NCBI RefSeq assembly: GCF_000012305.1
Contig: NC_007204.1
Span: 2,480,001 to 2,544,000 of the forward strand
Reading direction: 5' to 3'
Length of the DNA: 64,000 bases
Source of the DNA: Psychrobacter arcticus 273-4
GTDB lineage: Bacteria; Pseudomonadota; Gammaproteobacteria; Pseudomonadales; Moraxellaceae
Below the pieces are notes generated by a model. It did not search any database and was not told where the DNA came from. It was given only the letters and a program-made list of their open reading frames with translations. Numbering within the stretch: the stretch's first letter is position 1; each line of letters starts with the position of its first letter. This document shows, piece by piece, positions 1 to 64,000 of the stretch. The position numbers were made by a program, and so were the translations under genes.

Positions 1-1201
1 CAGTGATATCAGCTAAGACATCCTTGAGTGCCCCAAATCGTGCATGCAGCTCTAAATAATCGCCAAGCTTGGTTTTTAGGGCATTATTGGTATTGAGCTT
101 AGCCAAATCCAACCATTCGGCACGGTGCTCACGTACGTTGGTTTTGATGACGACTTTACTGCCAAAATGACTCGCCAGTGCCTCACTAACCGCAACCTGA
201 TCCGGTAATTCATGACTCAACATGATTTCCGCTGGCAAGTCATCCGTCACCTGAAAGTAAAACGAGGTAATAAAAGCGGATAAATTATCAGCCAGCGGCT
301 GGCTACTATCGACATCAGGAAAATAGTTTTTACCACCTAGCACACGGCCGCCACGTACGGTCAACACATTGACGCAAGTCATCCCTACTTGACTGGCAAT
401 GGCGATCACATCCGCCTCGCCCTGCACCGTATAGACGGCTTGCTTGGCTTGTACTTCGCGCAGCATAGACAACTGATCACGATAAAACACGGCTTTTTCA
501 AAGTCTAACTCTTCAGCAGAAGCTTCCATTTTTTCAATCAGCGCGCTATGAATATCGCTAGAGTCCCCCTTCAGGAAGCGAATGGTATTATTGACGTCCT
601 CGCTATACTCCTCGGCTGACACTAAGCCTACACAAGGCGCACGGCAGCGTTTAATCTGATATTCAAGACAAGGGCGCTTACGTTGCTTAAAAAACGTATT
701 GGTACATTGGCGCATTTGAAACATCTTTTGCATCAGCACCAGCGTCTCTTTTGCTGCATGAGCAGAGGGAAAAGGACCGAAAAAGCACCCCTTTTGATGA
801 TTGACTTTACCGCGACCATAAGCCAATCTTGGATAAGGCTGATCCGCTGAAATAAACACATAAAGATAGGACTTATCATCGCGCAATAGTACGTTATAAG
901 GCGGTCGATATTCTTTAATCAGATTTTGCTCAAGCAGCAGCGCTTCGGTTTCACTACGGGTAATAATGGTTTCAATATTATGGATCCGTGCGACCAGTGC
1001 ACGCGTCTTCGGATGGTCAATCGTCTTAGCAAAGTAGCTATTGACGCGACTTTTTAGCGATTTTGCTTTGCCGACATACAGAATATCGCCATTTTTACCC
1101 AGCATTTTATAGACCCCTGGCAAGTTTGGCAGGCGCTGGATGAGATGCTTTAGACGGGCTTTTTTATCGTCGACAGGACTCAATACGGAGACATTGACCA
1201 T
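1..1201 (-). CDS. uvrC: UvrABC excinuclease subunit C, N-terminal part (cut by window edge)
   Basis: Encodes the first 400 or so residues of UvrC, the subunit that makes both incisions around a UvrAB-marked lesion in nucleotide excision repair. Translating the minus strand from the ATG at 1201 gives a GIY-YIG nuclease domain at the N-terminus (GVYKML...[14 protein letters not shown], residues about 28-55), followed by the cysteine-bearing region ([18 protein letters not shown]) and a UVR motif ([15 protein letters not shown]) near residues 200-220 that contacts UvrB. UvrC is usually about 600 residues, so the RNase H-like second nuclease domain and HhH tail lie beyond position 1. There is no stop codon in the window. 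It lies downstream of the DUF3360 gene on the same strand but beyond that gene's terminator, so it probably has its own promoter. Confidence 0.96.
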
Positions 1202-1293
1202 AGAATTTAGTGCTCTCAAGATACTGATATACAGATATTTATGGGGCGATAGTACGCGTTTTACAAGAATCGTTATCAGCTTAGCAATAACCA

Positions 1294-1327
1294 TAAAAAA
1301 AGCCAGCTCCGAGGCTGACTTTTTTGT
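1294..1327 (-). terminator. Intrinsic terminator after the DUF3360 gene
   Basis: Imperfect stem at 1301-1320 (AGTCAGCC/GGCTGGCT type with one GU pair on the minus strand), followed on the minus strand by seven T residues. It sits 40 bp past the stop of the permease gene and before uvrC. An A-run on the other side means it could also work weakly on the plus strand. Confidence 0.8.
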
Positions 1328-1360
1328 AGAAACGACTTTTTTATAGAAATAATAACGCTA

Positions 1361-2881
1361 CTAGTGACGGAAATTTGGCAGTAACGCTGGAATACCAGGC
1401 AACATACCGACAATTGCCATCACACCGGTTAATATTACAAAAGTAATCACCGGAATAATCCAACGGCTCATTTTAGTCAAATTGGCACTACGTTCTTTAG
1501 AGCCAATCAAGCCCAAGTTATCAAGCAATAACGTGAGCGACCAACCAAAAGCTGGGTTAACCAATGCAGAAGCAAACACCACAATAGCAGCAGACTGCGT
1601 AGTTTTACCTTCGCGGGTCATCTCCATGCCAGCCTCTAATAGTGGGATAAACACACCCACAATCAATGCCACGCACATCACTGGTTGCCAAATGGCCAAA
1701 TCCATCGGATAGCCCCAAACACCTGCGATGATACAGAATAGAGCCGTCAATAAAGCACCTGCAGGAATCGGACGCTTAGCAATCGCTGCTGGTACAATAT
1801 AAGTACCCCATGATGAAGCAAAGTTTGCCCCGCCAAGCACAGAACCTACAACCTGACGAAACGAGGCACTGGTCATCGTATCATCAATATCCATCAGCAC
1901 ACGTTCAGTACGTTTAGGGTAGCTGATTTTCTGGAAGACCTGATGACCCAAAAAGTCTGGTGACCACATAGCAACCGCCAAAATAGCAAACGGCAGTACT
2001 ACGATAAAGCTTTCAACCGTTGGTAACCCTAGCATCCAACCGGTGTTCTCACCCCACCAATACATCGGGTTCATATGCGGTAGACCTGGTGCAGTTTTAA
2101 ACGCAAAAGGTGCGCCTAATGCAAATGCGAGACCGCCACCTAAAAAACAGCTAAGCGGAACCGCAAGCCAGCGTTTTTGCCAGTGTTCAAGTAATGCATA
2201 TAGCAGGATAGTCGCCAGAATAATAAAGAAAGCAATGTGCGACATGCCAATCCCTTCTGCCCAAGCAAAGAGGTTCTTGACCTGTGAAGTGGTACCGATA
2301 AAGCCCAAGTAAATCAAAAGACCACCGCACACACCTTTACTGGTTAAATTGGCAAGCAAGCTACCCCCTTTACTAATAGCAAGCAATAGACCAAAAGCAC
2401 CAATAAGTAGGCCAAAAGCCATTGGATGCCCACCTGCAGCAACCACAATGGGAATCAGTGGAATAAGTGGCCCGTGAGTACCAGCAAGATTGGCTGTTGG
2501 TAGCAAGAATCCTGAAAACAAGATAATGAAGAACGAAACAATCAACAGCTCATAACGCACGTTTTCTAAAACAAACGCATCACCCAAACCAAGCGGCCCT
2601 GCAAAAGTCGCGGCAATAGCGCCGACCATCACCACTTTACCAATGGTTGCTGCCATCGCTGGAATAGTATCTTCATATTCAAAACGATAATCACGGAACG
2701 GCAAATTAGGACGCCAGCGCTTGGGCTGCATGATTTGTAGTTCACGATTGAGGTATGCATCACGGTTTTTAAAACTTGAATAAGGCTTATGTAATTCTAT
2801 ATAACTACCTTGAACATCATTATCAGAGGGGATTGGCTGCTGCGGATTGGCATCTAAAGGGGGAAGCTGCGTGTTACTCAT
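1361..2881 (-). CDS. DUF3360 family multi-pass inner-membrane permease
   Basis: A 506-residue polytopic membrane protein with about 12 hydrophobic segments after a soluble N-terminal region of about 70 residues. It carries the GTHGPLIPLIP and PAFGWSLTLLLDNLGL signatures I associate with DUF3360, a family of predicted transporters distantly related to the SulP/NCS2 group. The substrate is unknown. The reading frame extends upstream to 2926, but I prefer the ATG at 2881: AAGGA lies at the right distance before it (2887-2892), while the upstream ATG has no ribosome site. It is transcribed divergently from the thioesterase-like gene at 3367, across a region with a palindrome-bearing tandem repeat. 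It ends just before an intrinsic terminator. Family assignment is fairly firm; transport role is inferred. Confidence 0.85.
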   Translation of the reverse strand: MSNTQLPPLDANPQQPIPSDNDVQGSYIELHKPYSSFKNRDAYLNRELQIMQPKRWRPNLPFRDYRFEYEDTIPAMAATIGKVVMVGAIAATFAGPLGLGDAFVLENVRYELLIVSFFIILFSGFLLPTANLAGTHGPLIPLIPIVVAAGGHPMAFGLLIGAFGLLLAISKGGSLLANLTSKGVCGGLLIYLGFIGTTSQVKNLFAWAEGIGMSHIAFFIILATILLYALLEHWQKRWLAVPLSCFLGGGLAFALGAPFAFKTAPGLPHMNPMYWWGENTGWMLGLPTVESFIVVLPFAILAVAMWSPDFLGHQVFQKISYPKRTERVLMDIDDTMTSASFRQVVGSVLGGANFASSWGTYIVPAAIAKRPIPAGALLTALFCIIAGVWGYPMDLAIWQPVMCVALIVGVFIPLLEAGMEMTREGKTTQSAAIVVFASALVNPAFGWSLTLLLDNLGLIGSKERSANLTKMSRWIIPVITFVILTGVMAIVGMLPGIPALLPNFRH

Positions 2882-3366
2882 CACATGTCCTTGGGTCGAC
2901 CGACGTTTTAGTGACTGCTTATTCATTTACGAATCTTGCGATAAACGTTAAGCCACTGAAGAAAAAATGCGGTCATTGTATATCATAAGACTTTGGAACG
3001 CGAATTTATAACAATTCGAATATACTATAACTATAGCAATCATTAATAACGTAAAGTTTTCTTTTAAAATAAATACAAACTTATTAAGTGCTCAGTTGCC
3101 AACAAGATAGCAGATTGTAATCATTATCATCGCTCTTCTAATCAGTGATAATGCGTTATCATCCCTCTTCTAATCAGTGATAATGCGTTATCATCACATA
3201 AGCGATCGATAATCACGCATGGATAAAAACGAAGCGCTAATATTTGAATGAAGTTACGCTTTAGCTCTGGCGCCTTCATGAGTTTTTCACTATGATAAAT
3301 ACCTTTTTACCCATAACAATTGAATAATAGCAGTCTAAAAATCAAGAAGTACCCTAGGATGAGTTT
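2882..3366. other. Divergent intergenic region with possible operators
   Basis: 485 bp between the divergent DUF3360 and thioesterase-like genes. It holds the 32-bp tandem repeat at 3124-3196. Just left of that is an AT-rich stretch (rc GATAATGATTACAATC, about 3115-3130) that loosely resembles a Fur box. No further gene or RNA is visible. Confidence 0.5.
3124..3196. repeat. 32-bp tandem repeat, two full units, each with a TGATAATGCGTTATCA palindrome
   Basis: Units at 3133-3164 and 3165-3196 differ only at the last base. A partial unit (TTATCATCG) precedes them. Each unit contains TGATAA-TGCG-TTATCA, a perfect 6-bp inverted repeat (3146-3161 and 3178-3193). The position between divergent promoters suggests a duplicated regulator site, but no regulator is identified. 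Confidence 0.8.
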
Positions 3367-3924
3367 ATGAGTTTACTACCCAAAAATCTTGAGACGCTAA
3401 AACGTAACGCTAAAAAAAATATTATGCCATTGCTCACGCCTTATCTGCTTAAGCTGCGTATCAACACTTATGCACCCTATATCGGTGCCGGTATCAAAAT
3501 TGAGCACATCAATCTTGACCAAGGCCTATGCGTAGTGAGCATGGGGCTAAATAGCCTGAATAAGAATATTGTAGGGACACAATTTGGCGGCAGCTTATAT
3601 TCAATGGTTGATCCATTTTATATGCTCATGCTCATGCACCAGCTGGGTAGCAGTTATGTCGTTTGGGATAAAAGCTCACATATTGAATTTATCGCGCCGG
3701 GCAATAGCAAAGTCACTGCCCGAATGAAAATACCTAGCAATGAAGTCAAGATCATTCAAAAATTAGCAAAAGAGGGTGAACCCGTATTTCGTGAATACCA
3801 AGTAGATATCGTCGACGATCAGCAAAAGACCATCGCTATCGTCACAAAAACGCTATATATACGCTTGCGTAAGTACAGCAAATCTAAAGACCAAAACAGC
3901 CGTATTGAAAATTTTGAGGATTAA
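3367..3924 (+). CDS. DUF4442 / PaaI-like hotdog-fold putative thioesterase
   Basis: A 185-residue soluble protein. Residues 50-160 look like a hotdog fold: the GTQFGGSLYSMVDPFYMLMLMHQLG segment matches the central helix region of the DUF4442/YiiD C-terminal family, followed by beta strands (VWDKSSHIEFIAPG, VTARMKIP, FREYQVDIVDDQQKTIAIVTKTLYIR). Members are thought to act on acyl-thioesters; no specific substrate can be read here. AGGATGAG lies 8 nt before the ATG. It is a single-gene unit that ends at a bidirectional terminator shared with the rplS operon. Confidence 0.8.
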   Translation: MSLLPKNLETLKRNAKKNIMPLLTPYLLKLRINTYAPYIGAGIKIEHINLDQGLCVVSMGLNSLNKNIVGTQFGGSLYSMVDPFYMLMLMHQLGSSYVVWDKSSHIEFIAPGNSKVTARMKIPSNEVKIIQKLAKEGEPVFREYQVDIVDDQQKTIAIVTKTLYIRLRKYSKSKDQNSRIENFED

Positions 3925-4002
3925 AGGCAACGTTTAAAGCTGTCATTTAAATTTGTGATTTAAAACGTGTTTTATTTAAAGAATATGAATTAAAGCGACA
4001 GA

Positions 4003-4050
4003 AACAAAAACCCCAATCTGGCATTCGCACAGATTGGGGTTTTGTCTTTT
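4003..4050. terminator. Bidirectional intrinsic terminator
   Basis: Stem AACCCCAATCTG / AGATTGGGGTT between 4009 and 4041, with an A-run on the left and a T-rich run on the right. It separates the convergent thioesterase-like gene (plus) and rpsP-rimM-trmD-rplS (minus), and can serve both. Confidence 0.88.
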
Positions 4051-4192
4051 TTGGTATGACCCGCTTATTTATATGATAAACCTATGAATAAGGGCTTGTA
4101 TCTAGCTTTTCTTTATTACAGAATCGCATAATAGCGGTTCGGCAATAAATTAATCTTAAGCACAATACTTAAAACCAGATACTGGATATAAT

Positions 4193-4585
4193 CTAAGCGT
4201 CAGCTTTTGGCTTAACAACTTTAGGTGCACGCGGAGCAAGCTTCTCGCGGATACGTGCTGATTTACCAGAGCGCTCACGTAAGTAGTATAGTTTCGCACG
4301 GCGAACTGCACCACGGCGTTTCACTTCGATGCTGTCGATGATTGGTGAATGCAATTGGAATGCACGCTCAACGCCAACACCGCTTGAAATTTTACGTACG
4401 GTAAACGCTGAGTTTAAACCGCGGTTACGCTTAGCAATTACAACGCCTTCAAAAGCCTGTAAACGCTCACGCTCACCTTCACGTACTTTTACTTGAACCA
4501 CAACGGTATCGCCGGGTGCAAAGCTTGGGCGCTCAATCAATTGAGCATTTTCGATGACCTGAACCAATGGATGCTTATTGCTCAT
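4193..4585 (-). CDS. rplS: 50S ribosomal protein L19
   Basis: 130 residues with the typical L19 sequence ([35 protein letters not shown] split over residues 22-57; [32 protein letters not shown]). L19 sits at the 30S-50S interface. The ATG follows a GAGGAG Shine-Dalgarno. It is the last gene of rpsP-rimM-trmD-rplS, 188 bp downstream of trmD. Confidence 0.98.
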
Positions 4586-4773
4586 GAGAGTTATCTCCTC
4601 ACATTAGATAATAGAGGCTTGACGCATATCACCTGTTTGTAATAATGGATCGTATCTTTTTAATGAGACACAACGTAAGTGGGTTATGACAAACGGCCAT
4701 TATGCTATGACTCGTTTTATTGTTGCGCAAAATTTTATTACTTAACTGTTTATCTCTTTAGCCGCTATCAACG

Positions 4774-5538
4774 CTATTTCTTATCTGCTTTTGCCAATGC
4801 TTTTAGCCATTTTGCTTGCTCTACCGTCGGCATAAACGCTTGCCATAAGTCAGGACGCCGCGTTTGCGTACGTTCGACTTGCTGACGAAAGCGCCACTGA
4901 GCGATATTGGCATGATGACCTGAAAGTAATACTTCAGGGACTGCCATACCAGCAAACTCATGCGGCTTAGTATAGTGTGGACAATCGAGCAAGCCATCGA
5001 CAAACGAGTCTTGCTCAGCTGACTTGTCATCGCCCATAATGTTCGGCAAACGACGTATCACACTATCCATCAGCACCATTGCAGGTAGCTCACCACCGGT
5101 AAGCACGTAATCACCAAGTGATATTTCCATGTCGACATACTGCGACAGTAAGCGCTCATCAATGCCTTCGTAACGACCACATAATATAATCATGCCGTCA
5201 TACTCAGTCATATCGACCACACTACTCTCACTAAGCGTCTGTCCTTGTGGTGACATATAAATCACCGGACAGTGCGCTTTGTCGACACGGCAGCCATACT
5301 GACTCGCTCTCAGGCGCGCATCCTCGATAGCTTGTGATAATGGCTCAGCCATCATCACCATGCCAGGACCGCCACCATACGGGCGTTCATCAATACGGCG
5401 ATAATTATCACTGGTATAATCACGCGGGTTAATGCATTCAATCGTTACTTGCTTCTGAGCGACTGCTCGACCTGTGATTCCAAACTCACGAATCGTGGCA
5501 AACATCTCAGGAAAAATACTAATAACGGCAAAATACAT
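4774..5538 (-). CDS. trmD: tRNA (guanine37-N1)-methyltransferase
   Basis: TrmD methylates G37 next to the anticodon with S-adenosylmethionine and prevents +1 frameshifting. The conserved start [13 protein letters not shown], the [10 protein letters not shown] segment and the trefoil-knot region ([26 protein letters not shown]) are all present. I place the start at 5538, giving 254 residues, the normal family length. The longer open frame to 5598 adds 20 residues that do not resemble TrmD. Third gene of the rpsP operon. Confidence 0.96.
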
Positions 5539-5640
5539 CGGATGTCTACTTGCGCAGTGGCTAATATTGGCTAAACAAATCGGTATTACTATCAACAACC
5601 TTAAGCGATAAAGTTAAAACTTATATCACTAAAGCTTGTT

Positions 5641-6174
5641 TTAATAGTCACTTGGCCATGCCACCAGCACTGTTTTTTCAGTCAGATCGACCTTCACTAC
5701 AGTTTGCTTGTGCCATGGAATCAGACGCTCTTCTTTATCCAAGCTGTCTGAAGTTGCCGCAACCCGCATGATAGCGTGGGCGCCAGTCTCAAACATCTCA
5801 GTAATATCGCCTAGATACTCATCCTGCTCATTAATAACGCGCAGAGTGACCAAATCCGACCAGTAATATTCATCTTCAGCAGGTTCTGGCAAGATGTCTT
5901 GCTCGACCCAAAGAGTTACCCCGTTCATGGTCTCAGCAACATTGCGATCAGGAATCTGCTCAAATTGAGCGACAACTCCTGTGCCTTGTTGACGCCAAGC
6001 CTTTACCGTCAAAGGTTTCATACCGGTAGCGGTTTTCATCCACCAAGGCTTGATGTCAAATATCGCCGTACGATCGTCTGTTTCACTAAATACCCAAAGC
6101 CAACCTTTGATGCCATAAGGCTTTTTGAGCTGACCAATTTTCATAAGGGCACTAGCGTTTGGAGCAGAAGACAT
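5641..6174 (-). CDS. rimM: 16S rRNA processing / 30S maturation protein RimM
   Basis: 177 residues. The N-terminal barrel begins with MKIGQLKKPYGIKGWLWVFSETDD, and the PRC-like C-terminal domain contains EDEYYWSDLVTLRV and the end KVDLTEKTVLVAWP. RimM binds S19 and helps mature the 30S head. The open frame continues to 6225 through a hydrophobic stretch unlike RimM; the ATG at 6174 with an upstream AGG is the better start. Second gene of the operon. Confidence 0.95.
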   Translation of the reverse strand: MSSAPNASALMKIGQLKKPYGIKGWLWVFSETDDRTAIFDIKPWWMKTATGMKPLTVKAWRQQGTGVVAQFEQIPDRNVAETMNGVTLWVEQDILPEPAEDEYYWSDLVTLRVINEQDEYLGDITEMFETGAHAIMRVAATSDSLDKEERLIPWHKQTVVKVDLTEKTVLVAWPSDY

Positions 6175-6371
6175 AACGGCTAACCTAACAATGATGAAAA
6201 CAGCGATGATAAATAAAAAAGCCATTAAAAACGATAAACGTAAAAAACGATAAACGTAGTCAAAAGCGATAAACAGTTAATGGCGTACCCTGGTTAGACC
6301 AGTTACGCTAGGTATTCTTAAGCCAACTGATTGACGCAGCAAATGCGCTATCAGTATGTTGCAGCCAAAAC

Positions 6372-6641
6372 TTAAGCAGTAGCTTCAGTTTGAGCAGCAG
6401 ACTTATTATAAGCTTTTGCTAATGAAGCAACGCGATCAGAAGGTTGTGCACCTTTTGCGACCCACGCATTATACGCTTCCATGTTCAAGCGCACTGCTTC
6501 TTCAGAATCTTTAGCGAGTGGGTTAAAAAAGCCGATGTTTTCAATATAGCGACCGTCACGCGCGCGGCGTTGATCAGCAACAACTACTTGATAAAATGGG
6601 CGTTTCTTGGCACCGCCCCGTGCTAAACGAATAACAACCAT
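6372..6641 (-). CDS. rpsP: 30S ribosomal protein S16
   Basis: 89 residues beginning [20 protein letters not shown], the universal S16 start. It is the first gene of the four-gene operon, with a purine-rich ribosome site (GAGAG) before the ATG and a good promoter at 6681-6709. The alanine-rich tail is normal for S16. Confidence 0.98.
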
Positions 6642-6680
6642 GTGAATTCTCTCTTTCGCAGGTATACCAAAAAGGGCATA

Positions 6681-6709
6681 ATTATACCACAGTCTTATTT
6701 TATTGAAAA
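6681..6709 (-). promoter_or_regulatory. Sigma-70 promoter of the rpsP operon, extended -10
   Basis: On the minus strand: TTTTCA (6709-6704), 17-bp spacer, then TATAAT (6686-6681) preceded by TGG, so an extended -10. Transcription would start near 6674, about 33 bp before the rpsP ATG. Confidence 0.7.
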
Positions 6710-6961
6710 CATAAACTGCGCTTATTTAATTATTTATTAACAATAGCTTAAATCGTTATGGCTGTAAATAAGATTCATAAATCGTACTCATAGCTATAAG
6801 AGATGCTCGTATCTCCTGCCGTCGTTTTCTATCTTGAATACGCTATCTCATGATAGTGAGTTATGAAAGCTAGCAGCGTTATTAGTGGGTTATGCTATTC
6901 TAGCAATAGCATAACCCACTGCCGCTTCCGCTTCTATTGCCTCATAATAATTTGGATTCCT

Positions 6962-8431
6962 ATGACCACGCCAAACCCACCATTGCCTCATAAAAGCTGG
7001 TTACCCCGCTCGTATTCTAATAGTTGGTTAACTACCTTGATGGTGGCTTTTATTGTCATCATAAGCGTTGGGGTATCGATTTTATTTTTTTGGCGTAGTC
7101 TGTATTTACCAGAACTCAAAAGCCATGCTCGCTATTTGACCAGCGAGCTTCGGCTGATGAACAGCACCAATCGAGACTGGAGGGACAATCCTGAAGTGCG
7201 TCAGTGGATTTATCAGCACTCGCATGTGGTGGTGGTGGTTAATCCGAGCGATTTTCCAGAGGTTGCTGATAAAGCCTTTGTTAACGTTTTTACGGATGTA
7301 TTACAGCGAGAAATCGGCGCGCAATTAGGGCGACCAGTTGAGGTGTATTTTAAGTTTAAACCGACCCCACAGCTTTGGGTGCAAGACAGTCGCGATAGCA
7401 GTTTTTGGATACGCGAACCGGTGGTCTATTATTCGCAGTACAGCCCAACTTTATTGATCTTGTTTTTGTTTGGGCTACCAATTTTGACACTATTGACGAT
7501 TATTTTATTAGCCCGTCAGCTAAATCGTCCCTTACGTTATCTTCAACGTGCTGCCACCAACTATATTCAGTTGGGTCATGCAACAACGCTACCCACACAT
7601 CATGGTCCTACCGAAATTCGCCAAGTAAATATGGCCTTTAATCGTCTGTTTACCACCCTTAATCAAGCGCAAAAAGAGCGCACGATCATGTTAGCAGGTA
7701 TCTCACACGATCTGCGTACCCCGCTGACTCGTATGCGCTTAACCGCTGAGATGCTGCCCGATGATTTTTTTCGTGAAGGTTTGATTTACGACATCGAAGA
7801 TATGGATGCTATTCTGGAGCAGTTTATCTCGTTTATGAAGGATGGCTCGGATGAGCCTGTACGCCTCACCAATTTAGATACCATATTTAGTGAGATTATG
7901 GTGCAGTTTGCGCCGCTAGAGTTTATTTATCAATCAGAATGCAGCAAGCTTGTACCCGTACGCCCTATGTCAATTAAGCGCCTGATTATCAATCTGGTCA
8001 ATAATGCAAAGCATTATGGTGAGCCACCTATTTATTTATCCGCGGTTGTAATGCCAACTTTTATAGAAAAAGAGGTGATAGAGTACAGCGACGTCGTGAC
8101 TGAGAATACGGTCAATAAAGAAGCAAAAGAGCAATTGGTTATATGTGTGCGAGACTGCGGTGGCGGAGTGGCAGAAGATCAACTCGAGCGTGTCATGCAG
8201 CCTTTCGAACGTGGCGAGTCAGCGCGTACCACCCAAGGGAGCGGTTTAGGCTTAGCGATTGTTAACCGTATTGCACGCTTGCATCATGGAACAGTTGAGG
8301 CTATTAATCATCCAAATGGTGGTCTACAAGTCTGTATTCGCATCCCTCTCATCTCGGAAGTTGCCGGAGAACAGCTTTTGGATGTCAAACCGGATACAAA
8401 GCCCGTTATTGATAATAGCGCAAATCAATAA
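6962..8431 (+). CDS. EnvZ-like membrane histidine kinase without an adjacent regulator
   Basis: 489 residues from the ATG at 6962. A first membrane segment (residues about 24-44) is followed by a periplasmic region of about 135 residues with QREIGAQLGRPVEVYF and WIREP, as in EnvZ. A second membrane segment and HAMP domain follow. The H-box is MLAGISHDLRTPLTRMRL (phospho-acceptor His249), then an N-box (NLVNNAKHYG), a G1 box (DCGGG) and a G2 box (GSGLGLAIV). The overall match is to EnvZ, which senses envelope or osmotic stress and phosphorylates OmpR. No ompR lies next to it: the left neighbour is divergent rpsP and the right neighbour is convergent bfmS. The partner must be elsewhere, or it talks to BfmR. 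The open frame begins at 6863, but the added 33 residues look non-coding. Confidence 0.85.
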   Translation: MTTPNPPLPHKSWLPRSYSNSWLTTLMVAFIVIISVGVSILFFWRSLYLPELKSHARYLTSELRLMNSTNRDWRDNPEVRQWIYQHSHVVVVVNPSDFPEVADKAFVNVFTDVLQREIGAQLGRPVEVYFKFKPTPQLWVQDSRDSSFWIREPVVYYSQYSPTLLILFLFGLPILTLLTIILLARQLNRPLRYLQRAATNYIQLGHATTLPTHHGPTEIRQVNMAFNRLFTTLNQAQKERTIMLAGISHDLRTPLTRMRLTAEMLPDDFFREGLIYDIEDMDAILEQFISFMKDGSDEPVRLTNLDTIFSEIMVQFAPLEFIYQSECSKLVPVRPMSIKRLIINLVNNAKHYGEPPIYLSAVVMPTFIEKEVIEYSDVVTENTVNKEAKEQLVICVRDCGGGVAEDQLERVMQPFERGESARTTQGSGLGLAIVNRIARLHHGTVEAINHPNGGLQVCIRIPLISEVAGEQLLDVKPDTKPVIDNSANQ

Positions 8432-8470
8432 TGCTAAAAAAATAACGACTGGCTATCGTTGTTTTTCTTT

Positions 8471-8516
8471 GTTGTTTCTAACTTATTAGCGCCATCTATA
8501 ATCAGTTAGAAACAAC
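8471..8516. terminator. Long hairpin between convergent kinase genes
   Basis: Perfect 13-bp inverted repeat GTTGTTTCTAACT / AGTTAGAAACAAC with a 20-nt loop. Further pairing outside is possible (CTATCG near 8453 with CGATAG near 8521). It lies between the convergent envZ-like gene and bfmS. There is no clean T-run, so it may be a weak or Rho-assisted bidirectional terminator. Confidence 0.55.
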
Positions 8517-8580
8517 ATGACGATAGTCGATTTAATTTAACAAAGCTACCGTGCTATTTTTTAAAATGTATTAACGATGC

Positions 8581-10266
8581 TTACGCATCAAAATCACGCT
8601 CGCTCTTTTCTTGCGTCAATTCATCAGCCGCTAGGATTTGTGTCAGTGGCTTGATAGGCCATGTCATTACGAAGCGCGCGCCACCAAGGTCACGGCTCTC
8701 ATCAACCTTCATACGACCATTAAACCAAAAAGCAATGCGTGATACGATAGACAAGCCCAATCCGTAGCCACCTGAGGCACGTGTGCGGCTGTCGTCCAAG
8801 CGCGAGAATGGGATAAAGACCTTTTCACGATCGGCTTCTGGAATGCCGTGACCATCATCTTCAACACTGACAAAGGCATTGCCCTTTTTTACCCAAGCAC
8901 TGATGATAATTGTGGTCTCTGCATAGCGTAAGGCATTACCAGCCAAATTCTGAATCACTCGGTGTAAGTAACGTCTATCTGCGATCGCCTCTACTTTGGT
9001 ATTTGGCAGCTTGGTGACAATTTTAATCGGTTTGCCCAAGGCATTGGTTTCACGCTCAATTTGCTCAAGCAGCTCTCGAAGATTGACTGGCTCTAAATCT
9101 AGTTTGGGCGAGCCTTCTTCGAGTTTCGCATAGGTTAAAATCTCATCAATCAAACCATTGAGCGCTTCGATATCTTCATCAATAAAGTCACGCTGCATAA
9201 AACGCGAGTCCTCATCCTCAGTATCTGCCAGCATCTCGACAGCAAAGCGAATACGTGCAACTGGCGTACGCAATTCATGCGACACTGCACGAGTCAACTC
9301 TCGCTGCGACTCGATCAAACGCTTAATATGCGCCGTCATGGCATTAAAGGTCGCAGCTAAACGGGCGATTTCATCTTGCCCGATAACCTGTACCTGACTT
9401 TCAAGATTGCCTTTACTGACTTCATTAACACCGACTTGAATCAGTTGTAACTTGCGCTCAAGCGGGAAAATCAGTGCATACACACCCAAACTGATTAAAA
9501 ACATACTGATCAAAATCATACTGACAATCAAGTTTAGTGGAAACCAATTAAACAAAGGCACTGGACCAATTAAAATCGCCATATCACTAATTTCAGACGG
9601 CACAATAACTTTGATAGATGAGTTGCTTTTACTGGTATTGGTATCTTGTAATAAGATGACCACTTCATCACGGCGCAAGCGCGCCATCTGATCAGGATCT
9701 AAATCGAGCGCAGTTACCGCTTTAAACGCTAAAGGGAATGAAAACTTTTCTTCTAACTGCGCCAAACGTGCGCGCTTATCAGACAAGGTAATATAATAGG
9801 ACAAATCATCTAGCAAAAATACGGCAATAGCTCTGACTTGCTGTTCGGTCACTTGCGATATACGCGCAGTCAAAACACCTTGATTGTCTGGTAGGCGATA
9901 ATAGACGTCGGCAAAGGTCTGTTGACTCACATAGCGCACGACCGTGTTTTCTTTCTCAAAACGGCGCAGCTCACTGGCATTAAAGTCCACCTCATCAATG
10001 GACACAATCTTAAATTCTGAACCAAACAAGCTGCTGGCATCAGACAACCAATAATCACGCTGCACCTCGTTGTCTTGGTGAGCCAAACCCTCACTCACGA
10101 TATGAAACGCCCCTGTCGCCATGTTCTCACGATAAGATTGCACCCGCTCTTTATTGATGGTATCCATCAACAGCTGGGCAAACAATGCCACACACAAGCA
10201 GACTATCAATAGTCCTGCATAAATACGAACAAAAATACTGTGTTTGAGAGAAGAGACTAATGACAT
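8581..10266 (-). CDS. bfmS: BfmS-type sensor histidine kinase (RstB family)
   Basis: 561 residues from the ATG at 10266. An in-frame TTG five codons upstream is an alternative. Two membrane segments (about residues 10-35 and 240-265) flank a large periplasmic domain. HAMP follows, then the H-box RAVSHELRTPVARIRF (His330), N-box (NLAGNALRYAE), DDGHGIP and a GYGLGLSIV G2 box. It belongs with the regulator gene immediately upstream, which is very like Acinetobacter BfmR. BfmRS controls biofilm, surface structures and envelope stress in Acinetobacter; the same role here is inference. The gene is 250 bp downstream of bfmR, with a terminator in the gap, so the kinase is probably expressed less than, or separately from, the regulator. 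Confidence 0.88.
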   Translation of the reverse strand: MSLVSSLKHSIFVRIYAGLLIVCLCVALFAQLLMDTINKERVQSYRENMATGAFHIVSEGLAHQDNEVQRDYWLSDASSLFGSEFKIVSIDEVDFNASELRRFEKENTVVRYVSQQTFADVYYRLPDNQGVLTARISQVTEQQVRAIAVFLLDDLSYYITLSDKRARLAQLEEKFSFPLAFKAVTALDLDPDQMARLRRDEVVILLQDTNTSKSNSSIKVIVPSEISDMAILIGPVPLFNWFPLNLIVSMILISMFLISLGVYALIFPLERKLQLIQVGVNEVSKGNLESQVQVIGQDEIARLAATFNAMTAHIKRLIESQRELTRAVSHELRTPVARIRFAVEMLADTEDEDSRFMQRDFIDEDIEALNGLIDEILTYAKLEEGSPKLDLEPVNLRELLEQIERETNALGKPIKIVTKLPNTKVEAIADRRYLHRVIQNLAGNALRYAETTIIISAWVKKGNAFVSVEDDGHGIPEADREKVFIPFSRLDDSRTRASGGYGLGLSIVSRIAFWFNGRMKVDESRDLGGARFVMTWPIKPLTQILAADELTQEKSERDFDA

Positions 10267-10446
10267 ACGTGCCGTGACCAACCTGATGAATAAGAGTTAT
10301 CAATAGAAGAATACCTATCATAACCAATATAGGATAATATTTGCTGTGATAGGTATTAAATGATGATTAAACTGGTATATAAAATTATCGCTTAATTAAA
10401 CCACATAACGCAGCAATTAAGCTTAAAAACTTAATATTTAAACCCT

Positions 10447-10471
10447 AAAAAACCAGCTTCACGCTGGTTTC
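10447..10471 (-). terminator. Intrinsic terminator between bfmR and bfmS
   Basis: Perfect stem AAACCAGC / GCTGGTTT (10449-10469) with a 5-nt loop, followed on the minus strand by a run of six Ts. It lies downstream of the bfmR stop (10519) and upstream of bfmS. Confidence 0.85.
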
Positions 10472-10518
10472 TTATTACATAACAACAAACAGTTAAAGCT
10501 TATAGCGAAGATAGACGA

Positions 10519-11235
10519 TTAGTTGCCTTCTTTCACAAATAGATAGCCTTTACTACGTACGGTTTTGATACGTTTTGGATTTTCTGGATCATCACCGATC
10601 TTTGGACGAATGCGTGAGATACGTACGTCAATAGAGCGATCTTGACCGTCATACTCAATACCACGTAGGCGCTCAAAGATATCTTCACGCGATAAGATAC
10701 GTCCAGCATTAGAAGCAAGTAGCCATAATAAGTCATATTCAGCACTGGTGAAGTCTACCAACTCATCGCCTAGGTTCACTGAACGACCACCATTATCGAT
10801 GACCAATTCACCAAACTCTAAACGCTGCGGCACGTCTTCTGATGGTACATTCTCTGAGCGACGTAGTAACGCACGAATACGTGCTAATAGAACCCGTGGT
10901 TGAGCAGGCTTGGCAACATAATCGTCGGCACCCATCTCAAGACCCAATACCTGATCCATGTCTTCTGTGCGCGCAGTCAGCATCAAGATAGGATTTTGGT
11001 AATGTGGACGTACCTCACGGCAGACTGTCAAGCCATCGCTACCTGGAAGCATGACATCAAGTACGACCAAATCTGGCTGCTCATTGATAATACGACGAAT
11101 GGCACGATTACCATCCGTTTCAATCGCCACTTCTAGACCATTCTTGACCAAGTAATCTTGGGTCAACATGGCCAGACGCTCATCATCTTCAACAATCAAA
11201 ATTCGGGGGGTATTGTCATCATCATTCGTTATCAT
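10519..11235 (-). CDS. bfmR: BfmR-type response regulator (OmpR family)
   Basis: 238 residues. The receiver domain carries the acidic pocket (EDD at 16-18), phospho-acceptor Asp60 in LVVLDVMLPGSDG, Thr87 and Lys109 (YVAKP). A winged-helix DNA-binding domain follows (FTSAEYDLLWLLASNAG; RGIEYDGQDRSIDVRISRIR; VRSKGYLF). From memory the sequence is nearly identical to Acinetobacter BfmR over long stretches, including GNRAIRRII and DMDQVLGLEMGADDYVAKP. It is preceded by 529 bp without genes, which probably holds its promoter. Confidence 0.93.
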   Translation of the reverse strand: MITNDDDNTPRILIVEDDERLAMLTQDYLVKNGLEVAIETDGNRAIRRIINEQPDLVVLDVMLPGSDGLTVCREVRPHYQNPILMLTARTEDMDQVLGLEMGADDYVAKPAQPRVLLARIRALLRRSENVPSEDVPQRLEFGELVIDNGGRSVNLGDELVDFTSAEYDLLWLLASNAGRILSREDIFERLRGIEYDGQDRSIDVRISRIRPKIGDDPENPKRIKTVRSKGYLFVKEGN

Positions 11236-11689
11236 TGTTATATCCTCTAATACATCTCATTTAAAAGTAGTCAAAATAAGAGCAGTAAAATGCATAGCAC
11301 CACAAAATAGTGCGACTGCTGTTTATATAGCTGTTATAAACTTGGCAGCACAGTATACTATTAATCCTGCAGCTTCCTATACTATAGCTTATAGTCGGTA
11401 ACAAAACCTATAAACTACGACCATTAAAATTTTAGTTTACATCCAAAAATCATACCTTTTATCGTACTTAAAAAGTATCACATAACTTTTATTCACTCAC
11501 GACCGTTTTGTTATGTCTAAACCCTTAAACCATAAGCCAGATCATTAATAAAGCACGTAAAACAGCTCAACTCTATAGAACTTAGCAAACTATTTTCCAA
11601 CCCTTAATATAACCATATATTACCATTGTTGCTAGTGGCTTTTCGACTAAAAGCCAAAACCATCATTAGTCAATAAAACCATCAGCCAT
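11236..11689. other. Gene-free region between bfmR and the atp operon terminator
   Basis: About 450 bp of AT-rich DNA upstream of bfmR, presumably its regulatory region. The only pattern I see is TATAGTCGGT at 11390-11399, with ACTATA just before it. It matches one end of the 140-bp element family and could be a leftover end. No gene is evident. Confidence 0.4.
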
Positions 11690-11718
11690 AAAAAAACAGC
11701 CCATAAAGGACTGTTTTT
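11690..11718 (-). terminator. Terminator of the atp operon
   Basis: Stem AAAACAG-CC / GG-A-CTGTTTT with one bulge (about 11694-11716), followed on the minus strand by seven Ts. It lies 50-75 bp past the atpC stop. Confidence 0.75.
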
Positions 11719-11764
11719 TATTATTGCTTACAAGAGTAAATAATTACCCTTGCAGACAAAAAAA

Positions 11765-12181
11765 TTAAGCGCGATTTTTATACTTACGGATGGTCTGTAG
11801 CTGGGCGACAGACTCTGCCAATGATGCTAAAGCAGCATTGATTTGTACCGTATCTGATTGGTTGACCAGCATTTGCTCCGCTTTTTTACGCGCTTCAACG
11901 ATTTTGCTTTCGTCAAGATTGTGCGCACGCATGGCAGTATCTGCTAGTACTGTCACCATTTTTGGCTGTACTTCTAGTACGCCACCTGACACATAAATTA
12001 CTTCTTCTTCACCATTTGACGTTTGTACGCGCATTGCACCTGGTTTTAGCAAAGTAATAAGCGGGGTGTGACCTGGCAATATACCAATTTCGCCTTCGGT
12101 ACCACTGGCTATTAACATGCTAATTTCGCCTGAATACAACTCTTCACGAGCACTTACGATGCGACATTGTAACGTTGCCAT
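11765..12181 (-). CDS. atpC: F1 ATP synthase epsilon subunit
   Basis: 138 residues from MATLQCRIVSAREELYSGE. The N-terminal beta-barrel contains GEIGILPGHTPLIT and the C-terminal helical hairpin is alanine-rich. Epsilon is part of the central stalk and inhibits ATP hydrolysis. The ATG at 12181 has AAGGA before it; the open frame up to 12208 is not needed. Last gene of the atp operon. Confidence 0.97.
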   Translation of the reverse strand: MATLQCRIVSAREELYSGEISMLIASGTEGEIGILPGHTPLITLLKPGAMRVQTSNGEEEVIYVSGGVLEVQPKMVTVLADTAMRAHNLDESKIVEARKKAEQMLVNQSDTVQINAALASLAESVAQLQTIRKYKNRA

Positions 12182-12285
12182 ACTTAATTCCTTACGATCA
12201 AAACACAATCAAAACTGCGATGCATTACTGAGGAGTAGATATAAGGTTTATATTATACCTACTCGTTAGCCAATACGAATACAAC

Positions 12286-13737
<1,452 letters not shown>

Positions 13738-13769
13738 CTATATATAGTGGGTTTCATAAAGGGTTTCAA

Positions 13770-14651
13770 TTATGAAACAGCAGCAGCACCGCCAACGATT
13801 TCCGAGATTTCTCGGGTAATCGCCGCTTGACGCAGCTTGTTATAAACCAACTGTAAATCGTTAATTAGGTCACCAGCATTATCTGTCGCCGCTTTCATCG
13901 CAACCATACGTGAGGACTGCTCAGAGGCAATGTTTTCCATTACCGCTTGATACACAATCGACTCAATATAACGGCCGAGCAATTCGTCAATCAATGTTTT
14001 GATATCAGGCTCGTAGATATAATCCCAGCTCAGTTCTGTTTGAATGCCACTTTCTTCTTCAGCAAACGCACTATCTGGCAAAGGCACCAACTGATTGATA
14101 GTCGGCTTTTGGGTCATCGCATTCACAAACTTATTATAAACCACATAGATACGGTCTATTTTACCGTTACTGTAGTCCTCAAGCATGGCTTGAACTGGAG
14201 AGTTCAATTGCTCAAACGTTGGTTTGTCACCATAATCAGTTACGGCTGAGGTGACTTTACCACCAAAGTTTTTAAAGAAGCTGACGCCCTTGGCACCGAT
14301 AACAGCAAACTCAGCCTGTACAGACTGATCTTGATATTGCTGGATACTTTTTGTTAATGCTTTGAATAAGTTGATATTCAAACCACCCGCTAGACCACGG
14401 TCAGATGTGATGACAATATAGCCAACCTTATTCACTGGACGGTTTACCATATACGGATGTTTGTAATCTGATGAGGCATGCACCAAATGCGAAATAACCC
14501 GGCGCATACTATCAGCATACGGGCGACCCACTTCCATGCGCTCTTGGGCACGGCGCATTTTACTTGCTGCTACCATTTGCATAGCGCGAGTAATTTTTTG
14601 GGTACTTTTAATACTGGTGACTTTGGCACGTATCTCTTTTAAGCTTGCCAT
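13770..14651 (-). CDS. atpG: F1 ATP synthase gamma subunit
   Basis: 293 residues. The N-terminal helix is [20 protein letters not shown] and the C-terminal helix contains [23 protein letters not shown]; together they form the rotating coiled coil. The central domain has [11 protein letters not shown]. It is 50 bp upstream of atpD. It is separated from atpA by an unusual 261-bp gap. Confidence 0.98.
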
Positions 14652-14785
14652 AATGATTCCAATATAAGAGGGTTAAAAAGCATGGGCGTATGCAACAATC
14701 GTTTGCTATAAAACACTGAACTATAAGAATAATGTCTTTAAATGTTGTGGCATGACGCGATCTTAGACCGTTGATGGTTAGCACA

Positions 14786-14831
14786 ATGGCGCTGCTGCCT
14801 TAATAAAAAGCTTATCAGACAACGCGCCACT
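14786..14831 (-). other. Long imperfect hairpin in the atpA-atpG gap
   Basis: Outer arms AGTGGCGC / GCGCCATT, a middle TGTC/GGCA and an inner TGATAA/TTATTA fold into one stem of about 18 pairs in the 261-bp untranslated stretch between atpA and atpG. There is no T-run. It could be an mRNA processing or stability site in the operon transcript. Confidence 0.5.
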
Positions 14832-14912
14832 GTATAATCTCTAGACTAATCATAATACTATCTAACGATAATACTATGGCTACAACCAATCAAACCGGCT
14901 TAACCCGTTAAA

Positions 14913-16457
14913 TTAATAACTGTGATTTTGTTTAAAAGTCTCTAAAGATAACTTTAAACGACCTGCGATATCATCATTATAATTCGCAGTATCATCAATC
15001 TCTTTCATTAAGTCGGCTTGCTCATCATGCATATAGCGTAAGTAAGCTTCTTCAAAAGAACCGATTTTTTCAACTGGTACGTCTGCTAAGAAACCTTCGT
15101 TTGAAGCATAGATAACAGCGGCTTGCTCAGAGATAGACATTGGCTGATATTGTTTTTGCTTCATCAGTTCAGTCACACGCTCACCATGATCAAGCTGTTC
15201 ACGAGTCGCATCATCAAGATCTGAGGCAAACTGAGCAAATGCTGCAAGTTCACGATACTGAGCTAGAGCAGTACGGATACCACCAGATAGCTTTTTGATA
15301 ATCTTAGTCTGAGCTGCACCACCAACACGCGATACCGAAATACCAGCGTTCACAGCCGGACGGATACCTGAGTTAAATAGGCTTGATTCTAAGAAAATCT
15401 GACCGTCAGTGATTGAAATCACGTTGGTTGGTACGAATGCAGATACGTCACCAGCTTGAGTTTCGATAATCGGTAGCGCGGTTAAAGAACCCGTTTTACC
15501 AACTACTTCACCATTGGTGAATTTTTCTACGTACGCCGCGTTTACGCGTGATGCACGCTCAAGTAAACGTGAATGTAGATAGAATACATCACCAGGATAC
15601 GCTTCACGACCTGGCGGACGACGTAATAGTAGTGAGATTTGACGATAAGCGACTGCTTGCTTTGATAAGTCATCAAATACAATTAGTGCATCTTCGCCGC
15701 GGTCACGGAAGTATTCGCCCATCGTACAACCTGAGTACGGTGCGATATATTGTAGTGCTGCTGGCTCTGATGCTGAAGCAACTACAACCGTAGTATATTC
15801 AAGGGCACCAGTTTGCTCAAGCTTACGTACAACGTTGGCAATGGTAGAGCGTTTCTGACCGATTGCGACGTATACACACTTAATGCCAGATGCTTTCTGT
15901 GCAATGATCGCATCGATAGCCATCGCGGTTTTACCCGTCTGACGGTCACCAATGATAAGCTCACGTTGACCACGACCGATTGGAATCATGGTATCAACAG
16001 ATTTATAACCTGTCATTACTGGCTGATCAACCGATTGACGATCGATAACGCCTGGAGCGATTTTTTCGACTTTGTCGGTCATTTTGGCATTAATAGGACC
16101 TTTGCCATCAATAGGGTTACCTAAAGCATCAACAACACGGCCTAGCAACTCAGGACCTACGGGTACTTCAAGGATACGACCAGTACAATAGGCTTTTTGA
16201 CCTTCTTGTAGTTTTAGGAAGTCACCCAGTACTACTGCGCCAACCGAATCACGCTCTAAGTTAAGCGCCATTCCGTAGACTTCACCTTCAAACTCAATCA
16301 TTTCGCCATACATGGCATCTTCAAGACCATGAATCTGCACGATACCGTCAGATACTTTGACAATCGTGCCTTCATTCTTTGCAGTTGCACCCGCATCAAG
16401 GTCTTGAATACGCTGCTTAATCAGGTTACTGATTTCCGCTGGATTCAATTGTTGCAT
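14913..16457 (-). CDS. atpA: F1 ATP synthase alpha subunit
   Basis: 514 residues. The P-loop is [13 protein letters not shown] near residue 170, with [17 protein letters not shown] (Walker B), [27 protein letters not shown] split over residues 283-309, and a sensor arginine region [17 protein letters not shown]. Alpha forms the non-catalytic nucleotide sites. The ATG follows AAGGAAACAAGG. Confidence 0.99.
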
Positions 16458-16549
16458 TGCCTTGTTTCCTTTAATTTATGATAACCCGCCCACTGACGTA
16501 AATGCTCTTATATCACGCATGCTTAATTAAGCTACGTTAATGATTGGCA

Positions 16550-17173
16550 TTAGGCCGTTAGCTGTGTTTTTAACTGTTGTAACTTGCCGCGCATCGAATC
16601 ATCGATGACTTTGTCACCGACTTTGATCGTAACGCCTGCCAAAAGACTGGCATCCACCGACTCATGAATCACTACGCTAGCATTTAGCGAAGCAGCAAGA
16701 CGTGCTTGCAGCATATCACGCTGATCATCGGTTAATGGATAAGCAGAGGTCACATAAGCGTCAAGCTGCTTTAAGCTTACTGCCTTGTGACGGCGATAAT
16801 GCTCATAAACTTCAGGAAGCAGCGCCAGACGCTCTTGTTCTGATAACTGTTTAACGAAGTTACTAAATGCTACTGATACTTTTGGATAGCTGGCGTTGCT
16901 GTCAGGGCGAACCCCTTTAGTTGCATCTAATAACTGCTTAAAAGCAGAATCATTAGCGCTAGCTACTTGCGTATCATAAAGATCGACCAAAGCAGCTGAC
17001 TTATGCTCAGCAGAAACAGCTGGATTGTCTAGCCAAGTACTAAACGACTTGTCATTGACAACGGTGGCGGCAACAAACAAGAAGTCTTCCCACTCATTTA
17101 CTGCCCCGTTTTCATTGGCATAGTCAAACGCGGCTTTAGCGTACGGTCGTGCTAAGGTTGATAAGTCAGCCAT
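16550..17173 (-). CDS. atpH: ATP synthase delta subunit (OSCP-like stator)
   Basis: 207 residues, starting [19 protein letters not shown], the usual delta N-terminus. It ends with [24 protein letters not shown], the conserved C-terminal segment. It links F1 to the b subunits. It is longer than the common 178 residues because of inserts in the middle. It is 14 bp after atpF and 92 bp before atpA. Confidence 0.97.
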
Positions 17174-17186
17174 TATATCCTCACAA

Positions 17187-17657
17187 TTACAGCTTCGCCG
17201 CCAGTTGGTCTAGCATACTGGCATGTTTTTGCACATCGACTTTGTCTTGCAAAATCTTTTCTGCACCAAGTACAGCCAATTCAGCAACTTGGGCACGTAA
17301 TGACTCACGCGCTTGATTGATTTCTTGGTCGATAGCCGCTTGTGCTTGTTGGCGAATGCGCTCGCCTTCCACTTGGGCTTGCGATTTTGCATCTTCAACA
17401 AGTTGATTGGCGCTTTTGTTTGCTTGCTCGATCAGAGCAGCAGCTTTAGTCTTTGCAAGATCAAGCTCCTGCTGTACATCTCGCTCCGCGGTCGCCAAAT
17501 CTGCTTTTGCTTTTTCTGCGGCATTTAAGCCTTCAGCAATTTTACGCTGACGGTCATTAATAGCGCCGATAAGTGGTGGCCACACGAATTTCATGCAGAA
17601 CATCACAAAGATTGCAAAAGCAATGGCTTGACCGATGAGGGTAGAATTGATATTCAC
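17187..17657 (-). CDS. atpF: Fo ATP synthase subunit b
   Basis: 156 residues: one N-terminal membrane helix ([20 protein letters not shown]) and a long charged, alanine-rich helix that forms the peripheral stalk. The start codon is GTG, preceded by GAGGTGAT at good spacing. Confidence 0.98.
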
Positions 17658-17774
17658 GTGATCACCTCTTTGTTAATGAAAAATCAGTTTCATTGATCAT
17701 ATTTGATAGCCAAACTTTGGCTATGGTTAAGATACAAACTTTGACTACCAAACATTTACAACTGAGCTTTCTGA

Positions 17775-18041
<267 letters not shown>

Positions 18042-18056
18042 CTATTGAATGTCTAA

Positions 18057-18935
<879 letters not shown>

Positions 18936-19125
18936 TTATTAGTCAACGATTTACTCAACTACCAAAAAATACGGTTGTCATCTGATGAGGTCTTTAACGC
19001 TTGCAGCTGCATCGTTTCAATGCAGCTAAACAAACGATGCTAAAGCGCCTCTGTAAACAATAACATCCAACCCATAGTTCTGTTACTTATGCTAAATTTG
19101 CTAGCTGATGATAAATTTTAGCTAT

Positions 19126-19162
19126 CAAAAAAGGGCTTATGATAATTCAGTAATAGCCCTTT
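19126..19162 (-). terminator. Probable intrinsic terminator downstream of atpI
   Basis: Arms AAAGGGCT (19130-19137) and AGCCCTTT (19155-19162) with a 17-nt loop, followed on the minus strand by a run of Ts. It lies between atpI and atpB, which would uncouple the two. Confidence 0.65.
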
Positions 19163-19360
19163 ACACGTGTACGCAAAATTCTTATGTATATGTTTACTTA
19201 ATGCTGTTTTTTCACAGTCGACGCTCAATACAGCGCTAATAAGTAAAATATTTAGCTGCATATAGTAATGCAAGGTTGTATTCGTGTAAAGTCAATTGTG
19301 ACTTTTTTATCCGCTGTATGAATAAGTTAGCTGCTAGTGGCGTTTAACGCCGTTGCTTTG

Positions 19361-19397
19361 CATCTATACTTAAATTGTAACAATTTAAGTATAGATG
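19361..19397. repeat. 37-bp perfect palindrome with a 3-nt centre
   Basis: CATCTATACTTAAATTG, then TAA, then the exact 17-nt reverse complement (19381-19397). It lies about 440 bp upstream of atpB and 240 bp past the atpI stop. There is no T-run and no GC-rich base, so it is not a standard terminator. It could be a regulator site or a cruciform-forming element. Confidence 0.85.
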
Positions 19398-19636
19398 GTA
19401 GTAAAAGCCCATTTCGCGCTCCCCTACCCGCACATTACTGCACGCTACCTTATATCAAACGCTCATATCACGATTGTTGGTACTGTCCTGTTGGTACTAT
19501 CCTAAAGACAATTATGATGCTTCGACTTTTTAAAATCAGTCATAGAGAAGCTGTACGGCAGGGTGACTTGCTGAGCGCAATGAATACTGTAACTATGTAT
19601 ATAATTATCATTGTATATAGTTATCATTTATTGACA

Positions 19637-20035
19637 CTAGCGTATATGCCACAACATCCAACTGTGACTAATTTGCATTACCATAAAACCGATAAACAGC
19701 GCTGGCGCAGATAGGGGTTGTACGGTAATAAAAATTAGTGCGAAACCAAACACGGTCAATAGCCATTTGGCCATCTGACCCCGATAAAGCTGGCTAACAA
19801 TATGTTGGCGCGCGCGATAACCGGTATACCAAAAGATAAAAAAAGCAAAGACCGCTTGTGTGGCAAAACTAAGCAATGCACCAATAGCGGTGCTTTTTGC
19901 GACAGTCAGCGCACTGTGCAGCCAAATCGTATCTAAAAGCCAAGCAATAATAATAAGGATAAATAGTATCCATGCTTGGCGTTTGATATAAATGCCAATT
20001 TTATCTTTTTGTGTGCGTTTGGCAGGCTTGGTCAT
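19637..20035 (-). CDS. atpI: ATP synthase accessory subunit I
   Basis: 132 residues with four predicted membrane helices. Its position upstream of atpB and the segment GQMAKWLLTVFGFALIF fit AtpI, which helps c-ring assembly and may carry Mg2+. Sequence conservation in this family is low, so the call leans on topology and context. The ATG at 20035 has AGGA 7 nt before it, so the open frame extending to 20107 is unlikely to be used. Unusually, it is 713 bp away from atpB. Confidence 0.82.
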   Translation of the reverse strand: MTKPAKRTQKDKIGIYIKRQAWILFILIIIAWLLDTIWLHSALTVAKSTAIGALLSFATQAVFAFFIFWYTGYRARQHIVSQLYRGQMAKWLLTVFGFALIFITVQPLSAPALFIGFMVMQISHSWMLWHIR

Positions 20036-20147
20036 CGGTATTCCTATAGCCTTAAACATTTTGATAATGTCGCATCGTTGCAACACTATTATCCGTGAAT
20101 GGCTCACTCTACAGATGTTACCTTTTAACCAAAATTAAACGCCATTT

Positions 20148-20176
20148 ATTATAGGGAGCGAGCCCTTTTTAAGCAA
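20148..20176 (-). promoter_or_regulatory. Sigma-70 promoter upstream of atpI
   Basis: On the minus strand: TTGCTT (20176-20171), exactly 17 bp, then a perfect TATAAT (20153-20148). This gives an untranslated leader of about 105 nt for atpI. Confidence 0.65.
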
Positions 20177-20261
20177 GTAAAATATATCTTTTATCAGTCA
20201 CCTAGCTCAATCATCAATCATTCCGATACTTACAAGTATATCACCGGTCTTTTACCTAAAC

Positions 20262-20399
20262 TATAGTTGAAATGCTTTAAAGTCGCTACCGTATTGCTGG
20301 TGTAAATTTTTTGCAGCCTCTGTCTGCGTAGGCACAGCAAGCAAGAAAAATTTGCACCAGCAGTACGTGTTGTATCGATATTACTTTTCACCGACTATA
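20262..20399 (-). repeat. 140-bp palindromic element, copy A (reverse orientation)
   Basis: Begins TATAGTTGAAA and ends ACCGACTATA; 138 bp. It is the reverse of the other near-full copies. It contains the stem arms CTGGTGTAAATTTTTT / AAAAATTTGCACCAG around the conserved core (rc of TTGCTTGCTGTGCCTACG). It lies between the znuA stop and the atpI promoter. Confidence 0.92.
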
Positions 20400-20459
20400 T
20401 ATCCCCGTCTTTAGCGACTCTTAACTAACGGTTTCAATCATTTATTTTAATGATCCCAT

Positions 20460-21395
20460 TTATGATATGCATTGGCGGATTTGCTGCGCCATCGTCTGCC
20501 ACCCACTGACGAAGTCTTTACTATTGCTCATATCTTCTGCCTGAACGGTATCTTGAACCGGTTGTAGCTTGGCAAGTAAACCCTTGGCAGGACTGCTTGG
20601 ACTGACCAGACACATTTTATTAGCGGGACGCTGCTCGTTAAGCGAGCGTAATTGGCTGGCTTTTGGCGCAAGATCATGGTCAGTACTTAAGCTACCAATG
20701 AGTTTTAGGTTGGCGCTGCTTTCCATATATTGATAAGCATCATGATAAGCCCAATATGGTAAAGGTTTTTGTGTGGTTTTCTGACTAATCGCTGCCACTG
20801 CATTATCCATACGTTGGGCAAATTTTCGAGCATTGGCATGATAAAGCTGTTTATATTGCGGATTGGCATGGCTATGAATGACAGCAAGGGCACGCGTAAT
20901 AGCTTTGGCATTGTTAGGATCCAGCCAAATATGGGGATCTAACGTACCAGCGAGGGGCATACCTTTTATATCACGCAGAGGATGACGATTAAAAGCATCA
21001 AATTCGAATAAGGCAATGGCGTTGGGTGCTGTATTTAGGCTTGCTGCCAAGTTATTTTCTAGCGGCTCACCAAACCAAACTACAAATGTGCTTTCTTGAA
21101 TCGCTTTAATATCGCCAGGGCTGATACTACCATGGTGTCCAATCTCTCCTGCTTGTAATAATTGCTTGGCAGGCGCCGCACCTTCTGTCACCGCTTGACT
21201 TAACAAAAATAGTGGATAATTACTCACACTCACGGTTGCGGCTTGCGCAGACAATGCCAAAAATCCTAACATCAATAGGCTAATCATTAAGAAGTGCTGC
21301 CGTATTAAGTGATGCATCTTATGCAAAAGATTCTTTTTTTGAACGTGTAAGTTTTTATCTAAAGTCGTTGTAGCATTATGAGCATTGGTAATCAT
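20460..21395 (-). CDS. znuA: Zinc ABC transporter, periplasmic binding protein
   Basis: 311 residues. A cationic N-terminal region of about 36 residues and a hydrophobic segment (MISLLMLGFLALSAQAA) form an export signal, with cleavage probably after AQA. The cluster A-1 metal-binding fold has the expected ligands: His in GEIGHHGSISP, His in LDPHIWLDP and His in YWAYHDAYQY. The His/Asp-rich loop common in enterobacterial ZnuA is absent. It is divergent from zur-znuC-znuB with a Zur box 61 bp before its start. The ATG at 21395 has AGGA 11 nt upstream; starts at internal Mets (for example 21317) lack a ribosome site. Confidence 0.9.
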   Translation of the reverse strand: MITNAHNATTTLDKNLHVQKKNLLHKMHHLIRQHFLMISLLMLGFLALSAQAATVSVSNYPLFLLSQAVTEGAAPAKQLLQAGEIGHHGSISPGDIKAIQESTFVVWFGEPLENNLAASLNTAPNAIALFEFDAFNRHPLRDIKGMPLAGTLDPHIWLDPNNAKAITRALAVIHSHANPQYKQLYHANARKFAQRMDNAVAAISQKTTQKPLPYWAYHDAYQYMESSANLKLIGSLSTDHDLAPKASQLRSLNEQRPANKMCLVSPSSPAKGLLAKLQPVQDTVQAEDMSNSKDFVSGWQTMAQQIRQCIS

Positions 21396-21455
21396 GCGTT
21401 ATTGATCCTGTTAAGTCATTAAACTGCGATATCTTAATATGTTCTACATATAAAT

Positions 21456-21478
21456 ATTATGTTATACTATAACATAAT
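21456..21478. promoter_or_regulatory. Zur box, perfect 23-bp palindrome
   Basis: ATTATGTTATA-C-TATAACATAAT. The core TGTTATA-n-TATAACA equals the known gammaproteobacterial Zur operator. It lies in the znuA/zur divergent region, 61 bp before the znuA ATG and 165 bp before the zur ATG, so it can repress both sides when zinc is plentiful. Confidence 0.93.
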
Positions 21479-21642
21479 TAAATCACACTTTTTATTTTAC
21501 ATCTTGGCTGCTCTATTTTTACTAATCGCAGTCGCACCTCTTTAATAACGTATCGATTTTATTTTGAACTACCTATAGGTGGAATTTAATTCAAAACGAA
21601 TGCTTGCTGCATTTATTGAAAGTGTTTTTGGGAGTTTGTGCT

Positions 21643-22158
21643 ATGCTGACCACTTCACCGAACTGTGAGCATGCTCATGACGTGCAAGATTTTACGCCAC
21701 AGGATGTGACCAAGCGTCTAGAAGCAGCAAAAGAGCAGTCTCGTATGCGCGGTGTGCGTTTTACGCCCTTACGACAGCAGATATATCTGCTGGTATTGCA
21801 AGCCAATAAACCAGTGGGCGCTTATGATTTAATCACCCAATTACAGCAAATGCGACTCTTGGATAATGAGCTTGCTGGCGCAAAAAATGTCGCGCCGCCA
21901 ACCGTCTATCGAAGTTTGGAGTTTTTATTAAGTGAAGGTTTGATTCATCAACTGACCTCTATTAATGCCTATGTACCTTGCTGTCATCCGCGTGCTCATC
22001 ATACGGCAGCCTTCTTAATTTGTGAACAGTGTCAGCGCGTACAAGAATGTAGCAGTTTACCTGTGCAAGAGATGATGAGCTTTGCTGAAGAAGACATTGG
22101 CTTTACTGTTGCTCGTAGTGTGATTGAGCTGAGCGGTCGTTGCCAAGATTGTCAGTAA
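21643..22158 (+). CDS. zur: Zinc uptake regulator, Fur family
   Basis: 171 residues. A winged-helix domain (MRGVRFTPLRQQIYLLVL; PPTVYRSLEFLLSEGLIHQL) precedes a dimerisation and metal domain with PCCHPRAHHTAAFLICEQCQRV and a terminal CQDC. The two CxxC pairs form the structural zinc site. The identity as Zur rather than Fur rests on these sequences, on the genomic context with znuABC and on the adjacent Zur box. The ATG at 21643 has GGGAG upstream; the open frame reaching 21604 uses a TTG. Confidence 0.93.
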   Translation: MLTTSPNCEHAHDVQDFTPQDVTKRLEAAKEQSRMRGVRFTPLRQQIYLLVLQANKPVGAYDLITQLQQMRLLDNELAGAKNVAPPTVYRSLEFLLSEGLIHQLTSINAYVPCCHPRAHHTAAFLICEQCQRVQECSSLPVQEMMSFAEEDIGFTVARSVIELSGRCQDCQ

Positions 22159-22282
22159 GGAATGTTGTTTTGATGGTTATAAATGATGAGCATTTACTAT
22201 AGTCAGTTCAATATCAGAGAGAGGCACGAAATAGCTCCCCTATTTAACCTATCTTCCTTTTCCCAATACACGCGGTCATCTG

Positions 22283-23014
22283 ATGAATAATACAAGTAAG
22301 CTGCTGAACTTAAGCAATGTCAGCTACTATATTGGTCAACAACGCTTACTATCTCATATTAATATCGACATTGCTGTCAATGAGACGATCAGCGTTATCG
22401 GTCCCAATGGTGCCGGCAAGTCAACGCTGGTGAAGCTGATTTTGGGACTGATTGAACCGACATCTGGACAAGTCACGCCTTCTGCGCCCTTACAGATAGG
22501 CTATGTGCCGCAGCGGTTTTCTGTACCACCAATACTGCCATTACGTGTCAGCGACCTTTTAGCGCAAGCCCATAAAAAACGCCTTATGGCTGAGCAGCGG
22601 CAGTTTATATTTGATAAATTATCATTGACCCATTTACTCTCGCGGCAGATGCTGCACCTCTCTGGCGGTGAAACCCAACGGGTATTATTGGCACGGGCTT
22701 TATTAGATAAGCCCAATTTATTGATTTTAGATGAGCCGATGCAAGGTCTTGATCCTGAAACGGAGGTTTGGTTGTATCAATTTATTGATGAACTACCGGA
22801 ATTTTTACGCTGTGCTATGTTAGTGGTTTCGCATGATTTGCATTGGGTCATGAAAGGCAGTCGACGGGTGATTTGCTTGAATAAGCATATTTGCTGTGAA
22901 GGTCAGCCAAGCGAGCTTGCTATCAGCAGTGAGTTTCAAAAGCTATTCGGTCATCATTATGAGCAGCCGTACGTCCATCAGCCGCATGCCTGCGAGCATC
23001 ACGCGCCAAGCTAG
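22283..23014 (+). CDS. znuC: Zinc ABC transporter, ATPase
   Basis: 243 residues with Walker A GPNGAGKST (residue about 40), Q-loop (YVPQRF), ABC signature LSGGETQR, Walker B LLILDEP and the H-loop (VVSHDLHWVM). The histidine-rich tail (HHYEQPYVHQPHACEHHAPS) is typical of ZnuC. It follows zur by 124 bp. Confidence 0.96.
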   Translation: MNNTSKLLNLSNVSYYIGQQRLLSHINIDIAVNETISVIGPNGAGKSTLVKLILGLIEPTSGQVTPSAPLQIGYVPQRFSVPPILPLRVSDLLAQAHKKRLMAEQRQFIFDKLSLTHLLSRQMLHLSGGETQRVLLARALLDKPNLLILDEPMQGLDPETEVWLYQFIDELPEFLRCAMLVVSHDLHWVMKGSRRVICLNKHICCEGQPSELAISSEFQKLFGHHYEQPYVHQPHACEHHAPS

Positions 23015-23089
23015 ATATAATAAAAATCAACTGGCTTGAAGAAAAAACTGCCTTACGACCTTTTTTATAAAAATTTACGGATATGTATT

Positions 23090-23923
23090 ATGACTGCTTG
23101 GTTAGCCATTATTGCCCCTGCTTGGATTGCCGGTAGTATTTTAGCATTACTTTCAGCGCCTTTGGGATGCTTGGTGTTATGGCGACGTATGGCTTTTTTT
23201 GCGGATGCGTTGGCGCATGGGACATTGCTAGGTGTGGCACTGGCAGTATGGTGGCAGCTACCAATGGGTATCGGTATTGCGTTGGTCAACGTGATGGTGG
23301 TATTAGGATTGGTATTCATTGATGATGAGCGTTTACCTGTCGATGCGGTATTGGCAGTGGTTGCCGTATCATTGCTGTGTTTAGGATTATTGACTTTAAC
23401 CCAGCTAACCGATCAGCAAGCAAACGTCTTGGGGTTCTTGTTTGGCAACCTGCTTGAGCTTGATTGGGCAGATTTGCCCTTAATTGCTGGCAGCGTACTG
23501 GTCGGATTGGCATTACTTATTTATATATGGCCGGCGCAAATCAAACTGGCAACCCACGAAGCTTTGGCACGCATACAGGGTATTAATCCCACGCGCCAAC
23601 GCCTGTTTTTTATGGGCGTATTAGCAGGGTTTTGTGCGATTGCTTTGCAAGCGGTTGGTAGCTTATTAATCAGTGGCTTATTGGTATTACCAGCTCTTAC
23701 TGCCCGTCTGTGGTCAGCGTCACCAAAACAAATGGTAATTATGGCGCTATGTATAGCACAACTTGGTGTGACACTCGGTGTATGGGGCAGTATTTGGCTC
23801 GATATCCAAACGGGACTCTCTATCGTTTTAGTCTTAGCCAGTTTGTTTTTTACCGCTTTAATTGTCTCAAAACTGACCACATCGACATCCATATTGGCAA
23901 AGTTTTGGTCGTCACGCCGTTGA
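23090..23923 (+). CDS. znuB: Zinc ABC transporter, membrane permease
   Basis: 277 residues and about eight membrane helices, with LWRRMAFFADALAHGTLLGVALA (residues about 26-48), the signature ABC-3 family segment in which histidine lines the metal path. I start it at the ATG at 23090; the frame is open from a TTG at 23036. It is the last gene of zur-znuC-znuB. Confidence 0.95.
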   Translation: MTAWLAIIAPAWIAGSILALLSAPLGCLVLWRRMAFFADALAHGTLLGVALAVWWQLPMGIGIALVNVMVVLGLVFIDDERLPVDAVLAVVAVSLLCLGLLTLTQLTDQQANVLGFLFGNLLELDWADLPLIAGSVLVGLALLIYIWPAQIKLATHEALARIQGINPTRQRLFFMGVLAGFCAIALQAVGSLLISGLLVLPALTARLWSASPKQMVIMALCIAQLGVTLGVWGSIWLDIQTGLSIVLVLASLFFTALIVSKLTTSTSILAKFWSSRR

Positions 23924-24045
23924 AAGGTAAATAGATGTAAATAATCGGTTATTTTGAATTGCCATTACTCACCTGTCATGACGCATTTAATCATTAAAAT
24001 ATCTTAAAAATGTTCATTGTTTTTCTGCGACAAAGGAAAAAATCA

Positions 24046-24885
24046 ATGCCAAGCTATCCTGTCAGTACCGTCAACACGCCCGACGGACAGGTGAATGTAT
24101 TGCAAATCACTGATTTGCATTTATCATCACATGTGCCGGCTTCTGATGATGAAACCAGTAGCGAAGTCGCTGTTTGTCAATACAGTTTTGAGGCCATTAT
24201 CAAGCAAGCATTGAGCAAAGAGATACGCTGTGATTTGATTGTCGTGACAGGCGATTTGGTCAATAAAGTAGAGCCTGCTATTTATGACCATATTTTTACA
24301 GTATTGCAGGATACGGGCATTCCTTTTGCCTGTATTGCTGGTAATCATGATGTGACTGATGAAACAGGCGAGGATTTACCTTTTTACCAACGGACACTGA
24401 TTACAAGGGCTGCTGACCCACGTCTGCTTAGCCGTCATCTGATTGAATCTGAGCATTGGCAGTTGCTTTTACTCGATTCATCTATTACTGGCAAGGTAGA
24501 AGGCGAGATTACGGCGACCGACATTGATTGGGTACGTGAGCAGCTAGCATCTTGTACTAAACCCGCGCTCATTGCGCTCCATCATCATGTATTGCCTGTA
24601 GATTCTGAATGGATTGATAGCCACATGGCAAAAAATGCAGAGGAATTTTGGCAGCACATTTTACCTTTTGAAAATCTAAGGGTGATTATCAATGGACATA
24701 CCCATCAAGAGCAAACACGCCATCATCAAGGCGTTACTGTATATAGCACCCCTTCTACCTGCTATCAATTTAAGCCGTTTGAAGACAATTTTGCCTACGA
24801 TAAAAAAGTGCGACCAGGGTATCGTTGGTTGCAATTAGCCAACAATGGAAAGGTTGCAAGCTGGGTTGAAAGACTAGATACTTGA
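24046..24885 (+). CDS. cpdA: 3',5'-cyclic AMP phosphodiesterase
   Basis: 279 residues, calcineurin-like metallophosphoesterase. The full motif set is visible: DLHL (residue about 26), TGDLVNK, GNHDVTD, LHHH and GHTH, binding two metal ions. The match is to class III CpdA, which hydrolyses cAMP and tunes CRP signalling. AAGGA precedes the ATG at 24046; the longer frame from 24010 is unlikely. The gene stands alone. Confidence 0.88.
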   Translation: MPSYPVSTVNTPDGQVNVLQITDLHLSSHVPASDDETSSEVAVCQYSFEAIIKQALSKEIRCDLIVVTGDLVNKVEPAIYDHIFTVLQDTGIPFACIAGNHDVTDETGEDLPFYQRTLITRAADPRLLSRHLIESEHWQLLLLDSSITGKVEGEITATDIDWVREQLASCTKPALIALHHHVLPVDSEWIDSHMAKNAEEFWQHILPFENLRVIINGHTHQEQTRHHQGVTVYSTPSTCYQFKPFEDNFAYDKKVRPGYRWLQLANNGKVASWVERLDT

Positions 24886-25408
24886 CGACCAGTTTTATTG
24901 ACTAGAATGAATTACTTGTTTGGCTATAATGGTGCTTTGAGCCCGTCGGCTATATTGCTCGCTGATTTTGCTTGATTCGTTATAAAATGGCTGGCACAGT
25001 ACAGGTTCATATCAATACAACTAATCGCATCTTTATCTTGAAAGACATGTTCGAAAGACAGCATTACAAACGATAAATAGCGATAAAAATGACAACAGCC
25101 TAATATATAATTAGGCTATATTATAATAGCTAGGATGGCTACATCGACCGCAATTTAAGTGTTCACAGTCAGTGATTTATTATTTTATTTAGGTAAGACC
25201 ATTTAAATAAAAATATTTATGACAATATACTTGACCATTGATATGTCAATATCGGCATATTGAGACAACCATCTTAATCAGATCAGCTGTGTTACTAAGT
25301 GGTAAAACGTTTTATAAAGGGAAAATTTATAGCGTTTGGTAAATTGATAACGTATGGTCTTTTGACAGAGCGTTTTATTGAATTAATTTGAAAAAGTAGG
25401 ATACCCAT
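24886..25408. other. Gene-free region upstream of dksA
   Basis: 523 bp. It contains a hairpin AGCCTAAT-ATATA-ATTAGGCT at 25097-25117 and a TTGACA at 25372-25377 close to dksA. No convincing -10 follows at the right distance. Nothing else is recognisable. Confidence 0.4.
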
Positions 25409-25849
25409 ATGAGCACCCTGACCACAAATCCAAGTGATGTTAAGTTTACGCCTTATGTACCTGCCAAAGACGAAGAGTATATGTCTGATGAGCAGTTAGC
25501 GCATTTTAAGGCAATGTTATTAGACTGGAAGCATCAGCTTATCGGTGAAGCTGATCGCACCAAGACTTATATTCAAGATGAGTCAAGCGCCATGCCAGAT
25601 ATTAATGATCGCGCCACTCAAGAAGAAGAGTTTGCCCTGACCTTGCGTACGCGTGATCGTGAACGCAAGCTCATTCGTAAAATTGATCAGTCTATTTCAG
25701 AAATTGAAAATGATGATTATGGTTTTTGCGAGACCTGTGGCGTAGAAATTGGCTTGCGTCGCCTCGAAGCACGTCCAACGGCGACTCAGTGCATCGACTG
25801 TAAAACTTTGTCTGAGATTAAAGAACGCCAAAATCAAGGTCATACCTAA
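25409..25849 (+). CDS. dksA: RNA polymerase-binding transcription factor DksA
   Basis: 146 residues. A coiled-coil (residues about 30-110) carries the conserved DINDRATQEEEFALTLRTRDRE tip region split over two helices. A four-cysteine zinc finger (CETCGVEIGLRRLEARP...CIDC) follows. DksA inserts into the secondary channel of RNA polymerase and acts with ppGpp. It is linked to gluQ as in many gammaproteobacteria. Confidence 0.97.
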   Translation: MSTLTTNPSDVKFTPYVPAKDEEYMSDEQLAHFKAMLLDWKHQLIGEADRTKTYIQDESSAMPDINDRATQEEEFALTLRTRDRERKLIRKIDQSISEIENDDYGFCETCGVEIGLRRLEARPTATQCIDCKTLSEIKERQNQGHT

Positions 25850-25879
25850 GCCTTCTTAAACAAGTATAAAAATAAACAC

Positions 25880-25912
25880 GAGCGACCATTGATTGGTCGC
25901 TTGTTGCATTTT
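25880..25912 (+). terminator. Terminator-like hairpin after dksA
   Basis: AGCGACCA (25881-25888) and TGGTCGCT (25894-25901) with a 5-nt loop, followed by TGTTGCATTTT. The T-tract is poor, so it may let some transcripts run into gluQ. Confidence 0.6.
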
Positions 25913-26071
25913 ATAAATAGGCTTTGCGTGGGTTGACGAGTCACCAACAAAATAAGTATATTTGTTAAATATCTTTTTGTAATGAGATTGTTTATTCTAT
26001 TTATCTCTCTGGTTATTTGACAATAACTGCCTATTTTATAAACCTTTAACGTTTCTATACCAGAATAACCT

Positions 26072-27079
26072 ATGCCAATCACTCGTACTCTACCCCAACC
26101 TATCGGTCGTTTTGCGCCTTCACCCACAGGTGAGCTTCATCTTGGCTCGTTAACGACAGCACTTGCCAGCTTTTGTCATATCAAGTCTATCGATGGCAAA
26201 TGGTTATTACGTATTGAAGATACTGACACCGAACGTTGTGACAGACAGTTTACAGAGCAGATTTTGATAGATTTAGAGGCACTCGGTCTCAACTGGGATG
26301 ATGATGTTATTTTTCAGTCTGAGCGTATTGATATTTATAATGATTATATCTCATCAGTACTGCGTCCTCTGACCTACAGCTGTCAGTGCTCACGTAAGCG
26401 TTTGGAGCGCTATTGGACACAGCAAGAACAACAGACAGCGCTTACCGATGCAAACATATCAACTGATTTGTCCGTTTCCGTTAACAATGACAAACGTGTA
26501 GATAGCCACCTACTGCCAAATAGGCAGCGCTATCCACGTTTTTGTATTAAGGCGAATTTAAGTCCTACACAAAATAAACTGCGTATACAGCTGCCAGATT
26601 ATTGTATTGGATTTAACGATGGTATTCAGGGTATACAGTGGGATAATCCGCAGCAAACCTTAGGAGACATGGTGGCTCGGCGTCAAGATGGCATGATTAA
26701 TTATATTTTGGCGGCAAGTCTTGATGATGGATTACAACAAGTCACTCATATCATGCGCGGTTTGGACATCTTACCGATGACTACTGCTCAAATCAGTATC
26801 ATGCAAGCGGCACGCTTACCCACTATCAGTCATTGGTATCATCTGCCCTTGATATGCAATCCAGATGGTCAAAAACTCTCCAAGCAAAATCTTGCGCAGC
26901 CTATCGACACTCGCCATCCAAGTAAATTACTTGCGTATGCGTTAAAGCTATTAGGCCAACTACCAGTCGATCATGACACACCGGAGCGTATGCTCAACCA
27001 AGCGATTTCTCAATGGGATAACGCACCATTACAAGGTAGACAGTCTTTAAATATGGCCACTATAGTCGGTGAAAAGTAA
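26072..27079 (+). CDS. gluQ: Glutamyl-Q tRNA(Asp) synthetase
   Basis: 335 residues. Class I synthetase catalytic core with the HIGH-type motif [12 protein letters not shown] and a KLSKQN (KMSKS-like) loop, without an anticodon-binding domain. GluQ attaches glutamate to queuosine in tRNA-Asp. The zinc site shows CxC (YSCQCS) but its YxxxC partner (YPRFC) comes about 60 residues later, after an insert; the usual spacing is short. The last codons (IVGEK and stop) lie inside repeat copy B, which starts at 27061. Full-length synthetase gltX is a separate gene at 50575. Confidence 0.92.
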
Positions 27080-27203
27080 TATCGATACAACACAACACGT
27101 ACTGCTGGTGCAAATTTTTCTTGCTTGCTGTGCCTACGCAGACAGAGGCTGCAAAAAATTTACACCAGTAGTACTGTAGCGACTTTAAAGTATTTCAACT
27201 ATA
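27061..27203 (+). repeat. 140-bp palindromic element, copy B, overlapping the gluQ 3' end
   Basis: 143 bp from TATAGTCGGTGAAAAG to TTTCAACTATA. Stem arms: GTACTGCTGGTGCAAATTTT and AAATTTACACCAGTAGTAC. It lies between convergent gluQ and ftsW. Its first 19 bases are coding (end of gluQ, including the TAA stop). Confidence 0.95.
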
Positions 27204-27208
27204 TTTAA

Positions 27209-27240
27209 CAAAAAAACGTCGCTATGAGCGACGCTTTTCG
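27209..27240. terminator. Terminator of ftsW (bidirectional hairpin)
   Basis: CGTCGCT-ATG-AGCGACG at 27217-27233, with seven Ts following on the minus strand and TTTT on the plus strand. It lies right next to repeat copy B and between the convergent gluQ and ftsW. Confidence 0.82.
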
Positions 27241-27256
27241 AAATCAAAAATACCAA

Positions 27257-28453
27257 TTAATAATAACGACACTGGCTTTTTTCAATCTCAGGGCTTTCTT
27301 TATAAATCTTTAGTAGCACCGCCACCATCACTAGGCTAATCAGCATTGATGAACCACCATAACTAAAGAAAGGCATCGTCAAACCTTTGGTCGGAATCGC
27401 GCCCATATTCATTGCAGCATTAATAATAGTTTGCGCAATAAACACCACCGCAATACCAAAAGCAGTATAGCTCATGCGCATCTGCCGACGTTTTAGCGCG
27501 GTATAACTGATACGCATTGCACTACCAATAATCAACGCTTCAAGTATCAGAATCATCGTGACACCAACGAAACCCAATTCTTCACCTGTAATGGCTAATA
27601 AAAAATCGGTATGCGCTTCTGGCAAATGTGACAGTTTTTGCACGCTTTCACCATAACCAACACCAGTAAACTGACCTCGACCAAAGGCAATTAAACTGCG
27701 TGCCAGCTGATAATCCGTATCTTGCACATCATCAAACGGGTCCAGAAACGACATTACCCGTACCAATCGGTACTGTACCGTCGCCACCATTAATACTGCG
27801 CCGCCGACAGCGACCGCACCCAAAGCGATAAACTGTTTGTAGGGAGCACCAGCAATATAGAAAATCGCAAAGACCATGCCGATAATAACCACAAAGGAGC
27901 CAAAATCTGGCTGCGCTAATAGTAGGAACGTTATCATTCCAACCACCAATGCAATCCTTAAAAAGCCATCCCAACCGTTACGAACCTCAAATGAGCGCCG
28001 TACCACAAAATCTGAGACAAATATAATCATCACCAGCTTGGCCAATTCTGCTACTTGGAAGTTAAAACCTCCCAAGCTCAGCCAACGCTTAGAGCCATTA
28101 ATGGGCGTGCTAAACAAGGTGGCAAACAGCAAGGCTCCCGTAATGGCTAAGAGTATAAATTGGATTTCGGTTTTATATAAGGTCTTTAAGGACACAACCC
28201 GATAAGAAATGGCAGCGATAGCCAAACCAATACCCATGTATAGAAGCTGATTATAAAAAAACTTCAGCTCTGTCATGCCGCGGCTGAGCGCAAAAGGAAT
28301 AGACGCCGAAGCCACCATTAATAGACTCAGCACCAACATACAGCCAACGCTCGATAATAAGATTGCGCGCGCAGATGGCATAGACAAAACGCCATCTGAA
28401 CCATTAGGTTGTCGAGATTGAAAAGAAGAACGAAAAAGAGAAGAGAGCGCCAT
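27257..28453 (-). CDS. ftsW: Septal peptidoglycan polymerase FtsW (SEDS family)
   Basis: 398 residues with about ten membrane helices. SEDS signatures include NGSKRWLSLGGFNFQVAEL, AQPDFGS and TKGLTMPFFSYGGSSML. The link to murD favours FtsW over RodA. FtsW polymerises lipid II together with FtsI at the septum. The chosen start at 28453 (MALSSLF) follows the usual soluble N-terminus; the open frame extends to 28504. murG, which normally follows ftsW, is absent: the gene ends at a terminator facing gluQ. Confidence 0.9.
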   Translation of the reverse strand: MALSSLFRSSFQSRQPNGSDGVLSMPSARAILLSSVGCMLVLSLLMVASASIPFALSRGMTELKFFYNQLLYMGIGLAIAAISYRVVSLKTLYKTEIQFILLAITGALLFATLFSTPINGSKRWLSLGGFNFQVAELAKLVMIIFVSDFVVRRSFEVRNGWDGFLRIALVVGMITFLLLAQPDFGSFVVIIGMVFAIFYIAGAPYKQFIALGAVAVGGAVLMVATVQYRLVRVMSFLDPFDDVQDTDYQLARSLIAFGRGQFTGVGYGESVQKLSHLPEAHTDFLLAITGEELGFVGVTMILILEALIIGSAMRISYTALKRRQMRMSYTAFGIAVVFIAQTIINAAMNMGAIPTKGLTMPFFSYGGSSMLISLVMVAVLLKIYKESPEIEKSQCRYY

Positions 28454-28807
28454 AATTTTATATACACTAGCAAACGAAAAAACACGGCGTTTATGCAACG
28501 CCACCGTTTAAAAATTAAAAATAGATATTGTTAAATAGACTTGATTAAACAGCTGCTCATAAGCAGCACAGTGTCGACGAGCACAGCTTCAATCAATATT
28601 CATCAAGATATTCATTGTCTCTGCTACAGCCTGTAATCCCTGACCGTAACGCTCATCTTCGACAGTAGCAGCAATTTATAAGCAAAACAATCATTTATCC
28701 AGAAAATGCTTGTCGTGTTTACGATTATAAAACGCAGGTCACATAATGTAATAACAAGGCGCTTTATACGACTGAATATGATGACATAGACGCTTAGATT
28801 TTGCCGT
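28454..28807. other. Gap between murD and ftsW
   Basis: 354 bp with no gene, hairpin or repeat that I can support. In most dcw clusters murD and ftsW are nearly contiguous, so ftsW may have its own promoter here. Confidence 0.4.
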
Positions 28808-30238
28808 TTATGATAGTGCCTGTTGAGACACGGTATTCAACTGTTTAACGAGCTGGCTAAAGCGCTCGCCCCGCGCGACAAACCCATTAAACTGATCGAA
28901 GCTTGCACAAGCAGGTGACAATAATACCGCCTGTACTTGCGACAAACTACTTGCCGTTACTTGCTCAATCATCGAAAAAGCATTTTCTAAGGTCTGACAT
29001 TGATGCAGGCTAACCTCATCGCTGAGACCCGCTGCGCGTAAATGCTGTTCAATCTGCTGACTGTCCTCGCCAATAAAGAGCACTTGACTCACATATTGAT
29101 TGATAAAAGGCGAGAGTTCACCGAACTGCTGAGCTTTACCTTGACCGCCCAATATTAATAATAACTTACCGTCTTTGGGTGCATAGACCGCGCCCAAACC
29201 TTCAACAGCCGCCATGGTTGAGCCAATATTGGTGCCTTTAGAATCATTAAAGTAATCAATGCCAGCAATTGTGGCGACATATTGGCAGCGATGCTCAAGA
29301 CCTGCAAACTGCTGCAAGGTGCTAAGCATACTCTCAAGCGGCAAACCAGCAAGCTCGCCCAATGCCAATGCTGCTTGGGCATTAAGTAAGTTATGACGAC
29401 CTTTTATCTTTAGTTTATCTGCTGATATGAGACGCTCTGTACCACGTGCCAAATAAGTCTGCCCTGCTGCATCCGTAATAAGCCCATAGTGCCCCTTGTT
29501 AGGAGCATGAATACCAGTGCTCAGTCGCGGCAAACTATCTGACACCAATGGTCGGGTCAACGCATCTTCACGATTAATCACTACCGATTTGGCACCTTGG
29601 AAGATACGATGTTTGGCTTGGTGATAGCCGAGCATATCACCATGACGGTCTAAATGATCAGGCGACATATTGAGGACTGTTGCGACCTGCGCCCCTAAGT
29701 TGGTCACGGTTTCTAACTGAAAGCTAGATAATTCTATAACTGCTAGCTCCATTTTATCATTACTCAAAAGGCTCAGCGCTGGCACGCCAATATTACCGCC
29801 TACGCCAACATTGATACCAGCATCTGCCGCCATTTGTCCAACCAGCGTGGTCACAGTGCTTTTTGCATTTGAGCCAGTAATCGCAACAATTGGCACCGTA
29901 CAAGCTTCACAAAATAGCTGAATATCGCTGACCACTGGAATATTTGCCGCACGCGCCGCTGCAATCGCATCATTATCTAGAGAGATACCAGGACTGATTA
30001 TAATCCGTGCCGCTTGTTGTAATAACTCTGCATCGATCGCACCAAACTGTCTGATATCAATAGTAGCAGGCAGTTTATCTGCTAATGCGGGATTCTCCTG
30101 ATTGTCAGTGACGGCAACTTGGTAGCCCTGCTCAGCCAAATAATGTGCGACCGATAATCCCGACTGCCCCAAACCGACCACGACTTGTAAGCCACTGCCT
30201 TTATGAAGTAAGGTTTCTGTTGCGGTGCTAGCGGTCAT
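28808..30238 (-). CDS. murD: UDP-N-acetylmuramoylalanine--D-glutamate ligase
   Basis: 476 residues. The Rossmann N-terminal domain (VVGLGQSGLSVAHYL) and central Mur ligase ATP site are present. The P-loop reads ITGSNAKSTVTTLVG, with Ala in place of the common Gly before Lys. GGNIGVPAL, the MSPDHLDRH region and NDSKGTNIGSTMAAVEGL are the expected MurD motifs. MurD adds D-Glu to UDP-MurNAc-L-Ala in the cytoplasm. AAAGGA lies before the ATG. The gene is 12 kb away from the rest of the mur genes. Confidence 0.96.
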   Translation of the reverse strand: MTASTATETLLHKGSGLQVVVGLGQSGLSVAHYLAEQGYQVAVTDNQENPALADKLPATIDIRQFGAIDAELLQQAARIIISPGISLDNDAIAAARAANIPVVSDIQLFCEACTVPIVAITGSNAKSTVTTLVGQMAADAGINVGVGGNIGVPALSLLSNDKMELAVIELSSFQLETVTNLGAQVATVLNMSPDHLDRHGDMLGYHQAKHRIFQGAKSVVINREDALTRPLVSDSLPRLSTGIHAPNKGHYGLITDAAGQTYLARGTERLISADKLKIKGRHNLLNAQAALALGELAGLPLESMLSTLQQFAGLEHRCQYVATIAGIDYFNDSKGTNIGSTMAAVEGLGAVYAPKDGKLLLILGGQGKAQQFGELSPFINQYVSQVLFIGEDSQQIEQHLRAAGLSDEVSLHQCQTLENAFSMIEQVTASSLSQVQAVLLSPACASFDQFNGFVARGERFSQLVKQLNTVSQQALS

Positions 30239-30747
30239 GGCTTTTCCTTTTATTGGACGAACAAAATGGTATCAAGAAAACAGGCAATCAACATACTGCA
30301 CATATCGCCTGAACAATATGCTTAAAATGAATATCATGATAACGGTATCAACCATATTTCGGTACTGATTTTTCAATACTTTATACTATAATACGGCGGT
30401 TTTTATATTGAGTGGCTAATGCTATAATAGCGATCTTAGGAAAAACCACTATATTGACGACGACTTCAGCCCAGCATTTTAGTTTAGCATGTTGTCACAC
30501 TTATCGTGCGACTGTCGGCGCTTATTAGCAACGTTTCGTATTACGTTAATGGCATGACAGGCATACGCCCCCTTGTTTTTCATCATATATATTTTTTCAA
30601 TTTTTCTGACAGCTTATCTGTCTTCTTCTACCGCAGACTATGATTGCAAACACAGTTTTATCATTCTAGCAACGTTCATCACAATGCAATCATTCTATCA
30701 CTGAATAATGATTGCTTTTTTTGTCTCCAACCATATGCAGTTTACTT
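30239..30747. other. Divergent region between murD and the SulP gene
   Basis: 509 bp. The best promoter-like signal for the plus strand is TGCTATAAT (extended -10) at 30420-30428 with a poor -35; a second TATAAT is at 30387-30392. No gene or RNA is apparent. Confidence 0.4.
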
Positions 30748-32247
30748 ATGACATCTTTTTTTGGTAATTTACGTGAAGAATGGTTTTCCAATATTCGTGG
30801 CGATACCTTATCAGGTTTGGTCGTTGCTCTGGCATTGATTCCAGAAGCCATTGCCTTTTCTATCATCGCTGGTGTCGACCCAAAAGTTGGTTTATATGCC
30901 TCATTTTGCATGGCAGTAGTCATCAGTTTTGTTGGTGGACGCCCGGGTATGATTTCAGCAGCTACGGGAGCCATGGCACTGGTTATGGTTGATTTGGTCG
31001 CTGACCATGGTCTGCAATACCTGCTTGCGGCAACCTTATTGTGCGGTGGTATTCAAATTGTTATGGGCATCTTAAAACTCGGTAATCTGATGCGTTTTGT
31101 ATCGCGCTCAGTAGTTATCGGCTTTGTGAATGCGTTGGCGATCTTAATATTTGCCGCGCAGCTGCCCGAGCTTAATCCTGCCACTGAACGCGTCGGTATG
31201 ATGGTGTATGTCATGACTGCCGCAGGTTTAGCGATTATTTACCTATTTCCACTGATTCCTAAAATTGGTCGTGTGATTCCATCGCCTCTGGTTTGTATCG
31301 TGGGTTTAACAGCCGTTGCCATGTATATGAATCTTGATATTCGTAACGTCGGTAGTATGGGTAATTTGCCAGATTCATTACCGATGTTTTTACTTCCAGA
31401 TATTCCGCTCAATTTAACCACCTTGTTGATCATCGCCCCTTACTCGATCGCGCTTGCCATCGTAGGTTTATTAGAATCAATGATGACAGCAACCATTGTC
31501 GATGAGCTAACCGATACGCCAAGCGATAAAAACCGCGAATGCCGTGGCCAAGGTATTGCTAACGTGGTCTCAGGATTCTTCGGCGGTATGGCCGGCTGTG
31601 CGATGATTGGGCAGTCGATGATTAATGTAAAATCTGGTGGACGTACTCGTCTATCAACGCTCATCGCCGGTGTAGTGCTACTGATTATGGTGGTATTTTT
31701 GAGTGATTGGGTCAGCTTGATACCGATGGCAGCGCTGGTAGCGGTGATGATTATGGTGTCTATTGGTACTTTTAACTGGCAGTCTATTCGTGAGTTTAAG
31801 ACCCATCCTATGTCATTTAATATCGTCATGCTGGCAACGGTACTGACTACGGTCTTTACTCATAACCTAGCATACGGCGTCGGTGTTGGCGTACTATTAT
31901 CTGCTTTGGCTTTTGCCAATAAAATCGGTCAATTCTTAACCGTATTTAGCGAATATGATGACAATGGCAACACGCGTTATTATTACGTTCAAGGGCAAGT
32001 GTTCTTTGCTTCAACCACGCAGTTTTTGCAAAGCTTTGATACCAAAGAGGCATTAGACAATGTCCACATTGATGTGAGCCAAGCGCATTTTTGGGATATC
32101 AGTGCGGTAGATACCTTGGATAAGCTGGTCATACGCTTGCAGCGCGAAGGTATTGATGTCAAAGTCGTTGGATTAAACAATGCCAGTCGTACCCTTATCG
32201 ATCGTTTTTCGATTCATGATCGCCGAGATATTGGCTTATTAGATTAA
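30748..32247 (+). CDS. SulP/SLC26-family anion transporter with STAS domain
   Basis: 499 residues. The membrane part starts with [20 protein letters not shown] and the SulP signature region [21 protein letters not shown]. Two further conserved segments, [16 protein letters not shown] and [18 protein letters not shown], line the substrate site. A cytoplasmic STAS domain (residues about 405-495) closes the protein. Family members move sulfate, bicarbonate or dicarboxylates; the substrate cannot be read here. A universal stress protein gene follows 146 bp downstream. Start at 30748 (MTSFF); the frame is open from 30712. Confidence 0.9.
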
Positions 32248-32325
32248 AACTGTATGTGTGTTATCAAGCTGATATAAACGCTTTGTTTATTGATCAGTAA
32301 TTATATTGGTACATAAAATCAGGTT

Positions 32326-32355
32326 GGGCAGTTGAGCGCAATATCTCGACTGCCC
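32326..32355 (+). terminator. Hairpin between the SulP gene and the Usp gene
   Basis: GGGCAGTTGAG / CTCGACTGCCC, 11 pairs with one GU and an 8-nt loop. No T-run directly follows, so it is more likely a transcript-stabilising or attenuating hairpin than a full terminator. Confidence 0.45.
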
Positions 32356-32393
32356 AGCTGGCATTTTAGTTATTGAAATGATGTGATGCCTCT

Positions 32394-33248
32394 ATGAGTA
32401 ATTTGAAGCCAGATAGCGTAATTGCCTGCTTAGACTGCCCAAATCATGTACAAGCCGTATTGGAAGCAAGTATGTGGGCGTCTATCCGCCTGCAAGCCCC
32501 AATTGGATTGCTGTATTCAGTGCCAAGCTTACAGCAAAAAGCAGCCGTTGATTATTCAGGCTGCCTCAATATTGATGATGAAAATACTTTACTTGATCAA
32601 TTCACGGCAAAAGAGCACTTAAGTAATTGCGAGTTAAAAGCGCAAGGTAAGCGGCTTTTACATCAAGCCAGCAGCTATTGCGAGCAGCAACGTCACAAAA
32701 TCAAAACCTATACATTGCATCGGCATGAAAAGCTCGATGAGAGCATTAATTATGTCGATGACCAAGCCCAATTAATCGTGATTGGTCATCATGTCACCTG
32801 TAAGTCGACCTTAAGCCAGCTTATCCGCTCAAGTCACTGCCCCATTTTGGTGACTCATGCACCATTTTTGCCCCCTACCAGTGCTTTATTTGCTTTTGAC
32901 AACAGCCCCACTTCGCACAAAATGCTTAATTGGCTATGTAAAACGCCTCTCGTGCGTGCATTGATGATCCATATCGTCATGGTCAGTAAAGAGAACTCTG
33001 AAAACTGCGATGCATTACGTGAAGCCTATGCGCGTCTTAAACAGGCCGGCATTAAATGCAAAAAAACCTTACTCGATTGCCGCGATGTCACCTCAGCGTT
33101 AACCTACTACCAACATGACAACGATATCGGTCTACTGATGACAGGTGCCTTTGCCCAGCCGCGTTTGATTGAGCTATTAAAAGGCAGTGACACCAAAAAG
33201 CTATTGGGTAGCACCACTACCCCGTATTTATTGTTTCCCAAGGCCTAA
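32394..33248 (+). CDS. Tandem-domain universal stress protein
   Basis: 284 residues, two UspA-like halves. The first half has VIACLDCPNHVQAVLEASMWA and ends with LIVIGHHV...LSQLIRSSHCPILVTH; the second begins ALFAFDNSPTSHKML and ends LLMTGAF...LLGSTTTPYLLF. The classical ATP-binding G-x2-G-x9-G-S/T pattern is incomplete in both halves. Its position behind a SulP gene suggests it helps regulate or protect that transporter; this is inference. Confidence 0.85.
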   Translation: MSNLKPDSVIACLDCPNHVQAVLEASMWASIRLQAPIGLLYSVPSLQQKAAVDYSGCLNIDDENTLLDQFTAKEHLSNCELKAQGKRLLHQASSYCEQQRHKIKTYTLHRHEKLDESINYVDDQAQLIVIGHHVTCKSTLSQLIRSSHCPILVTHAPFLPPTSALFAFDNSPTSHKMLNWLCKTPLVRALMIHIVMVSKENSENCDALREAYARLKQAGIKCKKTLLDCRDVTSALTYYQHDNDIGLLMTGAFAQPRLIELLKGSDTKKLLGSTTTPYLLFPKA

Positions 33249-33281
33249 AGCCAGTCTCTTAGCTTAGCCCTTTTGACACTC

Positions 33282-33348
33282 AGGCTACCTGTTTATCGAT
33301 ATAGAAATGACTCTTTATATGGATAAACAGGTAGCCTTTGTCTTTTCT
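33282..33348 (+). terminator. Strong terminator after the SulP-Usp pair
   Basis: Perfect 16-bp arms AGGCTACCTGTTTATC / GATAAACAGGTAGCCT (33282-33297, 33322-33337) with a T-rich tail TTTGTCTTTT. Confidence 0.88.
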
Positions 33349-33452
33349 AGCTGTTTTTATATCCTACAATCATTTAGCAAATCATCACAGGAAATAAAGC
33401 CATATCCTCCCCCAAGCGCTTAAAAAGTTAGTTATAATAAAGTTTGTATTCA

Positions 33453-33464
33453 TGTAACGTTACA
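33453..33464. promoter_or_regulatory. 12-bp perfect palindrome upstream of glnK
   Basis: TGTAACGTTACA, about 125 bp before the -24/-12 element of glnK. The position fits an activator or repressor site, but it does not match the NtrC consensus, so the binding protein is unknown. Confidence 0.4.
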
Positions 33465-33587
33465 GGTTAATCGTCTGTTTATACAGATTAAAACGAGGAT
33501 TATGTTTACTGTATAAACCCTATTTTTGTCATTATGCTAATGATTTTGAGTAAATGCGCCCTATTCTACCTTCCCCCTTGAGTAGGT

Positions 33588-33603
33588 TTGGCACAATTCT
33601 TGA
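33588..33603 (+). promoter_or_regulatory. Sigma-54-type -24/-12 promoter for glnK-amtB
   Basis: TTGGCAC, then AATTC, then TTGA. The -24 element is perfect; the -12 element has GA in place of GC. It sits 85 bp before the glnK ATG, where nitrogen-regulated sigma-54 promoters are commonly found. Confidence 0.6.
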
Positions 33604-33612
33604 ATCACTTAG

Positions 33613-34026
<414 letters not shown>

Positions 34027-34103
34027 GCGTAAGACTCACCTATAAATATTGATTTATAGGTCATGCCGATCTCTGTATTGCATATATTCAAGGGGGAATT
34101 AAC

Positions 34104-35366
34104 ATGCAAAACCAAATCTTTGAGCTCCAGTACGCGCTAGATACGTTTTATCTCTTAATGTGTGGTGCGCTTGTCATGTGGATGACTGCGGGCTTCACAA
34201 TGTTAGAGGCGGGACTGGTACGCTCAAAAAACACAGTCGAAATCCTAACCAAAAATATCGCGCTTTTTGCGACCGCCTGTACCATGTACATGATATGCGG
34301 TTATGCCATCATGTATGACGGTAATCTGTTTTTGAGTGGTATTGCAGGTACCGAAAGCTTAGTTGCCGATGCTTTGGCTACCTCAGCTGAAAACGGCTTT
34401 GATGGCGATGCCGTATATTCCAGTGCATCCGACTTTTTCTTCCAAGTAGTCTTTGTAGCTACCTGTATGTCTATCGTCTCAGGTGCGGTCGCTGAGCGCA
34501 TGAAACTATGGTCATTCTTACTGTTTGCTGTGGTGATGACTGGCGTCATTTATCCGTTAGAAGGCAGCTGGACATGGGGTGGCAAAGCGGTATTTGGCTT
34601 ATATAGTCTAGGCGACTTGGGCTTCTCTGATTTTGCTGGCTCTGGTATCGTACATATGGCAGGGGCTGCTGCCGCTTTAGCAGGTGTATTACTCTTAGGG
34701 GCGCGACTCGGTAAATACGGTTCTAAAGGTGAGATACGTGCCATTCCTGGGGCAAACTTACCACTAGCAGCACTTGGTACGTTGATATTATGGATGGGCT
34801 GGTTTGGTTTTAATGGTGGTTCGGTATTAAAGCTTGGCGATATCGCTAGTGCCAATTCCGTCGCTGTCGTGTTCTTAAATACCAATGCTGCCGCTGCTGG
34901 CGGGGCGATTGGCGCCTTACTCATCGCACGCCTTATCTTTGGTAAAGCAGATCTCACCATGCTCTTAAACGGTGCACTGGCAGGTCTGGTCGCTATTACC
35001 GCAGAACCTTTAACACCCTCTGCGCTACAGGCTACCTTGTTTGGCATGACCGCAGGTATCATTGTCGTCTTATCGATTCTGCTACTAGACAAAATAAAAA
35101 TCGACGATCCTGTAGGCGCAATTTCTGTCCATGGTGTGGTGGGCTTATTTGGTCTATTGATTGTACCGCTGACCAATCCGGCAGCGTCATTGATCGGTCA
35201 ACTAGCCGGTGCTGCTACTATTTTTGCATGGGTATTCGTAAGCAGTTTAATCATTTGGAGTATTATCAAATTTGTCATCGGTCTGCGTATCTCTGAAGAA
35301 GAAGAGTATCAAGGTGCAGATATTGCCGAGTGTGGTATGGAAGCCTATCCAGAATTTATAAGATAA
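34104..35366 (+). CDS. amtB: Ammonium transporter
   Basis: 420 residues with eleven predicted membrane helices. The twin pore histidines are visible in GIVHMAGAAAAL and ISVHGVVGLFG. AmtB/Amt proteins move ammonium across the inner membrane. Cotranscribed with glnK; ends at a strong terminator. No clear cleavable signal peptide is visible, unlike E. coli AmtB. AAGGGGG before the ATG is a strong ribosome site. Confidence 0.96.
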   Translation: MQNQIFELQYALDTFYLLMCGALVMWMTAGFTMLEAGLVRSKNTVEILTKNIALFATACTMYMICGYAIMYDGNLFLSGIAGTESLVADALATSAENGFDGDAVYSSASDFFFQVVFVATCMSIVSGAVAERMKLWSFLLFAVVMTGVIYPLEGSWTWGGKAVFGLYSLGDLGFSDFAGSGIVHMAGAAAALAGVLLLGARLGKYGSKGEIRAIPGANLPLAALGTLILWMGWFGFNGGSVLKLGDIASANSVAVVFLNTNAAAAGGAIGALLIARLIFGKADLTMLLNGALAGLVAITAEPLTPSALQATLFGMTAGIIVVLSILLLDKIKIDDPVGAISVHGVVGLFGLLIVPLTNPAASLIGQLAGAATIFAWVFVSSLIIWSIIKFVIGLRISEEEEYQGADIAECGMEAYPEFIR

Positions 35367-35429
35367 TTGATTCGCGAATACACTGTACTTGAATTCACAG
35401 TCGTTTCAAACCTAAAAAGCAGATACCAC

Positions 35430-35472
35430 TAAAAATCCCGCAAAACCTTTCGGTAATGCGGGATTTTTTATT
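35430..35472. terminator. Terminator after amtB (bidirectional)
   Basis: AAATCCCGCA / TGCGGGATTT with an inner ACC-TTTC-GGT, flanked by A- and T-runs (35431-35469). It is placed between convergent amtB and the DUF2147 gene and can serve both. Confidence 0.88.
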
Positions 35473-35518
35473 CTTCATTAAAGCTTAGCTTAACAAAGAG
35501 AATGACATTAGCTTAAAC

Positions 35519-35902
35519 TTATTTCTTTTTCCACGTTTGGCTACGTGAGAATGGCCCTAAATGACCTTTTAGATCAAGATTGCTACCATTCAAGTTAGCA
35601 GTCAATTTGTAAGTCTTGTTCTTTTCAGGGTCAGTAATCTTACCACCACTGTATTTACCATTACCATCAGCTTTTAGTCCAGAGATAATCGTCATACCAA
35701 CGTGCTTCTGACCTTTCTCTGACACGGTGCTGATAAGCTTACCCGTTAACACACCATTTGACTCAGTGATTTTAACCACGCCTTTTGGCTTGCCTTCGTC
35801 ATAAGTCTGCCAAGTAGTATTGGCTAATGGATCAGCGGCGAATGCCATGCTTGCTAAACTGATACCAGCAACGGCTAATGTAGTTTTTGCGAATAGTTTC
35901 AT
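35519..35902 (-). CDS. DUF2147-like exported protein
   Basis: 127 residues. A clear signal peptide (MKLFAKTTLAVAGISLASMAFA) is followed by a small beta-rich domain with WQTYDEGKPKGVVKI, GVLTGKLIS, KYSGGKITDPEKNKTY and LDLKGHLGPFSRSQTW, the pattern of DUF2147 periplasmic proteins. Function is unknown. The ATG at 35902 has GGGAG 8 nt upstream, and the signal peptide starts there. Confidence 0.8.
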   Translation of the reverse strand: MKLFAKTTLAVAGISLASMAFAADPLANTTWQTYDEGKPKGVVKITESNGVLTGKLISTVSEKGQKHVGMTIISGLKADGNGKYSGGKITDPEKNKTYKLTANLNGSNLDLKGHLGPFSRSQTWKKK

Positions 35903-36173
35903 AAATAGACTCCCTTCATTCAATGATTACTAGAAACGATATGTTTCTGTTGTCCTCAGCTCATCCTTTGCCAACAATTTTTTATTACAGTTCAATGGTA
36001 CTATATTCAGTTTTCGCTCATTAGTACAGAAAACACTAAATCACCAATTAGCCTTTTATAAAAAATCTGGACAGCATAAGCGTTGTCTTGACTCATTATA
36101 AGCAATTTTAAGAATTTGCCTAGTAATTTTTTATAGTTTATTATTTCTATAAAATATAAGCTATATCAATAAT

Positions 36174-36437
36174 TTATAGGAAGGGATTGTCTATAATTTC
36201 GCCCGATTGGTCATCTTTTTCTTTTGACTTAGCCTTATCATTACTATAAAGACTTTTACTTTCAAAGGCGCTTAAAATTTTACTACTAAGCTCATGCAGC
36301 TGCTTTGCCTGCTCATAGCCAGTGTCGTTTAATGCCAGATTAATGTCCCCATAAATAATAATTTTATCTTCTTGGTTTTCAATAACTAGCTCACCAATTT
36401 GCATGCTTTGGTGGTTATTGGCAAATGGGTCAATCAT
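36174..36437 (-). CDS. Small hypothetical protein
   Basis: 87 residues, acidic and soluble, no known motif. GELVIENQEDKIIIYGDINLAL reads as a beta hairpin and YEQAKQLHELSSKILSAF as an amphipathic helix. The very strong ribosome site GGGGGATTAA before the ATG supports expression. Repeat copy C ends only 22 bp upstream of the start. I do not recognise the family. Confidence 0.65.
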   Translation of the reverse strand: MIDPFANNHQSMQIGELVIENQEDKIIIYGDINLALNDTGYEQAKQLHELSSKILSAFESKSLYSNDKAKSKEKDDQSGEIIDNPFL

Positions 36438-36459
36438 TTAATCCCCCTTTTTTCATAAG

Positions 36460-36602
36460 TATAGTCGGTGAAAAGTAATATCGATACAACACAACACGTA
36501 CTACTGGTGCAAATTTTTCTTGCTTGCTGTGCCTACGCAGACAGAGGCTGCAAAAAATTTACACCAGCAATACTGTAGCGACTTTAAAGTATTTCAACTA
36601 TA
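36460..36602 (+). repeat. 140-bp palindromic element, copy C
   Basis: 143 bp from TATAGTCGGTGAAAAG to TTTCAACTATA, nearly identical to copy B. It lies between the nuclease stop and the start of the 87-residue gene, so it is probably in that gene's leader. Confidence 0.95.
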
Positions 36603-36654
36603 GCGTATTACAGGATGTATCAGAATCACATAGTCTCAGAAATACCTAAACGAT

Positions 36655-37563
36655 TTATGTTTGCAATTGTGCCATGAGCCATTCAAAGATTGCTACTACA
36701 AATAACATCCAAGTAGGCTCTTCTACCTCTGTGGTTGGTATATCTATCGCTTCGCCAGCCTTTAGCGGTAAATCCAGAGCTTGTGCTTTAGTCTTTGCAT
36801 CAAGTACCGGCAAGACGTCAATACCAATTTTAGACGTCAATTCGTCAATACTAATGATTTCTATACGCTCAGATTCATCGTTTGGCGCATAGTAAACACC
36901 GGCTTGATTGATCGCTGGGATATAAACGGCTTTAAAGAAATGACTGGGCACCAGTACCCGCCCTGCTAATTGTTTGGCTTTTTTATCGGTAAACGCGACC
37001 CCTGTGACGGTATAAACCTCACCATATTGCTGCGTTAAATAGCGGGTCGCTGATTCAATATTACGCCAAATATAGCGGTTATTACGTGGTGATTGCGGGG
37101 CTATATTAGCGAGGCTAAAACTATCATACTGCTGACTGCGATTGGCCATGTCACCATTGGGCGCTAAATGTCCACGGTCATAACCTGAGCCTGAATAGTC
37201 AGACAGCTTGGCACGCATAGACTGTGGTAATCGGCTTTCTTCATGAAAACTGTCTTCGCGGTCTATTTGTTTGGCCTGCTGTAAACGTTTACGATCCAGA
37301 TATTCTGCTGACCATAATGGCGTACGTGATACACCAGAATACATGACAGCAAAACCGTCCATACATAGTGCTTGAGTATTATTACTCAACTTCGTATTGC
37401 TAAATTCAGGATACACGCCGCCATAAAATGATTGGCTGCATTGTGTGAAATCATCAGCATGTGCCGCTGATATGCTCAGAATACTAGCGGTTACTACCAT
37501 TATGATGGTGTTTTTCAGATTAAATCGATGTTTAAAAATACTTCTCATGCAACTTTCAACCAT
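36655..37563 (-). CDS. Secreted DNA/RNA non-specific endonuclease with a hydrophobic C-terminus
   Basis: 302 residues. The N-terminal hydrophobic segment (NTIIMVVTASILSISAAHA) is a signal peptide. The catalytic beta-beta-alpha-metal motif is intact: YDRGHLAPNGDM supplies the catalytic His and NIAPQ...NRYIWRNIE supplies the Mg2+-binding Asn and Glu. The last 18 residues (MLFVVAIFEWLMAQLQT) are hydrophobic and could tether the enzyme to a membrane. It likely degrades extracellular or periplasmic nucleic acid. Start at 37563 or the ATG five codons later. Monocistronic, with repeat copy C right after its stop. Confidence 0.88.
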   Translation of the reverse strand: MVESCMRSIFKHRFNLKNTIIMVVTASILSISAAHADDFTQCSQSFYGGVYPEFSNTKLSNNTQALCMDGFAVMYSGVSRTPLWSAEYLDRKRLQQAKQIDREDSFHEESRLPQSMRAKLSDYSGSGYDRGHLAPNGDMANRSQQYDSFSLANIAPQSPRNNRYIWRNIESATRYLTQQYGEVYTVTGVAFTDKKAKQLAGRVLVPSHFFKAVYIPAINQAGVYYAPNDESERIEIISIDELTSKIGIDVLPVLDAKTKAQALDLPLKAGEAIDIPTTEVEEPTWMLFVVAIFEWLMAQLQT

Positions 37564-37801
37564 TTATGCTTAACGTTACGTATGCACTATCCTAGCAGGC
37601 GCCTAAGAATAAAGAAAGATACTGCGCACACCGTGACATTTTAAATGTTATCCGCTATACTAAGTCCTGCAAAAATCAGTGCCTGTATGCCATATACAGG
37701 ATTTCAACATACAGAATTTCAAAGCTTAAACTCTAAAACAGAACTATGCGCATTTTATAATGAACGGTCTGTGCAGTATTTAAGTTAGCACGACTAAAAA
37801 C

Positions 37802-37892
37802 GGTGAAGTGGGTGAGTGGCTGAAACCGCACGCCTGGAAAGTGTGTATACGTTAATAGCGTATCGAGGGTTCGAATCCCTCCTTCACCACCA
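37802..37892 (+). tRNA. tRNA-Ser (anticodon GGA)
   Basis: 91 nt including CCA. Acceptor GGTGAAG pairs with CTTCACC; the anticodon loop is CTGGAAA; a long variable arm (GTGTATACGTTAATAGCGTAT) marks it as a class II tRNA; the T arm is AGGGTTCGAATCCCT. The discriminator base is A rather than the usual G. Confidence 0.97.
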
Positions 37893-37986
37893 ATCTTAGT
37901 TATCCCCTGTTTTCCTATCTTGTCCTACTCTCTCCTAAATACCTTTCAGATCTCTTAAAATAGAATCTGTAGTTTTTATGTGCTTG

Positions 37987-38091
37987 TTACTTTTTAATAG
38001 TCTTTTTTAGCACTTCCTCATAGTTAAATTCACTTTGTTCAACCAATTCTCTAGCTTTTAACCACACAAATTTACTTTCCGAAATTGGGTG
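37987..38091 (-). pseudogene. Possible 3' remnant of a gene beside tRNA-Ser
   Basis: A 34-codon open stretch on the minus strand, ending in TAA at 37987, has protein-like composition (ESKFVWLKARELVEQSEF, then NYEEVLKKTIKK) but no start codon, with TAG just upstream. It may be the end of a gene lost from a site next to a tRNA. Evidence is composition only. Confidence 0.25.
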
Positions 38092-38260
38092 CTAACCTAC
38101 ATTGACCTACCTCTATTGGTAACAACAATAAGACGTTATCTTAAAATGGGGTACGCTATCATGGCAGTAATCAGTCTCTTATCGGACACGCTATAGCGTC
38201 TAAACCAATATAACCATAGAAGATCCATTGAATATATTGCCTTTAAACAATCGTATACTC

Positions 38261-39055
38261 ATGCCAAAAAGTTCAATTATGTTAACACGAGTTATATTAA
38301 CCATTATCGGCAGCGTGATGATTATCGACTGTTTGATTTTAATGGTATTCGACAAAATTAACTTTGGCTCTGTTGTACCCTTTTTATTGGGTATGGTGTT
38401 TGTTGCTCATGGTATTTTTTGGCGTAACATAAGAAGATTTATCTGCCAAAATCGTTGGTTAAGCCGTTTTTGGTATGCACTATGGACGATGTTTCTTATC
38501 TGGTTTGTCAGCTTTGGTGTCTTCATTTATGCATTACAGCAGCAAATTGAACAAAGTACTAGACCTATACCCAAAGTCGCTGCCATCATTGTACTAGGGT
38601 CAGGGACGGTCGCAGGCAAGCCCACACCAACACTTGCCAAGCGCTTGGATACTGCCGCGCCCCTTATTCATTCACAAAAAAGCGCACTGGTCATCACTAG
38701 TGGTGGCATAGGTTTTGGTCAGACACGTAGCGAAGCTAATATTATGGCTACCTATTTATACGATACGTATGACATCTCTCTCAAGCGTATTTTGCAAGAG
38801 GGTCAGAGTACGAGTACAGCAGAAAACCTTATATATAGCCAAGAGATATTAGCGGCAAAAGGCCTTTCTATCAAAGCGCCCATCGCTATCGTGACCAGTG
38901 ATTTTCATATTATTCGCGCAGCAAACATCGCTCGGCATCAAGGCTACTTGCAACCTATCATGCTTGCCAGCCCTACTCCGTTATCCATTCGCTATAACGC
39001 GTGGTTTCGAGAGTACTTTGCCTTTGTCAGTGGTTGGCTTTTTGGAGAATACTAG
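38261..39055 (+). CDS. ElyC/SanA/YdcF family (DUF218) membrane protein
   Basis: About 264 residues. Three N-terminal membrane segments (to residue about 90) are followed by a DUF218 domain with AAIIVLGSGTVAGKPTPTLAKRLD, LVITSGGIGFGQTRSEANIMATYL, ILQEGQSTSTAENL and VTSDFHIIRAANIARHQG, the order seen in ElyC and YdcF. ElyC supports envelope integrity in E. coli; a related role here is inference. The start is unclear: the frame opens with TTG at 38228, with ATGs at 38261 and 38279, none with a good ribosome site. Confidence 0.82.
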   Translation: MPKSSIMLTRVILTIIGSVMIIDCLILMVFDKINFGSVVPFLLGMVFVAHGIFWRNIRRFICQNRWLSRFWYALWTMFLIWFVSFGVFIYALQQQIEQSTRPIPKVAAIIVLGSGTVAGKPTPTLAKRLDTAAPLIHSQKSALVITSGGIGFGQTRSEANIMATYLYDTYDISLKRILQEGQSTSTAENLIYSQEILAAKGLSIKAPIAIVTSDFHIIRAANIARHQGYLQPIMLASPTPLSIRYNAWFREYFAFVSGWLFGEY

Positions 39056-39138
39056 ACGGTTTGCATATTACTTAAATTTTTGGCTACTCAAAGCGACTGA
39101 TAATTTTTGGATATAAAATAATAATAAGGGACGTCGTT

Positions 39139-40578
39139 ATGATCGTAGATATCTTGTTGACCATACATTTTATCCTGCTGATACTGATTTCTTTACGGGT
39201 CTTATCTCGTCATGATTTGACCTCGCCTGCTAGATTGGCATGGATTGTCATCCTGTTTATTTTGCCTTATTTTGGCGTACTGATTTACTGGATGTTCGGT
39301 GAAGTACATTTGGGTCATGACTTTGGGCAAAAACGCGACGATATCATTAAGCAACTAAATACCCATAGCCCAAGCGTTCTTGGTCATGAGACGACGTTAG
39401 AGAAGATGATCAAGCCCGCCTATCAAGCCTCATTTGCTTACGCGGCAAAAGCCACCGGTTTTCATACCATGGAGGGCAATCAGGCGGAGCTCATGGCAGA
39501 TGCGAGCGAGACCCGCAGACGCATGATTGCCGATTTTGATGCTGCAACAGACCATATCCATGTGCTGTATTACATTTGGCTCGTCGATGGCATGGGTATT
39601 GATACCGCGCAAGCCTTCATCCGAGCAGCAAAGCGTGGCGTTACTTGTCGGGCGATGGTTGATGGCATGGGCTCACGCAAGATGGTGCGCTCAAAGATAT
39701 GGCAAGAAATGAAGAATGCTGGCGTACAAGTCAGTGTCGCTCTCCCGCTGACCAACTTTATAAAGGTAATGCTGTTTAGCCGGATTGATCTTCGTAATCA
39801 CCGCAAGATTACTGTCATTGATGGCAAAATCGGCTACTCGGGTAGTCGCAACTGCGCCGATCCTGAATTTATGGTGAAACCAAAATATGCTCCGTGGGTT
39901 GATATTATGCTGCGTATCGAAGGACCTGTGGTCGCGCAAAATCAAATGTTATTTGCCAGTGATTGGTTGATTGAAAACCCAGACACTCCGCTTGATAGCT
40001 TCTATTATGACAGCACGCCAAAGCCTAATGGCTTCCCTGCCCAAGTCTTTTCAGATGGTCCCACTCAGCGCCACGGTACCACGCCACAGTTTTTGGGTGC
40101 TCTGATTAGTCAAGCCCAAGATACGCTGATTATCTCGACACCCTATTTTGTACCGGATTATTCACTTGTCAGTATTTTATGCGCTACTGCCTATCGCGGG
40201 GTTGAAGTGACGATGGTTTTTCCAAAAAATAACGATTCTTTTATCGTTGCCGCGACCAGTCGCAGTTATTATTGGCAATTGCTTGAAGCGGGGGTAAAAA
40301 TTTATGAATATAAACCAGGCTTGTTACACGCAAAGACCTTGACGATTGATGGTGAAATTAGCTTGATTGGCTCGACCAATTTAGACTTGCGTAGCTTTGA
40401 TTTGAATTATGAGAATAACATCGTATTTAGTGATAAAAAGCTGACGGCAGATATTATGCAGCGCCAATATCAATATATTGCTGACTCAGACGAAGTAACA
40501 CGTGAAGAGGTCAAAAACTGGCCACCATCTTCTAGGATTTGGAACAACATCGTTGCTACGATGGGACCTGTTTTATAA
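39139..40578 (+). CDS. cls: Cardiolipin synthase (phospholipase D family)
   Basis: 479 residues. Two N-terminal membrane helices are followed by two phospholipase-D catalytic motifs: HRKITVIDGKIGYSGS (His220) and HAKTLTIDGEISLIGSTN (His397). These make cardiolipin from two phosphatidylglycerols, or from PG and another lipid. AAGGGA precedes the ATG. It is downstream of the ElyC-like gene on the same strand (83 bp), an envelope pairing that may be functional. Confidence 0.93.
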   Translation: MIVDILLTIHFILLILISLRVLSRHDLTSPARLAWIVILFILPYFGVLIYWMFGEVHLGHDFGQKRDDIIKQLNTHSPSVLGHETTLEKMIKPAYQASFAYAAKATGFHTMEGNQAELMADASETRRRMIADFDAATDHIHVLYYIWLVDGMGIDTAQAFIRAAKRGVTCRAMVDGMGSRKMVRSKIWQEMKNAGVQVSVALPLTNFIKVMLFSRIDLRNHRKITVIDGKIGYSGSRNCADPEFMVKPKYAPWVDIMLRIEGPVVAQNQMLFASDWLIENPDTPLDSFYYDSTPKPNGFPAQVFSDGPTQRHGTTPQFLGALISQAQDTLIISTPYFVPDYSLVSILCATAYRGVEVTMVFPKNNDSFIVAATSRSYYWQLLEAGVKIYEYKPGLLHAKTLTIDGEISLIGSTNLDLRSFDLNYENNIVFSDKKLTADIMQRQYQYIADSDEVTREEVKNWPPSSRIWNNIVATMGPVL

Positions 40579-40639
40579 GCCCATGTTTGATAAGTTACAA
40601 CTTAATGGAGTCAGTCATAAATAACAGAAATACAAATAT

Positions 40640-40750
40640 TATAGCGCACTACTGGGGTTAATTTTTCTTGCTTGCTGTGCCTATGCAGACAGAGGCTGCG
40701 AATAATTAATCCCAGTAGCGCTGTACTCTTTTAAAAAGGGGTCAACTGTA
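40640..40750 (+). repeat. 140-bp palindromic element, copy D, diverged
   Basis: It keeps the core (TTGCTTGCTGTGCCTATG, CAGACAGAGGCTGC) and the right end (GTCAACTGTA). The left terminal part is lost or changed. Both stem arms differ from other copies but still pair: ACTGGGGTTAATT with AATTAATCCCAGT. It lies between convergent cls and rlmA. Confidence 0.82.
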
Positions 40751-40767
40751 AGCTCAGTTAATCAGCC

Positions 40768-41709
40768 TTATGCAACCGCCATTTTCTGCAAAATATATAT
40801 GACAAACTTGGCTTTAGTTGCAAATGTTTCGGTTGAAACTGAAGCTAGTAGCGCTTGTCTTTTTTCAGTATGCGCACGGTATGCATAAGGGGTCATGGTC
40901 AATAAGTCAGCCAAATCATCTGCTGATAACTTTAACTCAGTACTAACATGATAGGTATTTAGCAGCGTAAAATATGGTGCTAACTCCTGCAAAAATTTAT
41001 CAGAATCGTGCTCACGGACATCATCAAACAAAGCCTCACGCATTGTTGCTAAGTGCCCGATATCTGGCTTAGCAATGATTAAATAACCCTCATCGCTTAA
41101 TATGTCATTAAATGCTTCTGGCAGAATGGGACTAAAGATACTGCTAATCCCATTGATACTTTGCGCACGTAAGGGCAAATGAGCAGCACTGGTTACCAGT
41201 GGATAAATCACTGCTGTTTTAATACCATCGTTCTTATCTTTCTGATTCCAAAGAGAACTTGCTGCCTTGCTCGCTTTTGCAAGCTCTACTATGGCAGGTT
41301 TACTAATATCTGCCGCAATAAGTGTATCCATGCCCGTCTGAGCCATTACTTGAGTGTAGTAGCCTTCGCCACAACCGATATCCAGCCAATTGACTGGTTT
41401 ATTAGTTTGTTCAGATGGCAACTCGTTTTTTGCTAACAGTTCCGCCATTTTTTGGCAAATCAGTGTCTGTAATGGCTGATAATGCCCTGCATTTAAAAAC
41501 CGTTTACGCGCTTCGATAGATACTTGACTATCACCCGGTGCTTTAGATTTTTTTTGTTGGACAGGCAGCAGATTGACGTAACCCTGACGCGCCACATCAA
41601 AAGAATGCGTGGTTTGCTTAGGATTTAAGCTACCATCACAGCGCCATGTATCGATTGCGGGCTGTAGTGGTGACTGACAAAGGGGACAAACAAATAAAGA
41701 CACAGGCAT
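40768..41709 (-). CDS. rlmA: 23S rRNA (guanine745-N1)-methyltransferase
   Basis: 313 residues from the ATG at 41709. The N-terminal zinc finger has FVCPLCQSPL and a third cysteine (WRCDGS). The RlmA signature HSFDVARQGYVNLLPVQ...PGDSQ...ARKRFLNAGHYQPL follows. The SAM-binding motif is WLDIGCGEGYYTQVM. It methylates G745 of 23S rRNA. Stand-alone gene. Confidence 0.9.
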   Translation of the reverse strand: MPVSLFVCPLCQSPLQPAIDTWRCDGSLNPKQTTHSFDVARQGYVNLLPVQQKKSKAPGDSQVSIEARKRFLNAGHYQPLQTLICQKMAELLAKNELPSEQTNKPVNWLDIGCGEGYYTQVMAQTGMDTLIAADISKPAIVELAKASKAASSLWNQKDKNDGIKTAVIYPLVTSAAHLPLRAQSINGISSIFSPILPEAFNDILSDEGYLIIAKPDIGHLATMREALFDDVREHDSDKFLQELAPYFTLLNTYHVSTELKLSADDLADLLTMTPYAYRAHTEKRQALLASVSTETFATKAKFVIYILQKMAVA

Positions 41710-41800
41710 CTCAAAGTTATAGCAATATGGCTGACATTTTATCAAAGTTCATGCTCAGTAAGTAATAAAAGGCTTAAAAAAGAGAATGTGGATTAAGCAA

Positions 41801-41837
41801 TAAAAAAGCCCTCTCATAAATTGAGAGGGCTTTTTAA
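41801..41837. terminator. Terminator of the dcw operon (bidirectional)
   Basis: Perfect AAAAAGCCCTCTCA / TGAGAGGGCTTTTT stem with a TAAAT loop (41803-41835). It lies 35 bp past the mraY stop. T-runs on both strands. Confidence 0.92.
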
Positions 41838-41870
41838 CGAAGAATATCAAGATTAATCGGAGTTGCTGTT

Positions 41871-42989
41871 CTAACGCAGCTTTAACGTCATCAATCCAAG
41901 GATAACAAGGATAATGGCGATAATCCAAAACCTTGCGACCACTTGGGTTTCTTTCCAGCCAATCTCTTCAAAGTGATGATGCAGCGGTGCCATGCGAAAG
42001 ACGCGTTTTTTACGTAGCTTATACGAGCCAACCTGTAACATCACCGACAGTGCTTCGGCAACGAACAATCCACCCATAATTGCAAAGGCAATTTCTTGAC
42101 GGGTCATCACCGCAATTGTACCGAGCATCGCGCCCAGTGACAGCGCACCCACATCACCCATAAACACTTGCGCTGGATGGGCGTTGAACCATAAAAAGCC
42201 AAGCCCTGCGCCAATCATCGCACCGCAGACAATAATAACCTCAGAATTATAGGCAATATAAGGTACGTGCAAGTAATCAGCAAAGCGTACGTCACCTGAG
42301 ACATATGCCATGGCGCCTAAGCCTGCTGCAACCAAAACAACTGGCAAAATAGCTAAGCCATCCAAACCATCCGTTAAGTTGACAGCATTAGATGCGCCAT
42401 TTATCACAAAGTAAGTAAAAATAATGAAGCCAATACCAAACGGTACTGCCGAAAATGGAATCATCCAATCTTTAAAGATCGGTAATAACAAATCCTGCAT
42501 CTCACGCGTCGTCACAACATTGGGCTGTAGCGTCGCAATATAATATAAAGAAATACCGACGAACAATGCGCCCATGGATAGCCAGAAGTATTTTTTGCGA
42601 GCGATTAAGCCTTTGGGATTTTTATATTTAATTTTGAGCCAATCATCCGCCCAGCCTACCGCGCCAAAAATAATCATCACGATGAGCAAAATCCAAACAT
42701 AAGGATTATTCAAACGCGCCCAAAGTAACGTCGATACCCCAATCGCGCTCAAAATCAGCACCCCACCCATAGTCGGGGTACCAGTTTTGACCAAATGCGA
42801 TTGCGGACCATCATTACGAATCGCCTGACCATACTTTAGCGCACGCAGACGTCGAATAACCCGACTACCAAAAATCATACTAAAGGCAAGGGCGGTAATG
42901 ACCGCCAGTAACGCGCGCAGCGTCAAAGAAGAAACCGCAGAAAACGGGGCATAATACTGACCAAGCCAGCCAAACAACCAAACTAACAC
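41871..42989 (-). CDS. mraY: Phospho-N-acetylmuramoyl-pentapeptide transferase
   Basis: 372 residues, ten membrane helices. The catalytic aspartates appear in [16 protein letters not shown] and [10 protein letters not shown], with the conserved APLHHHFE motif near the C-terminus. It makes lipid I. The start codon is GTG, three bases after the murF stop, with GAGGAG as ribosome site. It is the last gene of the cluster: the usual next genes, murD and ftsW, are instead at 27-30 kb. Confidence 0.97.
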
Positions 42990-42992
42990 CGC

Positions 42993-44450
42993 CTACTCCT
43001 CGACTAGCGCATTGATAAGTGTTTCCATTTCCATGGAACGAGAGCCTTTAAACAACACCGTACAAGGCTGAGCCTGTGGCTCTTGTAAATACGGCTGTAA
43101 ATACTGTAATAAACTGTCTTTATCCGTGAACGCATGGGCACTGATATCAGAAATCTCTTGCGCACCTGCCACGGTATAAGGTGCATATTCACCAACGCAA
43201 AGCAGTACATTAATACCCGTGGTAGCGATAGTCCGACCCAAGCTTTGATGCTCGCTAACTGCGGCATCCCCCAGTTCAGCAATATCGCCTAATACCATCA
43301 CTTGCGTACCCGTTTGCGCCGCCAATACTTTGGCAGCCGCACGTACCGAATGCGGATTGGCATTATAAGTGTCATCAATCAAACGATGCATACCCAATAG
43401 TTGGCTATTCAAGCGCCCTTTGGCAGGACGCGCGTTTTCAAGCCCGACGACGATGTCATTGATGTCAATGTTTAAAGCATGCGCACAAGCGGCAGCAGCT
43501 AAAGCATTATTCACATTATGCTCTCCCGCTAAAGGCAGATTGATATCATGAACTTGGTTGCCAATATGCAGCTTAAATTCACTGCGCTCAGGCTCGACAT
43601 CTAAATGGCTGGCACTGACATCGGTGTTACCAAAACCAATAACATGTGAGGTATGTTTTTCAGCAATACGGCGCAGCTGATTGGTAAAATCGTCTTTATC
43701 AGGGACAATCGCAAATTGGCTATCATTCAAGGTATGATAAATCTCAGCCTTGGTTTGGCAGATCCCTTCTCGACTACCAAATTCGCCCAAATGCGCCGTT
43801 CCAATATTTAAAATACAAGCCACATCCGGCTGGACAATCTCCGTGGTATAAGCAATCTCACCAATATGATTGGCACCCAACTCCAGAATAGCATAGCGAT
43901 GATGATCGGATAACTCAAGCAACATCATTGGTACGCCCAAGTCATTGTTTAGATTACCACGCGTGATAAGCGTTGGGGCAAGTCTGCCAAAGATACTACC
44001 GAGCATCTCTTTGCAGGTGGTCTTACCACTTGAGCCTGTGATGGCAATCACAGTCAAATCTTTATGTTGCTGGCGACGATAAGATGCCAATTGACCTAAC
44101 GCTAAACGTGTGTCATTAACGACCAATTGTGGAATATCAGTAGAGATAGGACGTGAGACGATAGCAGCGATCGCGCCTTGTGAGACAGCCATATCAATAT
44201 AATCGTGACCATCAAAATTATCGCCGCTCAAGGCTAAAAAAATATCACCGGTTTTTATCGTGCGAGTATCAGTAGCGATACGCGTGCTCGTCACTTGCTT
44301 GTTCGTTTCTTCACTAGTATTACTGGATTCTGCTTGTCCTGTAGCTGGCTGCCAATGCCCATCAAGTGCTTTGGTTGCGGCTAGCAAATTCTCGACTTGC
44401 CAAACATACAGCCCTTGCGACTGCATGGTATTATCGTTATCGGCTGTCAT
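42993..44450 (-). CDS. murF: UDP-MurNAc-tripeptide--D-Ala-D-Ala ligase
   Basis: 485 residues. The P-loop is ITGSSGKTTCKEML (near residue 140), with the central-domain motifs TRGNLNNDLGVP and ELGANHIGEI, and the C-terminal DTYNANPHSV. It adds D-Ala-D-Ala to the tripeptide precursor. A threonine- and serine-rich insert (residues about 40-55) looks like a linker. It is 90 bp after murE. Confidence 0.96.
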   Translation of the reverse strand: MTADNDNTMQSQGLYVWQVENLLAATKALDGHWQPATGQAESSNTSEETNKQVTSTRIATDTRTIKTGDIFLALSGDNFDGHDYIDMAVSQGAIAAIVSRPISTDIPQLVVNDTRLALGQLASYRRQQHKDLTVIAITGSSGKTTCKEMLGSIFGRLAPTLITRGNLNNDLGVPMMLLELSDHHRYAILELGANHIGEIAYTTEIVQPDVACILNIGTAHLGEFGSREGICQTKAEIYHTLNDSQFAIVPDKDDFTNQLRRIAEKHTSHVIGFGNTDVSASHLDVEPERSEFKLHIGNQVHDINLPLAGEHNVNNALAAAACAHALNIDINDIVVGLENARPAKGRLNSQLLGMHRLIDDTYNANPHSVRAAAKVLAAQTGTQVMVLGDIAELGDAAVSEHQSLGRTIATTGINVLLCVGEYAPYTVAGAQEISDISAHAFTDKDSLLQYLQPYLQEPQAQPCTVLFKGSRSMEMETLINALVEE

Positions 44451-44540
44451 AGTGATTACCTTATATGATGATGACGTATCTTTGATATTTAATGATTAAT
44501 ACTGCTTAAAAAACATAAAATCGAAAGCCAGCATTGTTGT

Positions 44541-46295
44541 CTATACGCGTCCAGCTTGTTCTAAAGCATTTTGCAAGATAACACTGTCATCAAAATCATA
44601 ACGGATATTGTTAATCTCTTGATAGGTCTCATGACCTTTGCCCGCGATAACGACGATATCATCGGCAGCTGCTTGACTGACGGCATATTCAATCGCTGTT
44701 TGGCGTGCAGACTCAATATGGGTACGCTGATATTGCTCAGTGCTCATCCCTGCCTGCATATCTTGCAATATCACATTGGGGTCTTCGGTACGTGGATTGT
44801 CCGCCGTTAAAATAACTTTATCTGCGCCTGCCAATCCCGCCTGTGCCATCAATGGGCGCTTGCCGGTATCACGGTCACCGCCACAGCCAAAGACGGCCCA
44901 CAGCTGACCTTTACAATGGGTTTTAAGACTGGCAAGTACCTGACTGAGCGCATCAGGAGTATGGGCATAATCAACGATAAAGCAGCCATCATTAGACGGT
45001 ACACGCTGCATACGTCCAACGGCACCTTGTAGTTGCGGTATGACTGCAATAATGCGCTCAATATCGATGCCTGTTTTATGACCAAGTGCCACTGCTGCTG
45101 CAATAGCGGCAAGCAAATTCGCCACGTTAAAACGTCCGAGTAATGGACTAACGATATCTAAATGATTAACTTTCCCATCGCCGAAATCTGTACACAGGCT
45201 AATCTCAACACCGTGTAAACTTGGCGTAATGTCAGCGGCGACAAAGGTAGCCGTTTTTGATGGGTCTAAGCTGTATGTCCAAACTTTTAAATGACTGGCG
45301 TGTGCCGTATCCAGCATAATCTGTGCATATTCATCATCGATATTGATAATAGCGTGAGTCAAATCTGGAAAATGTGCTTTATCAAAGAGCTTCGCTTTTG
45401 CTGCCGCGTATTCTGCCATGTCAGCATGATAATCTAAATGATCACGGCTAAGATTGGTATAAATCGCCACCGACACTGGCATGCCCTGTAAGCGCTGCTG
45501 ATCTAGACCGTGTGAGCTTGCTTCCAATGCCAGTAGTTCAGCACCTTCTTTGCCCATCTGATGCAAAAACTGCTGCACGGCTAATGTATCACCAGTCGTA
45601 TGACTGGCCTGAACCAAAGCACCAAGCCGACCATTACCCGCCGTACCCATAACGGCACTGCTCATGCCGGTTAGCTGGGTGAGTTGCGCCACCAATTGAC
45701 TGATAGTCGTTTTGCCATTGGTGCCTGTCACTGCCACGACAGTTGGTAATGTTACGCGCTGCTGATACTGCAAACGCGCTTGAATCAAACTGCCCAAAAA
45801 ATCACGAATATTGGGTACATATAATACGGGGCAAGGCAAGGCATCTAATTGCTGCTGTGCTATATATTTTGCATTATCAGGAGTTAATTCAAGATTTGCA
45901 TGAGGTGGTATATTACCTGTGGCAATCAAGGCGAGAGGGTCAATCTCTGATAGGATAAAAGCCGCATTGTTAGCGGCTTGATAAAGGTAATCGCGACTTT
46001 TTTGGCAATTTGGTGTATGGCTTTTTAATAAGGCGAACGCTTCGTTGCGGATTAGTTGACGGCTGTCTAAACAGAACTGCTGGAATGGAATGTTGACAAC
46101 CGAATCCAGTTGAACAGCCGTCATTTGATTCGATGACACTTGATTCGATAAATTTGAACTCGATGACTCGCTAACAGATGCTGCCAGATTCGCTGTTAAT
46201 ACCTGCGGTGGAAGATGTCTATCGCTGCTGCTGGCTTCAAACAGCTGTTGCAAGGTAACTGTGGTAGTGCTTGGCGACGAGGTAGACAGGGTCAT
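44541..46295 (-). CDS. murE: UDP-MurNAc-L-Ala-D-Glu--meso-diaminopimelate ligase
   Basis: 584 residues, longer than the usual 490-500 because of an N-terminal region (about 75 residues, Ser/Thr-rich) and inserts. The P-loop is VTGTNGKTTISQL; the DNPR motif (TADNPRTEDP) indicates meso-diaminopimelate rather than lysine. Other markers are HTTGDTLAVQQFLHQM and LSRDHLDYH. It is 71 bp after ftsI. Confidence 0.96.
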   Translation of the reverse strand: MTLSTSSPSTTTVTLQQLFEASSSDRHLPPQVLTANLAASVSESSSSNLSNQVSSNQMTAVQLDSVVNIPFQQFCLDSRQLIRNEAFALLKSHTPNCQKSRDYLYQAANNAAFILSEIDPLALIATGNIPPHANLELTPDNAKYIAQQQLDALPCPVLYVPNIRDFLGSLIQARLQYQQRVTLPTVVAVTGTNGKTTISQLVAQLTQLTGMSSAVMGTAGNGRLGALVQASHTTGDTLAVQQFLHQMGKEGAELLALEASSHGLDQQRLQGMPVSVAIYTNLSRDHLDYHADMAEYAAAKAKLFDKAHFPDLTHAIINIDDEYAQIMLDTAHASHLKVWTYSLDPSKTATFVAADITPSLHGVEISLCTDFGDGKVNHLDIVSPLLGRFNVANLLAAIAAAVALGHKTGIDIERIIAVIPQLQGAVGRMQRVPSNDGCFIVDYAHTPDALSQVLASLKTHCKGQLWAVFGCGGDRDTGKRPLMAQAGLAGADKVILTADNPRTEDPNVILQDMQAGMSTEQYQRTHIESARQTAIEYAVSQAAADDIVVIAGKGHETYQEINNIRYDFDDSVILQNALEQAGRV

Positions 46296-46366
46296 TGGTA
46301 CATCCTAAACGGTTAAAACACATCAAATGGTTAAGAGCTGAATATTTAAAAAACTTACTTTTATGT

Positions 46367-48454
46367 CTATTGAGCTTCAGTTTTTAATGGCTTATCTAAA
46401 GGCACATTATATAAACGCAGCGCCTCTTTCATAACATTATGAAAAACAGGAGCCACGGTTAAACCAGCATAAATCTGACCACGCGGGTCTTCGATTAACA
46501 TCACAGCGACCAGCTTTGGATTGGACGCTGGTGCCATACCCGCAAAGACGTTGCGATACTGGTCGGTATAGTAACCGCCTTTTGGATTGATACGGCGCGA
46601 GGTCCCTGTTTTACCAGCAACGCGATAGCCATCAATGGCTGCGCCTTTAGCAGTACCAGCGTCTTCCGTGACACTTTCCATCATCTGTACGATGGCCATC
46701 GCTTGTTCGTGCGCCATAATGCGTTTGCTTGGCGGCGCTTTGTCATTTTTAGTCAACGTTAACGGGTGCATCACCCCACCTGCCGCCAGTGCTGAGTAAG
46801 CTTGCGCTATCTGTGCCAGTGTTACTTGTATGCCATAGCCATAACTGACCGTTGCACGTCGTGAAGTTTCTTTTTCTTTCGGTGTGACCACAAGCCCACT
46901 ACCTTCACCTGGGAATTGCAGTGGTGTTTTTGACCCAAAGCCAAACTGCTTTTGCATATTGGTAATGCCATCAGCTGGTAGAGACAAAGCAATCTTGGTC
47001 GAGGCGACGTTACTGGATTTCTGTAGTAGCGTTGCCATCGTAATTCGCCCTAGATTATCATGGTCACGAATGGTATAACCACGGACACGGATAGAGCCAG
47101 GATTGGTATCGATCAAGGTAGTGGCAGTATATTTCCCTGAATCTAAAGCCGCAGCAACGGTGAATGGCTTCATGACTGAACCAGGTTCAAAGACATCAAG
47201 GAGTGCACGGTTACGCTGGTTTTCACCGGTCATCTCATTCAGGTTATTGGAATTAAATGACGGCCATGTCGATAGCGCTAGCACTTCACCGGTTTGTACA
47301 TCGACCACCATACCTGTTGACCAGCGCGCTTTTTGCAAACGCCCTGCCTTTTCAAGCTCTTTATAAAGCAAATATTGCAGACGCGAATCAATGGTCAACG
47401 TCACATCTTTGCCTGGTACTTCTGGCTCAACCTGTTTAATTTCTTTAAGACTGTTTTGTTTGGCATCTTTGAGTACCAAAACCTTACCATCATCGCCCGC
47501 CAGCTCTTTTTCATACTGGCGTTCGATACCAGCACGCCCCTCGTAACCGCCTTCAGGATCGTTGGTATTTTGCCCCATAAAACCCAGTAACTGCGAGTTA
47601 GGCTGCGGCTGCGGATAATAACGCTGAAAGAAATTTTTCTCATTGACACCAGGAAAGCCAAGCGAGCTAATACTTTGGGCAATCTCTGGCGTTACTTTAT
47701 TCAATAGTGGTAAATAATGCGATCCTGCACCCGATGGCAGCGCTGCTTTGACCGCTACTTCATCAGTTACATCGATAGTAGGGTCGATAGCCGTGGCTCT
47801 TTTTAGCTCATTTACCGAAATATTGGCAGCCGCCGCAAGCGTGGTCAAATCCATATTATCCAAGCGCTTCTGCATACGTGCGAGGAGCTGCGGACTCTCA
47901 GGATTGGTGATAATAATACGCTTAAGCTCGTAATATTCACGGGCATAATCGTGCGGACTGAAAGAGACTGTCGCGAGTGGTGCACTGATGGCCAAGGGCA
48001 GATCGTTGCGATCCGTAATCATGCCACGATAGGATTTTTGCGTGCGTACGCTGGTGATTAGCTCATTGCCCTTATCTTGATAAAACTGAGTATTGGCAAC
48101 TTGAATATAGTAAGCACGACCGATAAGCGCTACTAAAATAAGCAGCGCTATGCCCCAAATCAGACGAAAACGGTTTTTATCCTGCTCAACACCGCCGCGA
48201 GAGGAAGCACCAGACGCTTTACCCAAAAATGCTCTTTTGCTTTTTAGGTTTTTGACACTGGTATAAGCACCCTGCTCTTCATTCTTTTTTAGGCGACCAA
48301 ATAGCTTGCTCTTGCAGCTATCGGCTGATTTATCATCCGGTTTTTGGCTTTTTTGCCCAGACTTTGCAGCACTAGCACGGCGTAGTGGCTTAGTGACCTT
48401 GCCACTGGCTGGTTTTTTGCTGGCAGCTTTAGCATTGGTTTTTTTATCAGTCAT
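46367..48454 (-). CDS. ftsI: Septal peptidoglycan transpeptidase FtsI (PBP3)
   Basis: 695 residues. A lysine- and alanine-rich cytoplasmic tail of about 90 residues is followed by one membrane helix (LIWGIALLILVALIGRAYYI). A dimerisation domain precedes the transpeptidase, with SVMK (EPGSVMKPFTV), SSN (KSSNVASTK) and KTGT (VAGKTGTSRR). The cytoplasmic tail is longer than in E. coli. Its ATG overlaps the ftsL stop by ATGA. Confidence 0.96.
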   Translation of the reverse strand: MTDKKTNAKAASKKPASGKVTKPLRRASAAKSGQKSQKPDDKSADSCKSKLFGRLKKNEEQGAYTSVKNLKSKRAFLGKASGASSRGGVEQDKNRFRLIWGIALLILVALIGRAYYIQVANTQFYQDKGNELITSVRTQKSYRGMITDRNDLPLAISAPLATVSFSPHDYAREYYELKRIIITNPESPQLLARMQKRLDNMDLTTLAAAANISVNELKRATAIDPTIDVTDEVAVKAALPSGAGSHYLPLLNKVTPEIAQSISSLGFPGVNEKNFFQRYYPQPQPNSQLLGFMGQNTNDPEGGYEGRAGIERQYEKELAGDDGKVLVLKDAKQNSLKEIKQVEPEVPGKDVTLTIDSRLQYLLYKELEKAGRLQKARWSTGMVVDVQTGEVLALSTWPSFNSNNLNEMTGENQRNRALLDVFEPGSVMKPFTVAAALDSGKYTATTLIDTNPGSIRVRGYTIRDHDNLGRITMATLLQKSSNVASTKIALSLPADGITNMQKQFGFGSKTPLQFPGEGSGLVVTPKEKETSRRATVSYGYGIQVTLAQIAQAYSALAAGGVMHPLTLTKNDKAPPSKRIMAHEQAMAIVQMMESVTEDAGTAKGAAIDGYRVAGKTGTSRRINPKGGYYTDQYRNVFAGMAPASNPKLVAVMLIEDPRGQIYAGLTVAPVFHNVMKEALRLYNVPLDKPLKTEAQ

Positions 48455-48930
48455 TGCCCTGCCTCCGCAACAGTCGCATCGCTTTCAATAATATCAGAGT
48501 CATTAGTGGCAACGGTATCTGCATCAAGTTTTTTGGCATCTGGGTCAACCAATGCGACTGCTGTCGCTGCACCTGGCTGAATAATCAGCTTATCTTTGAG
48601 TGTTGGTGAAAACATGCCAAGTTCAGCAACCGCACGACTGGCTATCTGCGGCGTCGCACTAAAGGTCTGCTGTTCAATAAGCAGACGTTGATGCTCAACC
48701 TGTAATTTTCGCTCTTGTTTTTTCATGTCTTGCAAGGTTTTATAATCCTGACGATATTGTTGAACACCTTCAGCCGTTTTGATGCCACTCCATACAATAC
48801 CAGCCGCCAACAGTATCAATATAGCCACATAAATGCTCGATACATTAAATTTACGCACAAATAAGTCGCCAACATCGGTATTTGGTGGCGTGGCAGCGCG
48901 GCGGTTTTCAGGTTTGTCAGATATTGCCAT
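48451..48930 (-). CDS. ftsL: Cell division protein FtsL
   Basis: 159 residues. One membrane helix (VAILILLAAGIVWSGIKT) is followed by a coiled coil with KTLQDMKKQERKLQVEHQRLLIEQQTF, in two stretches. The C-terminal extension after residue 120 is low-complexity. Identity comes from topology and position before ftsI, since FtsL sequences are poorly conserved. It works with FtsQ and FtsB in activating FtsWI. Confidence 0.92.
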   Translation of the reverse strand: MAISDKPENRRAATPPNTDVGDLFVRKFNVSSIYVAILILLAAGIVWSGIKTAEGVQQYRQDYKTLQDMKKQERKLQVEHQRLLIEQQTFSATPQIASRAVAELGMFSPTLKDKLIIQPGAATAVALVDPDAKKLDADTVATNDSDIIESDATVAEAGQ

Positions 48931-49142
48931 GACGATCTCAAAAAAATGAACTTCAAAATATAAAAAGCGATAACCATTGACGAGTTATAAAACTCTCATG
49001 AGCCATCAGCACCATCAATAAAAGCAATACCAAGCAAAAAAGCAACTGCTGAGCCTAGCAGATAATGTTTACAGCTTTTTAACAGCCGCGTAATCATTAA
49101 AACATTCAGTCATATTTAAGCCACATAATTCAATAAGATTAT

Positions 49143-50303
49143 TTATGGCTCAATATCTGCTAAATAATCAGTATCGGTACGAGTCGCCATACGTAACCAT
49201 GCACTACGCGAGCGTGGGTTATTGCTTATCTCTGCTTTACTTGGACCGACACGTTTAGGCTTACTAAAGTAACGTGGGCGCTTGGGCGGCATCGGTAGAT
49301 TCTCATCTTCTGGATATTGCCCTTTACTATGACGCTGCAAAAACTGCTTGATACGGCGATCTTCTAAGGAGTGAAAACTAATCACCGCCAGCTGTCCACC
49401 TACCTTTAATATCGGAATACTTTGTTCTAAAAAGTTATCGACATCACCAAGCTCGTTGTTAATAAAAATTCGCATGGCCTGAAAGCTCTGGGTCGCCGGA
49501 TGCTTGCCACGTTGCCAATTAGGATGGGCAACTTTTATCACTTCTGCTAGCTCAAGCGTAGATTTATAACGGTCCATCTGCTTAATCGCACGCGCAATTC
49601 GGCGGCTGTGACGCTCTTCACCAAAATCATAAAGGACATTGGCCAAGGTATCATCATCGACCGTCTCTAACCATTCAGCAACCGATTGCCCGCGACTGGT
49701 GTCCATACGCATATCGACCGCGCCATCGCGCATAAAACTAAAACCACGACTGCCATCATCAATCTGCGGTGATGAGATACCCAAATCTGCCATTAAGCCG
49801 TCAACTTGAGTGATACCCATCGCGGCGAGACTATCCGTCAACGTCGCAAAGCTATCATGAACGACCTGCACACGACTGTCTGTGCTTGCCAGCTCTTGCG
49901 CTACACGAATGGCGGTCGGGTCTTTATCAAAAACAATCAATGTCGCATTATCAGCCAGCTGACTTAATAACAACCTGCTGTGACCACCACGCCCAAAGGT
50001 CGCATCGACGTAGATACCGCTTGCTTGTAAGCTATTTTGACTTTCATCGTCTGTTTGCTTCGGTAGCGCTTTGACACCCAATACCGCGGCGACTGCCTCT
50101 TGCAATAGCACCGCATCATGGACGAAACTCAATTCATCAGACGTCACTTGGTCTTTAGCAGACTCTTGAATAAGATTTTGAGTAGAAGTATCTTCTACAG
50201 AAGACGGACTCGCCGCTGACTCAGCGTTATTGGTGGCTGATGAAGAGCTTTGATTGGCACTTTGTTTATTTTTTAGCTTATTATTCAATATGGACACAAA
50301 CAA
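49143..50303 (-). CDS. rsmH: 16S rRNA (cytosine1402-N4)-methyltransferase
   Basis: 386 residues. The SAM-binding motif is GIYVDATFGRGGHSRLLL; other RsmH motifs are GLMADLGISSPQIDDGSRGFSF, split over two stretches, DMRMD and VISFHSLEDRRIKQF. Residues 1 to about 60 are a serine-, glutamine- and threonine-rich extension not found in the usual 310-residue family. No in-frame ATG exists in the N-terminal part: TTG at 50303 or GTG at 50297 must serve, unless a downstream non-ATG start is used. mraZ is absent upstream. The gap to ftsL (212 bp) is also unusual. Confidence 0.92.
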   Translation of the reverse strand: MFVSILNNKLKNKQSANQSSSSATNNAESAASPSSVEDTSTQNLIQESAKDQVTSDELSFVHDAVLLQEAVAAVLGVKALPKQTDDESQNSLQASGIYVDATFGRGGHSRLLLSQLADNATLIVFDKDPTAIRVAQELASTDSRVQVVHDSFATLTDSLAAMGITQVDGLMADLGISSPQIDDGSRGFSFMRDGAVDMRMDTSRGQSVAEWLETVDDDTLANVLYDFGEERHSRRIARAIKQMDRYKSTLELAEVIKVAHPNWQRGKHPATQSFQAMRIFINNELGDVDNFLEQSIPILKVGGQLAVISFHSLEDRRIKQFLQRHSKGQYPEDENLPMPPKRPRYFSKPKRVGPSKAEISNNPRSRSAWLRMATRTDTDYLADIEP

Positions 50304-50429
50304 CTCAATAGATGATGGTCAAATTGACCAGTAATAGTAAAAAATCAGATGAAAATAAACAAGTTATGACTTGTCTAACATTATTATCGCAAGGATACAC
50401 TGGTAGTCAAGCGCTAGAAGGGCTTTTCG

Positions 50430-50458
50430 TTAAAAATATCCCATCTCTCTGTTATACT
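50430..50458 (+). promoter_or_regulatory. Probable gltX promoter with extended -10
   Basis: TGTTATACT (-10 TATACT at 50453-50458 with TG one base upstream), -35 position TTAAAA, 17-bp spacing. The weak -35 fits an extended -10 promoter. It is about 115 bp before the gltX ATG. Confidence 0.45.
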
Positions 50459-50574
50459 AGCGCTATATTTTACGCTATTTTTCAACATTGACTTCCATTC
50501 TTTCGTCCATATTTTTACTTTTCACCACTACTTTTCACTGCCACATTCATTAACGACAACATTCTGAGATTTTT

Positions 50575-52104
50575 ATGATGCAACCATCGACTTCTACTAA
50601 TAGCAATCGTCCTGTCCGTACTCGTATCGCGCCCTCACCGACCGGCTTCCCGCACGTAGGCACAGCTTATATCGCCCTATTCAATTTAGCGTTTGCCAAA
50701 GCTCATGGCGGCGAATTTATTTTACGTATTGAAGATACAGACCAAACACGCTCAACCGAGCAATCTGAAAAAATGATTTTGGATGCGCTGCGTTGGGTAG
50801 GTCTTGACTGGAGCGAGGGTCCAGATGTCGGTGGTCCGCATGCCCCTTACCGTCAAAGCGAGCGTAGTGCTATCTATAAAAAACACGCCGAGCAGCTTAT
50901 AGATAGCGATCATGCGTTTCGTTGCTTTTGTACCAGCGAAGAATTAGATACCATGCGTGCTGAACAAATGGCTAACGGCGAAACGCCACGTTACGACGGT
51001 CGCTGTGCTCATTTGGCAACAGAGAAAACTGAGCAATTGGTCAAAGAGGGCAAACCAAACGTCATTCGTATGCGCGTGCCAACTGAAGGCGTCTGTCAGG
51101 TACAAGATATGCTACGCGGCACCGTTGAGATTCCTTGGACGCAAGTGGACATGCAAGTGCTGCTAAAAACCGACGGCATGCCGACGTATCATCTAGCCAA
51201 CGTCGTCGATGATCATTTAATGGACATCAGCCATGTATTGCGCGGTGAAGAATGGCTGAACTCTGCACCTAAACATCAGCTGCTTTATGAGTATTTTGGT
51301 TGGGAGATGCCCGTTCTTTGCCATATGCCATTACTGCGTAACCCAGACAAATCAAAACTGTCTAAGCGTAAAAACCCAACCTCCATTACCTACTATCGTG
51401 ATGCCGGCGTGCTACCTGAAGCCCTGCTAAATTACCTTGGTCGTATGGGCTATTCAATGCCCGACGAAGCTGAAAAATTCACCTTAGATGAGATGATTGC
51501 CAGCCTTGATATTCAGCGCGTATCACTTGGCGGTCCTATTTTCGATATCGAAAAGCTTAACTGGCTCAATGCCGAATGGCTACGTGCGCTAACCCCTGAA
51601 GAACTAAAGAATAAAATCCTCGACTGGGCAAGTAACAGCGATAAATTAACCGCTATCGCCGCTGCGATTCAGCCTCGTATCGAATTGCTGTCTGATGCCG
51701 TTAATTGGAGTGGCTTTTATTTCCAAAACCTACCTGATATCAATGCTGAGAGCTTTACCCATAAATCACTGACGGCTGAACAAATTATAGAAATGTTACA
51801 ACTGGCGCTTTGGCAGTTAGAGACCCTACCGACTTGGTCAGAAGAAAACATCTACGCCACATTAAAGGGTCTTGCAGCTCATCTTGATATTAAAATGCGC
51901 GACTTTATGGCACCATTCTTTATCGCTATCGCTGGCAGCACCTCATCGACGCCAGTCATGAACTCTATGGCGATTATTGGTGCAGATATGACCTTGACTC
52001 GCTTGCGTCATGCGGTTGACGTACTTGGCGGTTTGGGTAAAAAGAAGCTTAAAAAACTAGAGAAACAAGCAGCAGAGTTGCCAGACTTTCTGGCTGCTGA
52101 ATAG
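50575..52104 (+). CDS. gltX: Glutamyl-tRNA synthetase
   Basis: 509 residues. HIGH motif as [23 protein letters not shown] as [10 protein letters not shown]. The zinc-binding region (CFCTSEELD, then YDGRC) is intact. The catalytic core, stem-contact and anticodon-binding domains follow the bacterial GltX order. The second methionine gives an almost identical start. Confidence 0.97.
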
Positions 52105-52170
52105 TTGTTTGTTAATTGTTTCTTAGTTGTTTGTTAATAACATTATTGATTCATAATATTATTAGTGAAT

Positions 52171-52208
52171 AAAAAAGAGGGGTCAGGCTAATACCGACCC
52201 CTCTTTAC
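52171..52208 (+). terminator. Terminator after gltX
   Basis: AAAGAGGGGTC (52174-52184) and GACCCCTCTTT (52196-52206), 11 perfect pairs. A-run left; T-rich right side is short. Confidence 0.8.
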
Positions 52209-52271
52209 GTTAATCTCAGCATTTGAATACCAATACTGATTCTTTATTTAATATCTTAATTGGAAGTAAAT

Positions 52272-52637
52272 ATGGCCGCCAAAACTGTCACCATAGAAAG
52301 TAAAGATTATGTCTTTAATACGCTAAAAGAAGCGCAGAAATACTATGATACAATCGTAAAAGAGCTATACGACGCCAAGCTAACCCTTACGACTGGTCAA
52401 GACCTTGAAGACTTAAAGTGGATATATACCACCTACTGTAATCATACTAATTATAATGTCGATCGATTAAAAGAATTTGACATCGTTGGCTTTAAAGGAA
52501 TCAGCACAGTCAGGCAAAATGGTGGGCAATATATCCCCACAAAATGTTGTGCAGTTATTTTCTCTGATGGTACTGAAGAGGAGTTCTTTACCGATAAGGC
52601 CATTAAAGAGATTGCCATCAAGCAAAATCCACGTTAA
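52272..52637 (+). CDS. Small protein, DUF3223-like
   Basis: 121 residues. The layout KDYVFNTLKEAQKYYDTIV, then DLKWIYTTYC, then a beta region ending in CCAVIFSDGTEEEFFTDKAIKEI, resembles the DUF3223 module (also found fused to plant RNA polymerase subunits), but the match is from memory and approximate. Function unknown. The ATG at 52272 has GGAAG just before it; the longer frame uses TTG. Single gene between gltX and the tRNA pair. Confidence 0.6.
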   Translation: MAAKTVTIESKDYVFNTLKEAQKYYDTIVKELYDAKLTLTTGQDLEDLKWIYTTYCNHTNYNVDRLKEFDIVGFKGISTVRQNGGQYIPTKCCAVIFSDGTEEEFFTDKAIKEIAIKQNPR

Positions 52638-52713
52638 CTCAAGCTTATTAAGTAGCTAAATCCCCTTTAAACGCTTTTTTTCGCATATTTATGCATTATT
52701 TTTAAAATAGCGG

Positions 52714-52742
52714 TTGACAAGACTGCTGGTCTTACATAAAAT
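52714..52742 (+). promoter_or_regulatory. Strong sigma-70 promoter for the tRNA-Ala/tRNA-Glu unit
   Basis: Perfect TTGACA (52714-52719), 17-bp spacer, TAAAAT (52737-52742). A short GC-containing discriminator leads to the tRNA-Ala start at 52760. Confidence 0.88.
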
Positions 52743-52759
52743 ACGCACACTCTTAGCGA

Positions 52760-52835
52760 GGGGCTATAGCTCAGTTGGTAGAGCACTTGCATGGCATGCA
52801 AGGGGTCAACGGTTCGACTCCGTTTAGCTCCACCA
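52760..52835 (+). tRNA. tRNA-Ala (anticodon GGC)
   Basis: 76 nt with CCA. The acceptor GGGGCTA pairs with TAGCTCC and includes the G3:U70 wobble, the key identity signal for alanine. The anticodon loop is ATGGCAT. Confidence 0.98.
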
Positions 52836-52992
52836 TACTATTTATTGCAAAGCTCAGTTTACTGAAATTTTAGAATAAATACTCGCTAGTAGGACGATAT
52901 CAGCACCTAGGCACAGCTTGCTCTATTATTAATAGATAAGCTCTCTGATATTGTGAAGTACCGTTGTAACCACTGGTTATAACACTCTATGC

Positions 52993-53068
52993 GTCCCCAT
53001 CGTCTAGAGGCCTAGGACACCGCCCTTTCACGGCGGTAACGGGGGTTCGAATCCCCCTGGGGACGCCA
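52993..53068 (+). tRNA. tRNA-Glu (anticodon TTC)
   Basis: 76 nt with encoded GCCA end. Acceptor GTCCCCA/TGGGGAC; anticodon loop CTTTCAC within CCGCC/GGCGG. It lies 157 bp after tRNA-Ala and probably shares its promoter; no separate promoter is obvious. Confidence 0.98.
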
Positions 53069-53130
53069 CTATACGGCGTCACTTATTAGCACTTTTGCTT
53101 AGCATCAGGTTAGACTAATAAGCGAACAAT

Positions 53131-53168
53131 AAAAAATCCCAGTCATCACACGGTGACTGGGATTTTTT
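53131..53168 (+). terminator. Terminator of the tRNA pair
   Basis: AATCCCAGTCA / TGACTGGGATT with an 8-nt loop and a run of six Ts. Confidence 0.92.
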
Positions 53169-53303
53169 ATATCTGTCGTTTCTGAAAACTGCCATCACTG
53201 CTGTATAACCGGTAATCCCCCCATTAGCAATATTGATAGAATGCAATGTAAAGGCGCTTTATAAAATTTCGAGCTTAACTGCTATTACAAGGAAGTCTTG
53301 GCT

Positions 53304-53957
53304 ATGTTTGGTATTGAGAATTATCTAGGGTTTGTCATGGCGGCTATTTTGTTAAACGTAACCCCTGGCACTGATAGCATGTATATCATTACTCGTAGTA
53401 TGTCACAGGGACAAACTGCAGGATTTTATTCAGTACTCGGGATTACCTCAGGTATCTTGGTACATACTTTATTGGCTGCATTTGGATTGTCCGTACTATT
53501 AGCCAGTTCGCCACTTGCATTTACGCTAGTGAAATATATTGGTGCAAGCTACTTATGCTATCTAGGCTTTAAAATGCTGACTAGCAAACCAGTACCTTTA
53601 CTTGCCAGCAATTTACCCAATGAGGAAAAAATGGCGACTGCTCAACCGTTAGATAGGTGGCAGATATATAAGCAAGGAGTTATCACCAACACCTTTAATC
53701 CAAAAGTTGCTTTATTTTTTCTCGCATTCTTCCCGCAGTTTATCGACCCTAGTTATGCTAATAGTATGCTGTCGTTTTTAGTGCTTGGTCTGAGCTTTGC
53801 CACAACCGGTTTTATATGGTGCTCGTGTTTAGCTTTATTAGCCTCAAAATTCAGTGAAAACCTGCGTAAAAAACCCGCTATAGAAGTTATTTTAAATAGA
53901 ATAAGTGGTGTGATATTTATTGGGATGGGTATTAAGCTGTTGACTGAGAAGGGTTGA
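53304..53957 (+). CDS. LysE/RhtB-family amino-acid exporter
   Basis: 217 residues, six membrane helices. The family start is clear: FVMAAILLNVTPGTDSMYIITRS, followed by GISSG-like GITSGILVHTLLAAFGLS and KYIGASYLCYLGFKML. NTFNPKVALFFLAFFPQFI is the usual second-half signature. The exported amino acid or homoserine lactone is not predictable. The ATG at 53304 follows AAGGA; a TTG at 53298 opens the frame. Confidence 0.93.
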   Translation: MFGIENYLGFVMAAILLNVTPGTDSMYIITRSMSQGQTAGFYSVLGITSGILVHTLLAAFGLSVLLASSPLAFTLVKYIGASYLCYLGFKMLTSKPVPLLASNLPNEEKMATAQPLDRWQIYKQGVITNTFNPKVALFFLAFFPQFIDPSYANSMLSFLVLGLSFATTGFIWCSCLALLASKFSENLRKKPAIEVILNRISGVIFIGMGIKLLTEKG

Positions 53958-53989
53958 AACAACTGGAATAAATAATAGAGGAAGTAATA

Positions 53990-54448
53990 ATGAACGATGA
54001 TACTAAGAAAAAATTTACTTTATTACTTGAAGAGTTAATTAATAATGCACAGCCAGAATCAAGGCAAATAGAAATAAATCTCGAACTAAACAAGCTATCT
54101 CCCGACCCATTTTGGAGTGACTATATATTCTGGAGTAATAAATATGTAGGCGAAGATGGAAGTATAAATTATGAGGAATTTTTCGATAAAATTTCTGAGT
54201 ATCCAAAATCTAATGAGTATAAAACGAAGAGTCGCATTTTAGAGCTAGCTCAAAAACTTATTATTAGAGATTTTTCTAAAATTAGTGAAGTTGATATTGT
54301 AAATGAAATCAATAAACTATCTCCTGATATCAGCTGGACAAATTATCTTTTTGTCGATAAGACTTGTTTGAACAATGACGGTAGCATTGATAATGAGAAA
54401 TTCTTAAATAAAATATTTAAGGAGAGCTGGAATGAGAACTTCAGATGA
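53990..54448 (+). CDS. AT-rich protein of two related halves, possible immunity-like protein
   Basis: 152 residues, acidic, soluble. The segment ELNKLSPDPFWSDYIF...EDGSINYEEFFDKI (residues about 35-70) recurs as EINKLSPDISWTNYLF...NDGSIDNEKFLNKIF (about 105-140), so the gene probably arose from an internal duplication. Each half ends in a degenerate EF-hand-like D-G-S-I pattern without the full set of calcium ligands. The segment is much more AT-rich than neighbouring genes. I recall small immunity-type proteins with NxLSPDPxWSDYIF in variable loci, but cannot confirm the match. GAGGAAG precedes the ATG. No toxin gene is adjacent. Confidence 0.7.
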   Translation: MNDDTKKKFTLLLEELINNAQPESRQIEINLELNKLSPDPFWSDYIFWSNKYVGEDGSINYEEFFDKISEYPKSNEYKTKSRILELAQKLIIRDFSKISEVDIVNEINKLSPDISWTNYLFVDKTCLNNDGSIDNEKFLNKIFKESWNENFR

Positions 54449-54512
54449 TTCAAGGACATAGATTTTCAGATACTTGTTTCCTCTCTTTATTCTAAGACGG
54501 GATACACCTAAT

Positions 54513-54555
54513 AAAAAAACCCAATCCCCTACTTTGAGTGGGATTGGGCTTTTTG
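54513..54555. terminator. Bidirectional terminator between the AT-rich gene and acnA
   Basis: CCCAATCCC (54520-54528) and GGGATTGGG (54540-54548) with A- and T-runs on the flanks, serving both converging genes. Confidence 0.9.
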
Positions 54556-54577
54556 TCACACCAAGTCTAATAAACCA

Positions 54578-57397
54578 TTACGCCGCGTTTTTACTGTCCG
54601 CAGCCAGTTGACGTAGCACATAATGCAATACACCACCATGACGCACGTATTCACGCTCTTTTGGCGTCTGTAGCATGACATTGACATCAAAGCTCTCAGT
54701 TGAGCCATCGGCACGTGTAGCAGTGACTTTTGCGGTCTTGCTTTCACCATTATCTAAACCAGTGATGCTAAGCACCTCAGAACCATCTAGGTTATAAGTC
54801 GCAGCATTTTCGCCTGCTTTAAAGGTCAATGGCAAGACACCCATACCAACTAAGTTTGAGCGGTGAATACGCTCAAATGAGCTGGTCAATACCGCTTTTA
54901 CCCCAAGGAGAATCGTTCCCTTCGCTGCCCAATCACGACTAGAGCCAGAGCCATATTCTGCACCGCCAAGTACCACTAGCGGACGCTTGTCTTCTTTATA
55001 CTTCATCGCTGCATCATAGATGGCCATTTCTTCGCCGTCTTGTAATGTGGCACTATCGCCGTTGAAGTAATAGGTATAGCCGCCCTCTTTGCCACCCATC
55101 ATGGTATTTTTGATACGGATATTGGCAAAAGTACCGCGCGTCATAACTGCATCATTACCACGGCGTGAACCATAGCTGTTAAAGTCGGCTTCCATCACAC
55201 CGCGCTCTTGCAAGTATTTGCCCGCAGGAGAGTCAGCATCAATATTACCAGCTGGCGAGATATGATCGGTGGTGATTGAATCACCGAATAGACCTAAAAT
55301 ACGCGCACCTTCAATATCAGGGATACCTTCTGGCTCCATAGTCATGCCATCAAAGAACGGTGGGTTTTTGATATAAGTAGACTCTTCACTCCATGGATAA
55401 AGCTGGCTATCGGCTGAACTAATGGCATTCCACGCTGCACTACCGTCAAACACTTCACCGTAGTTTTTACGGAACATATCCGCGTCGATATTATTGGCAA
55501 TCAGCTCGTTAATCTCATCCGACGTTGGCCAGATGTCTTTTAGATAGACATCATTGCCCTCTTGATCCTGACCTAATGGATGGGTCGTCAAGTCAATATC
55601 GACGGTACCTGCCAGCGCATAAGCAACCACTAATGGTGGCGACGCCAAGTAGCTCGCTTTGACATGCGAGTGGATACGACCTTCAAAGTTACGGTTACCT
55701 GACAGTACAGCTGCGGCAACCAAATCACCTTCTTCGATAGCGCCTTCGATTGCCCCTAATAACGGACCTGAGTTACCGATACAAGTGGTACAACCATAGC
55801 CAACTAGATAGAAGCCAATTTTCTCTAGCTCATCCATCAACTTGGCTTTTTCAAGGTAATCAGTCACAACTTTTGAGCCTGGAGCCAGTGACGTCTTGAC
55901 CCATGGTTTAGCGGTCAGACCTTTTGCAGCGGCTTTTTTGGCAACCAGACCTGCGCCAATCATGACTGCTGGGTTTGAGGTGTTGGTACAAGAAGTAATC
56001 GCCGCGATAACGACAGAACCATCACGTAAACTGTACTCTTCGTCTTCGATTTTGACCGTGCAATAAGTACTGCCTTCCGCACAGAAAGGATTGGGTTTTG
56101 CCGCGAGCGTTTTTGCTTGCTCTTGCTCACCGCCTTCTTGGTCAAAGCGTACTTTACCTTCGACTTCCGACTTCCGATCTTTGGTCATCGCCGTCAAGGT
56201 TTCACCAAATTTTTTGTGCATATCAGATAAATTGATACGCTGTTGTGGCAAGTTCGGACCAGCAAGTGCTGGCTGTACCGATGATAAATCTAGTTCCAAC
56301 TTACTTGAGTAAGTCGCCGCTGGGGTATCTGCATCGTGCCACAAGCCTTGCGCCTTGGCATACTTTTCAACTAGCTCAATTTGTGCTTCATCACGACCTG
56401 ATAGACGTAGATAATCAATCGCCATTTGGTCAATCGGGAAAATACCGCACGTTGCACCATATTCTGGTGACATATTGGCAATCGTTGCACGGTCAGCGAG
56501 TGGCATACTATGCAAGCCTTCGCCATAGAATTCGACGAACTTACCAACCACGCCATGCGCACGTAGCATTTCAACCACGCGTAATACTAAGTCCGTCGCG
56601 GTGACACCTTCGGTTAACTTACCTTTTAGCTCAAAACCAACCACTTGTGGAATCAGCATCGAGGACGGCTGACCGAGCATTGCCGCTTCTGCTTCAATAC
56701 CGCCCACACCCCAACCAAGCACGCCAATACCATTAATCATAGTGGTATGACTGTCAGTACCAAATACCGTGTCAGGATAAGCCGTCAGCTCGACCCCATC
56801 ACCATTATCGACATCAGCAGCCATTACCACGCGCGCCAAATACTCTAAGTTAACCTGATGCACGATACCGGTTGCTGGTGGTACGACCACGAAGTTTTTA
56901 AACGCATTACGACCCCAATGCAAGAACTCATAACGCTCGTTGTTACGTTTAAATTCAATTTTCTCGTTTAGGTCTAATGCATCTTCGCGACCATAGGCGT
57001 CAACCTGTACAGAGTGGTCAACCACCAATTCACTTGGAATAAACGGGTTAATCTGCTCAGCGTTACCGCCAAGCTCAACCACTGCATCACGCATCGCTGC
57101 CAAATCGACTACCGACGGCACACCAGTAAAATCTTGCAAGACAACACGGGCTGGCATAAAGGCGATTTCTTTTGACGCTTCTGCGCCCGCGTCCCAATTG
57201 GCGACCGCCTCGATATGGTTTTTGCCGACAGACTGGCCGTCATCTTCATTACGCAATAAGTTCTCTAAAACGACTTTCATGCAAAATGGCAGCTTGCTAA
57301 TGTTTTCGTGAGTTTCGGTTAATTTTGGCAAGCTGTAATAGGCGTATTCCTTGCCATCGACCGCAATGGTATCTTTTACATTAAAAATATCACTCAT
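54578..57397 (-). CDS. acnA: Aconitate hydratase A
   Basis: 939 residues. The three 4Fe-4S cysteines are in AITSCTNTSNP and GCTTCIGNSG; the swivel domain has GSSRDWAAKGTILLGVKAV. It converts citrate to isocitrate in the TCA cycle. An insert with KSEVEGKVRFDQEGGEQEQ makes it longer than the E. coli enzyme. The start is the ATG at 57397, which has AAGGAAG before it; the frame extends to 57433. Repeat copy E lies 77 bp upstream. Confidence 0.97.
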   Translation of the reverse strand: MSDIFNVKDTIAVDGKEYAYYSLPKLTETHENISKLPFCMKVVLENLLRNEDDGQSVGKNHIEAVANWDAGAEASKEIAFMPARVVLQDFTGVPSVVDLAAMRDAVVELGGNAEQINPFIPSELVVDHSVQVDAYGREDALDLNEKIEFKRNNERYEFLHWGRNAFKNFVVVPPATGIVHQVNLEYLARVVMAADVDNGDGVELTAYPDTVFGTDSHTTMINGIGVLGWGVGGIEAEAAMLGQPSSMLIPQVVGFELKGKLTEGVTATDLVLRVVEMLRAHGVVGKFVEFYGEGLHSMPLADRATIANMSPEYGATCGIFPIDQMAIDYLRLSGRDEAQIELVEKYAKAQGLWHDADTPAATYSSKLELDLSSVQPALAGPNLPQQRINLSDMHKKFGETLTAMTKDRKSEVEGKVRFDQEGGEQEQAKTLAAKPNPFCAEGSTYCTVKIEDEEYSLRDGSVVIAAITSCTNTSNPAVMIGAGLVAKKAAAKGLTAKPWVKTSLAPGSKVVTDYLEKAKLMDELEKIGFYLVGYGCTTCIGNSGPLLGAIEGAIEEGDLVAAAVLSGNRNFEGRIHSHVKASYLASPPLVVAYALAGTVDIDLTTHPLGQDQEGNDVYLKDIWPTSDEINELIANNIDADMFRKNYGEVFDGSAAWNAISSADSQLYPWSEESTYIKNPPFFDGMTMEPEGIPDIEGARILGLFGDSITTDHISPAGNIDADSPAGKYLQERGVMEADFNSYGSRRGNDAVMTRGTFANIRIKNTMMGGKEGGYTYYFNGDSATLQDGEEMAIYDAAMKYKEDKRPLVVLGGAEYGSGSSRDWAAKGTILLGVKAVLTSSFERIHRSNLVGMGVLPLTFKAGENAATYNLDGSEVLSITGLDNGESKTAKVTATRADGSTESFDVNVMLQTPKEREYVRHGGVLHYVLRQLAADSKNAA

Positions 57398-57473
57398 GGT
57401 AGCTTCCTTATCGTTGTTATAGATCCTTGACATAAATCGTTATAAATTTATGCTGATAATTGATGGCTAAATA

Positions 57474-57609
57474 TAGTCGGTGAAAAGTAATATCGATACA
57501 ACACGTATTGCTGGTGCAAATTTTTCTTGCTTGCTGTGCCTACGCAGACAGAGGCTACAAAAAATTTACACCAGCAATACGGTAGCGACTTTAAAGTATT
57601 TCAACTATA
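57474..57609 (+). repeat. 140-bp palindromic element, copy E
   Basis: 136 bp from TATAGTCGGTGAAAAG to TTTCAACTATA. The short CAACA tandem near the left arm has fewer copies than in B and C. It lies upstream of acnA, in the acnA/DUF3025 gap. Confidence 0.95.
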
Positions 57610-57778
57610 TTAATAAAAGCTAGATTCACAAAAGACATAAGCATATCTTCAGTGTTTAACAGTAACTTTCTTTTACCATAACAAATATACCGTGCTTTGT
57701 TAACGTCTAGACGTAGTCAAATCGTGGCACAATCGTAACCGTAACAATGCTTTAGGGGGTTAACGATAAGGAACGCAC

Positions 57779-58792
57779 TTATGTTTTATGGCGGCGACCA
57801 CCGCGAAACACTTGGCTATCGTCATAAAAGCTAAGATTGGCATTTTCAGCCCAAAAGTGTGGCACACCCAAAATAGGTAACGGAGACAGTTTGCGCGGTG
57901 TCAAATCCGGTTGTGATAATAGCGCCTCCATATAATCAGCAACCTTTTGATCTAAATAACAGATACGCTCAGCTAGCGATAAGGCAAAAAATTCTGGGGT
58001 CACATAGATAACGATACTATGAGCGCATAATGCCTTACGTGGTTGTAGTAGCTTTTCTAGCAGGGCATGACCAAAAATATAAACAGCAGCCTGAGAGTCG
58101 CCATCCTGTTCTTTTGGCTTGTCCCACTTTCCACGTGGCTCTACCAAACTCCTTTGCCAATCAAAATCAACCAACGCTTCACCGATACTAGGCTCTGCTG
58201 TCACCAAAATCGCCCCATTCTCATCAAATAGCGTGATGGTATCGCGGACACGCCCGCGACTGGCACCAATACCTTGCTGATCAATCTCAAGCATATGATA
58301 GTAATTGAGCAAGGCTTTGGTTTTGGGGAAAGTGAGCCAAATACTGCCGTTAAACAAGTCATGCAGATTATCGCGTGTCGGAATATTACCAGTCGTGGCG
58401 ATAAAACTCTCATACGCCTCGCCTTCTGGCAACGCATCTTGCGAGACAAACTTTAAGCTTTGGGCTTGGTTGTGCAGCGCCGGTTTGGTTTGCGGCCATG
58501 GTTGTTGTAATCCATCAATCTGCTTCTGTAACCCTGCATTTAAAACCTTAGCAATAATGTCAGGTGTATTTTTGATTTTATCTGGTTGAGTAGAGTCATC
58601 TCTTAAGACACTAAGCTGGGTGATGGCTTTACTGATATAGCTTAACTGGTTTAAATGACACAGCCACGGTGCTTGCCAGTCAATGACTGTGAAGCTGTTA
58701 TCAAGCCTGCTTTCGCATATAGACTGCCCGTTAAAAGCAGTATCAGAAGGAGCATCGAAATCGGGTTTGGCGGGTAAATCAGTGGCGGTCAT
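57779..58792 (-). CDS. DUF3025 family protein
   Basis: 337 residues. The segment DNLHDLFNGSIWLTFPKTKALLNYYH followed by RVRDTITLFDENGAILV is the hallmark I recall for DUF3025, split here over residues 140-220. No catalytic motif is recognisable; proteobacterial members are unstudied. Family call good, function unknown. It is in tandem with acnA, 380 bp away, and divergent from the YdjM-like gene. Confidence 0.82.
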   Translation of the reverse strand: MTATDLPAKPDFDAPSDTAFNGQSICESRLDNSFTVIDWQAPWLCHLNQLSYISKAITQLSVLRDDSTQPDKIKNTPDIIAKVLNAGLQKQIDGLQQPWPQTKPALHNQAQSLKFVSQDALPEGEAYESFIATTGNIPTRDNLHDLFNGSIWLTFPKTKALLNYYHMLEIDQQGIGASRGRVRDTITLFDENGAILVTAEPSIGEALVDFDWQRSLVEPRGKWDKPKEQDGDSQAAVYIFGHALLEKLLQPRKALCAHSIVIYVTPEFFALSLAERICYLDQKVADYMEALLSQPDLTPRKLSPLPILGVPHFWAENANLSFYDDSQVFRGGRRHKT

Positions 58793-58907
58793 ATTGACTA
58801 TCTCTATTAGACGACTGGTTTGTCTATGGTATCATGGAGCGCTTTTTTACGGCTAAACGAGCCGCTCGAAATAGATGTTTTCGCGCGCTATTTATCAATG
58901 AGTTTTT

Positions 58908-59624
58908 ATGGCAAATTTTAACACCCACTTAAATGTTGCATTCATGGTCAGTGGTACGATGAGTCTAACGGTTTACAAAGCGGGATTGATTAATGATTTT
59001 GGGTTTTTGATGTGTGTGGCGCTTGGTACCATCGGTGGGTTGCTGCCTGATTTGGATTCTGATAACTCGACACCGATTAAGCTTGGTTTTAATATCACCT
59101 CATTTATCTTCGCTTTTGGGCTGGTGATGCATTGGCGTAGTGAGCTGAGTTTATTGGCGCTCATTGCCTTATGGCTAGCGGGCTACGGCTCTATGCGTTA
59201 TGTGGTGTTTTCTATTTTTACTAATATGACGGTGCATCGCGGTGTCATCCATTCTGTACCCTATATGGCAATACTGGGGCTTGGGCTAACCTATTTCAGC
59301 TATGATGTTCTGCATCTGCCATTAGCCGTCAGTTGGTTTTATGGTTTGTTTTTATTCGGTGGTGCGCTTGTGCATCTGACATTGGACGAGCTATATAGTG
59401 TGAATTTGATGGGCATGAAAATGAAGCGCTCATCGGGCACGGCTATGAAGTTTTATCAGCATAAAGATAAATGGTGGTATCTGTTACTGTATGTCATTCT
59501 TGCGATTTTGGTTTATTTTGCGCCACCGTTTGATGCCTTTTGGCAGCAGCTGCGTGATCCAGCGCCGTGGGCTCAGCTTAAACTCGGGCTCTGGCCAGAA
59601 ATGATAAAAAATTGGCTAAACTGA
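58908..59624 (+). CDS. YdjM/DUF457 family membrane-bound metal-dependent hydrolase
   Basis: 238 residues with about seven membrane helices. The motifs HLNVAFMVSG, GGLLPDLDSDNSTP, VHRGVIHSVPYM and DELYSVNLMGMKMKRSSGT match the YdjM family, in which conserved His and Asp residues are thought to bind a metal. In E. coli, ydjM belongs to the LexA regulon. It is divergent from the DUF3025 gene. Confidence 0.88.
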   Translation: MANFNTHLNVAFMVSGTMSLTVYKAGLINDFGFLMCVALGTIGGLLPDLDSDNSTPIKLGFNITSFIFAFGLVMHWRSELSLLALIALWLAGYGSMRYVVFSIFTNMTVHRGVIHSVPYMAILGLGLTYFSYDVLHLPLAVSWFYGLFLFGGALVHLTLDELYSVNLMGMKMKRSSGTAMKFYQHKDKWWYLLLYVILAILVYFAPPFDAFWQQLRDPAPWAQLKLGLWPEMIKNWLN

Positions 59625-59667
59625 AACGTCTAGAGCCACCAAAAACGAATAACCACTCGAGTAAACC

Positions 59668-60219
59668 ATGTTATTTTCCATACAGACCTGCCCCTGCCAA
59701 ATCAATCCTGCATTAAACGCTGTAAGCACACCGCTACTTTATCAGGATTGCTGTCAGCCTTATCATGATGGCCTTTATAATCAAGAAGTTGAAGATAGTG
59801 ATGCTATAAGGGCAGACACTGCTGAGCATCTAATGCGCACGCGCTATAGTGCCTTTGTTTTGGTAAAACCAGAATATATCGTCAAGACCACCTTGCCCGC
59901 GCAGCAAGATTTGCTTGATATTAAGGCGATTGAGAATTGGGCAAAAGAGACAGATTGGGCAGGATTAGAAGTCGTCGCGCATACGCCAAAGCTTAGTAAA
60001 CGCCACGCTCAGGTTGAGTTTAAGGCCTACTTCAAGACGCCTGATGGATTACAGGCGCATCATGAATTATCTACCTTTGTAAAAATAAAAAACAAAGCTA
60101 ATAGTGATGCGAGTTGGTACTTTTTAGATCCGACTGTTTCAATGTCTGTCACACAGAAACAGCCGTGTATTTGTGGGTCAGGAGAGAAATTTAAACGCTG
60201 TTGCGGCATGTATATTTAA
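59668..60219 (+). CDS. YchJ-like protein with SEC-C zinc motifs at both ends
   Basis: 183 residues. The N-terminal TCPCQINPA...QDCCQPYHDG and C-terminal KQPCICGSGEKFKRCCGMY are SEC-C type zinc-binding motifs; the middle (RTRYSAFVLVKPEYIVKT; AQVEFKAYFK; WYFLDPT) is the NTF2-like YchJ domain. No biochemical role is established. It follows the YdjM-like gene by 43 bp. Confidence 0.9.
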   Translation: MLFSIQTCPCQINPALNAVSTPLLYQDCCQPYHDGLYNQEVEDSDAIRADTAEHLMRTRYSAFVLVKPEYIVKTTLPAQQDLLDIKAIENWAKETDWAGLEVVAHTPKLSKRHAQVEFKAYFKTPDGLQAHHELSTFVKIKNKANSDASWYFLDPTVSMSVTQKQPCICGSGEKFKRCCGMYI

Positions 60220-60242
60220 CCCATATTAACTATCCGCTAACC

Positions 60243-61166
60243 CTAAACACTCGCCCCAACGGCTCGCGCAATCGCAACCCCTTCCTCAATCGTCAAAAAC
60301 TTACGCTGGCTTGGGCTGTCTTTATAAATGACATCCCCATCTTGAAAGATTAAGCACTCATTGACTGCCAGCTGCTGCCATTTTTCATTTTCAGTCAATG
60401 GCACAGTCACTAGAATAGTCACTTTATCTTTATCAGTGGTCACATCACCAAAGTTAATTGCCAAATCATCATCTGCTAATTTCGCTTCACCAAATGGCGC
60501 TTTTCGCGTGAGATAAAACAATAAGCTGCCGGCATAAGCCAATTGCCATTGACCATTCGATATTAAGCAATTGAACAAACCATTAGCCGATAAATAACGA
60601 CATTGGGTGGTCAAGAAGTTAAACAGCGTTTGGTCATCAGGACGGGTTTTAAAGCTGCTTTTAAGACGGTTCACTAGATAGCAAAACGCCATTTCAGAGT
60701 CGGTCGAACCCACTGGCTGGCAATGTGAGGCATTACCATTGTCTTGCAAGCGCTGACAGCGTTTAATAAATTCGCTATTCATCTGCCCATTATGCGCGAA
60801 TACCCACTGCTCACCCCATACTTCACGGACAAAAGGATGGGTATTCGCCAAGCAATTTTGCCCTTGGGTAGCTTTACGAATATGAGCAATAACATTGATA
60901 GCTTTAATAGGATAATTGTTAACCAAATCAGCAACTGGTGATAAATGGCTTGGGCGATTGTCATGGAACAGTCGCAAACCAGTCGAGGCATTGTCCGACT
61001 TGTCACTATTAGCGCTGTCACTATTAGCACAGTCGCTACGCTCAAAAAACGCAATGCCAAAGCCATCTTCGTGACTATCGGTCATGCCGCCGCGACGACG
61101 AAACCCTGCAAAGCTAAAACCAATATCGGTTGGGATATTACAGTTCATACCTAAAAGTTGACACAT
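60243..61166 (-). CDS. YafJ-family class II glutamine amidotransferase
   Basis: 307 residues. Catalytic Cys2 immediately after the initiator (MCQLLGMNC), with MTDSHEDGFGIAFFE, NYPIKAINVIAHIRKATQG and FAHNGQMNSEF in the expected Ntn-hydrolase order. The acceptor substrate is unknown. Its ATG directly follows the stop of the DUF2007 gene, so the two are translated together. Confidence 0.92.
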   Translation of the reverse strand: MCQLLGMNCNIPTDIGFSFAGFRRRGGMTDSHEDGFGIAFFERSDCANSDSANSDKSDNASTGLRLFHDNRPSHLSPVADLVNNYPIKAINVIAHIRKATQGQNCLANTHPFVREVWGEQWVFAHNGQMNSEFIKRCQRLQDNGNASHCQPVGSTDSEMAFCYLVNRLKSSFKTRPDDQTLFNFLTTQCRYLSANGLFNCLISNGQWQLAYAGSLLFYLTRKAPFGEAKLADDDLAINFGDVTTDKDKVTILVTVPLTENEKWQQLAVNECLIFQDGDVIYKDSPSQRKFLTIEEGVAIARAVGASV

Positions 61167-61427
61167 TTATAGAGTACCGCCGTTATCGTCGTCTGTTTCA
61201 GGCAAGCTTGCCGCGTCCGTATCGATACTATCCAAAATACGCTGAGCACGTACCAAATCGGTATCTTGCACCCATAGCACGATGCCAGAATTCATACCGG
61301 GCATCGCACTCAGCGGTTGTAGAGATACCGTAACACCATTGTTACGTAGCAAATTGGCATGTAGCTCACCTTGGATATTGGTATCGTAGCGTGCCAATTT
61401 GTGCCAGTTATCAACTTGATCGGTCAT
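61167..61427 (-). CDS. DUF2007-like small protein
   Basis: 86 residues. The sequence WHKLARYDTNIQGELHANLLRNNGV followed by LWVQDTDLVRAQRILDSI is the DUF2007 layout: a beta-alpha-beta fold resembling PII-type signalling modules. Acidic tail. The stop codon abuts the YafJ ATG. Confidence 0.85.
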   Translation of the reverse strand: MTDQVDNWHKLARYDTNIQGELHANLLRNNGVTVSLQPLSAMPGMNSGIVLWVQDTDLVRAQRILDSIDTDAASLPETDDDNGGTL

Positions 61428-61480
61428 GAGATCACCTTATAGTTTATAGTTTGGTACCAGAATAAATGAATAAGCAATGC

Positions 61481-62656
61481 TTACGACAATTGATCGACCG
61501 TGTATTCTTTGATTGCGAACTCACTGCTATTGCTTAACTTATCACGCGCTTGTTCAGCTTGAGTAATATTGCTAAAAACACCCACTATTTGAATGTCTTT
61601 CTGAGACGCTAGCAGGTTATCTAGCAATACAAATACTGTATTTTTCGCTTTTTCAACGTGTGACCAATGATAAGCGGCTAGACGCTTCATCAAGTCAGGG
61701 TTTTTGACCATGATGTTATCGCCAGTACGCCCTTCGGTACGGTTATAATGAATGACGTTGAGACGTAGTAGCCAAAAGATAACGGCCGCTTTTGCCAGCA
61801 TAACCGGTAAGGCACGTTTTTCATCTGCGCCAAGCGAGCGTTTAGACTCATAGCCTTGTAAAAACGCTGCCATTTTACTGCGATCAAAATTCACTGACTC
61901 ACCTTGCTCAGCATCGCCCCACGTGGTACAAAAGTCGTTAATAGTAATAGCAATATCCATTACATAATGCTCAACGCTGACTTCGGTAAAGTCCAATAGA
62001 CCTGTCAGAGACTCTTCGCCTTTTTGGCTATTATTTAACGATAAGTTCCATAAAGTATTATCAGCAAACATATCTAAATGACATAAGCCTTTTGGCAAGG
62101 TTGCAAGCGGTAAATCTGTGTAAGACTGCCAAATATCACTCATCAACTTGGCTTCATCAGCTGGCATAAACTGCCTTTCACGGTCACGCACATCGCTCCA
62201 TGGGTATAACGGCACGCCGTATTGTTCGCTTGGCTGTAATGCTTGCAAAGTCTCATGGAGCATTGCTAAAGCGGTGCCAATCTCATGACACATCGCTTGC
62301 GTGGTCTGCTGTGGATGCGAGCCTGCCAAACATGGTACCAATGTAATGGCTTTATTATCATAACGTATGACATAGCATTTTTCTGCGCTATCAACCAATG
62401 ATAACGGCGCCGCTACCGGTAATTTACCATCTAATTGATTGAGGATAACCGCCATTTTTTCGATGTCTTCCAGTGGACGCTCTTCAAATAGCGTAAACAC
62501 ATAAGAGTGCGCGCCATCTACATCATCAGTCGTCTGAATAAACCAGTTAGAGTTTTTGATACCTTGGGTAATTGGAATGGCACACGCGAATGACACGCCA
62601 AAACGTTGGCAAAAGGCAGAAAATTGGTCATCGGTTAACTGGGTATAGACGGACAT
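61481..62656 (-). CDS. thrB: Homoserine kinase, type II (choline kinase-like)
   Basis: 391 residues. APH/choline kinase fold with SVYTQLTDDQFSAFCQRFG, GIKNSNWFIQTT, catalytic loop CHLDMFADNTLW and metal site LLDFTEVSVEHYVMDIAI. The best family is ThrB type II, which phosphorylates L-homoserine in threonine synthesis; other sugar or choline kinases are possible. About 65 residues at the C-terminus (ending VGVFSNITQAEQARDKLSNS...) go beyond the usual length and look like a small beta-alpha-beta domain. Repeat copy F lies 35 bp upstream. Confidence 0.85.
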   Translation of the reverse strand: MSVYTQLTDDQFSAFCQRFGVSFACAIPITQGIKNSNWFIQTTDDVDGAHSYVFTLFEERPLEDIEKMAVILNQLDGKLPVAAPLSLVDSAEKCYVIRYDNKAITLVPCLAGSHPQQTTQAMCHEIGTALAMLHETLQALQPSEQYGVPLYPWSDVRDRERQFMPADEAKLMSDIWQSYTDLPLATLPKGLCHLDMFADNTLWNLSLNNSQKGEESLTGLLDFTEVSVEHYVMDIAITINDFCTTWGDAEQGESVNFDRSKMAAFLQGYESKRSLGADEKRALPVMLAKAAVIFWLLRLNVIHYNRTEGRTGDNIMVKNPDLMKRLAAYHWSHVEKAKNTVFVLLDNLLASQKDIQIVGVFSNITQAEQARDKLSNSSEFAIKEYTVDQLS

Positions 62657-62690
62657 GACATCTCACTTATGGCAATTAAAAAAAGGTATA

Positions 62691-62831
62691 TATAGTCGGT
62701 GAAAAGTAATATCGATACAACACCTACTACTACTGGTGCAAATTTTTCTTGCTTGCTGTGCCTACGCAGACAGAGGCTGCAAAAAAATTACACCAGCAAT
62801 ACGGTAGCGACTTTAAAGTATTTCAACTATA
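62691..62831 (+). repeat. 140-bp palindromic element, copy F
   Basis: 141 bp from TATAGTCGGTGAAAAG to TTTCAACTATA; the left arm has CTACTACTACTGG in place of GTACTGCTGG. It lies in the divergent gap between thrB and hisF, so it must coexist with both promoters or even carry one. Confidence 0.95.
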
Positions 62832-62985
62832 TAGGATAAATATCGGCGGTGATGGCAACGATTGCACCGCTTATACACAAACTTTGGTTAAAAGCGCATT
62901 AATCTTGCGAAAACCTGCCTGAGATGGCGGTGATTTTGCTAGACTAGCGCTTATAGAATGAATTGATTATAAGGTGAAAGACCCT

Positions 62986-63768
62986 ATGTTAGCAAAGCGT
63001 ATCATCCCTTGTTTGGACGTTGATAATGGTCGCGTGGTTAAAGGCGTACAATTTGTCGATATTAAAGACGCGGGCGACCCTGTCGAAGTGGCGAAACGCT
63101 ACAACGAACAAGGCGCCGATGAGATTACTTTTTTGGACATTACTGCGACTAGTGACGAACGTGATACCACCTATCATACCGTTGAGCGTATGGCTGAAAC
63201 GGTATTTGTCCCATTAACCGTCGGCGGCGGTGTACGTAAGATTGCCGATATTCGTAATTTGCTTAATGCAGGCGCCGATAAAGTGGCCATTAACTCAGCA
63301 GCGGTATTTACCCCTGAGTTTGTCGGTGAAGCGGCGCAAAAATTCGGCAATCAATGTATCGTCGTGGCTATCGATGCTAAGCGCGTTGCTGACATTGAAG
63401 TTGATGGCATCATCATGCCACGCTGGGAAATATTTACCCACGGTGGTCGCAAGCCAACGGGCATTGATGCTGTCGCTTGGGCAAGAAAAATGGCTGAACT
63501 TGGCGCCGGTGAATTATTGGTGACCTCGATGGATGGCGATGGCACTAAAAAAGGCTATGATTTAGCGCTTATGAAGCAAATTACCAGCCGCGTGAATGTG
63601 CCCGTCATTGCTTCAGGCGGTGTCGGTAATTTACAGCATTTAGCCGAAGGGGTATTAGAGGGCGGTGTCGATGCCGTCCTTGCTGCCAGTATTTTTCACT
63701 TTGGCGAGTATACCGTTCAGGAAGCCAAAGCGTATATGGCAGCACAAGGCATACAAATGCGTTTGTAA
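62986..63768 (+). CDS. hisF: Imidazole glycerol phosphate synthase, cyclase subunit
   Basis: 260 residues, beta-alpha barrel. The N-terminal [20 protein letters not shown] contains the catalytic Asp; further phosphate-binding motifs are [11 protein letters not shown] and [13 protein letters not shown], with the second catalytic Asp in [13 protein letters not shown]. It makes imidazole glycerol phosphate in histidine synthesis together with HisH. The ATG at 62986 is preceded by AAGGTGA; an in-frame GTG four codons earlier is an alternative. No his genes adjoin it. Confidence 0.97.
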
Positions 63769-63855
63769 GACGTTGGTAAAATACAAATGTAGCTGCAAAA
63801 AATGTTATCATAGCGCTAACTGCTTATTATCATTTGGTTTTCGTTCATTTAACTG

Positions 63856-63888
63856 CTTATTTAACGGATGATTAGTCCGTTAAATAAG
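63856..63888. terminator. Perfect 13-bp hairpin after hisF
   Basis: CTTATTTAACGGA, 7-nt loop, TCCGTTAAATAAG. There is no T-run, so it is either a weak terminator for hisF or a regulatory hairpin before the next gene. Confidence 0.55.
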
Positions 63889-63958
63889 TGACTTGAACCT
63901 AGCATTATCTTTAGATTCTTATACTTCTATTAATAGCCTATTCAGCAAAGGATTTTTT

Positions 63959-64000
63959 ATGTCAAACCTACAACAGCAGCGCAATGACGTCACTCATATT
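63959..64000 (+). CDS. Start of an unidentified gene (cut by window edge)
   Basis: AAAGGA lies 7 nt before an ATG at 63959; the frame reads MSNLQQQRNDVTHI and runs off the window. Too short to identify. Its spacing from hisF (190 bp, with a hairpin between) suggests a separate unit. Confidence 0.55.
   Translation, partial: MSNLQQQRNDVTHI

Follow-up and report, generated by a model that had tools for sequence, protein, structure and literature searches.

Copies of a palindromic sequence of about 140 bp, bounded by TATAGT and ACTATA, lie scattered through a 64-kb stretch of the Psychrobacter arcticus 273-4 genome (the whole stretch analysed, hereafter the window), raising the question of whether such a repeat is mobile DNA or an old fixture of these loci, and, if mobile, what has moved it. 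The original prediction described six window copies with a common core, complementary arms and the terminal repeats just named. All six are present and have this architecture on their exact extents, although one of them starts at 57472, two bases before the 57474 first given, and the copy taken to be diverged and confined to 40640–40750 proved to be full length (40606–40750), a member of another subfamily with terminal hexamers mutated to TACAGT and ACTCCA. At up to 3 mismatches the core was matched six times in the window and not once in 100 dinucleotide shuffles. The features are as follows.

19637–20107, minus strand: ATP synthase I-chain gene, one neighbour of the 20262 copy
20262–20399, plus strand: element, subfamily A, 138 bp, between the ATP synthase I-chain gene and the ZnuA-family gene
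20313–20344, plus strand: core (conserved hairpin tip, 32-mer), shown for one copy
20460–21395, minus strand: ZnuA-family gene, other neighbour of the 20262 copy
27061–27203, minus strand: element, subfamily A, 143 bp, between convergent gluQRS and ftsW
28754–28873, plus strand: empty site of a P. glacincola copy, between ftsW and murD
36460–36602, minus strand: element, subfamily A, 143 bp, 3' of the Endonuclease_NS gene
36655–37563, minus strand: Endonuclease_NS gene beside the 36460 copy
40606–40750, minus strand: element, subfamily C, 145 bp, old, full length, between convergent cardiolipin-synthase and RlmA-like genes
54578–57433, minus strand: aconitase gene beside the 57472 copy
57472–57609, minus strand: element, subfamily A, 138 bp, 5' of the aconitase gene
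61481–62656, minus strand: APH-fold phosphotransferase-family gene near the 62691 copy
62691–62831, minus strand: element, subfamily A, 141 bp, between the APH-fold phosphotransferase-family gene and the histidine-biosynthesis gene
62974–63768, plus strand: histidine-biosynthesis gene near the 62691 copy
27121–27152, 36520–36551, 40668–40699, 57527–57558 and 62749–62780, minus strand: core 32-mer with 0 or 1 mismatch

Searching the whole genome and the genus, as had been proposed, returned 343 core matches in the 2.65-Mb genome (≤3 mismatches; 169 forward, 174 reverse; 0 for a reversed-pattern control), equivalent to one element per 7.7 kb and about 1.8% of genome length. The family is present in 68 of 105 Psychrobacter genomes, at 0 to 343 copies per genome, and absent from all 15 other genera sampled of the same family, the Moraxellaceae. 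Recognisable ends on both sides delimit 91 copies, 74 of them unique (copies without such ends are uncounted), and removal from these 74 of near-duplicates and of seven copies whose ends were unusual or whose core was inverted left a 47-row alignment. Subfamily A is represented by 65 copies, five of an initial 70 having been dropped as belonging to another subfamily or having an unrecognised right end; 57 of the 65 are 138 bp long, too short for a transposase gene. Over columns free of gaps their mean identity is 98.1% (694 of the 2080 pairs), against only 85–94% for five 400-base flanks compared with the P. glacincola locus L090, a difference which suggests that the subfamily spread recently. 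The element has no match in plasmid and phage collections, from which close relatives may have been left out, and viral contigs contain zero exact core matches. Among the open-licence papers listed, titles and abstract openings do not describe it in Psychrobacter. PMC12306157 tabulates 2,260 predicted REPs in P. arcticus, the available part of that paper not describing the present element, and neither PMC4666352 nor PMC3852290 mentions Psychrobacter.

The element has moved. Sites 20262, 27061 and 36460 are empty in P. glacincola ACAM483 (L090), and in the opposite direction a P. glacincola copy (L090:9660–9803) is absent in P. arcticus, where its rejoined flanks align gap-free across a single TA at 28754–28873. 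A single TA is also what the P. glacincola empty allele has at 36460, the cleanest TA insertion among the window copies, and the filled and empty pairs at these two sites display a TA target with duplication of the TA. Occupation of the same sites in all relatives, by which the original prediction would have recognised old, fixed elements, is not seen, since among orthologous loci having both flanks the core is present in 0 of 59 at 20262, 0 of 71 at 27061 and 0 of 60 at 36460. Other sites are less tidy. Those at 20262 and 27061 have extra small indels relative to the empty allele, the gap at the latter in 71 relatives falling between −60 and 80 bases in 50 and exceeding 100 in 4. At 57472 no core follows the left flank in any of the eight relatives read; this flank aligns to its last base in six of them, five of which then have TA, and the right junction is not alignable. 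For two copies belonging to relatives, few loci were readable as empty: 4 of 66 for L090:2811 and 2 of 41 for L095:12589.

The bases around the insertion TA in subfamily A define a target palindromic around the dinucleotide (A at −3 in 39 of 65 copies, T at +3 in 37, T at −1 in 3). Insertions are mostly intergenic (62 copies examined), and the 27061 copy provides the final codons and stop of gluQRS (26072–27079, C-terminus MATIVGEK*). Relative to genes the core is oriented at random (17 vs 18; for 2 of 64 copies one flanking gene was lacking), which speaks against each copy acting in cis. Scanning the surroundings of one copy (20150–20550) for promoters and terminators yielded nothing above shuffles.

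The most distinctive part of the element is its centre. Across subfamilies and species the core hardly varies, its constancy equalling that of the terminal hexamers, whereas the remaining end sequence differs, and subfamilies with different arms have one common hairpin tip. Neither this contrast nor the strand bias in stem evolution figured in the original prediction. The stem covaries: 95.4% of cells pair and double changes affect 14 of 24 pairs, as in none of 500 shuffles. Watson–Crick pairs changed to G-U 31 times and to A-C 9 times in the first hairpin set (30:12 after realignment), and 39 and 18 times, respectively, in another 40 copies taken from five genomes; stem changes through G-U are thus two to three times those through A-C, compared with 84 and 80 for the control transitions outside the hairpin. 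A stronger strand bias on internal branches was sought and no difference was found (24:8 internal vs 41:16 terminal), and recent stem changes within subfamily A are few (one G-U, one A-C). The G-U excess suggests selection acting on one folded strand, either RNA or single-stranded DNA. This tip may be kept as a single strand recognised during propagation, or a protein of the host that binds RNA or DNA may recognise it instead. It is conceivable, if somewhat doubtful, that the tip itself is the heritable unit, a strand-specific RNA or single-stranded DNA that would have reached hundreds of sites through repeated gain of new IS630-type ends. Equally tentatively, the element would then be an ordinary MITE reversed, with a constant cargo and changing transposase-binding ends.

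The same conservation, covariation and strand-biased evolution of the stem would be expected of a dispersed structured RNA or regulatory element held by selection at each site and not of selfish mobile DNA. We regard this as improbable, even if it fares best among the alternatives: the tested sites are lineage-specific and empty in relatives, core orientation ignores the flanking genes, and Rfam at gathering threshold identifies three tRNAs in the window and no known RNA family at the element.

Mobile DNA too short for a transposase gene calls for an enzyme supplied in trans, and the element ends point to the IS630 family. Of 30 loci in relatives, 26 yielded oriented Psychrobacter IS630 elements, 889–921 bp long and with transposase reading frames. 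A profile of IS ends over positions 7–34 was built solely from ends starting with TATAGT (45 distinct; L186 and L204–L206 dropped, L175 and L178 contributing one end each, L198 without a pair). On this profile five of the six subfamily ends exceed shuffles at p ≤ 0.0003 and the sixth at p = 0.003, the weakest match being the left end of subfamily A, which 25 of 875 other TATAGT sites equal in score. Taken singly, 105 of the 122 distinct element ends resemble an IS end more closely than shuffled sequences do (p ≤ 0.05), with a mean of 16.9 matches in 26 positions vs 11.9 for shuffled ends. This is similarity at about 65% of positions 7–32, not identity, and it provides the shared ends by which an IS630-type MITE is known; the terminal hexamer in common is not independent evidence, since the IS bounds were chosen by requiring TATAGT-like ends. 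A search for a full-length IS with the same ends had been proposed: IS630 ends are indeed similar at 7–34, but none of these elements carries the core, which at up to 6 mismatches occurs in 0 of 32 IS intervals (four of them, L186 and L204–L206, probably not true IS bounds). No known IS is therefore the source of the element centre, and the shared interior that would accompany origin by internal IS deletion, a common but not the sole origin of MITEs, is not found.

On these grounds the family is a non-autonomous MITE family of IS630 type, its link to the transposase being one that we infer from the ends. It is very probable that these are MITEs at TA sites, mostly intergenic, moved in trans by Psychrobacter IS630-type transposases, each with a central hairpin predicted to be kept as one folded strand. 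The transposase would bind the roughly 30-bp element ends, excise the element and paste it into a TA, leaving TA on both sides. Against this reading, copy number does not follow the number of IS630 hits, and IS630 turned up as fragments only in the P. arcticus genome and not at all in genome G033, which has 50 element copies. In P. arcticus the responsible transposases may have decayed, in which case its copies are probably immobile now. The expectation of an independent, genus-level MITE-like family is borne out by empty sites in both directions, a palindromic TA target, IS630-like ends and restriction to one genus.

Some other TA-targeting transposase family, of which a subgroup of the IS5 family is an example, could have moved such a MITE, its resemblance to IS630 ends being fortuitous. 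Copy number is uncorrelated with IS630 hits over 104 of the 105 genomes, G388 being left out (Spearman 0.07, p = 0.49). We nevertheless think this unlikely, as some 30 bases of IS630-end resemblance recur in subfamilies independent of one another, among them a copy with distinct GTTATA-type ends (L208).

Slightly less plausible still are REPIN-type palindromes moved on single-stranded hairpins by a RAYT (Y1 tyrosine transposase). The elements are small, intergenic and palindromic with a strand-specific fold, and the P. arcticus genome has one Y1_Tnp match, in a 178-aa reading frame (L345:1110–1646). This sole gene, however, is flanked by a different palindrome, with the core absent at up to 6 mismatches from its 3-kb stretch, and genomes G033 and G013 have 50 and 66 copies and no Y1_Tnp match; membership in such a system was rejected. 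To our knowledge, RAYT systems have neither a TA target nor IS630-like ends. That a true Correia (CREE/NEMIS) element was transferred between genera can be dismissed as highly improbable, since despite identical terminal hexamers, similar size and mostly intergenic placement, a test for the Correia inverted repeat and core, in which ten Correia elements were set against 74 Psychrobacter copies, gave only 1 of 20 comparisons above all 60 shuffles (L283, a 106-bp Correia element; 2 of 20 in an earlier, more lenient control with 25 of the 74 copies shuffled against), in keeping with the original view that the sequence differs from Correia.

Under the IS630-type MITE reading, Psychrobacter gains its own counterpart of the Correia and RUP elements, and its series of 0 to 343 copies over 105 genomes offers a natural record of how such elements burst and stop. 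They touch genes, one window copy supplying the gluQRS end. If the constant hairpin is functional, the role of a folded centre in bacterial MITEs becomes testable, the options being that it aids movement, is tolerated via RNA processing or serves the host.

Among known systems, as far as the accessible parts of the cited papers describe them, RUP of Streptococcus pneumoniae, a 107-bp element with IS630-Spn1 as its proposed mover and 110 copies in one strain, is likewise a MITE below 200 bp with IS630-like ends, target duplication and a folded transcript (PMC3049150; PMC2229807), but belongs to another genus, has fewer copies and is set beside the present element by description, not sequence. 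By description too, the Nezha MITE of cyanobacteria (proposed mover ISNpu3-like) was likewise assigned to an IS by shared ends (PMC3049150), and ERIC/IRU of enterobacteria, whose hosts differ from Psychrobacter, also have TA at their termini, target duplication and a long stem-loop (PMC2229807). The Psychrobacter IS630 elements resemble the present one in their TATAGT-type ends and positions 7–34 and differ in length, transposase reading frames and core. Correia (NEMIS, CREE) elements of Neisseria (69–157 bp, about 120–250 copies), whose transcripts form a hairpin that RNase III binds (PMC5039591; PMC2649163), have in common with the Psychrobacter element the TATAGT...ACTATA ends, a directional core and a commonly intergenic location. 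The ten Correia elements compared have one 13-base end, TATAGTGGATTAA (required by the selection script), whereas past the hexamer the ends of the Psychrobacter element differ between subfamilies.

The 32-base constant tip of the hairpin, here called the core, occurs six times in the window (up to 3 mismatches) and never in 100 shuffles, confirming the six copies of the original prediction. Five near-full copies measure 138–143 bp from TATAGT through ACTATA, and the sixth, first described as diverged, proved to be a full-length member of another subfamily.

20262–20399, subfamily A copy
27061–27203, subfamily A copy
36460–36602, subfamily A copy
40606–40750, subfamily C copy, terminal hexamers mutated
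57472–57609, subfamily A copy
62691–62831, subfamily A copy

Across the single contig of this genome (2,650,701 bp) the core matches 343 times (169 on one strand and 174 on the other), as against 0 for a reversed-pattern control; at 138 bp each, these copies account for about 1.8% of the genome. The core and terminal hexamers are common to its three subfamilies (A, B and C), which differ in the stretches between core and hexamers. Subfamily A makes up 65 of the 70 copies examined here, with a mean identity of 98.1% in the columns free of gaps (from 694 of the 2080 pairs). Next to the right arm, a five-base unit (GTGTT) occurs one to three times depending on the copy, giving forms of 138, 143 and 148 bp (window 27061–27203 and 36460–36602; locus L052), and in genome G000 (C1:1689694–1690110) two copies of the same orientation lie no more than 420 bases apart.

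The element has moved. That the same orthologous sites might be filled in all relatives is contradicted by a scan for FtsW, which yielded 74 loci (73 titled Psychrobacter, one Moraxella): the core lies between the flanks in 0 of 59, 0 of 71 and 0 of 60 loci having both flanks of the copies at 20262, 27061 and 36460, respectively. The inter-flank gap at these sites is −60 to 80 bases in 54/59, 50/71 and 59/60 relatives, and exceeds 100 bases in 0, 4 and 0. All three sites are empty in P. glacincola ACAM483 (locus L090, FtsW 98% identical), where a single TA at 36460 replaces the TA found on both sides of the filled allele; junctions at 20262 and 27061 are less clean, with small indels besides the element. 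In the reverse case, a subfamily C copy of L090 is missing from the window at 28754–28873, and its rejoined flanks align ungapped across one TA. At 57472 the core follows the left flank in none of the eight relatives read, the right side being unalignable there; the left flank aligns to its last base in six, with TA next in five of those. The FtsW loci themselves, 1.51 Mb in total, contain five copies of the core at up to 4 mismatches; allowing 5 adds a sixth that is more diverged. Four of these six sites are mostly empty elsewhere (54/66, 49/51, 62/71 and 35/37), and two are hardly readable (4/66 and 2/41).

Flanks of 65 subfamily A copies display a preference palindromic around TA, with 39 carrying A at −3, 37 carrying T at +3 and just 3 carrying T at −1 (p = 3e-5, 2e-4 and 5e-9 for an assumed background of 0.35). 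ANNTANNT is a Tc1/mariner target preference. With the element removed, 2 of 62 sites fall inside an open frame of at least 100 codons, compared with 1426 of 2000 TA sites drawn at random from the window. Convergent gene pairs are favored (17/62) and divergent pairs, by length, avoided (10/62), with p = 2e-6 by gap length and 0.017 by gap number, taking the window alone as background and simple ORF calls as genes, while core orientation in tandem pairs shows no preference (17 vs 18). The copy at 27061–27203 provides gluQRS (26072–27079) with its final codons and stop; the gene product ends in MATIVGEK* in the window and, as read by eye, in MPTVE* in L090.

Among 47 non-redundant copies, majority identity is 93% in the core, 96% and 98% in the terminal hexamers, and 75% and 80% in the regions adjoining them. 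In the stem 95.4% of cells pair and 14 of 24 pairs have changes on both sides; no measure is reached by any of 500 shuffles, and 26–53% of cells pair in slid versions. Predicted folding of the three consensus sequences gives z-scores of −5.9, −4.4 and −4.3. Since a G-U pair on one strand reads as A-C on its complement, the balance of the two bears on which strand folds. Parsimony gives 31 changes from Watson-Crick to G-U against 9 to A-C in the first set, and 39 against 18 in 40 further copies from five genomes, none common to the first set (G020 has another copy there, L084, and G354 probably too, L119). Both sets together give 65 and 24 (p = 2e-5), whereas the two classes of transitions number 84 and 80 outside the hairpin, and 20 and 18 in unpaired columns inside it. 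Events placed on a tree of such short sequences are partly interdependent, and the first set, once realigned, gives 30 to 12; the bias therefore counts as good, though not conclusive, evidence for folding of the core strand, either as RNA or as single-stranded DNA. In two copies the hairpin appears, by eye, to be flipped with respect to the element ends (L090:2811–2948 and L276:57–201), which fits a modular centre.

At up to 3 mismatches, 68 of the 348 family genomes searched contain the core; these carriers all belong to the window's genus (105 genomes searched), one of the 16 genera covered. An order-wide search of 293 genomes at up to 1 mismatch gave 4 carriers, likewise confined to this genus. 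Copy number is highest in the window's genome, followed by genomes with 280, 143, 123 and 111; searches of plasmid and phage records found no match to the element.

An IS630-type transposase is the likely mover. Of the 105 genomes of the genus, 84 have DDE_3 (IS630-type) matches, and the 26 oriented IS630 elements measure 889–921 bp. Their bounds were set via TATAGT-like pairs 840–1010 bp apart, so the terminal hexamer is no independent evidence; in a search for any TA-ended pair, TATAGT pairs were among the best at nine loci, and end-likeness tests used only positions after the hexamer. Against shuffles, the IS-end profile matches five of the six ends of subfamilies A, B and C at p ≤ 0.0003, and the A left end at 0.003; among 875 other TATAGT sites (window and FtsW loci), 2–8 score as high as the five ends and 25 as high as the A left end. 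The best match of 122 distinct element ends to IS ends averages 16.9 of 26 positions (shuffled, 11.9), with 105 at p ≤ 0.05. One copy (locus L208) has GTTATA-type ends in place of the GATACA type of most copies, and thus at least two types of end flank the same core. In the window's genome IS630 genes turned up only as fragments, and element copy number does not correlate with IS630 hits (104 genomes), so that we infer the transposase link from ends, target and company. Three of the fragments (L204, L346 and L347) are decayed and by eye carry one IS-type end each, of at least two types.

A RAYT, or Y1 tyrosine transposase, was considered as mover and rejected: the one RAYT-like gene found (L345:1110–1646, 178 aa), which lies in the window's genome, is flanked by a palindrome of its own (1683–1750), and the element core is absent from that stretch.

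As for the likeness to Correia elements first suggested, alignment of ten distinct elements from viral contigs, in either orientation, with 74 Psychrobacter copies left one of 20 comparisons above all 60 shuffles, matching an end of locus L081, so that beyond the hexamers any resemblance would be at most faint, and of ends. A conserved core is mentioned for Correia elements in PMC2649163. Nearest in mechanism is RUP, a MITE with IS630-like ends (PMC3049150 and PMC2229807). We file the present element as an IS630-type MITE whose distinguishing trait would be its constant hairpin.
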